Position numbers and translations under genes: made by a program
Notes under the pieces: generated by a model
The model's input: the letters and a program-made list of their open reading frames with translations, nothing else
What the model was told of the DNA's origin: nothing
Databases searched by the model: none
Shown: positions 1 through 64,000 of the stretch, piece by piece
How the letters are laid out: each line of letters begins with the position of its first letter
Numbering within the stretch: position 1 is the stretch's first letter
Assembly (NCBI GenBank): GCA_029959195.1
Contig: CP114119.1
Coordinates: 2,852,001-2,916,000, forward strand
DNA length: 64,000 bases
DNA from: Dictyophora rubrovolvata
Taxonomy: Eukaryota; Basidiomycota; Agaricomycetes; Phallales; Phallaceae
Direction: 5' to 3'

Positions 1-138
1 CAAGTCTGGATGAGTTTGAGAAATTTTAAAGCTCGCTATGTACCGCCGGGATGCCGTTTCAACAACTTGTATCAGATTCACTGGCACCGTCATCTTTTTG
101 TGAATAGATTCTGTGGCTCTAACCATCTACTGTTGAAG

Positions 139-1201
139 CTAGTGGAAAACGTTCCCTTCTGTATGGAGAATCACCGTCTTTGCCATGGCCCTAACCTTCT
201 TGCTACGTGCCAAGTGCGCACGATTACCTAGACGACGAGAAGTGAGAGGGAGATCTAGCTTTTGTTGATATTGCAAACAAATAAAGTCAGCAAGCTGATC
301 AGGAAGCAAGTGAAGTAACTTAGCGGGCACCAGGTCATCTATTGTAATTGGCATAGATGATAGGTTCAAGAGCCACCAATACTTCCGAATCCATTGAGAA
401 TAAGGATCAACATAACCAGTCAAGCATCAGAGCACAGAGGAGAATGGTCTTAGAAATAAAGCTTGGACCGAGCGGGCATAGTCTAGCGTAACTTCCATAG
501 TATGTAACTGTCCCCACAAAAGGACTTAGATCAAAGTGCGAAGAGGCAGTGAATCGATGTTATGTAATGGACTACAACTGACAAGCAACGCTGGATATTA
601 AGGAGAGGTGGTCTTGTACTCGACAGTCGATATGATATATAAAATATCATCACATCATTCAAGCTGCAAATTTGATCCGAACATAGTAAAATTCTACGGA
701 GTTTATCAATATCATTAATAATCTGCTATATCGTTGTGTTAAAGGAACGTACCGTTTCATTATTCATCAATTCGAGCCAATGAATTTGTATAATATCCTT
801 GGAACAAGACTAGAAAGGTGTTCAGGATGGTGCTATTTAAGAGATTTGAATAACGTTCAGCAAGGACAACAGAGTGACACGAATGAGACCTGATATGCAT
901 TCTAGATGAAACTTAAGTTAAAATCCAGGCGATAAGCAAAAAAGAAAGAAAACGTACCATCACCATTCCCATCCCCATCATGCAGAGCTAGCAAGACAAC
1001 TTTAGATTTGTGCGTGGTGACGCCGTTCTAGTATCTACCGGTACTGACCAAGGCTTCCCCACCGACTTTAGGTCCTTTAACCATACCTCGTCCACGGGCC
1101 ATTCTCCAAGCACTCTCCAACATAGGAAAAAGCTTGGCTTTGAACGTACGAGATCGATGAGCGGAAGTGGAAAAAGGTACTTTGACAAGAAAAGGAAGCA
1201 T
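139..1201 (-). CDS. Possible split gene for a small mitochondrial-type protein, unresolved
   Basis: On the minus strand, an ATG at 1199-1201 opens a peptide starting MLPFLVKVPFSTSAHRSR. It is basic, lacks acidic residues and looks like a mitochondrial presequence (FSTSA). A separate open stretch at 139-423 ends with AMAKTVILHTEGNVFH and a stop, and is rich in basic residues like a ribosomal or RNA-binding protein. Plausible splice sites lie between them (a donor near 1044, an acceptor near 980, another acceptor near 383), but I could not build one continuous frame. The two ends may therefore belong to one gene or to two. Product family not recognised; a small nuclear-encoded mitochondrial protein is the best guess. 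Confidence 0.3.
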
Positions 1202-1990
1202 CCTGAGGGGAAGATGTACTTGCACCGCTGTTTGTGCTGTCGAGTTGGATGTCAAGTGGGCATGTAGCTTTAGACGGAAGTAGGCTGTGGGATGTCTCTT
1301 AGAATTAAAACCAAGCGAACTAATGCTTGTGAAAGGACAAACCGTAGTAAATTGTAACGAACGTTCCTAAAAATGCCGAGCTCCTGATCGTCCCTCCAAA
1401 CGCTCTTTGTAGCATTTCTTGGGGGTGCTGTAAAAAGAATCTACGTTTGAAAAGGAGAGGGGGTATGAAATGCAAAGCTCCATAGAAAGGTATCTAAAAG
1501 TATGATGAGCTGTAACACGACATTCAGACGGAAAAATGAAAATGAAAATGATCGTACACTCCATCCAAACACTTCGAGAGAGGCTTTTATACTATGCAGT
1601 GTACAGCTTGTCTCTGATGGTAAACGCGAGAGTTCCAGTTCCTGTTCATAACGAAAAGAGCAACAATCAGTCGTTGGATATGTCCATTCAAGAATCAACT
1701 GACGCATTCCACCATGTAAAGCATGTCGAAAACACTCGTTTAAATCCGAAAGATCAACTGCCAGCTCCCCTCTATCCCGCCATACCATTCTGCGAGCATC
1801 TTGCCATCTTTCTTGATCATTGGCTAAGGCGGCGAGGTGGCCCAAGTGGTTACTTGCACTAAAGCGCCAAAGGCCCCATTAGCACCCATAGGTTTCGCGT
1901 CTACACTCACACTCCGTACAGTTCATACCGCGGCATTCCTTCCAAGATCCTTCCGTCACGCCATTAGATCCGGACCGTATCAGGTCGAGT
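1202..1990. other. Intergenic region, no gene supported
   Basis: Short open frames occur on both strands (for example 1441-1845 minus), but none shows a recognisable domain. A partial tRNA-like string around 1829-1860 lacks a T-arm and an acceptor partner. The right end is the promoter side of the P450 gene. Confidence 0.4.
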
Positions 1991-1994
1991 GCGT

Positions 1995-2002
1995 TATATA
2001 TA
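1995..2002 (+). promoter_or_regulatory. TATA box of the P450 gene
   Basis: TATATATA lies about 50 bases before the first in-frame ATG of the P450 reading frame (2051). The longer open frame from 2021 starts with GTG. Two ATGs at 2010 and 2016 are out of frame with the P450. Confidence 0.45.
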
Positions 2003-2050
2003 CGAAGTCATGGAGATGTCGTGGCGGACTATCCGATTTATCCCATTATC

Positions 2051-4204
2051 ATGTACAGCTTGAAAAACAACTCCTTTACGTCTCAACTTGTCGACGACTT
2101 CAGCAACAGGTTTAATCGCAGTTGGTCATCAGACGCCGTCAATCTCAACCCCTGGTTCATCGCTATCACTGTCATTGCTCTGCTTGCAGTGCATCGTATC
2201 ACTCGTCACGATCCACTGGGCGATATTCCCGGCCCGTGGCTTGCAAAATATACGTCCTTGCTATTGGGTTACTACACCAGAACGGGAAAAAGATACTTGC
2301 ACATTGATCGACTTCACAAGGTTAGTGTCGCGCTCGACTCTGGAAAAGAAAAGCGCATGACTCCATTCTGTAGAAATACGGTCCATTCGTACGAATAGCT
2401 CCTTATCAGGTGTCGTGCTCTGATCCCTCCGCCCCGTCCACGATATATGCCCAAGGCTCCCTCTCTCTTCCAAAATCTTCATTTTACAAATCCTTTTACG
2501 TTGGAAACACCGCAAGCTTGTTTAGCACGCAGGACCGTAACGGACATGCTCAGAAACGCAGGGTGCTCGCTCATCCTTTCAGTCACGCCAGTGTTAAACA
2601 GTTTGAAGGATGGATCCGCCAGAGCCTCCGTAAGATGATCCAAGGACTTGACAACTATTGCATCAATGATGACAATCAACATACGAATAATCATTACCAA
2701 TCTGGATTATCTATAGGAGCCGAAACTGTTGGAAGGGCCGGCGGAAGCGTGCAGGGCTGTACCACCCATCGCTTTGTCGATTTGCTGATGTGGCTGAACT
2801 ATATGACATTCGATGTTATATCAGATCTGGCATTCGGAGAACCTTTAGGAATGCTGGACCGCGCTTCTGATGTTCTGGGGCCCAGCGACGAAGAAAAACT
2901 CGGTGTTGCAGCGATGATCGACTATCGTGGCCGAACCGCTGCCTACTTGGGTCTTTTCCCATATTTATTGCCCGGATCATGGTTGGCTCCCCTCGTCAAA
3001 TTCATTCCAGATACATTTATCCAACGTGGACTTGCGGGGACTGATGTAAGTCTTGGTGTGCTTTGACTTTCGGGTTTGGTATCTGAAACCGTGTTTCTTT
3101 CTCTTTGCTTTCCTTAGACACTCTCTCACATTGCCCGCCGCTGTATTCGAAAACGCCTTGAGGCCGGCGCCGAGGGTCGTCGTGGGGACCTATTAGACCG
3201 TCTCGTAAACACTACTGCGGCCGCGGATGGAGAAGAGCTTACGGAAGCGGATGTTACTACTGAAGCAATGCTGCTATTGTAAGTATGACTCGACTCTTAT
3301 AAGCCAGGGTTAACTGACTTTGTCTTCGTTACTAATATCAGAACCGCTGGATCGGACACGACTGCGAATAGTACAGCCGCAATTATGTATTGGATAGCTC
3401 GGTCGCCACGGGTAATGCAAAGACTGAGAGACGAGATTGACGAGGCTGTTCGGCGCTCTGATGATTCTGTTCTTCCGATCGGTAAGGTCACGGACGACTC
3501 GGACGAGGATGTTGACGATGAGCACGAAAAAGTTATTCTATGGTATGATCAAGTAGGTTGTCCGCCCGACTAGTCTCCCATAGTTATATTGATCGGCTTT
3601 TTAGATCAAAAATGTGAAGTACCTACAAGCGACGATAGACGAAGCTTTGAGAATGTTCGCCACTAATGCATTTGGGTTGCCTCGTGTCGTCCCGGACGGG
3701 ATGAGTGTCAAGATAAAGAACAGAATATTTGGACCTGGAGTAAGTACTTTATAAGCTTCAAGGTCTTCCGCATATTCACATCTCACAGACGGAACTCTCC
3801 GCTCCTGCATATACAATCCAGCACGATCCGGCTATATGGGGCGATCCAGAGGTCTTCCGTCCTGAAAGGTGGTTAGACGGTGAATCAGAGCAAACGGGCG
3901 GGAAGGAAAAGGAACCGCGCGACTACAAGAAACATTTACTAACTTTCGGAATGGGTCCTAGAGCTTGCATTGGGAAAAAGTAAGTGTTTTCTCTTAATCA
4001 AAAGTTTTCCAAAACTAAAAGAAAAACGGTTTGATTTTGTTTAGTCTGGCATATTTTCAAATGCAAATTTTGGTGGCTACACTTGTTCGACGATACGACT
4101 TTACGTTAAGAGAGGAGGAGCTGAAGAGTGTGGAAGGGTTTATGCATAAACCTGTTGAATGTTGGGTTGAGATTAGGAAGCGGCGTGCAGTTGAAACCCA
4201 TTGA
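2051..4204 (+). CDS. Cytochrome P450 monooxygenase (benzoate 4-hydroxylase-like)
   Basis: Seven exons, 2051-2320, 2374-3045, 3118-3278, 3342-3552, 3605-3739, 3789-3979 and 4045-4204, sum to 1800 bases and give 599 residues with GT-AG introns of 49-72 bases. An N-terminal hydrophobic helix (about residues 31-45) is followed by the hinge DIPGPW. Helix I carries AGSDTT, helix K carries EALR (ExxR), then FRPERW, and the haem loop reads FGMGPRACIGKK with the cysteine ligand. All hallmarks are present, so the enzyme should be an ER-anchored haem monooxygenase working with a P450 reductase. The N-terminal half (YGPFVRIAP, then TIYAQG) resembles CYP53/benzoate 4-monooxygenase-like enzymes, but the substrate cannot be read from sequence. 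No biosynthetic neighbours are visible; a repeat-rich region begins about 1.4 kb downstream. Confidence 0.93.
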
Positions 4205-5592
4205 ATAACTAAATGAATAATAAACAGCTTATAAGAATAATAGATAACGCTAGGTACATTAAGCATTCACACATCGGATAAAAGAGGAATGAAAAAGTTC
4301 CGGTCACAGACCTAACACTAAAATAAGAGGTTACCCCTTCAATACCATATGCAAGTCCTACACATTTCAATCAGTGCTAACAAACCAATGTAACCTGATC
4401 CACTATGGTGTGGATAATCTCAGTTGGGTTTGGCCTGGATGTTGAGGCTTATTGAAGTTTTGTAAGTTGACAGGAGTTGCAAATTTTGTAAAAGGCATTT
4501 CACTTCTGTTTCAATTTGTCTTACCATAGGTGTCCATCTTAGTCTCACTGTCATTCCCTCTATCAAACTTGCCATCACCCTCATCATTACCCTCATCATC
4601 AGACCATCATCTTTCAGTTCACCTACCTCTTATTACTCACATCACATGTCTGCTATTGAAGAAGTGTTAAACTTTGAGTGTAGCATAATAGTTGTAGGTT
4701 GGTTAGGGAATAGTGCTGGGAGTGAGGTTGGGATTAAAGACATATTAGATTGGGTAATGCTCAAACAATGAGACAAATTTACATAGTTAAAGTCTTGACA
4801 GAACAATACACCCAACTGTTGAATATAAGTATTTGTGTGCTACTTATTTTTTCAAAAAAGTATGTTCTGTGAGCAGTTTATGATAGAAAGTCTTAGAATA
4901 TTACCTCTACACTCTTGATGTGAACATTTAGATATGTAAACTTCTGAGCTCCATCTCATTTTCACTTTCATTCCCTATAACTCATTGTGTGTCTATTAAT
5001 CCACAAGTCTATTACTACTGGTACCAAGCAAACTGAGCAACCTCATCTGATCAATAAAAGAATGAGATGACAGGTGTTGAAATATATATTTTACTCATCT
5101 TGATTATATGTTTTCTAATTTATTTATTTTTTACTCCCACAGCTAGTTGTTAGTAGCTATTCAGTTGTATACTGCACTCCTTGATCACATCATTATCCAG
5201 CTTTATCATTTAATCACACAGGAAGCAGCCTCCTGTCAGAACCCTTCTATTGAAAAAGGATTGTTTTCTTCCTGTAACTATACAATATACCTAGGAGAAA
5301 CCTAATCTTCAAGTTCAGCACAGATATCCAAATTTAAAGAAAAATTATATAAGAAAATAAAAGGAATGTATAACAACATTATATATATCATTTTAGATAA
5401 GACTATCAAATTTAAATCCTCTTTCAAAACCAAATATTTCTAATAACTTCTTATTCTCATCTCCTTAATTATATAGTAAGATAGAAGATCTCAACCTCCT
5501 TATTTTAATGTTAGCAATACAGACCTATAAATTCTCTTTTTTTCATAATATTCTGTTATGCTAAATATTTGTTAGGGTGACTTAGAACATAC
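4205..5592. other. AT-rich intergenic DNA, no gene
   Basis: No open frame over 70 codons and no recognisable domain. The P450 3' UTR presumably occupies the first few hundred bases. Pyrimidine-rich patches (around 4545-4640 and 4950-5000) resemble fragments of the repeats further right, but I could not define ends. Confidence 0.5.
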
Positions 5593-5693
5593 TGTCAGGA
5601 CTACTCACTCAGACTAGAGAGAGGAGATTCTAAATAAAGTATATTTTGGGAAAAATACTAACTCACCTAGAGGGAGGGGATGTCAGGGTATGC
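5593..5693. mobile_element. R1 repeat remnants at the junction with element X copy A
   Basis: 5593-5680 matches the left part of an R1 element in minus orientation (TGTCAGGACTACTCACTCAG). Directly after it, 5681-5693 is the opposite R1 end, TGTCAGGGTATGC, in plus orientation, which runs straight into the start of element X copy A. This looks like an internally deleted R1 or two R1 ends joined by recombination. Confidence 0.6.
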
Positions 5694-6054
5694 TGTCACA
5701 CACCAAAATCTATATTTGGCAAGAATTAAGGTAAAACATTTCGAAGATTCCCTAATCTTATGATATGTCCTTTGGAATTTGAATTTACCTTTGCAACTAT
5801 TCAAAACTCACGTCTAAACATTTTTTTGTTATCCCAAAAACTTCAATATAAAAAATATGTCCTCATTTCAAATCCACTCTTCTCGTTTTCTGCCTTCTCT
5901 TCGCACTCCTTCTATTGATGACTCTCATTGTTTTCATTTTGTCCTTCCTACTCCTGATATCAATTTCTGTAATTTGGACATACAATACTACGTCTACTAC
6001 ACATCCTATGTGCACCTCAACCTCGATCCCTCCACCTTATTACCCTTATATCTG
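5694..6054 (+). mobile_element. Element X copy A, 5' fragment
   Basis: Begins TGTCACACACCAAAATC like the other X copies and contains the N-terminal part of X ORF1 (from 5857; MSSFQIHSSRFLPSL). It stops at about 6054, where the 3' end of copy B begins in the opposite direction. It is an old, truncated piece, clearly more diverged than copies B and D. Confidence 0.7.
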
Positions 6055-8318
6055 AGTCCAGGTGCTGCTTAGTGTGAAATAGGAGGAGGGAGAGGTGATA
6101 AAAACAATAACAAACAATAATAACCAAAAGACGGTTACTGTTAACAAATCAAGAATTGTTTGTGAGACAAAGTATAATAATTGCAATAACTCAGATCACA
6201 AGTTTATACTCCGAAATGTACAGTCTCAGAGTTTTTTAAAGGTAAAGACATGAGCGTAGAGATAGATAAGAGGCAAAACCAAAAACACTAAACAAAAACT
6301 ATAAACTTAAACTTGAGTCAAACCAATGTAGGTATTGCTGCTGTTATAAGTATTTACATGCAGTATTTATACATTTTAGAATAATAAGAATATTTTTGAA
6401 CATTGAGTGATAACATAATTAGTAATTGTGAGCCGGATTTGTAATAAAGAAGAAAAAGAAACAAAGAGAAAAGCGAGTAATAAAAAAAAGGGTATATGAG
6501 TCAGTGAGTCTATACTATTATAAAGAGTGAACAAAAAAATTTCAAGGTGATGACAAAATAAAAAGAAAGAAAGGAGCAATACAAAAGAATGGATTTAGAA
6601 TCAATACAAGTACAAAAGGAAAGAAAAAGAGGCAAACAAGAAAGGAAACGATGAGGATAGGAGATCATTTTATTCATCCTTACTAATTTTCCCAAAATAG
6701 ACATCACTATCGATAAGCGCTTCACAGTCTCAGATTTTCGATCTTCATCTCCTTCCTTTAACCTCGGAAACGATGTGCATTCGTCACTGCCATATGTATT
6801 CACGTATTTCGTTGTTGAACTTTTATTAAAGAGCTTCAATTGTACAGAACTAAAGGTCTTTGCTCAAGGTACACGGGAAGTGATTGAGAAGTATCAACCT
6901 CTAGTGGATAGTAGTCAGGGGCAGGATAATTGTCAATCGTATTAGTGGGAGCATCTATGAAAAGAAATTCATTGTGATAAAGAAGTGGTTAATGGAATAT
7001 GAACCGCCAAACAGGTTGTTCACTACGATGAAACTGGCAAATTCAAACCAATTCATATGAACGAGCGAGTATGTTGATATGGATTATTTCGTTCACTTTT
7101 AGATTTTCTGGAAATTTCAGTTTCTCGTAAGGTACCTGGTATTCTTGAATGGGGACTAGAGAATGTGGTCATAATGTATTTTTATTTATCTCGATGTTTG
7201 TATCAGAGATGCAATAAATTTGTATTGTTGATACGAAGTTGACATATTGTTCGTTCAAAGTTATTTTTGTAAAAGGATAAAAGGGGTAAGGAAGGAAGGA
7301 AGTGAGGGCAAGTGATTCATAGCCAAGAGGTTGCACAAAGCTCATGATGGAAGAGAAGGATAAAAAAAAATGGAATTAATTTAGATTCTGAAAGAAAAGA
7401 AACAAGACAATAAAAGAGGGGAATAAAAAAAATAAAAAAGTCCTTGTTTTTTGTTTTAATTAGTCCTGATTATTCAAATGAAGTACTTTCTATAGCGTTA
7501 TCCCAGATATCTTAAATATAGCTAAACAGAATTTCCGAAGTTGATGTAGCTTGGGGATAGTAGAAACAGGAGTCATAGGACAAAAAAAAGGTGATGAAGA
7601 TTCAGTGAGAGGATCAAAGGTGGAGATAGGAGGTTTTGGAGTCATGGGAAATTGCAGAGTATCAGAATCATAGAAAGGAAGGAAAAATTCAGGTTCTGGC
7701 ATGTGCTGATATCAACAACGGATCCATGAACAAGAGACATCGAATACAATGTGCCAGAATGCATGTCCGTATTCAGCAGTAGCCCATATCCTAGTAACCG
7801 TGTCCAGTAGACTTATGTGAATTGTGTACATATTTACCACAACGAACCATTCTTCATATCCTTCTAACCATAATCGTGTTCCAAAAGAAATCTTCTTATT
7901 GCCTACATCTAAATATGAGATCAGATCTGAAGCTTTATATAGACTGATAATAATGGGGTTTGGGTATAATGGTAATAAGGTGGAGGAATCGAGGTTGAGG
8001 TGCGCATAGGATGTGAAGTAGACATAATACTGAATGTCCAAATCACAGAGATTGATATCAGGAGTAGGAGGGACAAAACGAAAACAATCAGAGTCATTGA
8101 TAGAAGGAGCGTGAAGGGATGGCAGGGAACGAGAAGAGCAAATCTGGAGTGAGGACATATCTTTTGTATCAATGTTTTTGGGATAGAAAAATGTTTTGGA
8201 CGTGGGTTTTGGGTAGTTGCAAAAGTGAATTCAAGCTCCAAGGGACATATTGTGGGATTAGAGAATCTTCGGAACATTTACCCTAATTTTTGCCAAATAT
8301 AGATTTTAGTGCGTGACA
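6055..8318 (-). mobile_element. Element X copy B (about 2.26 kb, nearly full length)
   Basis: Minus-strand copy whose 5' end reads TGTCACGCACTAAAATC (complement of 8302-8318). It is almost identical to copy D over its whole length. ORF1 lies at 7712-8158 (148 codons) and differs from the copy D protein at only two residues, so the pair is young. The 3' end is cut at the junction with copy A, so no target duplication can be checked. The second ORF region lies at about 7000-7350. Family unproven: a very long solo LTR or another non-autonomous element. Confidence 0.75.
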
Positions 8319-8719
8319 CTGTTATGATTATGTTTACTCCGAAATAATCTGTTAGACCCAACATATCCAAATTAGAATACAATAACTGATTGTATTCCAA
8401 ATCTGTTCTTTCCATATTTGTCTTTATTGTTTCATTGTATTCTGAATGCATGTTATTGTAAACCGCTTTTATCAGTGCTGACAAACTAGTACATTCCCAT
8501 AGTATAAATAGCCCCGAATCATATATCTAGTTCCTCAGTTCTGAAATCAAATTAGTCATCTGACTCGTGGCTATTTTTGTTTGATTCTTTTGTCTCTAAA
8601 ATCTGACCGCTAAATTCGGACTCACTCCGAACTCTATCCCAAACCTCTGACCAATATATCTGCTATTCATGGAGTGTTGTGAAGCAAATTACTGAGCACA
8701 TACAAGTAAGTGGCGTAAC
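8319..8719 (+). promoter_or_regulatory. LTR-like segment with TATA box
   Basis: Starts TGTTATGATTATG (8320) and holds AGTATAAATAGCCCC at 8501-8515; a TG...CA unit could end at about 8668 (GCTATTCA). No coding capacity. It may be a short solo LTR between X copy B and R1, but no target duplication was found. Confidence 0.3.
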
Positions 8720-9125
8720 TGTCAGGGTATGCTAGTGTTGTCCCCTTATTTTTCTACATTTATCTTCGGTTCTGATCTATTTTATTTATTTCCATATTTC
8801 TCGTATTCTATTCCATCTCTTGTATCTCCCTCTCCTTCCATATTCCTATTTTTCCTCCAACGGGCGCTGAGTGCCCATTCTCATCATAGCCATGGCCTAG
8901 GCCCCGGCTAAAAGTCCGGGACCAGTGCGTATCCGCGCCCAATCCATGAACCGAAGGCCACATGTGACCTTTGCCGTTTTTCATAGTATACAGTTAGTAG
9001 CCCTAGAGGAGGGATCCCTAAGTTTGTTCTCTTAGGATCCCCTCCTTCTAGGTGAGTTAGTATTATTCCTAGAATATATTTTGCTTAGAATCCCCTCCCT
9101 CTAGTCTGAGAGAGTAGTCCTGATA
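8720..9125 (+). mobile_element. R1 repeat, full-length copy
   Basis: 406-base copy starting TGTCAGGGTATGCTAG and ending in a mutated CCTGATA. It holds the same chain of hairpins as the 22001-22405 copy (see findings). The flanking bases (GTAAC left, GATAT right) do not match, so this copy has rearranged or lost its target duplication. Confidence 0.85.
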
Positions 9126-9960
9126 GATATTCCTGGCCTATCTTTCGTTAGTAACAAATCTAGACAAATGCTTAACAAGTAATTGTGTGTGATTCTATTT
9201 GATTATCACACATTAAGGAGTTATATAACAGATACTCACAGTTCGCTCAATAAATTTTTCAAAATCATGAAAATATTTATGTGCATGCATGAGTATAATA
9301 ATTACAAAGTTTTGATATGTATGCAACAGGAGCGAACAGGAAGGAAAGGGAATCAAGTGATAAGTTGTGTCAAAGAAAAGTGATAGAATAGAGTGTTGTA
9401 AATGTAAATTGAAGTCGAAATAAAGCTTTTCTGCTCAAGTTCAAACCAAGAGAAAAGTTGTGATACAAGACTGAGAAAATTTGATGATATTGTTGATCTT
9501 AAAACCGTGGATTTTTAGATATATGAGTAGCTCAGTGTTCAAGTGAAAAATAGAATACCAGTTATCTAAAAGTGATTGAAATGAGGTAAGACCATGTGGA
9601 AAAATGAATTCATGGTCTGGGGATTAGAATTTAAGAGAAAGGAAAAAATTTTGCCGAGTTATTAAAATGTAAAATAGAGGAAAAATATATAGTAAAATGT
9701 GAATACTAAGAAAAAGTTAAGTTTAAAGATGACACGGCCTTTATAATCGTCATATGGAACCCAACCTCAGCACATATATGATGAACGGACTGTGCGAGTC
9801 TTGGTTATTCCGGTTCAGGTGGTACTGAGCCCAAAGTGTCTGTTCTGTTGTTTCTCTTTATACAGCATTTTTGAGCACAATAGTTTATTAAAAGTATTTA
9901 CAGTAGTTGTTATTTATTAATATAATATAAGCTACTTTGTGTAACATATACATGTACATA
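9126..9960. other. AT-rich DNA without recognisable gene
   Basis: Only one short frame (9183-9383, 66 codons, no domain). The stretch separates an R1 copy from a Tc1/mariner relic and is probably decayed repeat DNA. Confidence 0.4.
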
Positions 9961-10860
9961 TACAGTTTTACTCACATCATCAAAAATATACAAATCTAAT
10001 ATTTTGTATACCCTCTTTAGATTTTTATCATCACCACTACCTGTCTAGACATACTTTCAATTAGATCCTGACAAACTCTATTATCTAAAGCATACCAAAC
10101 CTTCCTCACTCTTTTCCAGAGTTCATGTATGCTGATAGGGGCTGTCTCATACCTAGCAAGCTGTCACTTCACAATAGCCCAAAGGTGTTCTATTGGATTT
10201 AAGTCAGGAGACTGTGGAGGTCATACTATGACATTCATATCATGATCTTCAAACCAAGCTTTTGCTTTTTTTGAAGTGTGTTTTAGGTCATTGTCCTGCT
10301 GGAAGATGATATCCTCCACTCCTTTTTTAAAATACCTTAAGGAGCTTTGCAGCTCATCCTCCAATATTTCATAATATAATTTTGTATCCATTTTTTGTCT
10401 ATCTTGGTCGCTCAGCCTATTCCCTCTCAAGAGAAATATCCCCAGAGTATGATAGAACCTCTACCATGTTTTACAGTCTTATCTACCAGTCAATCAGTTA
10501 AGCATTCCCCTGGCTGTTTCTAAATCCACTTTTATCCATCACATCCAAGATGATTTATTTTAGTTTCATCTGACCAGATGATTCTTTTCCAGTCTTCAAG
10601 TGTCCATGATTCGTATGCAATCATCCAATCAAGCCTTTCCCTCTTATGCTGGGATGAAAGGAGGGGCTTTTTCACCTTTGTCACTGCCTTAAAACTGGCA
10701 CTTTTGAGGCCACATTGCAATGTATTAACATGGAATGACATATTGCTTGTATTTTGAAGTATTTTCTGGACATCTACTGCCGTAAATGCTTTCTCAGAAG
10801 TAAGACAATGGATGGCCTGCTGAAGGTCAGGGGGAGAAAGTGACCAGGGATGACCACTGG
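9961..10860 (-). pseudogene. Tc1/mariner transposase relic
   Basis: On the minus strand the catalytic core can be followed in pieces. There is a helix-turn-helix segment (PPDLQQAIHCL, around 10800-10840), WSDETKI (first Asp, around 10560), FQQDNDLKHTSKKAKAWF (second Asp, around 10250) and SPDLNPIEHLWAIVK (third acidic residue, around 10190). The frame changes between these blocks and contains stops, so the copy is dead. A likely 3' terminal end is TACAGTTTTACTCAC at 9961. The N-terminal part is missing because element X copy F is inserted at 10861. The family moves by cut-and-paste into TA. Confidence 0.85.
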
Positions 10861-11369
10861 TATAACGATCTAAAGATAATAGCTAAATGTTGTAACTAAA
10901 TATACAATCGGAAAAACTATGAAGATATTTGTTTGAGGTCGTCTAGTCTCCGTGGAGCGGGTCCTGGTACTGATTTCATGGAGAGGAAGTAGTGAGAGAT
11001 AATATGATATAACAAGTGTGTGAGTGTTGATATTAAACTAACAACAATAAAAAAAATAATGATCCTAAGATCTTGTGTGTGTGAAGGGGACGATGAATAT
11101 GAATTTGCAATAAAAATAGTATGATAATATGCTGTTGATAATATAGCGATAGTAAACTGTTAAAATTAGTAAGGCTTCAATGACAATACGAATTGTTGAG
11201 TTTATACTCTGAAGCCTCACTCAGAGTAATCCAAAGTAATAGATGTGAGCGTAGAAATAGACTAGAGATGAAACCTTGACTTGAACTTGACTTAAACTGA
11301 ACTAAAACTTGAGACAACTGTTCTGGTAGATTGCTACTGTTACATATATTTACATGCAGTATTTATATC

Positions 11370-11769
11370 TGTCAGGGCTACTCACTCAGACTAGAGGGAG
11401 GGGATCTTAAGGAAAATATATTCCAGGAATAATACTAACTCACCTAGAGGGAGGGGATCCTAAGAGAACAAACTTAGGGATCCCTCCTCTAGGGCTACTA
11501 ACTATATACTATGAAAAAATGGCGAAGGCCACATGCGGCCTTCAGTTCATGGACTGGGCACGGATACGCACCGGTCCTGGACTTTTAGCCGGGGCCTAGG
11601 CCATGGCTCTGATGAGAACGGGCGCTCAGCGCCCGTTGAAGGGAAGATGGGAATATGGAAGGAGAGGGAAACGCAAGAGATGGGATAGAATATGAGAAAT
11701 ATGGAAATAAATAAAATAGACCAGAACTGAAGATAAATGTAGGAAAATAAGGGCTAGCGTACCCTGACA
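11370..11769 (-). mobile_element. R1 repeat nested in X copy F
   Basis: Complete 400-base copy between TGTCAGGGCTACTC and ACCCTGACA. It contains a perfect palindrome with 10-base arms at 11617-11637 (AACGGGCGCT, one spacer base, AGCGCCCGTT). Flanks ATATC and ATACT are similar but not identical. Confidence 0.88.
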
Positions 11770-12181
11770 ATACTGTTCTGAACAAAAAGAAATATTTTTG
11801 GAGTTTGGGTGGCAACACAATTAGTAATTATATGCTAGATTTGTAAAAGAAGGAAATAAAGAATTGGATGGATAAATAGGAGAACGGACGAGTCAGCGAA
11901 GCTATACAACTATATAGAGGGAAAAACAAATGGATTTAAAGAGATGACAAAAAAAATCGAACAGCATGATACAATCAAAGAGAATTAGGATCAAAAAGGC
12001 AAAAGAGGATGAAATGATGAAAATAGGAGGTAATATCCTTACTAATTATCCCAAAATTAAACATCACCATCAATAAGTGCTACACAGCCTCAAAATCAAT
12101 TTCCATTCTCTTTCTCTAATTTGAAAACAATATGCATTTGCCACTGTCATATGTATATGTATGTTTTTGTCATGTATTTCA

Positions 12182-12767
12182 TGATTTCCTCCCTTATCTA
12201 CCCAAAAACAAGTATTTTCTTTATTCTTTTTTTAGTTCCTGCCTGTTTTAATAATCTTTTATTTGTAATGTACCTTATCCTTCAGGAACAGTCAGATGAC
12301 TTAGTTCCAGGGACTCTTTTATTTTTTATCATCACTCTCTACTTCTCTGTCTCACTATAATTTTCTCTGATCCACTATTATTCATTCGCTTCTTTTTTAA
12401 GCAATTTCTTATCTTTCACATGATATTTCTCTTACTAATGTTTGAAGCTGTTTGTACTTACCCAAAGGTATATAAATAGGGGCTCATTTCTCTTGTAAAT
12501 AATCTATCTTGTAACTACTGTTATGCACCAAAGTGCTTACCAATCAAATTGGTCTGTTTCCCTCTTATCTTTCTCTATTCTCAAGGACTTAGTAATAAGT
12601 CCCTATCTATTTCTATTAATTTGAACTTAATTCTTAAATTCAAATCTTCCTTCAAGTGTCTCACCTTCAATAACAGGACTTTTAGTTGCTGAACAATCCC
12701 TAAACAAAACTCCTTTATATTTTATTAGGAGCTAAGTCTATTCTAAATCTAAAACAAATACTTTACA
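12182..12767 (+). mobile_element. 586-bp solo-LTR-like insertion
   Basis: This segment is absent from the collinear part of X copy B, which continues without it. It starts TGATTTCCTCCC, ends CTTTACA and has a strong TATA box (GGTATATAAATAGGGG, around 12467-12482). No ORF of note. A solo LTR is the simplest reading; the exact ends and target duplication are uncertain. Confidence 0.5.
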
Positions 12768-12838
12768 GTTTTGTTATTGAACTCTCATTAAAGGGCTCCA
12801 ATCATACGGAACTAGAGGTCTATGTTCAAGATACTTGG

Positions 12839-15187
12839 TGTTGCGCACCAAAATCTTCCTAATAAGGAAACGTTCCTATTTTTGGTTCAAAGCAGAGTTT
12901 CAAACTACCAAAAACTTAACCGATACACCACAGCCTCTCGAAATCAAAAACCTTACAAAAAATGGCCGCATTTTCATTTCACTATACATCATCAATCTCT
13001 TTGCCCATTCCAGCATCTCCCACCGAGTCATTACCCCCCTCTGACGATGAATCTATATCACCTTTTCGTTTTTCACCTTCCAGTCCAAGAACATACAATT
13101 TGGATCTGCATACGACTCTTTATATCTATAGTTCCTAATATGCGACTCTTTATATCTATAGTTCCTAATATGCGAGTCTCGACATCGATGAAGAAATGTA
13201 CCTCCCAAAGTTCCCTCCACCTCTTATTATTCGTCAATGCAGAAGTTCGGATTTGGTTCACCCCGGTCTCATGTTTGGAGAAAAGGTTTATATCAAGGAA
13301 CGATTAGACTGGTTTACAATTATCAACGTTTATTCTACACCTGAATCAGCCGTTAAAGACTCGTATTGGATTTAGTTAGTGACACAAGAAGGATTCAAAT
13401 TTACATTCCTGGTTCTAGATGTGCCAAGTCGTTGGGTTGTCATGAAAAACATGAAAACACAAAAACATAGCCTATATAGAGTCAATCTTGTTCCTGTAAA
13501 TCCTCAAGTGTCTCGTTTTTCACCCCATTCGCCAGAACCAATATCTCTCCCCTCTTCTCCATCCAAACAATCCTTCCGAAAGATCTGATGCATTTGCTCA
13601 AACTTTCTTGGACAAAATTAGGACAAAAGGCTTGTTTAGGATAAGCGATTAGATTTGTATTTCATCTCCTTCTTTCTTTCTGGACATTTCATTAGCGCTT
13701 GAAAATTTTGGTTAACTCATATCATCATGTCGGACAATAACGATACTCCTACTTCCCCTATTCCCCTTTTTCAGCTCCCTTTCTTCCCTTTTGAATATCG
13801 TTCTTCTCTCAGATTCGGACCCAACCCTAATTTCCTCTCACAACTTCATGTTTACAATACTCTTGTTTCTGAAATTGATGTCGATCCCTCCACAATGCTT
13901 CTGATTACTCCACAGCCACTAATGGAGATTACTATTCCTTATGACAATCTGGAGATAGGATATCCACGAGCTTTAACCCTGTATGAACGAACTAACGTCA
14001 ATGTCATGGATGAATCGTACGAGTTTGTCGAGTTCCTTTTAACAAATTGTCAAGAAGAATCAATCTGGAGACTGGTCTTTCATTATCAATTTCAAAGTTA
14101 TACTCAATTCTTATTCATAGAAGCACCCCTATCTGCCATCCCATCCCCTCCCGACTACTCTGTTGGAAATCAAACCCTCCCTTTCTATTCCGATCTCCAA
14201 TCCAATATCATTCAAGATCTGATATTGTTAAGCATTGCCATAGCCATTATTATTGCGCCACAGCCATGAAGAAGAAGATCTCGTCAACAAGAACCAGATC
14301 AGTAAGAAGTTTGGGATGGTAAGGTTATAGTTTTGGGTAAGAGGTAGCACGAGAAGTGCCAGATGGTGATTTTGGTAAAGCTATGCTGGGAATCCGGTTT
14401 CATCATTTTCTTTTGATCTCTTTTTGTTTTTGTTTTGTTTCTCTTTTGTTTCAACATATTTCTCCTATTCCTCCTAACCACATATGTGATTCCCCTTTTT
14501 CTGTAATTGTATCCTCCATCATTTTCTCCTTTTTCTTTTGTTTCTTTGTTCTCTTTTTGTTTCCTTTTGTTATCATGGCGAATGATGAGTGATCATTCCA
14601 CTTTCCTTTATGTTTCCAAATGGTATATATACTGCATGTAAATAATTGTAACAGCAGCAATCTATCGGAACAGTTGTCTCATAGTTTTGTTCGAGTTAAG
14701 TTTTAGTCAAGTCAAGTCAAGTTTTTAGTGTTTCGTCTCCCGTCTATTTCTACGCTCACATCTATTTCTTAGATTACTCCAATCAAGGCCTTGGAGTATA
14801 AACCCAGCAATTCGTATTGTCGCTGAAGCCTTAACTAACCTTTACTGTTTATTGTCATTGTTTAGTCATCTCTGACACAGCTCAATGTTTGTCCTCATTA
14901 CTCGTTACTCCAATTATCCCCCATCGACAATTTGTACCTCTCACACATACGCTACACTCACTAGTCAACTGTTGTGGTGTTGTTTGTTGTATTTGTTTGT
15001 TATTGCTATTGATTCGACATCGACATACACTCCTCATCACCTGCTATCATTTATTCACTCTATTTCACATTTGCCTAAGCAGCACCAGAACCCACTCCAC
15101 AGAAGACTAAGGACCTCAAACAAATATCTCCATAGATATCCAATTAGACTAGCCATGACATAAAGCTATCTAGTTCGGATCGTTACA
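12839..15187 (+). mobile_element. Element X copy C (2349 bp) with 4-bp target duplication TTGG
   Basis: Starts TGTTGCGCACCAAAATC, ends GGATCGTTACA, and is flanked by TTGG on both sides (12835-12838 and 15188-15191) inside X copy F. The ORF1 region (about 13050-13590) is broken. The ORF2-type protein is open for 180 codons at 13727-14269. A TATA box (GTATATATACTGCATG, around 14623) lies about 560 bases before the 3' end. More diverged from B and D than these are from each other. Confidence 0.8.
13727..14269 (+). CDS. Element X ORF2-type hypothetical protein
   Basis: 180 codons from ATG (MSDNNDTPTSPIPLF). No known domain recognised. It contains EIDVDPSTMLL, the same kind of block (hydrophobic-x-hydrophobic-D-x-x-T-L-L-P) found in ORF1 and in the ORF2s of copies D and E. 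Proline- and aromatic-rich, no membrane segment, no zinc-binding or nuclease motif seen. Function unknown. Confidence 0.4.
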   Translation: MSDNNDTPTSPIPLFQLPFFPFEYRSSLRFGPNPNFLSQLHVYNTLVSEIDVDPSTMLLITPQPLMEITIPYDNLEIGYPRALTLYERTNVNVMDESYEFVEFLLTNCQEESIWRLVFHYQFQSYTQFLFIEAPLSAIPSPPDYSVGNQTLPFYSDLQSNIIQDLILLSIAIAIIIAPQP

Positions 15188-15238
15188 TTGGGAAGCGGTT
15201 GGAATGTATCAACCTCTAGTAGACAATAGGCAGGTGTC

Positions 15239-15381
15239 TGTCAGGGTTACTCACTCAGACTAGAGGGAGGGGATCCTAAGCAAATATATTTAGGGACAAA
15301 TACTAACTCACCTAGAAGGAGGGGATCCTAAGAGAGCAAACTTAGGGATCCTTCCTCTAGGGCTACTAACTATATATATTA
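15239..15381 (-). mobile_element. R1 repeat, truncated copy
   Basis: Begins TGTCAGGGTTACTCACTCAG and keeps the main hairpin (GATCCTAAG, loop, CTTAGGGATCC at 15325-15352), then breaks off near 15381. It marks the right border of X copy F. Confidence 0.75.
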
Positions 15382-16554
15382 TGCGCCAGAACGTGTGTAT
15401 GAAGTCTGGTGAGGTTAGTACAAGAGATAAATGGTAGGCTTCAACTTGCTCTTGAGTTGCACCCTCACTGTGCATGTCTGTTAACTTCAAGTTGTGTGAT
15501 CATGACATCTGACATGGGGAGCATGTAGTTCAGACGAAGTGTTATGATGTCAGAAGACATCATTATGCAGATGACAGGGAAACGCATGATACAATCATAT
15601 CACACGATGAATACAAGAGTTTTGACAACGTCGAGATAAAGATTTAAGATTTCAAGATGAAACGTTGGTGGCATCTGCAACGCCACCCATGGTGAAGTGA
15701 GAGATTAAGAAAAAGAGAAGGTGTTTCAAAGAAGCTCAGTGTAACAAGTAACAAGGTGAAACTTCTATTGATATCAGAATAGAAAAGTAGATACATTAAA
15801 TTGATCCTTTTATAGAAATGAAATGTGATGACAAATATGAAAAAGGATGACATGGACAAGTTTGGAAATAGCAACTTCAGGAAGTTGCCCAATAAGGAAC
15901 GAGTGGGGTTTCATGTTACATACAGTGGCCTGAGGCTATTCTGGATAGTTCCAAAGAAGTCTGGACTGTTGGGTATGACGGAAGATGGAGTACTGAAGTA
16001 TGGGGTGAGGGACTTGGCTTCAACTTATATATTGTGCCCACTCACCCAGCTTATAATATCCCTTGATTTTGGAATATGAGGAAGTACGAAGTACATACAA
16101 GTCCGACGATGTGAACAACAAGTATGAGTTGACTCAAATGTTAAGTCTGAGCCAACTACACATTACAGATTAAGAGTATGAGATGGACTAGAGTTGAGAG
16201 AATAACTGATTATATTCAGACTGAGGAACCCCAGCTTACAGCTGGGGGTTTTAAATATAGGAAGGAGCAGAACTATGAGAATGGGGATAATGACAAATAA
16301 GGAAAGGTAGGGTAGACTAGTACGAGCTGAAGGCAATGTCAATATAGTTTGGGTACCTTATTACTAAGCGACCTGGATACATATCTCCATAAGAAAAATG
16401 TTCAATACGGAATATGGATTAAATATGGGTCTTGAAGTTCAAGGGGTAAATGAAGTACAGAATACAGAGTTTGGAATAGTCCGGGTTTGGACTGCAGGAC
16501 ATGTGGGGTGTGACATTTCAGGAAGTTAAGCGAGGTTACGTACACACTAAGCGG
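15382..16554. other. Unassigned repeat-like DNA with hairpin and TATA element
   Basis: Several frames of 60-85 codons, none with a recognised domain. A perfect 8-base-arm hairpin (CCCCAGCT, TAC, AGCTGGGG, 16229-16247) is followed directly by TTTTAAATATAGG. Such a layout is common in promoters of LTR retroelements, so this may be a decayed LTR. Ends not defined. Confidence 0.35.
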
Positions 16555-16714
16555 TGTCACGCACCAAAATCTATATTTGGCAAAAATTAGGGTAAATGTT
16601 CTGAAGATTCTCTAATCCCACAATATGTCCCTTGGAGCTTGAATTCACTTTTGCAACTACCCAAAACCCACGTCCAAAACATTTTTTTATCCCAAAAACA
16701 TTGATACAAAAGAT

Positions 16715-17161
16715 ATGTCCTCACTCCAGATTTGCTCTTCTCGTTCCCTGCCATCCCTTCACGCTCCTTCTATCAATGACTCTGATTGTTTTCGTTTTGT
16801 CCCTCCTACTCCTGATATCAATCTCTGTGATTTGGACATTCAGTATTATGTCTACTTCACATCCTATGCGCACCTCAACCTCGATTCCTCCACCTTATTA
16901 CCATTATACCCAAACCCCATTATTATCGGTCTATATAAAGCTTCAGATCTGATCTCATATTTAGATGTAGGCAATAAGAAGATTTCTTTTGGAACACGAT
17001 TATGGTTAGAAGGATATGAAGAATGGTTCGTTGTGGTAAATATGTACACAATTCACATAAGTCTACTGGACACGGTTACTAGGATATGGGCTACTGCTGA
17101 ACACGGACATGCATTCTGGCACATTGTATTCGATGTCTCTTGTTCATGGATCCGTTGTTGA
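16715..17161 (+). CDS. Element X ORF1 hypothetical protein (copy D)
   Basis: 148 codons from ATG about 160 bases inside the element. The serine-rich start (MSSLQICSSRSLPSL) is followed by a conserved core with LNLDSSTLLPLYPNP, then GYEEWFVVVNMY and a cysteine near the end. The homologue in copy E (21202-21624, minus, 140 codons) keeps the core (LQIDPTTLLPVYSHK, RWFTVTHVYS), so the protein family has been maintained over clear divergence. No known domain recognised and no function proposed. Confidence 0.5.
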   Translation: MSSLQICSSRSLPSLHAPSINDSDCFRFVPPTPDINLCDLDIQYYVYFTSYAHLNLDSSTLLPLYPNPIIIGLYKASDLISYLDVGNKKISFGTRLWLEGYEEWFVVVNMYTIHISLLDTVTRIWATAEHGHAFWHIVFDVSCSWIRC

Positions 17162-17527
17162 TATCAGCACATGCCAGAACCTGAATTTTTCCTTCCTTTC
17201 TATGATTCTGATACTCTGCAATTTCCCATGACTCCAAAACCTCCTATCTCCACCTTTGATCCTCTCACTGAATCTTCATCACCTTTTTTTTGTCCTATGA
17301 CTCCTGTTTCTACTATCCCCAAGCTACATCAACTTCGGAAATTCTGTTTAGCTATATTTAAGATATCTGGGATAACGCTATAGAAAGTACTTCATTTGAA
17401 TAATCAGGACTAATTAAAACAAAAAACAAGGACTTTTTTATTTTTTTTATTCCCCTCTTTTGTTGTCTTGTTTCTTTTCTTTCAGAATCTAAATTAATTC
17501 CATTTTTTTTTATCCTTCTCTTCCATC

Positions 17528-17830
17528 ATGAGCTTTGTGCAACCTCTTGGCTATGAATCACTTGCCCTCACTTCCTTCCTTCCTTACCCCTTTTATCCTT
17601 TTACAGGGATAACTTTGGACGAACAATATGCCAACTTCGTATCAACAATACAGATTTATTGCATCTCTGGTACAAATATCGAGATAGATAGAAGTACATT
17701 ATGGCCACATTCTCTAGTCCCCATTCAAGAATACCAGGTACCTTACGAGAAACTGGAATTTCCAGAGAATCTAAAAGTGAACGAAATAATCCATATCAAC
17801 ATACTCGCTCATTCATATGAATTGGTTTGA
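17528..17830 (+). CDS. Element X ORF2 hypothetical protein (copy D)
   Basis: 100 codons (MSFVQPLGYESLALTSF). It shares IEIDRSTLWPHSL and a following YEKLEFP segment with the ORF2s of copies C and E (for example INVNEETLLPFH at 20596-20865 minus). The block resembles the LNLDSSTLLP block of ORF1, so the two ORFs may be old duplicates. Function unknown. Confidence 0.42.
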   Translation: MSFVQPLGYESLALTSFLPYPFYPFTGITLDEQYANFVSTIQIYCISGTNIEIDRSTLWPHSLVPIQEYQVPYEKLEFPENLKVNEIIHINILAHSYELV

Positions 17831-18921
17831 ATTTGCCAGTTTCATCGTAGTGAACAACCTGTTTGGCGGTTCATATTCCATTAACCACTTCTTTATCACA
17901 ATGAATTTCTTTTCATGGATGCTCCCACTAATGCGATCGACAATCATCCTGCCCCTGACTACTATCCACTAGAGGTTGATACTTCCCAATCACTTCCCAT
18001 GTACCTTGAGCGAAGACCTTTAGTTCTGTACAATTGGAGCTCTTTAATAAGAGTTCAACAACGAAATACGTGGATACATATGGCAGTGGCGAATGCACAT
18101 CGTTTCCAAGGTTAAAGGAAGGAGATGAAGATCGAAAATCTGAGACTGTGAAGCGCTTATCGATAGTGATGTCTATTTTGGGAAAATTAGTAAGGATGAA
18201 TAAAATGATCTCCTATCCTCATCGTTTCCTTTCTTGTTTGCCTCTTTTTCTTTCCTTTTGTACTTGTATTGATTCTAAATCCATTCTTTTGTATTGCTCC
18301 TTTCTTTCTTTTTGTTTTGTCATCGCCTTGAAATTCTTTTGTTCACTCTTTATAATAGTATAGACTCACTGACTCATATGCCCTTTTTTTTATTACTCGC
18401 TTTTCTCTTTGTTTCTTTTTCTTCTTTATTACAAATCCGGCTCACAATTACTAATTATGTTACCACTCAATGTTCAAAAACATTCTTATTGTTCTAACAT
18501 GTATAAATACTGCATGTAAATACCTGTAACAGCAGCAATACCTACATTGGTTTGACTCAAGTTTAAGTTTATAGTTTTTGTTTAGTGTTTTTGGTTTTGC
18601 CTCTTATCTATCTCTACGCTCATGTCTTTACCTTTAAAAAACTCTGAGACTGTACATTTCGGAGTATAAACTTGTGATCTGAGTTATTGCAATTATTATA
18701 CTTTGTCTCACAAGCAACCCTTGATTTGTTAACAGTAACCGTCTTTTGGTTATTGTTATTTGTTATTGTTTCCATCACCTCTCCCTCCCCCTATTTCGCA
18801 CTAAGCAGCACCTGGACTCACTCCGCGGAGATTGACTACCTCACTCATTCTTTTCTTGTGTATTTCACTAGGCATATTATTTTCCTTTTGCACATAGTGA
18901 AGCTTACAGTGGGCATAACAA

Positions 18922-19177
18922 TATACTATGAAAAATGGTAAAGGTTGTATGTGACCCTCAGTTCATGGACTGGGTGCAGACACACACCAGTTCCAGACTT
19001 TAGCTGGGGCCTAGGCCACAGCACTGATGGGAACAGGTGCTCAGCACCTGTTCAAACATAAAAACAGAGATAACAGGGAAAACGGGGAAAATGGGGAATG
19101 AGATATGATATGAGAAATGTGAGAATAAATAAAATAAACATAGAGAAATAAGGAGACAGTGCTAGCATACTCTGACA
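18922..19177 (-). mobile_element. R1 repeat, partial copy
   Basis: Runs from ATATACTATGAAAAATGG to GCATACTCTGACA and lacks the hairpin-rich left end. It keeps a perfect palindrome with 10-base arms (AACAGGTGCT, C, AGCACCTGTT, about 19033-19053) in which paired positions differ from the copy at 11617. Confidence 0.75.
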
Positions 19178-19510
19178 GTAGTAGGGCAATAAGAGACTTT
19201 GTTAGGGCAACTCAGGGCACACACCTAGAGGAGGGAAAATCTAAGAGAAAAAGCTTAGGGATCCTCCTCTAGGGAAACCGACTATATATCTATGAGTGCA
19301 GGTGCTCGGTTGATCCCCATGGGATCCACAGTGATAATGAATGAAAATGAGTGAGAATGAAAATTCAGTTGAAGACCGAATTCAAGAGAACAAGTTGAAA
19401 ATGAGAAATAGTCAGAAATATGAGAAAGTGAGAAAGGACAGAATAAACACAGAGAGAGCGTGAATATGGGAAAATGGGAAAATGAAAAGTGTCGCTAGCA
19501 TACCGTGACA
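19178..19510 (-). mobile_element. Diverged R1-family copy
   Basis: Ends GCTAGCATACCGTGACA like R1 and has the CTTAGGGATCCTCCTCTAGG arm, but its middle part (19320-19450) is unrelated to the other copies. It is a second subfamily or a chimera, and it borders the tyrosine-recombinase relic. Confidence 0.55.
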
Positions 19511-19565
19511 GACTTGCCCCATCAATGTGATCTGGAACCTGTTCAGAGTGGTGCTGGCAGCACGG

Positions 19566-21749
19566 TGTAACAATCCGAAGATAATAGCTAAATGTCGTAG
19601 CTATATATACAATTGGAAAAACTATGAAGATATTTTGTTTGAGGCTGTCTAGTCTCCGTGGAGCGGGTCCTGGTGCTGATTTCGTAAGAAGGAGGGTGGG
19701 GGAATAATATGATATTTAGTGAGTGTGTGTGTGTCGATATAAAACCAACAACAACAAAAAAATGATGATCCTAAGATCGTGTGTGTGTGAGGGGGATGAT
19801 AAATGTGAGTTGCAATAAAATGGTGAGTCAATACGCCGTCGATAATACAGCGATGATAATCTGTTTAAAGTTAGTAAGGCTTCAACGACAATACAAATCG
19901 TTGAGTTTATACTCTAAGGCCTCACTCAGAGTAATCCAAAGAAATAGACGTGAGCATAGAAATAGACTAGAGATGAAACTTGACTTGAACTTGACTTAAA
20001 CTGAACTAAACTTGAGACAACCCTTTCGGTAGATTGCTGCCGTTACACATATTTACATGCAGTATTTATACCATTTAGAACAAAAGAAATATTTTTAGAA
20101 TTTTTAGGAGGTTTAACAATAAGCAATTGTAAACCATTTTCATGACACAATAAAAGAAAAAGAAAGAAGAAAAAGAGAGGAAGAGTTACATTTGGGGAGA
20201 ACAACAAGTGATGAGGAATTTTTCAGGGAGGAAATAGAAGTACAACAAACACAAACAGTCCCAATTTGGAAGAAAGTGATACTCTCCTTTTTTTTACCAT
20301 TTTCGCACCATACTGCCACAGCAACAATTTCTCCATTTCCTTAATCTCTTATTCTTCTCCTCTTTATGAGTCGTACATCCTCTTCTTCCATCGGTCGAGG
20401 TTGTCTAGTCGTCGGCAAATAAAATGTTACTGAATTAGTTGCCTCGTAGCAAGGGGATGGAGTAAGGGGATTGGGAGGGTTAGAATAGAAACTAGGAGGG
20501 TATGAGAACACGTCTAAAGGGGCATCAAGGAATAGGACTTGTCTGGCTAAAAGCACAGATCATTGGAAGATGAGTCACCATGCTAGCCGTCCATCTCAAT
20601 GCATCTGTAGATATGCTGCAAGTTCATACGAATGTCCCTTTACTCTGATATGATATTGATCATATAAATAAAGTATTGGCGGTAACCTTAAATCATCATA
20701 GTAGAGCGTATGTTGGATGTACCCATCGTGAAAGGGTAACAAGGTTTCTTCGTTGACATTGATTAGTCCTTTTTGGCAGAGGACATATTCTCGTATGACC
20801 GTTTTGAAATTGCCATGTGGGCGATTGGATGATGCCATGGTGTAAGAGGCTGTGAGGTCGATCATTATGGTAGCGAAGGGATAGAGTAAGGCTGAAGAAA
20901 CTTGGAACTCCGAAACAAAAAGAGACCAGATGATTAAAATAGATGTTTACCCTTATACGTTATTTTTGTTCTTTATTATGTTCCAAACTGATCAAGCTCA
21001 TTCTAGGAATCCAGAACAAACACGTCAAAGTGTGCGGATTGTTTGTTGATATCGAGGAGGGTGTATTGTTAAATCGGAAGAAGTTGGAGATAGGGAAGGT
21101 GAATTATGGTTAGACGAAGAGTTTGTTGGTTCTTTGAGAAGGGGATTGGCAGGTCGATAGAATCCTAAGACCAGTTGGTGATTGCATGATGATAGGATCC
21201 ATCAACTAGGAATGTCCAGAACCATTATCATGTATTCTAACCCAACTTGTGTCATTAACCAGACATGGTATGAATCTTGTAAGGCTGATTCTGGCGTAGA
21301 ATAAACATGAGTTACTGTAAACCATCTTAGTTCCTTCTTGATGTAGACTTCTCTTCCGAACACCAAGAAGGGATGTACGATATCTGAACTTCGACATTTA
21401 TGGATACTTCTAGGAACCTTGTGCGAGTAGACTGGGAGAAGAGTTGTGGGGTCAATTTGGAGGATAGGCGTCGGGGAATAATAAGTGAACAATGTAGTCT
21501 CGATATCCAGATCATGAGTACGAGGACTATCATGAATATAATGAAATATCGGAGGGATAACATCTTCTGGGGAAGAGGTAGGATTTCTAATTGTGAATGT
21601 GGATGAGAGACGAAGATTGAACATTTTATTGTTATTTGAATAAGGGAATTTGGGTAAGTTGATAGTCGCTTTCTAGGAAGGGAGGATTTGAATGTCTGCT
21701 TTGGATAAGCAGCCTAATCACCAAATGAGGAAGGTTTTGGTGCGCGACA
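19566..21749 (-). mobile_element. Element X copy E (2184 bp) with 4-bp target duplication ACGG
   Basis: Minus-strand copy. The complement starts TGTCGCGCACCAAAAC and ends GGATTGTTACA. ACGG flanks both sides (19562-19565 and 21750-21753), and the recombinase relic is interrupted exactly here. It encodes an ORF1 homologue at 21202-21624 (140 codons) and an ORF2 homologue at 20596-20865. With copy C it defines the element ends as TGT...ACA and the duplication as 4 bp. Confidence 0.85.
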
Positions 21750-22000
21750 ACGGTCAGACCTGTTGTTCTCATGGAGGGACCAATATGGGAACATTTGTCC
21801 CCTGACAAGGGAAGCAGCATTGCAACACTTGCAGGAGACCCTAGCATCCAGAGGAGGACACATTGTATTTGGCCACTCCTTTAGAATTGGAGGAGCATCC
21901 TTTTTCCTAGTAAAAGGGGTCAGCCCAGAGATAGTACGCCTGGCAGGCAGGTGGAAGTCACTAGCGTATGAGATGTACATTCATGCATTTGAGCAGATAG

Positions 22001-22405
22001 TGTCAGGGTATGCTAGCGTTGTCCCCTTATTTTCCTACATTTATCTTCGGTTCTGGTCTATTTTATTTATTTCCATATTTCTCATATTCTATCCCATCTC
22101 TTGCGTTTCCCTCTCCTTCTGTATTCCCATTTTCCCTTCAATGGGTGCTGAGCACCCATTCTCATCAGAGCCGTGGCCTAGGCCCCGGCTAAAAGTCCGG
22201 GACCGGCGCATATCCGCACCCAGTCCATGAACTGAAGGCTGCGTGTGGCCTTTGCCGTTTTTCATAGTATATAGTTAGTAGCCCTAGAGGAGGGATCCCT
22301 AAGTTTGTTCTCTTAGGATCCCCTCCCTCTAGGTGAGTTAGTATCTTTCCCAAAATATATTTGCTTAGGATCCCCTCCCTCTAGTCTGAGTGAGTAGCCC
22401 TGACA
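22001..22405 (+). mobile_element. R1 repeat, intact 405-bp copy with 5-bp target duplication GATAG
   Basis: TGTCAGGG at 22001, CCCTGACA ending at 22405, GATAG at 21996-22000 and again at 22406-22410. Contains a hairpin at 22284-22332 (about 20-base arms around an 8-base loop) and a palindrome at 22141-22159. It interrupts the tyrosine-recombinase relic. Ends TGT...ACA plus a 5-bp duplication fit a solo LTR, although the 8-bp inverted ends also fit a small DNA transposon. Confidence 0.92.
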
Positions 22406-22439
22406 GATAGCACCCCAGCACCTGGGAGGTTTGGGCTGA

Positions 22440-25303
22440 GAGAAAGGTCCATGAGGGTGGTGGGGGCCGGCAGCGTGCTATCACTGGGGTTTGTGGGCAG
22501 GCGGTCTTCTGTTCCACGTTCTGAGCATAGCTCACCCCCCAACCATCACGGACTCCATCACAGAGAGCGAGACGAGGCAGGATGGACACGATACTAAAAT
22601 ATACTCTGATGGGCGCTAATACTCCATGTGTAGGGAGCTATGCTCCCTTACAGTTCAATAAATTCTGTAGTCCTTTGTCTAGTAGTACTTTGTTTGTACT
22701 CATTTTTTGGCTACTAATACATTTATATTACAACTACATGGAACTAGAGACGTAAGGAAATGACCACGAGTGTCTGGAACCTCTGGAGTGTATGGAGCGT
22801 CTAGAACCTCTAGAGTGTATTGAGTGTCTGGAACTTCGGGAGTGTCTGAAGATACTGGAAAAAGAAAATGTCCACGTACACTAAGAGATTTTGATGTGGG
22901 TCAGAGGTGGTTCCATCACTCTCAAAGTTTCCTATCTATTCTGGGTGCTTCAAGACTGGGGAACGTCGTCCCAGCTGATCCAGCGGTCTAGAGCGTCTGG
23001 GAACGTCCAGAGCTCAAAGGCAGATCGCTGATGTCGGGATTGAACTCATTCAAAAACGGCAAAGCAACAGAGTGCCAATCAGGGAGTGGACGAAAAGGAA
23101 GAAAAAAAAGACTGTTTGTTAGAAAGCCTTCTGACGTGGTTGGCGCGACGGCCGAGATGGAAATCAAAACAGAAAGAAAGGGACAGAAGACAAACTGAAT
23201 GAATGGATGGAATGGTTTGGTGTACGGAAAAGAGAAAAACAGGAATTAGTAGGTAGATATGGTATATGTGAATGGATCAGAAAGTCATTCCAGAATGAAT
23301 AGCTAGCGCTGTTCCAGTAAGATATCAAAACATTAAGCATTTCTCAGTGGATGATGACTCTGTAGTGGGCAACTGCACGACTGTCTTGTGATACCTAACT
23401 GAGCCCATTGTGCTTCAGCATCCTCGACACCATAAAAAAACGAGGAATTGGATGAACAAACCGAGAATCAGAGAAGAAACTAAACGAACAAAAAAGGGAA
23501 AAGACTGTGATTGTTGAAAATGTAACAAGAAGATTGAGCCTTCTGAGATAATCTACACGATGACAAAAAACAAAACAAATGCAGAAGAATAGAAAAGAGA
23601 AAAGAACAAAAAAAAAGTTGAATCGATGAATGGATGGAACGATTTGAATGCAAGAACAGGAAACGAGAAATAGATATGGCGGATATGGAGGATATGAATG
23701 GAATCAAGGGATCAAAGATCAAAAACCGATGATAGTGTTACAATGACATGAAGAAAGATGATCAAGGGCTCCATTGGTATTTGGTCGCCGAAAAAAACCA
23801 GGATTCGGCAACCCATACACAACCATTCCGTATCCAAGATAAAAGGAGAAAAAAATGAAAATGTCGCAAGTGAAAAGTGTTGTGTCGTTTTGTCGTCGCT
23901 CCCAATTACATATTGGAATTCGTTCGTGCCAAGCCGTTCACGTTTCGTAAAAAAATCGTTTCTTTCCAGAAGGGAGGGGAACGGGGTTGTGGATGAGGGT
24001 AAAGAGGGAAAAGCGCAACCACGAAACATTGTCGACCACAAGATTGCGAGCGACGAGACAAAAGGATGTGCCAATGTTCTATTTCCGTGTAAGGAGCAAG
24101 CAGCGACGAGAGAAAATGGATCGCGAATCGTGGATTTGTTCTGACACAGAAAACGGTACAACGTGAGATGAGACAAGTACAGAGAAAGGTTCCCAACTGC
24201 CAAAGGTGGACACCGAAAATCGAGATCGATATGGAATGAGTCAGGTGATACAGAAACACGCAGACGATGCGGATGCAAACGTGATTGTGATAGGAGGGAG
24301 GAAAAAAGGAGGTGGTTGAGTCGTCAAGAAATCTCCGAAGCCATCCCAGCGAGAAGTAATGAGGGAACAGTAATCAGAACTAAAAGCCCAATATATGTTA
24401 CGAACCGAACAAAGCCAAACGATCTGAGAGGGACAAGAAAACCAGTTTTATCCCTACCAGAGAACCGAGGCGGATGTTGATAACCTAACCGTCGCAAGGA
24501 CCTAAGAAAACGTTCCGTACGCATACGTGCGTGTCGTGTTTGAAACAAAGAGAGGAAGAGCCGACAAGGACGGATGTCTTGCTTTCTCGTCCTCAACTAG
24601 TGAAAGCGGCTCGAACGAACACGATGTCAAATCATATTCGTAGTCGTAACCTATAGGGAGTCCAGCAAAACGTCTAATGCAGAAACCGACATCCCGACGT
24701 CCCTTCATTCCTCGTATCATATATCGAACACCAAGGTCCGAATCCACTACACGCCATATGCCCAACAACATCAGCACCCACTACCAAGTAGCCAACAACA
24801 ATAATACCCCGACGCCCATGTTGACCCGAGCCAAAGTCCCGAGACGAAAACCCCAGAACCAAAACCAGAATACCAGAACAGGACCGAGATGGTGATGAAA
24901 AGCGGGAATCCATCCCGCACGCGAGTAAACCTGTACTCGGAATTCTATTCTTCAGCCCATTTGGACGACGACAGTTTTCCGGGTGCGACGAGGTGGTACT
25001 GTTCTTTCGTTTCTCTCCTTTCGGCGCGCTGCTTAGCACACCGTATCACGCAGTGCAATAGAACCTAAATTTGAACGACAACAAAAAAAGAGCCACGGTG
25101 TCAAGGTCCTTGTCATGTCAGCGCCACTGCCTATCGCCACTGCACGCTGCCACCATCAAAATGCCAAAGCCACGACCCGCACGGCCTTGACCCAAGAGAA
25201 AACACAATAATAAGAGGAGTCAAAGACAAAAGAAGAATAATTAGGTTTCATTTTTTTTTGAGTTTTTGAGTTTTTCGTTCTTTCTTTTCCTCGTTTTCAT
25301 TCC
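22440..25303. other. Intergenic DNA with a short degenerate tandem repeat
   Basis: A degenerate tandem repeat of a GTGTCTGGAACCTCTGGA-like unit lies at about 22765-22855, with further GTCTGGAACGTC-like pieces to 23015. A 16-base palindromic string (AGGGAGCTATGCTCCCT) sits at 22633. Frames up to 188 codons (23712-24278 minus) have no domain or codon logic and look fortuitous. The last part should be 3' UTR of the bHLH gene. Confidence 0.45.
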
Positions 25304-26600
25304 TCAGTACTCGCTTCCCGAGGCCCGCGAAGCGCTCACAGTGGAATCATTCGCATGGTGGTACAGCCCTAGTGGCGGAGGTGGTAGCGGTGGTGGTACT
25401 GCGGGTACAGCCTGATCTTGAGCTTGAGACTGGGCAGAAGGTGTAGTAGGCACGTGCACATCCGGGGGTGGTGACAAGGGACGTGGACCACCACCATCAT
25501 CCATATGATGCAAACCACCGCTGTCGTGATCAAACCCATGAGCAGGTGGAAGACCAAGATCGAGCTCCGTAGGCATCTGTCCAGTATGATTCGCAACCAT
25601 CAACGAGAGCCGTTCATTAATCTCCCTCAGCCTCGTCACCTCAGCTTCAAGCGCAGCCATCCTAGCATGCAAAATCTTATTTGACTGGTCGATATTCGCA
25701 ACGTAATTCGTAGCGCGCTCGAGAAGAGACACTTTGCTGCTTTTTTGATTAGACGGTGGGAGGACGTTTTTGAGACGGGCATAGCCCTCACGGAGTTCAT
25801 CCCTCCGGCGCTGTTCAGCTTCGATGCGCTGCTTGCGTGTCGCTTCTTTGCGAGAATTGGCGAGAGATTCGGCGAGTGCTTGACCGGAAAGACTACCGAC
25901 ACTACTGCCATTACCACCGCCGCCACCTGTACTTTGCGGGCTTATGGGGTCATGATCTTGTTCACCGTCATCTGAGAGGTCTTGCTCGTCGTTTGTGGAA
26001 CTACGTCGACGGGGCCGTCTTCCTCCACCCACTGTAGCTGTGGCGGGATGGTACCTGTGAGCATGTGCACGGCGAGCCGGAGGTGAGCCTGCTCCGCTGC
26101 TGCTTTCCCGAGAATATGAGTGAGCGTGGTGGGTAGTATGGCCGTGACCGTGGCCGTGGGTGGCGTGGATGGAGTGGGTGGTATGATACGGCGTTTGACT
26201 GTCGGTTGATACATCCGAGCCTGACACTGGTGGAGATATCGGGTGATCGTATATCGACGTATTTGTTATGGAATTGGCGGGTGACGGAGAGGGTGGGAGT
26301 TGAAGACCGGCTGCGAGACGGGTGGGTGAGTTCGGGAATTGGAAGGTCTGGTTGTGCTGTAGCATGCTCATTGGGCGGATTTGCATCAAATCATCTTTTA
26401 AAGATAGTAATTGTTAGAATAAATAGAGGCTGTATTGCAGTGATGTAGGTTTGGAGCTTACGAGGCTGGGTGTCCTGGAGATGATGATGATAGGCCAAAT
26501 GAGTAGTTGGAGCGTATGGAAGGGCCGCGTAGCCGTCATCTGAAGTGTAGAAGGCATAAGGAGCACCAGAAAGAGTTGGGTCAGTCACTTCGTGATCCAT
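25304..26600 (-). CDS. bHLH-leucine zipper transcription factor
   Basis: Two exons, 26600-26462 and 26394-25304, joined over a 67-base GT-AG intron, give 409 residues. An N-terminal low-complexity part (His/Gly- and Ser-rich, HATHGHGHGHTTHH) precedes a basic region (RKQRIEAEQRRRDELR), helix 1 (EGYARLKNVLPP), loop, helix 2 (KVSLLERATNYVANI) and a zipper-like heptad stretch (MAALEAEVTRLREINERLSLM). The Glu-x-x-Arg in the basic region predicts E-box (CANNTG) binding as a dimer in the nucleus. The C-terminus is rich in proline. The start MDHEVTD is chosen because the upstream in-frame ATG at 26765 would add a low-complexity ACG-repeat leader. It stands alone, with no obvious partner gene nearby. 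Confidence 0.9.
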
Positions 26601-29024
26601 TTCGGTATAAGCTCTCGTCAAGTTATGAGTAATTGTCGTCGTCGTCGTCGTTGTAGCTGTGGCGGTGCGTGTAGGTTTCCCTTCCCGTTTGGGATATTTG
26701 GTAGTAAACCGTTTTCGTGAGGGAAAATTTCGTAGCAAGTGTCGTGAGATATAGAAAGGGTACAACTATATTCAGCGCAGAAGAATGGAAGAAAAGAAAT
26801 GGAGCAGAGTTTGAATGTGAAAGGGTGAAAAGCAAAACGCAAGCAAGTAAAAGAGAATAAGAGAAAAGAAAAAAGAAAAAGGCTGCGCAATGTGAAGACT
26901 TTGAACAGCCAAAATGAAAGAAAAAAGATGAAAGAAAAGACAAAAACCAGACCCGGGGACGGATGAGTCTTTGTGGTTTTTGTTGTGCTCACCGTAACAG
27001 CACAAAGAGAAGACCTTCCGCTCTTTTGTTCCTCCGACAGACCGGCGCTTAACTCCCTGTCATTGAACCCCCCCAAAATTTATTCTTTTATAACGTGTAT
27101 TGTGCGTGCAATTTCTTTTGTTTTTTGCGCCTTGTTGCGTATCATTACATATTCGGTCAGATCAATAATAATAATAATGATAATTGTGTGCGTGCGAAGT
27201 GTATATAAAATGAAGTCCTTTCTGTGCTTTTGAAGGGTGATTTTTATTAATGATCAGATCTTGATAACGCACAGAATATTCGGTTTTGCGCCCTATTATA
27301 GCCTACTATGTACGTAGATTGCTTACCGTTTATTATTTCACAGGGTTAACTTGATGTCGAGTCGGTTCTTGTCGCTTGTCGATTGGCGAAGTGAATGACA
27401 CATGAAGAAGAAGTTCTAGAATTGTTGAAAAGATAGCCTGAGCGAGTAATGCCGGCAGAAGAAGATTGCACTGTTCCCCCCAAAAAATGTCCATTGGCTA
27501 TTGGAAACAGAATTACGTACATACGCTATACCAGACTTGCTTATGCCGGTATCTCTTTGCAACGAGGCAATACGGCCAACTGAAGAGCTGTCCCTAGTAG
27601 ACTTCCACGGATCGACGATTACGCCTTCAATTGATGAACTCACACGAAACAAAAAGGTAACAAGATCTCAAGACTGAGAAAGTCCATAAACTCAGTCATC
27701 GACTCTCTGAATGTCAGGGGCCAAGACACGCGGCATATTTACCTGAGGCCGAGTTCGTTAATTTCGCATGGACCACCCAGAGAAGGCCGATTTCCTTTTA
27801 ATCAATGAGCGCGGTGAATAAGCGTCCTAGCAAGAAACGGTGGAGTTACATATACATCTACCAAACGATGTACTCGTGGCAAAGAACATGTTTCCTGTGG
27901 ACAGTGGCAGTGCATGGCAAACATCAGGTTAACCTTGAACGTCAGCCAAGACCATCCTCTACCATTACATAGATCTCATCACTGGTTTGATTCATGGGTC
28001 GGCGGCGACGCGCCAATACAGCCATTTATATTATGAACAGGAATAAATTTCCTTTTCAAGCCGGAAGAAACTGTTACAGACTCACGTCGTATGGAACCCG
28101 CAGCCGTATCTCACTCACATGTACAGTCTATAGCCACTGATCAAAAACGGACAACCAAATGCGGAAAAATAGCTCTCTTGGATTAGACTTTCGACACCGG
28201 GATCATTCATGATGTCGCCATGCTTGATGTTTAACCGAGATTTTTTTTAGATTCCGTGGAGCTGATACAAACCATCATGCGAGTCAAGTTTTGTCCTGAA
28301 CCGCAGCATTGCCAGCAGCTGAACACAAACATCACATTTGTTTTTCCGCTTCCAAGATGCTATGTTTGGCGACAGACTCGTTAATTTGAAATTCACCTAA
28401 CGAATCATGAATTCGCCCTGACCCCCCCCTCTCGTGTTTATTGGCACTTGACACCTCAGACCTGATGTGAAAGGCTTCGAGGTTCGTACTATTCCATTCA
28501 AAAATTCCATTTCGGAGAGAAGGTGTGTTCCGTGATCGCGAGTTACATATAACATGTAATCAGTGTCAAGCACGCATGGGATCCATCATGCTTGGGCGTC
28601 CTTTGTTGGTATAATACTAAGAATGCAAAAGCGAAAGCTAAAGCCAGGTTGATAGATTGACACTCCATTGGGAATGCCCAGCGCAGACTCCAGACACATG
28701 TATTGCAATGGATTAGATTCCAAGGTTGCCAAAGGCAGGCAGAACAGGCACATTAATATATTTCAATTGACAGAACCCCTTGTGTTTCGAGGCTGGTATG
28801 CTAATGCTGATATAACACAGCTTGAGCAGGCAATAGATTAATGGTTTGTTAGCTGAGTATCTATTCTATTTTTTTAAGAGGTATCATGGTTTTTTGGTAA
28901 TTGGGCGAGGTAAAATGAGTATTTAGGAAAAACGAATCTGGAAGCTTCACATTCCGACTCTTCTCTAAGTTGATAGCAGCCTCAATTTTTTCGAAGCTTT
29001 CACCAGTATCACTAGTACACGCAG
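26601..29024. other. Intergenic region between the bHLH gene and membrane gene 1
   Basis: 26600-27000 is strongly pyrimidine-rich on the minus strand, as expected for a fungal 5' leader and promoter of the bHLH gene, with a short trinucleotide run (GTCGTCGTCGTCGTTGTAG) at 26636. 27250-29000 contains no frame above 80 codons with a recognisable domain; I see no gene there. Confidence 0.45.
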
Positions 29025-30772
29025 ATGCATTATATGCTGAGCGACGATGTAACCGCTGAAACCATAAACATTATTATCCAAGGAGCATATGAAAAGTAGG
29101 CTCTGTCCACTCGCTCCATACCCAAGTCAAATATCTAACACTTATTTTAGACACGTCAATAAATTGGTCAGTGGTAGTGCATTTGGTGAGTCATTACCCC
29201 ATTTTAAAGATAATTTTTTGACTCAGAAATAAAAACAAGCGTTGCTTCTATACACCACCATCTCGAAGCTTGCGGAGGAAAGGGAATACATTTGGCGGAG
29301 GGAATTTCGTCTTCCCACCTGGCTCTATTTTTTCACAAGATACGGTTCCTTGGTTCAGCAGGGACATATAATTGCATATAACTTGGTGCCATCAATCGTA
29401 AGCCGAACTTTCCTGACATTCGCCAGTGCTGATTCCTGTAGTCGATAATGTAAGGTCCAATATTTCACAAAGCAATCAAACCAACGTTGAAATATCCAAA
29501 AGGTCTTGTAATCTTATCAATTACATGCAATTGTTTTGGTTTGTGGTTTCATTTACGGGTACTCAAGGTCGGTGTATCTCACATTCAACATAAAAATTCT
29601 GAGAGATTTTAGGGCTTTTAATTGCTCGAGCGTATTCACTGTGCAATGGAACCAAAGTCCTAGCTGGGGCTTTAGCTATCGGTTTTGCTTTAGGATTAAT
29701 TTTATCCGTGATTAGTTAAGAAATTAACTTCTCCAAAACATAGCATAAAGATCTTACTATTTATTCAGGTTTGGTACCATTTAGTTCTTGCGCAACAGAG
29801 TAAGATGTGTTCTTGTCTCTCTCGAGTGTTTTACATAATTTTTTAAACGTCCACTTTGCAGCACCGCACTGACCGGTACGATTTAATGGGGGAATATGAA
29901 CAAAATTCGTTCACTGAAATACATACCTAGTTCTACAGACCCTAGCTGCTTTTTTGCAGAATTTCTTCGTTATCTTTACTGATCTCATTGTATTTGGAAT
30001 TTGCATGCGGGAGGTTTGGGGTATATGGAGATTACAACGGGAATCTGGTATTCGAAGTCCAAGCAACTTTATTTCTATACTCTTCAGGCAAAGTACGTTT
30101 TTGTGAACTCTTCCATTAAGCTTATCTAACAAATCATTATTAGGTATATCAAGGTCTGGGTAAGCATTAACGTTCAGCACAAAGATACGTAATATCTCAA
30201 AATTGCCTCACTCTCTGCACATATTTAAGCTTCGTGATTTCTACTTCCTTATCCCTTGGAGTCTTTGCTTTAGTGAGTCTTGACAAGAATCAAACAACAT
30301 GTTTCCTACTCATTTCCGTTTGCCAAGATTGCCCGTGTGAGATTCCTTGTACATACAGTGTATCTCTTATTTGCCGAAACTTTATTAGCACTCAAAACTA
30401 TCGTTATTTGTGCTGGACATTGGAAATGTTCTACAAAATTCGTAAAGCCATTTGTATTGTCATAACGAAACACAATCTCATTTCTATCTTTCTTTTCCCT
30501 GAATCTCAAGCCTCTCCGCCATTCTAGTTGCTGATTTCACCTTGGATCTTCGTCGACGGAATTCCGCATCAATAGAGATTATCAACGTAACTGTACCGAC
30601 GCTCCAATTTCATAATTTGCTTCAGCACGTTCATCAATCCTTTCTTGTTGAAATGCGGACTCCTGAAGATTTGGAGACAGAAGGAAAATGCGGCGATGGT
30701 GACTCAGAGTCTAGCGAGTCCTTTCTGAGGATAAATAAGAGTTGTTGGGTAGGGGGAGCTTCAGCTTCTTGA
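29025..30772 (+). CDS. DUF6533-like seven-helix membrane protein, copy 1 (complete)
   Basis: Fourteen exons: 29025-29095, 29151-29185, 29240-29397, 29442-29449, 29503-29567, 29613-29714, 29769-29799, 29862-29875, 29931-30092, 30144-30159, 30230-30272, 30328-30336, 30389-30441, 30511-30772. They total 1029 bases (342 residues), with acceptor AG everywhere and GT donors. Exons of 8, 14, 16 and 9 bases are required to keep frame. The N-terminal block (EEREYIWRREFRLPTWLY, then FFTRYG) matches the DUF6533 pattern of mushroom membrane proteins. Seven hydrophobic segments can be counted, ending with LSAILVADFTLDLRRRNS and a cytoplasmic acidic tail. The family resembles receptors in topology, but its ligand and function are unknown. 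It heads an array of six relatives. Confidence 0.88.
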
Positions 30773-33370
30773 AGTTAATTTGATTGGCTCGGAGTGCAGG
30801 TATATATGAAATGTGATATTTCAATCAATTTTCTAGAAATGAAACATCATAGGTCTAAACCATGAAATGTACCTTAATTTGTCAACTATTCAATAATTTC
30901 ACCCTCCTTTAGCTTATAGCTTGATAAATGAAAAAAAGAAGGTTTTCTTAACAGTCCGCTGCCAAGCTAGGCGAGCGTTGTGAGAGTGTAAAATGTTCAT
31001 TTATCTGAGAATGTTTTCAGATAACTTACGATCGATTAATTATTGATAAAATCGGTAAATTTTACTTTGCGAACAGGAATCTATTTTAAATTCGTGGCAC
31101 AATTCACGAACGTCGAAATGGACCCAGTCGTCGGAGCTTTAAAAAAAAACACATCTCCCCGAACCAAGCAATCCATCACGTTCTCAGCTCAGCGCATATT
31201 CACAAAATTCAGTGCTTGGCGAATGATTGCGACATTGCATTCCATGGAATCGATATCGGAGACAGCGTAGCAGAGTCCTTGTGGCTTGACAGGGATCGAC
31301 GGGATTGAAATTTGATAGTGATGCGGTAGCGGTGTGGTAGCACGAGCCAGGGTGGAGACACGCATTAACGCGGACGGAAACTTGGATTATGAACGATTTT
31401 CTCATGCTTTTGAATGATCTCATTTCTAAGCTTACAGACGTTGAACTCGGTCCCAACCTTGACACACTTTGGACCACTGCCCTCTTCGGGGAATTATGCG
31501 AAGTATTACTTTCAATACGGTGATACTTTGATTGACATATCCGGTAGATCTTCAAGTGCTGCCTTAAAGCCACTGGTACGGAAGCTTTTGACGCGGACGA
31601 CCGTTGACATGTTGACATGCCAGTATCACTCTATATTCCCCACGCCATTGAACATTCGCACGAAATCCCAGAAACGCCCAAGGGTCCTTCTGATGTCACG
31701 GGAATATATCTTCCTTCAATGTCAAGTGTTATGTGGATAATCTGGTGGCTGCTGCGAGTGTCGAGGGGCATGGCACATACGACATTGACGCAACATCAGC
31801 CATTACTTTTACGTTTGTGACCAGGAGGGTGGGAGTTCATGACGATCTCCGCTTTGAAAACGCTTTGACGATGAACACGGGCACCAAGAGGATCCAAATC
31901 ATGGTTGTCGATGCCTAGCGGCGACCCGCGACTCGTGAACGAAGAGGATCAATCTTTCTATGCGACTTTCCATTCTGAACGTGTGATGATAACTTTGACA
32001 AATCTCATCATTCTTTCCAGAAAACTCCTGAAGGTGTTTGTGTTTGTCGTCATAGCCCAATCTCATGAGTTTTCGCCGGGGTTGGTAGTATAAACGATGG
32101 CATTGAAATATGTACGTGCACATTCTTGGTTTCGACTGAATCTTACAGTGTCACCAAATCTACAATTGAAGAAAAGAGGGTACTTTCAATTTTCCTGGTT
32201 CCAACAAGATGACGTACGGTTGCTATCAATTTGTCTTCTCTGTCTTCTCACCGAAATGGATCCGGAGCTATTCAACATGCGACGTTACCGTTTACACATG
32301 TTGGTCTCAATCATTGGCAACCAGCTTCGACACAGTCGGGAAACTTTCTTCATCTTTTTCTTCTCGCGACGATGACACCATGTGTTCACGGTTGAATACC
32401 GAGACTCCGATGTGCTGCTCTCATTTTGCACATCTTTAATTTTTCTTGTCCCTTATTTCTTTCTCCCTTCATTATGAAAACAAAAACGTTTCTTCGAATG
32501 GCTTAGCACGCGTACGAGCGAACACCGACACCCAATTACATTAATTGATCGAGAATGAGGTGAACGCCGACCATACAGCGCTTTTTCACTTCCATTTTAT
32601 TTTTCGTCGTGGTGCAAATTATGTCTAAAGACATTGTTAGTTCGTTTTCGCTCTTTCTACCGATCACATTCTTTCTTCCCTTTTCGTTTTCTTTTCAATT
32701 CGTAATCTGTCACTTAATTGCCTGCTATCATGGTATCGAAGATGTTTCGTCAGGTGATAAATATCACCACGCGGGACGATCACCACGATGGAAAACTGAT
32801 TCGTCTTACTGGATCATTCGTTGTCCATTGTATTGACATTGTATTGAGATTGAAGACCTTGGTTGGTTTGGTTTCACATCATTCACTCAAAAATTTAGTC
32901 CCCTCCTGGCTATAGGATTTTTCGACAATTGATTGCCACGAAGACCGGAATCCGACGTACGCGATAATACATTTCCATCACTACAAGCAAATCGCATTGA
33001 ATTAGCTTTTCCACGTTCTCTGTCGATTGAATATGATGGATGTTCTAGTGGCGAAAATAGAAGTAAGAAGCTGATATGATCGATGATAAGCATTATCACT
33101 GATGATTCAACAGGAACGGGCCACGGGAACACATACATATCGAATAAAATGAATTGAATGAGATATCTTTGCCAAAGGCACCACCATATATTCATCCGAG
33201 TCCTAATTTTAAAGTTCATACGCCCCTTGTCTTTCTACTAATATACGGCGTTAAATAAGAGTGACATTCGAACGATGGTTTATCAAGTTTTTCAGAGACA
33301 ACTCTGATAGCAACTCATCTTCAGTCGAAAATCCTCAGGCTCACCAGTTCTCAAGCTTGTACCAAGTTAG
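30773..33370. other. Intergenic region, possible decayed gene 31050-32450
   Basis: Blocks that read like protein occur in different plus-strand frames (31119-31270; 31388-31520; 31733-31918; 32097-32375), but no consistent splice sites or domain link them, so a degraded gene is possible. 33047-33190 shares a diverged copy with 41560-41745 (both include ATATCTTTGCCAAAG), suggesting that flanks were duplicated together with the membrane-protein genes. Confidence 0.3.
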
Positions 33371-35095
33371 ATGAACGACACAATAAGCAACATGACCGCT
33401 GCGTCTATGGCAGACATTCTTATCCAGGAAGCATACGAGACGTAAGTATTTTTTTCATACCAACGTCAGGCAATCAAAAATCATCCTCTTAGATACGTCT
33501 TCAACCTGTTTAATATCTGTGCCGTCGGTGAGCCCACTATCTCACTTCTAGAATTGACTTTATTTATGACCAAGAACAAAACCGTTAGCACTTCTTTTAT
33601 ATGCTAACGTGTCAAAGTTGTCTCAAGAAATTGAGCATATATGGGGAAAGAGACTTAGCCTTCCTAGTTTGCTGTATATTTTTACGAGATATGGACCATT
33701 AATTCAGCCGGGGTTCACGCTAGGGGGTAGCTTGGCACCGTCAATAGTAAGTCGAACCTTCATGACGTCTTGTATCTCTAACTTTTTGCAGTCGATGAGG
33801 TAAAAAGAAAAATCATTGTGCCTAAATTAAAGCTAAAAACTGAAAGGTCTTGTAATATTCTCAATGATATGCAATTACTTTGTAATGTGCTGTCGTATAT
33901 CGGCGGTCAAGATAGGTTCTCAGCCCGTTCAATTTCACCGATAAGGAATTTATAAAGCACTTTAGGCTTATTGATTGCTCGGGCATATTCTCTGTGCAAA
34001 GGAAATAAAATATTTGCTGGAGTTTTAGCCATCGGTTTTGTTTTTGGATTGGGTTTATTCCTGCTCAGTAAAGAGTTAAATATTCTCTTCAAAGGCACAA
34101 AATGGCTTACTATTTTTCAAGGTGCAATACCCTCTAATCCCTGCACTACAAGGTAAGACACATTGTTTTTGTTCGAAGCTTCACTTTAATCTCTATGCGT
34201 AGCTCCACAATTCCCGGTACGGTATCAATGGTCAGTTCGGAGTGCGATTCATTCACTAAAATTCGCGCTTAGCTTTTGTACCCATTGCGACTTTTGTGCA
34301 AAGTTTATTTGTCATCTTCACTGATCTCGTTGTATTTGGGATCTGTATGCGTGAAATTTGGGGCACATGGAAACTGAAGCGGAAAGTCAGTATTCAGCGT
34401 CAAAGTGATTTGGTCTCCATACTCATTAGACAAAGTACGTCTTTATAAAACGTTCCAATGAGACTTGTTTAACAAAGGATCTTAAGGTGTCTTAAGGTGT
34501 TGGTGAGCATTATTTCCTGCAAAGATGGGCATGCCAAGATCGTCTCATATTCTACACGACTCAAAAAGCTTTGTGGTTTTTATCACGGTATCTTCTGCGG
34601 TTCTCCTGCTAGTAAGTTTCACGCGTCAGCTATGAAAGCACCCACTTATAGTGATTTTTCAAGATTTACACAGTAAATCCTTCGACTTTTTCCTTATATT
34701 TCCGATCCACCAAACTTTATTAGAACCCGGGATCAGTTGTGGTGGATCTTAGAAGCCTTTTGCAAAATAGGTGGGACGATTACTCGTCATATCAAATGCA
34801 ACTCAATTTTACTTCCTCCTTTACCAGTCTTTCAGCAATTTTGATTGCTGATTTTACCTTGGAACTTCGTCGACGCAACTCCACAGCAATTCAAACTAAC
34901 GAGATAACATTACCGTCCCTTCGTTTTCAAAGCGTTCTCCAACACGTTCATCAATCCTTTCTTGTAGAAATGGGGACTCCTCAGGAAGGTATACAACCGG
35001 AAAGAAACGGTGATGATGACCTTGTCGAGCTTGCAGAAATTACTGAAGCTGTTCTTGCTCCTACTCGCGACGCATTAAATCAAAAAAACCTTTGA
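33371..35095 (+). CDS. DUF6533-like seven-helix membrane protein, copy 2 (open, one odd splice site)
   Basis: Same 14-exon layout as copy 1. Exon sizes of 71, 35, 158, 8, 65 and 102 bases were located (33371-33441, 33493-33527, 33589-33746, 33792-33799, 33847-33911, 33966-34067), and the last two exons are 34724-34770 and 34828-35095. Summed with the conserved middle exons this gives 1029 bases (342 residues). The base pair after exon 5 is AT instead of GT; a GT six bases upstream (33906) would keep frame and shorten the protein by two residues. The DUF6533 block reads QEIEHIWGKRLSLPSLLY and the last helix LSAILIADFTLELRRRNS. Probably expressed, but splicing of exon 5 needs RNA evidence. Confidence 0.8.
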
Positions 35096-37041
35096 TGTTT
35101 TAAAGTGCAGATATAAATATAAAGACGAAACGTGACAGCTTGTAATGCGTCTCTTGATTCTCTTCTTGTTGGCCAAATTTCTCTAATGATGCCTCTATTT
35201 CCGATATATATTCTTATTTATGTATCGGTCGTGACCTATAGCCTTGTAAAGTCAGCCCTCGTAAGCCGCACTCCTCAAATTCCAGCGCCAGAACTGAAAA
35301 GCCGACTGCAACTGTGGTGTTTGTGTTTATTTGTGGCTGTGGGCCAACAGGTTGTGGTTAGACTGACGCTTTTTTCTCTCCGAGACCGAGACTGACGTGG
35401 ATCATCTGCAAACAGTCATCTTGATTCTTGAATCCTGAATCCTAAATCTCCTGACGTTGCCAATATCCGTCCTCATATCTTAGTATTAGCTGCTGCTCTC
35501 CTTGTAAAGAAAAGCTGATACTTCTAATTCTCGAACGAGACGACGGTCCGCTGCTTTCAATTGGGGCTATCGAATACATCGTGCTTTAACTTCCTCTGTG
35601 GTCTTGGATTCAAGACAATGCGTGTTGTAAAACTTGAGTTGGCACTGGCAATGGCGACGGTGGTGATGGTAGCAATGAAAACGTGACGTTGGCAAAGATG
35701 ACTTGGACAAGATTGTTTTCATTGACGTCCGGGACTATCAACAGCATAATATGGTGCGCATCGACGTCGAACAGCACGTTCGTGAAGGGGGAGATGAAGA
35801 ATAATTGAAAGGGAAAAAACAGTACTACCACGTGTCAGTAATCATGGTTCTGGATTACTGACTCCTTCCTGTTATGACCTGAATAATACTGATAAAATGC
35901 TGTCCAAATGAGTTTGGGATCATAATGATGTTCCAAGTACAGATTTACTCACCCATAGGGCTGATTCCCGCGTCCATTACTATTCTGGCTCTTCTCTCGT
36001 TTCGTTCTGGACTTCTGGCTTGATCAGCATTTCGACTCTGGTTTTGTTGAGCCTCCGTTTTCCGAAAACGAAAATATACCAAAGCTACTACGACGTCGCC
36101 GTCGCGTTTTTGCAATACCGGCATAGCTTAACCCCTCGGAGTTCTCAGGCCGGTTATCTCCGAGATCTCGTTGTATATAGCTGATAACAAAATCAAGGCG
36201 GTGCGCATATGCATTAGTCCTGATTAAGATTGGTCGAAGCTCTAGCAAATCGGACCTATCAGACTATGGGATTCTCATCGGTGCACATTATCAGCGATTT
36301 CCGATCAAATCAGCTGACCATCTATTCAATTTATCTTCTATAGCCTTCTTTCTGTATTGCCAGCTGTCATGGTCCTGAAGATATCGAAGACACCAATAAT
36401 GGGTCCCATACCGGTGCCACCGGCCTTCCTAAAAATTCCTATCTCGACATCGAAATAACCACCGATCAGGAAAGTTCTTTTAATTGTAAATTCTACTTCT
36501 ATCAGTCCGAAAGATGCGACCGATGTCAATGGCACGTTACTGCGCCGGCTCCGCGCTATTTTGTTGAAATCGTTCGCGCCTTTTCTTAGTGAAAGAATTT
36601 TTCGACGAATTGATCGTCATGAAGATTGATGTGTCCGTGATCATGTAAGTACATGGCTATAATTACTAGCGAATTGCATGAACAACTCTCTCACGCCGAG
36701 CACGCCCTCATAGCAGAAGCTGTATGAAGCTATGCTTATCCGTTATAATTAGCGCACCATTAGGTACGAAACCAGACATGCATTATACAACTGAACTACA
36801 TCACATCCTTAACCGGAGACAGCTACAATGGTTCATCTTACCTTTCAAGTCGATGGAATGCCCCTTGTTCTTTTTTTTAGAACTTTTGTAATACCGATGA
36901 GCATAGCTTTCATGAAAACGTCACTAAAATCAAGGTTTATTTAAAGAACTCGAAACTGGAAACTTCATTTCAATCGCCTCAAAGCGGACAGCAAGCTCAA
37001 ATTACCTCTAGGAGTTTTTTGATACTATTTTTGAGGCTCAC
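35096..37041. other. Intergenic region between membrane genes 2 and 3
   Basis: No supported gene. 36345-36640 has a diverged resemblance to 32725-32995 (both carry a CTGTCATGGT/CTATCATGGT start and a TTTTTCGAC...AATTGAT...GAAGA string), another sign that intergenic DNA was duplicated with the array. Frames at 35132-35395 and 35610-35831 have no recognised domain. Confidence 0.35.
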
Positions 37042-38771
37042 ATGAACAATACAGTAAACAACGCGGAGACTATAGAGGGTGTCATTCGGGAAGCATTTGA
37101 GGCGTATGTCGAATCTCTTTCTCTCTATATCGGACCCAAATCTCCAATGCTTATTTCACTGATAATAGATATGCCATCAAATTAGTTGGTAGAAGCTCTC
37201 TTGGTGAGCTTATCATCTTCATCACGAAAACAATCTTTGTGAACGAAAAAAAAATAAAGTACTCCTTATATATGCTACCATCTTGAAGTTTCCGGACGAG
37301 ATAAAATACATATGGGCGAGGCGATTTAGTCTTCCCACTTGGCTCTATCTTTTCACAAGATACGGATCTTTGGTTCAGCAGGGGCTTGTCGTTGGATATA
37401 ACTTGGTACCATCGATAGTTAGCCTAAACTTCTTTCCATAACTTCATTCGCCAATACTGATTCTAGCAGTCACAGAGGTAGGATCCTGTATTATTGATTA
37501 TTTGAAAGGCTAAGCAGCTATAAGGTTCTGTAATATTCTCAATAACATACAATTTGCTGGGTATGTGCTATTTTATACGGGCGTCCAAGGTAGATGCTTC
37601 CATTTTAAATCATCATTACCTGTGAGACAAATGAAGCACTCTAGGCCTATTAATCGCTCGAGCATATTCTCTAAGCAAAGGTAATAAAATCCTAGCTGGG
37701 ATGCTGGCCGTTGGTTTTGCTGCAGGATTAGGCTTATCCGCAATAAGTAAAAAACTTAGTCTCCTCAAATGATAAGATAATAAAATTCTTACTACTTGTC
37801 CAGGTATAACACCATACAGTCCTTGTGCCATGAAGTAAGAATGTCTTCTTGTTTGGATTATTCGAAAATTCAATATTTTTTCGCTCATAGCTCTACATTG
37901 CTCGGTATGATACCAATAAATGAGCAGCTTTAGTTGAGGTTTCACTGATACATGCTTAGCTGAGCAATCCCTAGCAACGTTTCTGCAAAATGTATCCGTT
38001 ATTTTTATTGATCTCGTTGTATTTGGCGTTTGCATGTGGGAAATTCGCGATATGTGGAGGCTGAAAATGGCGGTCGGCCTTGAAGGTCCAAGTAGCTTGG
38101 TTTCCATACTCCTGAAACAAAGTACGTCATTCGAAAGCTCTCGATGAAGTTTTTGTCAAACAAGACATCCTTAGGTGTACTAAGATCTTGGTAGGCATTC
38201 AATTCAAAGATATACCCATCTTACGATTGGTCTCATTCTCTATGTAAGCTTCGTGATTTCCACCTCGGTATCTGTCGGAGCTCTCGTGCTAGTAAGTCCT
38301 GAGCATCAACTATAACTATACCTTATACTTACCGTCATTTCTTCAGATTGACCATGTAAGCACGTCTTTTCATCCTTGCGTGCTTTAAATTCCTTAGTTG
38401 ATTAACTTCAATAGAATTCGACAACGGTAGTAACAGAAGTCCTAAACATTTTACAAAACTGGTGAGATCATTTTGTCAAATTGAACGCAATCCCATTTCC
38501 AACTTTTCCTTTCCCAAGTCTCTCAGCCATCTTAGTTGCTGATTTTACGTTGGAACTTCGCCGGCGTAATTCCACAACGATTGAGACCGCTAACATAACG
38601 TTGTCGATCCTTGGACTCCAAACTGTACTTCGGAATGTCCATCAATCTCTCCTCGTTGAAATGGGAACCCCTGAAGACATATTTCCGGATGAAGAGAGCG
38701 ATTATAATGATGAAGATGATGACATTGCCAGTTCTATTAACGATGGCGAAGCTGCTGCCGCTAGTGCGTAA
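37042..38771 (+). CDS. DUF6533-like seven-helix membrane protein, copy 3 (complete)
   Basis: Exons 37042-37103, 37169-37203, 37260-37417, 37470-37477, 37525-37589, 37645-37746, 37804-37834, 37891-37904, 37960-38121, 38175-38190, 38249-38291, 38347-38355, 38415-38461 and 38519-38771 total 1005 bases (334 residues). Eleven internal exon sizes (35, 158, 8, 65, 102, 31, 14, 162, 16, 43, 9) are identical to copy 1 although the sequences have diverged, which is strong support for the model. The core reads DEIKYIWARRFSLPTWLY and LSAILVADFTLELRRRNS. The acidic tail (ESDYNDEDDD) differs from the other copies, so the cytoplasmic end evolves fastest. Function unknown. Confidence 0.88.
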
Positions 38772-39728
38772 AAAATAAAGCTGGAGTATTAATGTGTATC
38801 CCAGTTATCTACACGTTAATCTGATCTGCAGACAAAATGTTGTCAAATATAGATAAAAAAAATCATATTGCTTTGAAGTCAAGCTTCGATGCCATTTCCC
38901 GGACTGTAAGGTCGGGTTATATATCCACCAATAGCTTTACATAAAATTGCGGACGACTACTTACTTTTAGCTCTCGAGACGCATACTTCTCAGAACAACT
39001 TGTGTTCGCAGGTCACCATAGATCCATGCAAGCGGAGGTCTTACCAGCCTGAAAGGTGTAAGTATTATGACTATGTACGTATTCCAGATATTCCAGATTC
39101 ATTCCTCAAATTTCCACCTGAATATAACTGAATTACTATTGTACAGTTGGTTGATTATGGGTCGACGAGTGCCATCCGGAGTCCTCAAGAGGCTTAGAGA
39201 AGAGTAATTTGGCGTCTGAAGATCGGTGAACTCAAGTGCTCGGAGATTGCCGCTGTAGTTGCGTTTGCGTGCCTTTGTAGCTTTGGCGCCCACGCCCGGC
39301 CTTCTCTTCCTCGTTCCTCGCTCACTGATTCTGGTTCGGAATTACTTCATTCAGGATGTCGTTGGACTTTTTACGGTATTTTCAGTATGACGATGACAGT
39401 AAAATGTTGCTCGAACACATCAACGCGTACGTCGAACATTTTTATATAATATCCGTGGGTTATCATGTGGCTTCTGTTACAGTTCTTTCTCGTGGAAAAG
39501 ACGACGATGACCTTCATACGATCTTTCGAAAATTTGTTATAGGTTCATATGACAAGATTCAATAAAGTGTTTGGGTTCCTAGATCCGTTCTTTATGCTTT
39601 CATTCATTTAGGCAAGTGCAACATCGATGAAACAATTTCTTATATTATTGGTTATATTTGATAGTACACTTGGTATACTTGAATGCAAAAAAAAGAGGAA
39701 AAAACAAGATAAAGGACATAGGGAGAAA
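38772..39728. other. Intergenic region, no firm gene
   Basis: A 69-codon plus-strand frame at 39356-39565 (MSLDFLRYFQYDDD) and a minus-strand frame at 39099-39293 are open but carry no recognised domain and no validated splice sites. Confidence 0.35.
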
Positions 39729-40707
39729 TCACCATCTTTGCCCATCGTCAACTCTCTCAAAAGATGTTGTCATCGCTATATTTGGGTATGGCTCATCCCG
39801 GCACGCAGAAACCGGGAATGTCAAGAGAGGTCGGTCTTCACTGCCAAAGAAAGGAACACCCAATGGGTCGTTTCGGCATGCCGACAGTTGTTGGGATACA
39901 GGTTGTTGAAAAGAGGCCAACACGCTCATTTGACTTCCATCATGGCTCACCTCGTCATCATCAAGCGAGTGTGCCTGGATGGAATCATTGTCAACTTCCC
40001 CTGATATCGATTGACCCTCTTCACTCTCGGGAGAGTCGTCACGGAACTCCTGAAAAGGGATGAATAAAAGCGAGCCATGACACGACGAAACACGAACCTC
40101 TTCGTTGAAGTCCTCTATAGTGTATTGTTGGACAACGGTTGAAGATTGGTTCATCGATCTGTCCAGTGCGGGAGAGGCAAGTGGACTTTCCTCATCATTT
40201 TCGCCGTCTTCTGGTTCTTCTTCCATAAGATCTTCTCCCTCCCGCCTTAGCTTTGCCTTGCGGTTCTTAAACCAGTTGGCAACACGCCGTTTATAACTAA
40301 ATGTGAACGTCTTTTCAACTTTATTCATTGTAACCACCTCTACAATGCACGTACTGTGAAACCCAATCTTTGCCCATATTTTCGTTGTTCTCATGACTGG
40401 GCCCGGCATGCTGAAGTCTCTTCTCCGCCAAAGTCGAAGCCCACTGGAATTGCAATGAACTGCTCGGGTATCGCGTCGTTTCAAAGCACTTTTCGATGAA
40501 GACCAGTTCCCATTGCAGCCATCTCTCGGGTGGGTGTCTTGTATTCCTACTTGGCACGGTAAATTGCCCTTCTGGGTCGTACATTTTTGACTGTGGCTTA
40601 AATTTGAATTTTTTGACGCGGCTTGATGATATACTCTTGGAAGTCGACGCGTTCCTGAGCAGAGTAGCGTTTCGGATCGTCAAGTCACTGTCCATAACGA
40701 AATTCAT
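39729..40707 (-). CDS. Homeodomain transcription factor with an extended loop before helix 3
   Basis: Three exons, 40707-40355, 40296-40098 and 40049-39729, total 873 bases (290 residues). Introns are 58 and 48 bases, GT-AG. Helices 1 and 2 lie in WELVFIEKCFETTRYPSSS plus FQWASTLAEK; recognition helix 3 is RRVANWFKNRKAKLRR, with the invariant W, F, N and R of homeodomains. About 22 extra residues (HAGPSHENNENMGKDW...) separate helix 2 from helix 3, more than in canonical or TALE homeodomains. The C-terminal half is acidic and Ser/Gln-rich, as in activation domains. Nuclear DNA-binding protein. It does not look like a canonical HD1 or HD2 mating-type protein, and the usual mating-locus flank (mitochondrial intermediate peptidase) is not seen here. 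Confidence 0.85.
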
Positions 40708-41790
40708 TGTGTTTCGAGATAAGGACGAACGGCGTGGATGATAGAATTGGGAAGATGGAGTTGATGGATAGGTATTGGGACAAGACCAACGATGGAAAAG
40801 TTAGAGAGCAAACGAGAAGGAAGGGCATATTTAATACCTTTCCCCCAAAGCATTGACGTTGCTGTCCGAGTGCTTTGACACGAATGGACGTCTTGTCCGT
40901 GTGTTGTCGTCCTGGAACGGTTGTGTTCATGTACTTTGTCCGTGGACGCGTATGTATGTCCAGCGAATTTCAACATCACCGTCCTGCTTTGTCCTCCTTG
41001 TTTATGTTATACCTATCCAGCGTAGGGAAATAGTATGTTTTTATCATCATACGGATTGAATGGTTCAAAACGAGCTTTGTCAGATTATGAATTGTATGTA
41101 CAACAACAACAATAAGCTTTTTTATTAGGTCGCAAGCCTAACACAGTCCTAAGACGCAGCTGGCATTCTTGTGCTTGAGCAGGTCGTTGCTAGCTTGAGC
41201 GCCACTCGTTTACATCAATAAGGCTTCCTCTCCCAAATATGATATGTACACCCTTCCTAACAATTTCAGTTTCTCATCCTCATTTTTCATAGGCTGAGAC
41301 TACTTTGCAGGTGCCGATTATCAATATCTTTAATTCTCTCTCATCTTTCTGACAATCGCGGTCCTTCGTTCGTTTCTAATTCTATCTTATTACTCAAGTG
41401 CACACTGCCCTTGCTATTGGATTGGTCCCAGCCGGCCTTTCCCAAATAATCTGTTTTCGCTGTTGACTGTTGATTAATATACTGGTATCTTATTCGAAAG
41501 AAGCGGTCGTGTGAACGGCATTCTCGTGATGGAACCAATGGTTAAGTAAGTACCTGTTTACGACGTCAAGTTTTTCACGCTCTCCACCACTCGAGTAGGC
41601 CCAGTATTCTCATGGTGAGAATAGAGTTGCACTGGTAACATAAACGACCGATATCGTGATTGACAGTTCGTCCGGAAGAAGATGGGCACCAACAGTTGCC
41701 ATAGTAGAATGAATTGTCACGAAATATCTTTGCCAAAGATCAATGAAGCCCAGGTACACTATAGGTTCATCTTATCCTCACGGTGATGTG
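40708..41790. other. Promoter side of the homeodomain gene and duplicated flank of copy 4
   Basis: No gene recognised. 41560-41745 is a diverged duplicate of 33047-33190. 41770-41790 should be the original upstream flank of membrane gene copy 4, just before the LINE target site. Confidence 0.35.
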
Positions 41791-41998
41791 CTTCTTATGT
41801 TTGAGCTTATTAGTTATTGTGTGTGTGTGTGTGTAAGTCTGTAAAGTCTCGTGGGGCCGGGCCCTATGTATCGAGACTTTTCCTATTATTTTTTCTCTCC
41901 GCTCGGGTCGATCTTTTTGTCTCCTCGCTATAGCCTTTGGGGTTGACCCGGTGTTCAAGTCTGTCTGGTGCTTGTTCTCGTCTCGGTCGTTTGGTCTT

Positions 41999-43351
41999 CT
42001 ATACTCGGTTGCGGCCCGATCTTTCCCTTGGATTTCTCGCGGCCTCGCGTCGCGCTCTCGTCTTTGGTTCGTCGAAGGATCCGTATGGGTTTTTGAACCG
42101 CTTCGTGTTGTTGACAAACTCGAATAGGAACTTCATCGCCTTGGGACTTGCTAAGAGTGTCTTCTTCGGGATGATGTGCTGGTGATAGTGTTGCTGCATT
42201 TTGAGTCGGTGTACGTCGTACCTCGGGCATTTCATGAGGTAGTGTGTAACGTCTTCTCTCTCCATTTCGCATGCCCTGCACAGTGGTGACTCCGCTTTTC
42301 CTATTTTGTGTAGGAAGTGGTTCAGCGGTATGTGTCCTGTTCTCAGCTGCATTAGTATTGAAGTGTTACGACGTGGGAACTTATTTGTCAGTTTAAGGAA
42401 GCCCTTGCCCGGTAATGCACCGTCTATCTCTCTTATGCGCTCGTATCTTGGAGAGCTCTCCCATCTTGCTACCGCCCGTTCCTTGAGGCTTGTTTCTCTG
42501 GCCTGCCTTGCAGCTGATCGGCTGGTTGGGAGCTCTTCTATCTGGGTGAGGTGGTTGCTGTTTAGATCGCCTTCAGTGATCGACGTGGCCGCTTCTTTGT
42601 CTGCTTCCTCGTTTCCCTTGATCTCTTCGTGCCCTGGCGACCAAATCAGCTTTATCCTCTTCCGGTGTGTTTCTTGCAGGGTTTTTATTTGCCTCTGAAT
42701 CTGCTCCACCAGATATTGCCCTGGTACTGCTCTCTGTCTTTGGGTCGCCTGGATTGCTGCTTGGTTGTCTAGCACTATGTGCACTTGGTTGGCATCCCGG
42801 ATACCTTCCGCTATATCTAGTGCCAGTATTATCCCCACTAGCTCTGCCTCGTACACAGTGTGTTCCTCTGCTGTGCCGAGTAGCTTGTGTCTCACGTGTT
42901 TTCGCCCTCTGCTGTCCCAATATACTGCTGCTGCTCTGACTTTCCCATCTCTGCATGATCCGTCAGAGTATACAATCTGGCTTCCCATATACTTATCTAT
43001 ATTTTTCACCGCTTTCTCTCTGTTCCCTTCGATTTCTATTTGGTGAGTGCTTGTCCACTTTGGCCCCCAAATACTTGGTCTGATCTTTTCATATGCGTTC
43101 GGTTCTATCTCACACCCATGTAAGATGTCGTGCAGTGGGCTTCTGTGCCTCTTCACATATCGTTTTGCCGCTCTCTGAACCTGCTTATGCAAAACATGTG
43201 AGTCTGGGACTGTTGCTAACCTCGTGCCCGCTCTAACTATTACTCTCTCCACTAGTAGATCAAATGGCAGCAGGTTCGCATGTACATCCAGTACATCTGT
43301 GGCTGTTGTTCTCGGTGCCCCTGTGATTGCTATTGCTGCTTCTCTCTGCAC
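41999..43351 (-). pseudogene. LINE ORF2 C-terminal part: RNase H and zinc-knuckle region
   Basis: 450-codon open frame. The RNase H catalytic set can be read as IVYSDGSCRDG, VYEAELVGI, VLDNQAAI and KGNEEADKEA, followed by a CxxC...H...C knuckle and a basic tail. It is the longest intact part of the LINE and is listed separately because it could be mistaken for a host RNase H. It lacks its own start context and continues upstream into the reverse transcriptase across several stops. Confidence 0.85.
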
Positions 43352-45649
43352 TCTGGTGAGTTTTTACACTATGCCTCTTGCCCCCTTTGTCCCGCTAACT
43401 GTAGGTGCCAGGAACACGTTTGCTGCATATAGCATTTTGGGTGCCGCTACTATCTGGTAGAACCTCCTCATGTGTTTGGTAGGTGTTCCCTTTGTTAGTT
43501 TTGTCAGTCTCCTGAATTGGCTTACCTATCCTGTCCCTTTTTGCAGCACGTAGTTAGTGTGGTCTATGAACCTCAGTTCTTCATCCAGCATAACTCCTAG
43601 GAACTTGTGCTGGCAGGTTGGCTTTATAGTTCTGCCATTAACTTATATGGATGGGTGTTTGCATGGCTTTGTTTTCCCTCCTCCGCTTCCATCCACCCCT
43701 TGTCTCCTAGAAAAGCTCATTAGTGCAAATTTTTCGGTTGCAAATTTGCAATTGTGCTCATCTGCCCATTGGCTTGCTCCGTGTGTGCCATCCATCAGAC
43801 ATTGGAGGGTGTTCACGGCTTCTTCCAATGTTTTTGCTCTGGCCAGTAATGTGGTATCATCTGCAAAAATTACCACTTCGATATCTTTCCTGTCTCTGGC
43901 TAAGTCCGCAAGTGCTGCATTGTAAAAGGCAAAGCATAGTCCTGACTCTGGCCTACCCTGGTCTAACCCTATCTTTAGGTCCAGTGGGTCTGATTTGTAG
44001 TTGTCAAAGGTGAGCACAGTCTTTCTCCCTATTGTCACTGCTGTTAGCCAGTCTGTATATTGCTGTGGGACCCCTCTTTTCCTCATGTCATGTGCTAACC
44101 ATTCTGGTAGCACACTTGGGAAGGCTGCTTTTATGTCTAGGAATAGTGCTGCTACTTCTTCTCCCCCCCTCCATGCGTTTTTTATAAATGACATAGTATG
44201 CTGTAGTGCGTCTGTTGTTGTACATTCTGGGCGACATCCAAACTGGGTGAGAGGGAGGATCCCATAGCAGTCTGCAAAGGCGAGTAGATCTTCTGATACA
44301 CATGATGACAGCACTTTACCTATTGTATCTAGGAGGGCAATTGGTCTGTATGCATTTGGCTCAGTATAGTCCAGTTTGCCTGGTTTTCGCATCACTATGA
44401 TCTTTGAGTCCTTCCATTCTTGTGGGAAGTATCTTGTGCAGAATGTGGCTCAGAATAGTGGTCCTATGATTGGTACAATCATCTGGGCTGTTTTCTTTAG
44501 AACCACATTTGGTATTCCGTTGTTACCTGGTACCTTGTGCGGTTTCAGGCACTCAATTGCTCTATGGATTTGTACATCCATTATGTGCTTGAATTTGAAC
44601 TTTTCCACCGGGTACACATAATTTGCTGGTAGTTTCTGGTATTCCCCTATATCTGGAAAGAAGGTTCTAAAGAGTAAGTTAGCCTTTTCTTCATCCTTTT
44701 TTGTGTACATTACTATTCCGTCTTCACTTCTTCTCTTCAGTGCTATTGTCTTGCTTGCTGATCTGTCTGTGGGTTCACCTGTCACATATTTGTATGCCAT
44801 CTACATGGTATGTTTATCTAGGTTTGCCAGGAAGCTATCCCAGTGGTCTCGTTTGGTTTCGTGTATCCTCTATGTGAACTTGTTCTGCTACCTTTGCAGT
44901 GTCTCGTGGATCAGGTCTTGCAGGTCATGTCAGCGTTTTCTGGCTCAATTTCTGATATGTTTTAGTTCCCTGTATAGACCTGTGAGTTCATCTGTCCACT
45001 ATCTCTTTGCATACCTTGTTATTCGTGACTGGGGAACTATTTCTCTGACTGTGCTCTTCAGGGCTTCTGTTAGCACTGTCATCCTTGCATTGAATTCCCC
45101 TTGTGTTTCGAAGACTTCATGTGTAGGTATATCTTCAATCTTTGGTTGGAGGTTTCTCCTGAATTCCTTCCAATCTGTTTCCCTGAAATTGTAGATTTCC
45201 CTGTCTTCTGTTTTTTGCACATAGGTATCGATCTGCGTGATGATAGGGAAGTGGTCTGTTTTTGGAGGGGTCTCGTCTTCTACTATTTTACATGTGATCA
45301 GATTATCAGCGATGTCCTGTGTTGCAAACACATTGTCTGGCCTTGTGTAGTTACCTGTGCTCATGGCTTTGAGGGTTGGGGTATATCGAGGTAGGATCAT
45401 CTGTAAACTTAGGTTGTCAGTGTGCTCTATTAATATCTGGACCTTATCTAGGTTTTCTTGTGTGAACAAGTAAGCGTTTCTTAGCTCGTCCCATTGGGGG
45501 TGGTGTCTGTTGAAGTCTCCAAGCCATATGATGTGAGTGTGGCTCTCCCTTGTCTTGTTCATTTCCCTGTTCGTTGCTACTTGTGCCTTCTGTAGCACCT
45601 GTGAATGTGATATGTCACCATATATATTTATTATTAGTATGTCACCCAT

Positions 45650-46055
45650 TGTCAGGGCTACTCTCTCAGACTAGAGGGAGGGGATCCTAAGCAAGATATA
45701 TTCTAGGAATAATACTAACTCACCTAGAGGGAGGGGATCCTAAGAGAACAAACTTAGAGATCCCTCCTCTAGGGCTACTAACTATATACTATGAAAAACG
45801 GCAAAGGCCACACGTGGCCTTCAGTTCATGGACTGGGCGCGGATACACACTGGTCCTGGACTTTTAGCTGGGGCCTAGGCCATGGCTCTGATGAAAACGG
45901 GCACTCAGCGCTCGTTGGAGGAAAAATGGGAATACGGAAGGAGAGGGAAATGCAAGAGATGGGATAGAATACAAGAAATATGAAAATAAATAAAATAGAC
46001 CAGAACCAAAGATAAATGTAGAAAAATAAGGGGACGACACTAGCGTACCCTGACA
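45650..46055 (-). mobile_element. R1 repeat in the LINE with 5-bp target duplication CCCAT
   Basis: Full-length 406-base copy bounded by TGTCAGGG and CCCTGACA. CCCAT occurs at 45645-45649 and 46056-46060, and the LINE endonuclease is collinear across the insertion. This is the second perfect 5-bp duplication for R1 and shows that R1 was mobile after the LINE landed. Confidence 0.93.
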
Positions 46056-46586
46056 CCCATCTCTGTTTTTACTTGTATTCCCACTGCATCTGGGGATTCT
46101 ATCTTAATCTGGTCCCACTTTCTGAGCTTGGCACTGACTAGAACTGCCGCTCGTGATCTTTCCTTGCCATCTCTTCTGTGCTTGCTTGGTAGGACCACAT
46201 TCCATGCTTTTGTTGCTCTGGTGTTATTGAATTGATCAAGATATGGTTCCTGGATTGCTATTATATCAGTGTATTTTGGGTTTACAGTGTTGATCATGCT
46301 TAGCGTAGTATCATTTGATTTGTTCAAGTTTTATTGCCGTATTGTCAGTGTCTTCCTGTTCTGGTTTATCATATTTTCTTCTCTCATTTGTTATCTTCCC
46401 CTCCCCCTTCCTCGTCTTCCTCTCTTGTGCTACGTCTCGCGTATCCAAACTTTTCTAGGGTGGCTTGTGTGTAGGGTCCCCTTGCTGCTTTCTTCTTCGG
46501 CACTGTGCTCTAACCCCCTTCTCCTTCCTCTCCTAACTCCCTCTCTTCTATCTCCATTCTGTCTTCAATTCTGTCCCCCTCTTCCT

Positions 46587-49524
46587 CTTCTTATGCTTTA
46601 TGAGACATATGTGATCTGCTTGCATTAACACAAAACAAAGCCAACTCAGCGGCCCGATTGTTTCTTATATGTAATAGATATGTCTTGACCTTACTCAATA
46701 CCTGTGTCCTTGGTGAGCATACTATTTATCTCATTGTAGTAAAAGCAACTTCATGATAAAATGTCTCTCAGCACTTCTTGTTTATGCTACAGTGTTAAAG
46801 TTCTCACAGGAAATAGAATACATATGGTCGAGGCAATTTAGTCTTCCTGCTTTGCTTTATTTTTTTTCAAGATACGGATCCTTGATTCAGCTGGAACTGG
46901 ACCTTGGATATGTCGCAAAATCCAACAGTGCTGGATCCGCGTCTGATCAGGCCTTCAGGCTCGGTCAGGAAGGGATATTCAGGGGTTTTCCTGACTGAGC
47001 CTGATTGGGCTGATCAGGCCGAAGACTTAGATCCGGAAGGAGGCCAGACTGATCAGGATGAGGCCAGGCTGATCAGAATAGGGCTACAAGTATCAGGATT
47101 TGTAGGGACAGATCTGGATTACTTGCAATGTATCAGCTCAGATGGTGCAAACAAGTAAATTCATGTTAAGATAAACTTTTATTATTACTAGTTAATTATG
47201 TAATCTTCAACTATGTACAGAGCACGTGAAGTAGACTATTTTAAATACACTACTAATTTTTGATTACATCCTCAACTCAATATACTTCATTTTTCATGTC
47301 AGAACTAAGTGTTAATGTTGGAATTAGTCAAGTTCATGAGCATTGTCAAGTAATACTCACATATAATCCAACTACGCTGCGCAACAGGAATTAATTATTC
47401 TGTAAGATTGGTTAGAGCAACAGTCAAAGTTACTAGAGCGCCAGATGTGACATACTTGACCCGAAGCTTGGATATTGACTAGTTGGTGACAGGTGCTTCA
47501 TGTGATGGAAGGGGGTAAAGGAAGGTGGTGATGGTTGTGTGTCCCCGAAAGTCTTATATGAAGTTTGGTCAGGATTATATAATTTGTCACTATGGAACCA
47601 ACCCTGTATTGATTGCATCGACAACCGAAGTCATTTATCAGCACATGGGCACTGTTTGCTGTTGTCTGTATACGGCCTCAGCCACTTGTAATTTTTTCAT
47701 TCTATTCAGACAAAGAGTTTGCTGTTCAACAAATTAATGAAAAAAGTATACCAGCGTGCCTTTGGCATCTCAGAAAAACATTCCAAATTCAATATGGATT
47801 TTGTGCAAATACTGCCGCTCGAGCTTCCTTTGATTGACTCTCTGCAAATCTCATCAGAACGATGAGAGTGTGCTCCTCTTGCCCCCCATTTCTTCTTCTT
47901 GGTTTACATATATACTCATTGGGACAGCGCCACCTTGAAAGGCCTCTGTTCCAGTTTGAACTGCGCATTGACATCGCCGGTGCTGCCCACTATGCTGCAT
48001 TGATCATCAATGACATGGTCGACTCGGATGCCTTTTGCGATTTATTCTCAAACAATGGCTGTACCAAACAGATATATAATGCTACAACATGTATATTCAG
48101 TCAAATTAATAAACAGTTTCCTAAATTTTTAAATGATGGTTCTAGCCCCCAACAGCATCCCTCAGCTTTAAAAAGATTCTTTCTGTTGCCCGCAGGAATT
48201 CACTCAGTCCGTCAGTTGCCGGCAAGGTTTGACCGGAGTCCGTCAGTCACCAGCTGGACTTCACTCAGTCCATCAGTCGTCGGCAAGGTTTGACCGGGGT
48301 CCATCAGTGGCCAGCAGGTTTTCACTCCAGTCGGTCAGTCACCATCAAGACCCTCAGGCTCGGTCAGATTGGACCCTTGCCTGATCTGGCACTCTCGGAT
48401 TTTGCGACATATAACTTGACACCGTCAATAGTAAGCTAAACTTCTGTAGCATTCACCAGTACTAATTCTCTCAGTCAGTGAAGTAGGATCTTATATTATT
48501 ACCCATGTGTTATAAGTTTAACAGAGCCGACAGGTCTTGTGAGATTATTCTTGACTTAGAGTCATTTTGGTATACGTTGTCATATATCGGTATTCAAGGT
48601 AGGTTTCCGATTTATGTAATATAATTCCTAAAGCATGAATGAAGCACTTTAGGCCTATTGACTGCTCGAGCATATTCACTTTGCAGAGGAAACAAGATCT
48701 TAGCCGGAGTGTTAGCCATTGCTTTTGTTTCAGGATTGGGTTTATTCTTGCTTTGTAAAGAATTTAAATTCTCCAGCAGCACATAGTTAAAATCCTTACT
48801 AATTTTCCAGATTTGATACTACTGAGACCATGCAGTGCGGAGTAAGTAAGCTATATGCATCAGCAAAGTTCATTCATTAAAACATACCTTCAGCTCAAAG
48901 TCTCGTTCTTACTTTTGTGCAAAGTGTTATTACCATCTTTGTTGATATACTTGTATCTGCCATTTGCGTATGGAAAGTCTGGGGCATGTGGAAATTAAGA
49001 CGCGAAACTGGTATTCAAAGCCCCAATGGCCTCGTTTCCATAATTTTGACACAAAGTGAGTGTTTATAAACTCTCGATGAAATCCACTTATCAGGGAACA
49101 ACTAAGGCATAATACGCTTGTGGTGAGTACTCAAATTGAGTATGTCAGGATCATCTCACCTCAGACTTGAAAGTTTTGTGGTCATTCTTTCCACTGCTAC
49201 GACAATCTTTTCAATTGTAAGTCAGTTCAAACGGCTACAGTACCTGCTTACTGTGTTCCCTCAAGGTTGCGCATGATGTAAGTTCTTAGGTTTATCTTCT
49301 TCTCTTCCCCTACATGTCACCGAACTTGGCCAGAATTATATATCAACCATTCTAATCGATCTCCAGAACGGGTAATTCTATTTTAATCATAATTTACAAC
49401 TTAGTATTGGCTTCTTAACTTCTTTCAAGCCTGTCAGTTATTCTAGTCTCTGACTTTACTTTGGATCCCGGGATGACGGCGAAATTGTCGAGGAACAAAC
49501 TGTTCCTGCAGTTGCTAGTGCTTA
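46587..49524 (+). pseudogene. DUF6533-like membrane protein gene, copy 4 (pseudogene)
   Basis: Remnant of exon 1 at 46587-46607 just after the LINE (reads ...LYET), exon 2 at 46678-46712, exon 3 from about 46756 (ALLVYATVLKFSQEIEYIWS frame) interrupted at 46911 by a transposon and resumed at 48410, then the 8-base exon at 48475 and exons 5-7, 9, 10 and 11 by homology. The 14-base exon 8 is missing, the last exon has lost most of its tail (SVILVSDFTLDP), and the LINE separates the promoter from the body. Clearly dead. It still preserves splice sites (CAAG|GTAGGT after exon 5), so inactivation is fairly recent. Confidence 0.8.
46911..48409. mobile_element. 1.5-kb non-autonomous DNA transposon with perfect inverted ends
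   Basis: Ends TGTCGCAAAATCC and GGATTTTGCGACA are perfect 13-bp inverted repeats, flanked by TA on both sides (46909-46910, 48410-48411). The membrane-gene exon reads through cleanly if the element and one TA are removed. Subterminal zones are packed with short repeats: CTGATCAGG-type units at 46940-47100, and CAGTC(C/A)GTCAGT...GGCAAGGTTTGACCGG units at 48200-48360. The largest frame (47862-48293) shows no transposase motif. A TA target suggests a Tc1/mariner-type partner, but subterminal repeats of this kind also occur in CMC/Plavaka elements. Confidence 0.85.
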
Positions 49525-50152
49525 ATAATAAGTGAATATGGCTGCTCATTCTCGACATGCATTCTGACTAACGCGGAATATGATATTAGATTTTAAGGGG
49601 GGAAAACGTAAAGTTTGAACTTAAGAGCCATCTCCACTTTCATTTAAAGAATGAATTTACAAAAAAAAATAGTTGTTCTTTAGCACATTTTGTTTATTCG
49701 TTTACTCTCATTCTCCTTTCCTTACACTCAATCTGCGTCACTCAGACTCTGAATCCAAATGATTATCCGGACAGGAAGTTTGAAATTTCAACGTTTGAAC
49801 CGTCGAAATCTACATAATTCAGCCCTAGAAGGACGAGCTCGATGGTGTCAGTGTCCGTAAGGTGATTTGAAACCAAGAAGGCATGGTATAATGATAGCTG
49901 AGCTTTGCCGTAGCTAACGTTTCGTAAGTCATGCGCTTTCATTGGGAGTTTGAAGTAGCGTTAGGTTTACACGAAGGCTTGGTTACCATCACTGGTCACC
50001 GGTCATGCGTAATTCGCTTCTGTCTATGTCAAGGACTGTTGTTTTAAGGGTAACGGTGTTTGTAATTTGGTATGAATAACCATCCTTTTATTAGTTAGAC
50101 AGGAAGGACTTTCACATCAGTAGTAGTGACAAACCTACATACCCTGAATCTA
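49525..50152. other. Intergenic region
   Basis: No gene supported. Convergent 3' ends of copy 4 and of the NIF-domain gene lie here. Confidence 0.45.
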
Positions 50153-51256
50153 TTATGATGTAGTGAAACCTGGTATCAATGGAATATTCAGCTGAGAAAC
50201 TGCTTCTTTTCCCTTTCCTACCCAGTAATCGAAACATGGCTCGTGTTCGAACCATAAAGGCTTTTGCTCTGAAGAGTTATCCCGATCGATACCTGCACCA
50301 GAGAACTCCGACGTATCGTTGACAAAAATGGTGTCTGAAGGAAAATTATCAACTAATCCCACGAGGGGAGAGAACACGGCGCGTTGCCATACCTTTTGAA
50401 AAAGGCCCATGATCGGCCCAAAGACCGCCTGAACGTAACCAGCCGGCTACGTTTGTTTGATACTTCATTTCTTCCAAGATGCCAATGGCTGCCAACAATG
50501 TACAATCGTATCGCATCTGTCAGGTAACATATGAAATGAGATGTTTTTTTAGTTTTAAATATAAATTCGTACGAAGGCGCTTCTTTGCTTGTAGACTTGC
50601 CGATCTGTGTGCCAGAGGCTTTTGGCATACTCCGGCACACATAAATGGTTGTATGGTTGTAGACGCGTCTTCAGCGGCGAATTGTCCATAAGTAATGTAG
50701 ATGTCGCGTTATGGGCAAAAGCAAGATCTAATTTCTTCCAGGGCTTCTCTAGATCTTTAAGGGTCTGTACCTTACGATCTGATTGTTTATGATAAAAATA
50801 AGAAAACATCGGATAACGAATGAACATACTATATTGCTCCTGATTTAATCCAAGGGTATCCCGCGCCCAAACAGCTTTGAGATCAGATTTACTTTGACCA
50901 AAACATTTCGTGACCATGATATCCACATTGTCAGGCTGGGCCGAGCTCCACACCATGACATCCAGCCACATTCTAACAGATTCATGAAATAAATACGAGC
51001 AAAATATCGACATGTAAGGTCGAATATGATTAGGTCGTTTAGCTCCCTTTTTGAATTTGTGTTTAGGCCGCCATAACAGTGTTCCGTTAAGATCGAGAAT
51101 TAGAAGCTTTTTAGAAGGCTCGGAGCTTTTGAATGATACAGTTTCTGATATGGAAATATACGAAACAGAAGGATTCACGTATGCCGCGCTCATTTCAGAA
51201 ATGAACTTCTTGAAGATGTGGCCGGTGCGCTGTCGATCGAATTTTTTTCTTTCCAA
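50153..51256 (-). CDS. FCP1/NIF (HAD-type) domain protein, probably a pseudophosphatase
   Basis: Three exons, 51256-50573, 50516-50393 and 50352-50153, total 1008 bases (335 residues) with GT-AG introns of 56 and 40 bases. The FCP1-homology core has motif I LLILDLNGTLL, motif II region VMVWSSAQPDNVD, a conserved AVWARDTLGL, and motif III TLLMDNSPLKTRLQPYNH. Active HAD phosphatases have DxDx(T/V) in motif I; here the second Asp is Asn (DLNGT), so acid catalysis is probably lost. Related fungal proteins with DLNGT exist, from family knowledge. The C-terminus (PLWFEHEPCFDYWVGKGKEA) follows the usual layout of the fungal family. The start could also be the internal Met at 51193. Confidence 0.87.
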
Positions 51257-51868
51257 TCAGTGACCACGTTCTGTCACAGTGGTCACGTGCCCTCGGTCCC
51301 GATAGAACAAAATTTCAGACTCCAGCTTGACCAACTTGATCACAACGCTATATTCTCCCCATTCCCCCAGATTTTAACATAGTTGTTAAGCTCCTTTCGT
51401 GCATTACGAATCCTCACCATTCCTCTGTGTACTTGATCAGCTTGTCTCTCGAATCCAGCCTAATGTCTTATAATTCTATTTCAGCTTGATTGGCAAGTTG
51501 ACCGGAGCCAATCAGACGCACTTTTGATTTATAACAACGGACCACGACCGGCTATCTGACTACACTGAAATTTAGGTTTTTGAATATGAAATAACGTCTA
51601 TCATTTCTCTCTATATTATGCGGATCGAGCAACGTTGAAATACTCATCGTTCCCTTCTCGGAGACGGATGGAAATCAGGGATGCACAAATAGACGCAAAT
51701 AAACAGGATAAAAAAAGATTTTTTTCTCAAGCCATCACCTTAAGTCGGCTGCGCAGTTGGACAGTGTGGCAAATAAAATCGGCGCATGCTCTGACAGTTT
51801 TGAGGTGATAGCACTGTGTGTTCAACAGTCAACGTAACGTTTCACTCTGCTGTCTAATAGTTTCAAAA
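51257..51868. promoter_or_regulatory. Divergent promoter region between the NIF-domain and RTA1-like genes
   Basis: 612 bases with no gene separate two genes that are read outward, so both promoters must lie here. A near-palindrome (GTGACCACG...CTGTCACAGTGGTCACGTGCC, 51260-51291) sits next to the NIF start. No clear TATA box. Confidence 0.4.
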
Positions 51869-53117
51869 TGTCGTCGACTGGTTCGTATTTTCCCTTTCTG
51901 AAATAATGCTAAACCTTGCTGATAAGCTGAGCAACAGTGCCAACTGCTACACATAAACTACGACGACCACCATATGGCTATGTTCCTACAGAATGGATTT
52001 GTATCCTATTCGTTGTATTGTTCAGTATCACAACCTGTAAGCAATTTCGAGAAGAACATGGGGCGTTCTACTGAACCTGTACCATTCTGGCAGTCATACA
52101 TGCGACTCAAGCCTTAGTCTACAAGAGACCAAGGCTGCTTTGGATTCTCCCGACGATCGTAATATGTGGTGCAGCTGAAATTATAGGGTGGGGTGGTAGA
52201 CTGGCAAGCAGCCACAAGCCGTTCGACATCAACTTTTTCTTGATCCAGTGAGACCTATTTTCTCCTATCAAACTGCCTGTTGTTCTGACATTCTCAGAAT
52301 TTCAACTACAATCTTAGCTCCCACATTCCTGACAGCTGGTCTATATACTGTACTGGGTACAATCATTAACCAGCTAGGATCGCAATATAGTCGACTGGCA
52401 CCCAAAGCCTGTGCGTTTCTCTGGCTTAACACTTTCATATCCGTCTATTCACTATATATGTATACCGCTTTTTTTAGACTTGATTGCTTTTCTCACTGCA
52501 GATGCGGTTGCCCTCATAGTGCAAGCAGTCGGTGGTGCAAAGGCCTCGATTGCCTTTCAAAATGGTCATTCTCCCAATCCCGGAGGACACGTCATGCTGA
52601 TCGGGATAGTACTCCAATTAGGTCTGCTCATCCTTAAGGTTCCACGCACTTCTTGAATAAAAACTAATCTGATTCACAAGTCGGCATTTTATTGTATATC
52701 ACCTTAGCAACGGAATTTTTCTTACGCTATCACTTTGAAAGACCACTTCCTGGGAGAGTGCCCATTACAAGAGAGGAAGAAAGCCCAGTAGATAAAGCTT
52801 CTTTGGAGAAAAACGAAAAACCGTTTAATAGAGGTATTTGGTCCCTTCCCCGTGGTACACTTGTCGTTATTTCGGGAATGGCATTGTCAACATTTTTTGT
52901 TTTGTTACGGTGGGTTTTGTGTTTATGAATGAAACGTATTTATGCTCTGACTGATGAATCAAACCACATTAGAACCGGATATCGTACAGTCGAGTTGAGT
53001 GACGGATGGACCGGACGGATTATAACAACGCAAAGATACTTCAATTATTTAGATGGCGCGCCAGTCTGTCTAGCATTGTTCACACTCAATGTTTTGCACC
53101 CACGCTTTGTGTATTAG
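51869..53117 (+). CDS. RTA1-like multi-pass membrane protein (lipid-translocating exporter family)
   Basis: Seven exons, 51869-51881, 51938-52036, 52094-52247, 52298-52410, 52478-52621, 52681-52909 and 52973-53117, total 897 bases (298 residues). The start PPYGYVPTEWICILFVVLF is the typical RTA1 first helix. Later marks are EIIGWGGR, APTFLTAGLYT, DAVALIVQAVGGAK (the conserved D-x-x-x-x-x-x-Q-x-x-G-G block), and the C-terminal YRTVELSDGWTGR followed by FNYLDGAPVCLALFTLNVLHP. Seven helices are expected. Family members are linked to sphingoid-base or drug resistance in yeast (RTA1, RSB1); the substrate here is unknown. Exon 5 is taken to end at a weak donor (G|GTCTGC) because that keeps frame; the next GT would break it. 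Confidence 0.9.
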
Positions 53118-53377
53118 ATTTGCTATCTAAAGAATGTTTGCCATTGTACTTTATTTATATCTCGGGGAGAGGCGTGTCCTAGGTCGAGCATCCTCCCTCC
53201 TTTAATAAGTAGCAGATACATCAATTTCATCCAATGATATAACCTTCATTTGTGTAGACATAAATAGCTCTTCCTAATCCTACAACCTCGTTACATATAA
53301 ATTAGCCCCGCGACTACTGCTCATAACCAATCAAATAGTGCTAAGAGGAGCCTTGGACGGATTCGGTGTCTGCATGT

Positions 53378-55043
53378 TCAGATTCTGAGAATATCATCTT
53401 CGTCTCTTGCCTCCGTGTCTAAACTAGCATCTTCAGGCGTTCCAACTTCGACGAGAAAGGACTGGTGAATATGCTGCATAACACTTCGGAAGTGTCGGAA
53501 GCGTCATGTTTGTGGCTTCGAATGATCTTCGCGGAATTGAGTTGGCGAAGTTCTAATGTGAAATCTGCAATCAAGATCGCGGACAACCTTTTGGGAAGCG
53601 AAATGAGCAAAATGTATTTTAAAGGTTGAATATGATATTCTTACGCGTTTTGAAATGTGCCTAATCGCTGTCGTAAAATGGAAACTTCATTTAAAAGACT
53701 GAGGAAGGGCCTACAGTTAATATCTAAAAAAAAGATCAGAAACTACACACGTCATGTCTAATTTATCCGATACTTACTTGCCCAAGGATTGTACAAGTGA
53801 CGGTAAGAACGATCACGAAGCTAGCGAATTCAAATTCGAACCCTCAGGCTACTGCGATAAAACATTTCATATCGAGTACTTACCGACATCTTAATATACC
53901 TAGGGAATGTGACCGGATACAGCAGTGTCATCAATAGACGTATCAAAAAAACGTACTTTGCTTGACGAGGACGGAAACAAAGTCATTGCCAAATTGAATG
54001 CCACTTTCACGCTTTAGTTTCCATGTACCCCAAATTTTCCACATGCACACGACAAATATGATGAAATCAGTAAGAATGGTAGAAATATTCGAAAGAAGAT
54101 TAATCAGATTTGACTCGGCTAGAGTCTGACATTAACCTAACTCCTGTCTTATTTGAAGGTGCTTACGTACCGGTGAAACTACAAAAGTTGAATAATCAGA
54201 TTGAGATATTGGGCAATGACAAGGTTTACAGACTCTGTGAGACATCCGTTGAATGCAATTATACCTGAAACAAGAATGAGCTCCTTCTCGTATCATCTGA
54301 TTCAGAGAAAGTTTTTTACTAAACAGTAACAAAATCAAACCCGCAAGGAAACCGAAAGCTAAAGCTCCCGTTACGACTTTGTTCCCTCGGCAAAGTGAAT
54401 ACGCTCAAGCAACCAGTAAGGCTAGATAGCTCATAAATAAGCTACAACAAATGAAGCGGGTTTAAAAGTATCTACCTTGGATGCCAATGTACGATATCAC
54501 TGACGTAGCATTTGCTGCGTTAGCGAGAATGTTACAAGTCCTAAGTTGGCTGTATTAGAATCCCATGGAACCCTTAGTAGGATCATAGGACTCAGGTTCC
54601 AGGCAACAATGTATTAAGAAAATATCAATAACCAGGACCTCATTAACGAACACCTTCAGCCCACCTGTAAAAAATTGACCCCGAGACCAAATCCCTGGCT
54701 AAATAAATCCCCATATCTCGCAAAGAGGTATAGTAGAGATGGGAGCATGAGCCACTTGGACCAAATATATTCAACTTCTTGAGAAAACCTCGGCAGTGCA
54801 GCATAGAACAAGAGTGCTGGTATTATCGTTCATTATGAAACCTTCAATTCGAGGTTCTGTAGCTCACTCAGAGCACTGAAAAAAACCAACTTGAAGTTGA
54901 AAACAAAGCTGTTGATATAGATAGCCGATAAATGTTCGGATGGAATACACATATAATATATAAGACACGTACATGTCATAGAACTCCTCCGTTATGAGTT
55001 CCATAATCTGGACGTCGGTGGCGTTATTGCTTGTGTTGCTCAT
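53378..55043 (-). pseudogene. DUF6533-like membrane protein gene, copy 6 (frameshifted, opposite strand)
   Basis: Minus-strand relative of copies 1-5. The start ATG is at 55041-55043 (MSNTSNNATDVQIMELITEE), with exon 3 around 54690-54820 (QEVEYIWSKWLMLPSLLYLF), an exon 9 equivalent at about 53975-54065 (VVCMWKIWGTWKLKRESG), the exon 11 equivalent at 53785-53830 and a last exon with LSAILIADFTLELRQLNS. In the last exon one base is missing near 53490 relative to copies 1-3, so the conserved HIHQSFLVEVGTPED tail continues in another frame to a TGA at 53378. It is therefore probably a pseudogene, or a variant with a changed tail. It is the only copy in inverted orientation. Confidence 0.7.
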
Positions 55044-56314
55044 CGTACCGGTGGAGGTGACAGCTGAAGATAGATTCTATGTAAGTGGAGTGGAGTATAT
55101 ACGAAAAGTTGGAGAAAACTGGGTGAACATTCATCAAAAGAGAATTGAATCCATCATTCGTGTGGCGGTGGCAAGGTACTGCAGTCGCTTTAACAGCCCC
55201 TTGCTATTGGGTGAGATCTGGCCATACAATCCTCTGCCAGTGACTAGGAATCGCATGATTGGTTAAGCAAATTGGGCGATCACTTATGATGAATTTCGAA
55301 GTGAAAAAAGAAGAGAGTCGTGTGATGTAACCAAGTACTTGTTGGGAATAAACATTGTTCTGATCTTATTATCTACAAAATTATCCTTCAGTTTGGTAAT
55401 CCGATAGCAATATGTGACAGGAATTAGATACTTTTCTCCAATATCCTTCATTGGATTTTCGTCTGGCCTTACATCAAGGCCGCCTAGACTGTCGACGCTC
55501 CACGAGATTGAAGCTCAAAATGACACAAGGTCAAAGTCGTCACAAGTTTCGCTCCCGACGTGAAACACGCTCTAAAAGATAATGTCAGAACGCGCCGGTG
55601 TCAGCTTGAATCATGAGAAGCATACCTTTTACACCTGGCCATCTTTGATATATAGCAAACCTAGATGGGATCAAGCAGCTAGATTAAGTTTCGTTGAAGT
55701 CTAGGAACCTCACGGCCCATAGATTTTCCACCTTTGTCATGTCCACGCGAGTACGGTTCAACAACCGTTGAAGATCTTTTTAAACCCACAACATTTGTAC
55801 CAGTCTTCATGGAACAAGTTTCAATACGAGAACTAGCCAGTCCGACCCGCACGCTCGAGTCTCCGAGGTTCAATCTTCTTTTTGAAGCTTTTTGAAAGAG
55901 TTACGTGCGCTAAATCGAAATCGAAATAGTATATGGCTGTGTGAAAGCCCTTCGCACTGAATTGAAGTAATGTATTGATGAGCGGCGATCATGTGCGCAT
56001 CCCGCATCTTTCCGTGACAAGTGGCGAGGCGCACAAGCGCTCATCAATGTCTTCTCTTCCTGCTTTGCTGAGTCTTAATATATGATATAATATGCACGAG
56101 CTCGTTACAATTGTGTACTCAAATCGTCATTCAAGGAGTTGAAATTTCTCGTATTAGAACAAGGGATATAGAACCCAAAAATAGAATAATGAAAATAAGG
56201 GAATAGGAGGCAAGGTTGAAGGGCCGCAAGGCTCCAACATTAAACAGCAATCTGAAAGCATAACAACGATAGCTAGGTACATATATCGGCGCATTCGTAC
56301 GGCAATATTATATT
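55044..56314. other. Intergenic region, no firm gene
   Basis: A plus-strand frame at 54994-55266 begins with a signal-peptide-like stretch but overlaps exon 1 of copy 6 in antisense. A minus frame at 55679-55873 has no domain. Neither is supported. Confidence 0.4.
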
Positions 56315-58159
56315 TCAAACATTTTTAAGTAAATCCAGGGAAACCTTCATGCCTTCGTAGAAATGGTTCATCAGTTCTTGGCAGTAGAAACCATCGGGAT
56401 CGTGTTGATGTTCGCGCATCTGTGAATTGATATATGGAATTTGATTAATATGTGACAGCGACTAGAGAGAAAGGAGGAACATACTGAGTTCAAAAGAGAT
56501 AGATAGGTATTTTTGAGAGAATAGGGTACGCATAACGGTGGAAATCCTTTTGCCACAAGAGGGACCGAGGCTAGAACTCGAGATAAACGGCCGTTTCCGT
56601 CCTGTCAATTAGTCACTCCGTCGATCTGGTTCAAGTGAAAATGAAAATATACCTCAAAGGGATGGATCATGAGAAAAACATGGCTGATCCATGCTGCAGC
56701 GGCGAAGGGGTCGATGTCATTTCTACGGATAAGTTCCTAGCAGAGGTCAAATGAATACACTAATGATGAAAATCCATTTCTTTACATTATAGAGCTTACA
56801 AAAGACCTTCAGCTCACCGTTCACTTTGTCATGCGGGCAAAATTGGCATTTAACTCCTAACTTATACCCGGTAAGATTGAGACATGTAGCCTGTCTCGTC
56901 ATCCCAATATTAACGTATGTTAACCGCGGTTCCAGCTGCGGCTGCGATCCAGGTGACGCCGACGGGGAAATTGAAACGGAATTAGTAGACTTTGTATGAA
57001 TATTCAGAACTCGACTTGTGTGCATTAGAGTTTTGTGGAGATGACAAAGCGTTTCAATGGTCAATGTTGTTGCTGGAGGGTTAGAGTTCAGTATCCAGTT
57101 CAGTGCCTAATTTAAGATGAAAAAGGTCCGTGAAACGGTTATTAATAAGTGTTCTACGAGCCTTTCGTGTATCTCGAAGAATCGATAAAGCAATAATAGC
57201 ACTCCGTACCGCACCGCCCGTAATTCCATCTTCCTTAATTATAGGCACTTGATGAAGAAAACCCACCTGAACAAGCGTCGATGCAATCTATTTATAATGA
57301 GACTTCTTCCAGAGAGGTGCAAACTCAGTGCAATAAATACCTCAGGTCGGAATTGAAACATCCCCTCCAAGAAATTGGTTTCCAAAGCAATTAGGTTGAG
57401 AAATTTGGCCATCATAGCATTAGGACCTTTCATTCGAAGACTGCTCCACGTGTTGGCGAGATTTTGAAGGTCGTGCGGTGGGATCGCACATAGCGGGAAA
57501 GGTGGCGGTTGCGTTTTGATGGAGCGCCACGCCTGGGCGGGATTTCGAGTGAGCGAAGAGGTTTTATAGGCTCGTACTACGACAAATAATCAAAGAGATT
57601 CAGTCCCATACAAGTGAAACGAAAAGAACGGATGATTTTACATTGTTTGTGTATTTTCGACGTCAAGGATGACTTCGTTTGTTGAATCCATTCCTCCAAA
57701 TTCGGGTCGTTCAGTTGGTCTTGCAACTAGGATACAATGGCAGTAAGAAGGGAATTTTTTGCTCAGGTCAGATGGTAGTTTTCTCACCTCTTCATATAAC
57801 AGCAATGCTGTGACTTTACTCTCCGAAACGTATCGCATATCAGCAACGCGTAAGAGAAGATAAGGAATCCGGTGATTCTCGAGAAGGGATTCCCAGTACC
57901 TGGCAGAAGAAGCACATTCCGTGGCATTGCGCGGGTCTACTGCTAGGGACGCCTCCAACTGTGAGGATATTGCCGATCCAAGGACGTCAATTGGGATGTC
58001 CTAAATACCACATACGAAAAAAATGAGAAAACCAATAACCATTAAACCAAAGCCGACCCAACTGACAGCTACAGATGGATGCACGAGAGCAGGGCGGGAT
58101 GCGTTCGAAAAACATTGGACGAACAAACCCAGCTCGTCGTGGTGGAGGCTTGAAGACAT
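56315..58159 (-). CDS. FICD-like Fic-domain protein (predicted AMPylase) with N-terminal membrane an‍chor
   Basis: Nine exons, 58159-58016, 57958-57788, 57726-57642, 57576-57341, 57287-57162, 57106-56807, 56736-56653, 56601-56485 and 56419-56315, total 1368 bases (455 residues). Order of parts: a single hydrophobic helix at residues about 30-48 (VSWVGFGLMVIGFLIFF), a helical TPR-like region (LEASLAVDPRNATECASS...), the inhibitory helix motif TNFLEG (pattern [S/T]xxxE[G/N]), the Fic core with CHLHKTLMH, and the active-site loop HPFEDGNGRLSR, matching HPFx[D/E]GNGRxxR in full. Size and order match metazoan FICD/HYPE, an ER enzyme that AMPylates and deAMPylates the chaperone BiP. The same role is inferred, not shown. 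The fifth intron appears to use a GC donor (AAG|GCTCG), the only join that keeps frame. Confidence 0.88.
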
Positions 58160-60542
58160 GAAAAAAACAAGAAGTTTCGACACAAATAAACTTCTTTTGT
58201 CCAGAATTCGATCACGAGTCTTTATGTGGTTCTTTGATATGCAGCAGAGACCTAATCTTACATCCGGTGCCGGTGCCAATCATGACCCTAACTTACCTTA
58301 TTTGTCCTTTTATCGTGACAGTTGCAATTGCGCAACACGTTGTAGGCCGGGTGTCCAAAAAAGATACCCGATGCTGGCTCACTTCGTGGCAGGATATACA
58401 ATCGGTTCTCGTCCAAATTACGTCCAATGTATTGGGATATTAAGGAGGTTCAATAGACGAGAAACCTCGATTAGCGGAATAACATGCCCCCAAAGGTTGA
58501 AGGGTGCGGAAAAATCGCAAAAGAGCCAAGAACGGCCGCTTACATCATTCTTTGATTTTTCTGTACCCCAAGCTCGTTATATTGCAATTGCAGGCAGCGA
58601 CTTCCCGTTGGTGTTTTCCGCAGCTCCCTTTGGACAAGAATTTTATGGCCAAAAAAATTCGGCATGTATGGATTGGGCACCCCCGTGTTACATAAAGGTA
58701 CATATTTCAAGCACGTTGCGTGCCAAGTGCACCCCTGCAAATTCAATGACATCAGAGAATATGAAATGTCGCCGTTTTAGAATTTGATAATTTCGCATGG
58801 GAGAAATGAGAATGAATCGGCTATATGAATACATAAATGGCGACTACCGCTGACAGCCTTTTTAAATCCAGGTTCAACACTTTTAAGACAGTTCCTAACG
58901 AAAATTAAGAACTCAATTTATATACCCGAAGAGCAACGCGTAAGAGCGAGAATATCAATGAAATTACGCTTAGATGTAGGACACACTTACATGACGTCAG
59001 CTTTGGCACTAGTAAAAGAGGTGGCGAAAATTGTAGGTTCTACCCAGATCCGGTAATGTAGATTTCCTCAGCCAATGAGAATATAGTTATTCGATGACCA
59101 GAACTCATAATAACTTGTCAAATGACCTGGGGGCATCGTGACGAGAGCAATAAAGTATAAGGTCCAAGATGACAGCCCACATTATTTCGGATTTCGCGCC
59201 GGAGGTGAAATGTATAAAAATAAATGTGCCCGTTTGAAGCCAATAATTAAGCTTTTTAAACCTCTGTTCAATATTGGTGTAGATGTTAATGATTGGATCT
59301 AGGCATCATAGCTCTTGATGATGAAGGTTTACCCACAGACACAACGCTCAAGCTCTTTAAATAGCATCCTTCCTGAGTAGTCTAGTTTCATTTCTGTTTA
59401 GAAGAGTGATTTCAAGAGGTTCCCAAAGGTTTATTTCTGTGTTGATGGATGATGGATCGATACATTAGATTGTCCAAAAATAAACATGAAACATTTACGT
59501 GCTTTGATTTGAGTAAGATAAATTTCAAATTAAGGCTCTTGCGTACCAAACGATATTTATAAAACGGATAGGCATTTTGTTGGAATGTCAGAAAAATCAC
59601 GAAGGCTTGTGAGAATATTGAAGCATGGGTGACGTTTCAAGCTTGAACCAGGTTGTTCAGCGGGGCGTTCAACAATCAACTTCCCGGTTTCGTGACTGCG
59701 CAACACCCACAGGCAAATGGGACCGTCGGGAATCGGCGTTCGCCGTTGACGTGGAGCGTTTGAACAGGAAAGCCTGATACTCAGGCTCTTTCATTGCCGT
59801 TGGACCATGCAGTTTGGTTTTGGTTATTGGATCTTCTAGTATGCCTAAGGTGAAAGATGGTTAGCACGGTTGTCTTATCGCTTGCTACGGAAATTTCCTG
59901 GCCCCGACGAACCCAAGGGAAACTTTTTGAAGTAACTGTCATACTCACAGTAATCATTCGCCATAGTAACCCATCTCATCTCAGTTTCTTTAAAGTAGGA
60001 AGGTTTCTGGTTAAGACGCTGTCCGATTGTCTTCTGCGGAGAGTTGTTTTGAAAATGGAATTGCGGGATGTGCACATATCACGTATTCGAAATGAAAAAA
60101 CTGGAGGAAAGGCATCAGAGTAAATTTGGAGTAAATCTGGAAAATGGGCATTCATATCGACAGATTTCGGTCCGACAAAGCGTCCTTCTTGGACCCACAT
60201 TTAAACCCGAATTTGTTAGATCGACGTGGCTTGTTGAGTTGCATCGCAAGTATGGCGATCACGCGCTGTTTCGGTGCCAAAGCCAGGCGCCCCGGCAGGA
60301 CAAGTAACGGACAATCCTGTCAATGCAAGCTACTTGAAAAACTAAACCATTAGTCACACTAACTTAGTTATCAGAAGATTTCCTCTGAGACGTACTTGTC
60401 CAAGCGTCGTCGTCCAATCGTCGTCCTAGTGAATCCTGCGCTACACAACTATATTGTCGGGATGTGCTTCTAAGGTCAACCAGCTTGGCAAAATCAGCAA
60501 GCCAGCGCTGTTTGAATAAAATAAAAAATCGTCAAAAAAATT
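58160..60542. other. Intergenic region, one long unsupported frame
   Basis: A plus-strand frame of 254 codons (58023-58787) overlaps the Fic gene's first exons in antisense; its right half (58540-58787) lies outside the gene but shows no recognised domain. Short frames at 59857-60353 also lack support. Confidence 0.35.
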
Positions 60543-61847
60543 GTGATTGATAATGATGATTTACCCACAAAAATCGACTCAACGTGTGCTCATGTTGAAG
60601 GAAGCTCTGACGAAGCAACGAGGAAGGAGAGGGCCGAGGAGGCCGCGGCGGCGGCATATGCAGCCGAGTCTGCGTCTGTGAATGCTGCTGACCAAGCAGG
60701 CTGTGCGGGCTTAGCAGTCCTCCCAAAAATTACGACATTAACGCCAACCATGCCATTGTTCCCCAAACCGATCAGTTCAGCTATGCCGTTTATACCAAAA
60801 CCCAAACCTGAAATACCGACTTCTACAAGGCCTCAACAACATGTTTTAGACCAAAACTCTCAAATTGGATCTAACTATCGACCAATATATATACCACATC
60901 CCAACGCTGTCCCAGATCCATATGGACACTGGCGTGAAGCATCACAGCTGCACTCGTCGCAAATCGACTCGTTAGATGCTTGGAAAATACCTCGCTTATC
61001 TCTCGTAATTGAGGATTTATCTAATCCTGCAGTCGATGTCTTTTTGCGGAATGTTAAACCTCAAGAAGTGATGCGTAATGCCGTAATCTCTGTGCTGGAA
61101 TGCCTTTATACGGTCCAATCGCAGCCAAGAAAGTAAATCATTCGCGAATAACGGTGCTATATATGTAATTCGTAATTTGATCCTTTATTTTTTCCACGTC
61201 TAGCGTCACGTCCGTAACTGTCATTATACGTGATTTTGATGGCGTGGCTCATACCACCGGTTCAGCCAAAAACGATAACGATAAGGAGATTCATTTCTCA
61301 ACCAGACATATTAAAGGTTGAATTTTCCATGTTCACCCTTTACACCATGACACTAATGACAGCGTTTAGCTAGTGAAGCCAATGCCCGCACCGAGATAAA
61401 TGGAGTTTTAGTTCACGAAATGGTTCATTGTTACCAATACAACGCACGAGGAACATGTCCAGGTGGTTTAATTGAAGGTATCGCTGGTATGATCTAGATT
61501 TGTTGTCCGTTGTTCGTTTTAATACGTGGCCGTTTAGATTTTGTTCGTCTACGGGCCTCATTGGCACCCCCACATTGGAAACGATCTGCACCCACAAACA
61601 AGGATAAGTGGGATGCAGGATACGAGCGAACCGCGTATTTTTTGGACTGGATTGAAGTACGTGTTATGTTCCTTATCCAAACAGAACACACGCGTTAACC
61701 CCCGGAAAGAGAGTAGTCGGGCCAGGAACGATACAAGCTGTCAACGAGGGCATGCGCAAAAGTCGATATGACAATGGGCGGGTCTGGCGGGACGTTACTG
61801 GTCAAGGTGTTGAAGATCTGTGGATCGCTTATTGCACCAGTTTTTAA
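60543..61847 (+). CDS. Basic-secretory-protein-type zinc metallopeptidase-like protein
   Basis: Exons 60543(?)-61132, 61204-61316, 61370-61486, 61538-61656 and 61710-61847. The C-terminal 180 residues match the plant/bacterial/fungal basic secretory protein family (PF04450 pattern): VTVIIRDFDGVAHTTGS, a zinc-binding HEMVH (HExxH) in GVLVHEMVHCYQYNARG, then PGGLIEGIADFVRLRASLA and the C-terminal WRDVTGQGVEDLWIAYC. The frame is open from 60543 through an Ala-rich coiled segment (EEAAAAAYAAESASV) and a proline-rich linker; the first in-frame ATG is at 60750, so the true start is either there or in an upstream exon I could not find. No signal peptide is visible in the part seen. Hydrolase activity is inferred from the motif. 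Confidence 0.8.
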
Positions 61848-62770
61848 ATTTCATTAATCCTTATTTCATGTGGATGTGTATTACTCATTGTGATGATCGT
61901 TTTCTCAAATAATTTATCAGACTATAGCAGTTGGAACCTTAACGATGTTGAGCCTCCAAAGAATGTGTCGGCTGTATTTCAGGATCGACAGGCCCGAGAC
62001 TATAACGGAATGTACACCCTTGGTAAGGTTTTACATATAAATTTTTTCTCCCCTGACCATGTCCCCATTCTGATTTCTGGATCATCCATTAGGCTGTGCC
62101 TGACTGAATATTGGGGTAGTCTGTAGTCTCTTCTCCCTCTTCTATTTCCGTGGAAACTCGGAGCATGTTCATAGATTACCTGATTACCTGATCGTAAACT
62201 TGATAGGCAACAATTTTTACAACAAATTTTGCTGTGATGTCCATAATTGCAATGATGCGATCTATCATTCAACCGAAGTCCAGAATGACGAGAACATTAA
62301 CAAGTTAGACCTATTGATCAGGAATTGGGGGGGCTTTATTTTAGTTGGTCGACTCCGAAGGAATAGCTTATAAGCTCCATGATTACACCCAAGCTGGATC
62401 AAAACTTCTTTGTATACGTGGCCTTCACGAAAATATCGGATTTTTACCCCATCATCTCATCAAGCAAGCACGTGCCATCCAGTGCGTATTTATTTTTTGA
62501 TCAAGATGGAGTAGCGAAATAAATCAATCTTCGCAAGTTTTTGCGCTTACGGAGTTGCGGTAGAAAACGAGCCAGCGGTTGAGGTGTGGCAGGATCAGCG
62601 GCGGTACTAAAGGCGCGCAAACCAATGGTTTCAGCCACACATAGCTGATAAGGCATCACAACACGATATATGAAGCTAAGCTCTCAAACTTCCCAAATAT
62701 ACATATATTCCGGTTCCTTTCAGAATTGACGGACGAAAACCTAGTCCTGCCATAACCATTAACCTCTGTA
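61848..62770. other. Intergenic region
   Basis: A frame at 61890-62126 (MMIVFSNNLSDYSSW...) ends near a GTAAG donor-like site but has no recognised domain or second exon. No gene called. Confidence 0.35.
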
Positions 62771-64000
62771 ATGAACAGTTCAAATCTCAACATAACTGCT
62801 GAAACCATAGACAGCATTGTACATCAAACTTACGAAACGTACCCAACTTTTCTCCTTTGTCTACTTTTCCCCGATTAATTATGTGTTTTAGTTATGTCTA
62901 CGACCTAATAACCACCAGTGCTTTCGGTAGGGCTATCTGAAACTTGGGACGCCTTATGCTTACGGGAATTTCAGCGCTTCTCTGCTACGCCACAGTACTG
63001 AACATTGGACATGAAGTGGAGTATATATGGCGGAAACGATTCAGTCTCCCTACTCTACTTTATTTCTTTACGAGATACGGGAGTATCATTGATCAATGCA
63101 TTAACCTCGCAGTTAACTTTGCACTGGAAGTAAGCAAGAAGTTACCTTTAATCTTTGTGAATACTACTAACCGTCCATAGTCGCTTCGGTAAGATTTATG
63201 AACTCAACGAGCACAAGAAAACTGACGATCTCTTAAGGGTCTGCAATATACTTGCTGATGCAGGAAATTCTGTGTCGGTGATAACATCTCTGGGTGTCCA
63301 AGGCTGGTGGCATATCCCCTGTTTTTGATAAGAACATTCACATTATGGATCATAGGCTTGTTGATCGCTCGGGCATATTCAATATCTGGGGGAAACAAGA
63401 CTCTAGGCGGTGTTTTAGGAATCAGCTTCTCTTTGTCGTTCATTCTGTATCTCGTCGGTAAGAGGGAATGAATTGATTTAAAAGCCATCGAGGGGGTCTT
63501 ATTTCTAATTAGAGATCATAAAATTCAATGGATGCGCTAATACAAGGTCGGGGATAACTCTAGTTGCTCTTCACTCTCATTGAAATAACTCATAAAATTT
63601 TATTCGGATTTGTAGTACCAATAGTACGTTCGTCTTTCCTCCCGGGGGATTAATATCGCCGTGCTCATTCTCCGGCAGTAATTGAATTCACTATACTTGT
63701 TATCAAGGATTTTATGACAATTTTCATTGAATCTCTTGCTTTTCTTGTCTGTATGTGGAATCTTTGGGGCACTTTCAAATCAAAACGTGAAAGTGGTATT
63801 CAAAGTAGTGAGGATCTTGTATCTACGCTTGTTAAGCAGAGTAAGTTGAATGACTTTTGCAATCACTTTGAGACTATATCCTAAAGCGAGTTTTAGGTAT
63901 ATTACGATGTTGGTAAGCATTGATATTTGACTACCAAGGCATCTTCATGTTGAACCTCGCAAGCTTTGTACTTGTTGCTTTGGTCACTTGTACTATTATT
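62771..64000 (+). CDS. DUF6533-like seven-helix membrane protein, copy 5 (5' part, runs off the window)
   Basis: Exon 1 is 62771-62838 (MNSSNLNITAETIDSIVHQT), exon 2 is 62892-62926, exon 3 starts at about 62982 (ALLCYATVLNIGHEVEYIW), and the 8-base exon TCGCTTCG lies near 63181. Exons 5-7 follow, with a short exon 8, exon 9 (about 63690-63840, LVCMWNLWGTFKSKRESG), the 16-base exon 10 at 63898-63913 and the start of exon 11 before the edge. All parts seen are in frame. After exon 5 the expected donor reads CAAG|GCTGG, so either a GC donor or a GT seven bases upstream is used. The three N-glycosylation-like NxS/NxT sites at the N-terminus fit an outward-facing start. Confidence 0.8.

Follow-up and report, generated by a model that had tools for sequence, protein, structure and literature searches.

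Organization of the locus

The window, a 64,000-nt stretch of Dictyophora rubrovolvata DNA (GCA_029959195.1, contig CP114119.1, positions 2,852,001 to 2,916,000, forward strand), carries six related genes (Table 1). PF20151 (DUF6533) matches were found by six-frame search at all six places where the first-pass annotation had proposed copies, at window positions 29239, 33585, 37259, 46768, 54710 (minus strand) and 62971. The N-terminal DUF6533-type block was borne out by a Pfam search, in which copies 1 and 3 scored 36.3 and 47.2 bits, respectively, against a curated PF20151 cut-off of 24.1.

Table 1. Genes and features of the array (window coordinates).
Feature	Position	Strand	Description
Copy 1	29025..30772	+	14 exons, 342 aa; DUF6533 E 5.9e-9; P0001 76% identical
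Copy 1 exons 1-7	29025-29095, 29151-29185, 29240-29397, 29442-29449, 29503-29567, 29613-29714, 29769-29799	+	
Copy 1 exons 8-14	29862-29875, 29931-30092, 30144-30159, 30230-30272, 30328-30336, 30389-30441, 30511-30772	+	
Copy 1 exon 4	29442..29449	+	8 nt (SIM); aligner and P0001 match
Copy 1 exon 8	29862..29875	+	14 nt (TALT); aligner and P0001 match
Copy 1 exon 10	30144..30159	+	16 nt; aligner and P0001 match
Copy 1 exon 12	30328..30336	+	9 nt (IAR); needed for P0001 match (IAR)
Copy 2	33371..35095	+	Same plan, 1029 nt; function doubtful
Copy 3	37042..38771	+	Same plan, 1005 nt, 334 aa; appears intact; DUF6533 E 2.4e-12
Copy 4	46587..49670	+	Broken, exon 3 interrupted; two sides aligned separately
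Element in copy 4 exon 3	46908..48412	+	1505 bp; 30-nt terminal inverted repeats, 87% complementary
Copy 5	53378..55043	-	Inverted; model with two frameshifts and two stops
Copy 6	62771..64000 (to 64508, beyond window)	+	14 exons, 345 aa; open, in frame

Copies 1, 3 and 6 look intact, copy 2 looks doubtful, and copies 4 and 5 look broken. The earlier count of two dead copies among six becomes two to three damaged, because intron 5 of copy 2 (33912-33965) begins with AT instead of GT; if retained, this intron would introduce an in-frame stop (read by eye). Copy 6 has a GC donor at intron 5. The element within copy 4 has near-full-length relatives on C5 and C9 (95-96%).

Exon plan and microexons

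The internal exons of copies 1, 2 and 3 measure 35, 158, 8, 65, 102, 31, 14, 162, 16, 43 and 9 nt, and all three proposed exon totals (1029, 1029 and 1005 nt) were recovered. The claim that every copy shares this 14-exon plan exactly stands for these three copies and fails for copy 6, which differs at four internal exons (35, 155, 8, 65, 102, 34, 8, 162, 16, 43, 33 and 38 nt, exon 8 thus being 8 nt long and exon 12 33 nt); its exons 3, 4, 11 and 12 were placed manually where the aligner had merged them. Exons of 8, 65, 102, 162, 16, 43 and 12 nt are still recognisable downstream of the break in copy 4, and exon 8 of copy 5 is apparently 8 nt long.

A splice-aware aligner, which was fed a protein profile and no exon sizes, returned all plan exons in copies 2 and 3, and in copy 1 all except the 9-nt exon 12, which it detected in the other two. 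Copies 1 and 3 were part of that profile, alongside eight public proteins, which leaves copy 2 as the one fully independent case in this alignment. P0001, an intron-free public ORF, aligns to copy 1 without gaps across all four microexons, and the residues that these exons encode are present in both P0001 and P0008, which come from other genomes. P0001 looks like a transcript, the status of P0001-P0009 being judged solely by the lengths of the ORFs and of their contigs. A third protein search added nothing to this set. In the array genes, as expected of fungal microexon genes, canonical introns flank exons no longer than 16 nt, and each of the two introns bordering exon 10 recurs in 26 of 27 gene models.

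The long introns of sibling loci other than copies 1-3 were scanned for AG-N(L)-GT and compared with shuffles. The exon-4 slot gave a peak at L=8 (20 of 22 loci; shuffle mean 1.7) and the exon-12 slot at L=9 (17 of 23; shuffle mean 1.5), while at the exon-8 slot L=8 occurred in 13 and L=14 in 6 of 24 loci (shuffle mean 1.2 each). The introns of the array genes are common to siblings elsewhere in the genome, and the plan is not specific to the array. Among siblings the sizes vary by whole codons, exon 8 being 8 or 14 nt and exon 12 being 9, 12, 15 or 18 nt. This variation rules out the exact microexon sizes as proof of a special splicing constraint, such as the first-pass annotation had considered; homology and the reading frame suffice to explain their retention. 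An intron-depth test gave 0.003, a value that treats introns as independent though they are not.

The rarity of such small exons in fungi had also been overstated. In Phanerochaete, nearly one third of P450 genes are reported to contain microexons, the smallest exon being 6 bp (PMC1184071), and CYP5141A1 is mentioned as having an 8-nt exon (PMC12940212). Like the present genes, those of Phanerochaete form a basidiomycete family in which very small exons are flanked by introns of roughly 50 nt (PMC1184071). Here, in contrast, the same microexons occupy the same places throughout a large family of membrane proteins.

Three of the four microexons (8, 14 and 16 nt) are not multiples of three, and skipping any of them would shift the frame and could switch the putative receptor off. 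Regulation of microexon size or inclusion, for which Trichoderma Xlr2 provides one known fungal example (PMC11121469), nevertheless appears improbable here: exons 8 and 12 vary by codons between siblings, like free coding sequence, and the residues present in P0001 and P0008 point to inclusion.

Family size and selection

The genome contains 144 DUF6533 hits. The DUF6533 family includes SNB1 from Coprinopsis cinerea, reported to be necessary for fruiting bodies (PMC10949477). The array genes resemble it in the DUF6533 block close to the N-terminus and in two predicted features, the seven helices and the outward-facing N-terminus. The distinction from SNB1 is drawn from copy number: homologs of SNB1 are described as numbering 1-5 per genome with no major expansion (PMC10949477), so most of the 144 hits should lie outside its orthogroup. 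DUF6534 proteins, which have been proposed as novel fungal GPCRs, likewise form a large basidiomycete seven-helix family described as having no known ligand (PMC12842992), but they constitute a separate Pfam family with 9 hits in this genome.

The proteins of copies 1-3 are 52-56% identical with dS of 1.1-1.3, and P0001 and P0002 nest in the tree within the clade of copies 1, 2, 3 and 6, all of which argues against a recent burst of tandem copying. Copy 5 clusters apart from these four, with the C7 genes. The array is one small group of genes in a family of very large size. Five of the six pairs among copies 1, 2, 3 and 6 have dN/dS of 0.27-0.31. Together with the 76% identity between P0001 and copy 1, these ratios weaken the rapid turnover proposed earlier, although the breakage behind that proposal is real, with a stop or frameshift in six of 27 modelled genes and copy 4 in addition. 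The copies, the exon plan, the shared introns and purifying selection can all be read from the DNA.

The damaged copies could also be taken to mean that the array is mostly pseudogenes and its exon plan overfitted chance. In four loci scoring below 70 the free aligner proposed 2-nt exons, and so it can invent tiny exons at poor matches. This explanation is strongly disfavoured and very improbable: copies 1, 3 and 6 stay open over 342, 334 and 345 aa, dN/dS is near 0.3, the microexons of copy 1 align gaplessly with P0001, and the blind AG-N(L)-GT scans recover the microexon sizes.

A candidate 2-nt exon

In a sister branch of the family, the exon-8 slot contains the pattern AG|NN|GT, with enough space on either side for a full intron, at 9 of 14 loci (shuffle mean 0.55), and the two letters vary from locus to locus. 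The support is computational and consists of sequence statistics and protein length. The main branch shows the pattern in 3 of 27 loci versus 0.98 expected, which leaves the sister branch to carry the case. At seven of the nine loci the aligner itself had picked the 2-nt exon and thereby helped to define the scanned region; a separate control was run for this bias. When the acceptor was banned, eight of the nine loci lost only 0.1-4.5 in profile score and the ninth lost 10.3. When P0008 guided the alignment, C3:2827721 lost 14.5, and a frameshift was needed in the alternative. First-run models of four of the nine loci (C6:2538857, C6:885713, C9:1192090 and C3:2710454) contain stops, and some of the nine may therefore be pseudogenes or poorly modelled. 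A second profile, circular in being trained on these loci, kept the 2-nt exon in six and lost it in C2:2948963 and C6:885713. The aligner also puts 2-nt exons in some poorly modelled loci with scores below 100. A further candidate, at C7:655462, is ambiguous.

Exon 8, which encodes part of the second outer loop, may thus shrink from 14 to 8 to 2 nt across the family; we see an even chance that a recurrent, inherited 2-nt exon occurs in this large mushroom family of putative class D-like orphan receptors. Among the matches listed from the open-licence literature, with subscription journals and preprints outside the scope, no 2-nt exon in a fungus was reported. One-nucleotide exons have been described in Fusarium CYP621A (PMC12940212) and Arabidopsis APC11 (PMC4674806), where, as apparently here, the reading frame requires the ultra-small exon; in Fusarium an over-long intron also gave it away. 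The present candidates differ from these in that they appear to vary in sequence between paralogs and that the slot holds 8 or 14 nt in siblings. If genuine, they would mean that intron-recognition splicing imposes virtually no minimum exon length in fungi and that such genes are misread by standard annotation. With lengths of 14, 8 and apparently 2 nt in the array and its siblings, this slot may offer a natural series for the smallest exon that a fungal spliceosome can include. Exons of 8 nt, and apparently of 2 nt, readily escape annotation, so gene models of this family may be wrong in other genomes.

Predicted fold and probable receptor function

The seven helices proposed earlier were found in AlphaFold models of two relatives, P0001 and P0006, whose confidence is moderate (pLDDT 70.3 and 64.7; pTM 0.66 and 0.61; only ten sequences). 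The receptor-like character is likewise supported by a predicted fold similar to Ste2 and a variable outer face. The helix arrangement of both models resembles that of the class D GPCR Ste2 (PDB 7ad3), which was the top VIA-align row for each, 4-5 Z units ahead of the others. In contrast, sequence identity to Ste2 is 7-9%, and no Pfam GPCR model, 7tm_1 included, matched the ten relatives even at E 10; the Ste2 and STE3 models (PF02116, PF02076) gave no match to copies 1 and 3 at E 1 or to the ten relatives at E 10. The sequence of copy 3 matched no solved structure, and Foldseek searches with the predicted models gave no E-value below 0.001. P0001 has no class A DRY motif, with ARAY (residues 117-120) instead at the inner end of helix 3, and its helix 7 contains neither NPxxY nor, as read from the sequence, LPLSSMWA, the motif described for helix 7 of class D1 (PMC8942848).

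In the helix bundle the outer half is variable between copies, as are the outer loops, and the inner half is conserved, with conservation of inner loop 1 not above average. We assign a probability of roughly 0.6 to the reading that the family consists of seven-helix membrane proteins, most likely receptors whose GPCR fold is class D-like (Ste2-like), that the array is a small cluster of them and that their microexon-containing mRNA is joined by intron recognition. Ligand binding, G-protein coupling and the splicing mode are what we infer. With the N-terminus predicted to lie outside, the outer half and outer loops would bind a different ligand in each copy, and the conserved inner half would contact a cytoplasmic partner shared by all copies, probably a G protein. 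Splicing would recognise the short (~55 nt) introns as units in joining the 14 exons of each mRNA, of which four measure 8-16 nt, so that exon size would hardly matter; purifying selection on the reading frame would keep exon sizes constant or restrict their changes to whole codons.

A less likely reading accepts the genes and their splicing but regards the proteins as seven-helix transporters, channels or lipid-handling proteins that share the GPCR bundle shape. It is consistent with the lack of matches to GPCR-family sequence models and the weak Foldseek E-values, as well as with the middling Z that helical bundles can attain. The authors of the SNB1 study state that SNB1 does not conform to GPCR classification and left transporter, channel or receptor open (PMC10949477). 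On the other hand, the lead of Ste2 holds for two models whose proteins are 37% identical in sequence, and a variable outside with a conserved inside suits different ligands and one shared partner. On the receptor reading, 144 domain hits, a Ste2-like predicted fold and a conserved inner and variable outer face would make the family a candidate repertoire of orphan fungal receptors. In inner loop 3, the indel count (125 cells) reflects almost entirely one 4-residue deletion private to P0001.

Exon plan of the arrayed genes

At least 144 PF20151 (DUF6533) matches, counted as matches rather than genes, were found in the 28.24-Mb genome (11 contigs), and six of them fall where the first-pass annotation had placed a six-copy array. 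That observation is real, with corrections. Gene structures were derived using a splice-aware protein-to-DNA aligner, which worked from proteins, a splice-site consensus and an allowed intron range of 38-150 nt and was given no exon sizes. Alignment of copy 1 with the copy 3 protein produced internal exons of 35, 158, 8, 65, 102, 31, 14, 162, 16 and 43 nt and missed the 9-nt exon, which was recovered in copies 2 and 3. One run of copy 3 guided by copy 1 differed from this plan in exons 7-9; a profile combining eight public proteins with copies 1 and 3 returned the full plan in copies 2 and 3. The reported exon totals of 1029, 1029 and 1005 nt for copies 1, 2 and 3 are correct. The exact plan had been ascribed to all copies; it holds in copies 1-3, but not in copy 6, where four internal exons differ (exon 3, 155 nt; exon 7, 34 nt; exon 8, 8 nt; exon 12, 33 nt), each by a multiple of three. 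Exons 3, 4, 11 and 12 of copy 6 were placed by hand, the aligner having merged them; the gene is in frame over 1038 nt, extending beyond the window end. Intron 5 starts with AT in copy 2 and with GC in copy 6.

Coordinates of the array and neighbouring features in the window
Feature	Position	Strand	Remarks
Helix-loop-helix DNA-binding domain ORF	25304-26413	minus	E 1.9e-11; upstream of array
Copy 1	29025		
Copy 2	33371		
Copy 2, intron 5	33912-33965		
Copy 3	37042		
Non-LTR-type retroelement pieces	41999-45670	minus	RNase H, reverse transcriptase and endonuclease domains; in the interval from copy 3 to copy 4, immediately before the latter
Copy 4	46587		
1505-bp insertion	46908-48412		inverted repeats of 30 nt at its ends; interrupts copy 4 within exon 3
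NLI-interacting-factor-like phosphatase domain ORF	50555-51256	minus	E 1.3e-9; between copies 4 and 5
Copy 5	53378-55043	minus	
Copy 6	62771		
Copy 6, intron 5	63303-63355		

A search of ~5.8 billion predicted proteins yielded nine related intron-free ORFs (P0001-P0009). Eight are 321-342 aa long; the ninth has 226 aa and is 96% identical to P0006. The contigs that they fill are 0.99-2.0 kb in length and bear the source tag 'lgn', whereas copy 1 spans 1748 bp including 13 introns, so they are most simply transcript assemblies. Copy 1 shares 76% identity with P0001, and its four microexons align without gaps (SIM/SMM, TALT/TALT, SISRSG/SILRSC and IAR/IAR). The 8-nt exon of the sibling locus C3:2827721 is likewise backed by P0008 (PLK/PLK).

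History and decay of the array

A tree was built from 31 rows (five window copies, 18 siblings and eight public ORFs); P0009, P0010 and any row containing over five stops were excluded. Copies 1, 2, 3 and 6 share one clade (97/83) with P0001, the sister of copy 1 (100/100), and P0002; therefore the array is older than at least the split from the P0001 source. Copy 5, whose model has two frameshifts and two stops, groups with genes of contig C7 (96/90). The element inserted in copy 4 has near-full-length relatives (95-96% identical) on C5 and C9. A relative in two pieces lies on C3, and other contigs carry shorter matches.

The DUF6533 family in the genome

Within this unusual family the array is nothing out of the ordinary. 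Contig C7 (2.43 Mb) alone carries 49 of the 144 matches, spanning 71851-2171161, several in runs of 3-10. Models were built for 57 of the 138 matches outside the window and for five window copies; 27 of them (22 outside, five window) scored at least 480. Decay within the family is real, with a stop or frameshift in six of the 27. Seven introns occupy the same place and phase in 27, 26, 26, 26, 26, 25 and 23 of these models. Introns flanking exons 4, 8 and 12 are placed exactly in 7-15 of the 27 models, since these small exons are frequently merged in the alignment. Blind scans for AG-N(L)-GT, excluding copies 1-3 and compared with shuffles, found L=8 at exon 4 in 20/22 loci (shuffle mean 1.7), L=8 in 13/24 and L=14 in 6/24 at exon 8 (1.2 each), and L=9 at exon 12 in 17/23 (1.5). 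A scan with stricter flanks including copies 1-3 gave 11/27 and 8/27 at exon 8, and 20/25 for L=8 at exon 4.

Exact exon sizes had been taken to imply a constraint on splicing. Sibling exons change size by whole codons, and the constancy in copies 1-3 therefore needs no such constraint. Recognition of short introns as units, a general feature of fungal splicing, would account for exon size being of little consequence. In models scoring at least 590, 248 of 280 introns are shorter than 80 nt (median 55 nt). The coding sequence is under purifying selection, with dN/dS of 0.27, 0.28, 0.31, 0.28 and 0.30 in five pairs among copies 1, 2, 3 and 6 (the sixth pair was saturated). Nor are such small exons as rare in fungi as proposed, being not exotic among basidiomycetes according to PMC1184071.

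A candidate 2-nt exon

The most novel testable point, sequence-based, is a candidate 2-nt exon at the exon-8 slot. It was sought in a sister branch of 15 lower-scoring loci (120-480 in the first run), of which 14 offered a region that could be scanned. Nine of these 14 contain AG|NN|GT flanked by 38 nt or more on either side (shuffle mean 0.55; none of 2000 shuffles reached nine), and every other length from 0 to 26 is found in three loci or fewer. On full realignment 7/14 real loci were modelled with a 2-nt exon; with shuffled intron interiors the mean over 25 rounds was 0.16 and the maximum 2. The two letters in the nine loci are AT, GC, GT, TA, AG, AG, AG, TA and CA. Banning the site under a loose profile cost only 0.1-4.5 in eight of the nine, and models of four of the nine contain stops. 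The main branch alone has a 2-nt exon in 3/27 loci against 0.98 expected, which is not significant. In its member C3:2827721, guided by P0008, omitting the exon lowers the score by 14.5 and requires a frameshift, which is best explained by a putative 2-nt exon (TT). As precedents, exons of 1 nt have been reported from Arabidopsis (PMC4674806) and from Fusarium CYP621A, where the clue, as here, came from an intron that was too long and a disrupted reading frame (PMC12940212).

Relatives and predicted function

The DUF6533 copies are likely receptors, and a class D-like fold is predicted for them; no report of such a fold for these proteins was found in the open-licence literature searched. SNB1 of Coprinopsis, a DUF6533 protein with seven predicted helices, is needed for fruiting-body patterning by a mechanism not known according to PMC10949477; the open-licence literature searched yielded no functional work on other DUF6533 relatives. 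DUF6534 proteins, with nine matches in this genome, have been put forward as new GPCRs (PMC12842992). All 17 STE3 pheromone-receptor matches lie on contig C11 (864346-1013087), presumably a mating-type receptor region.
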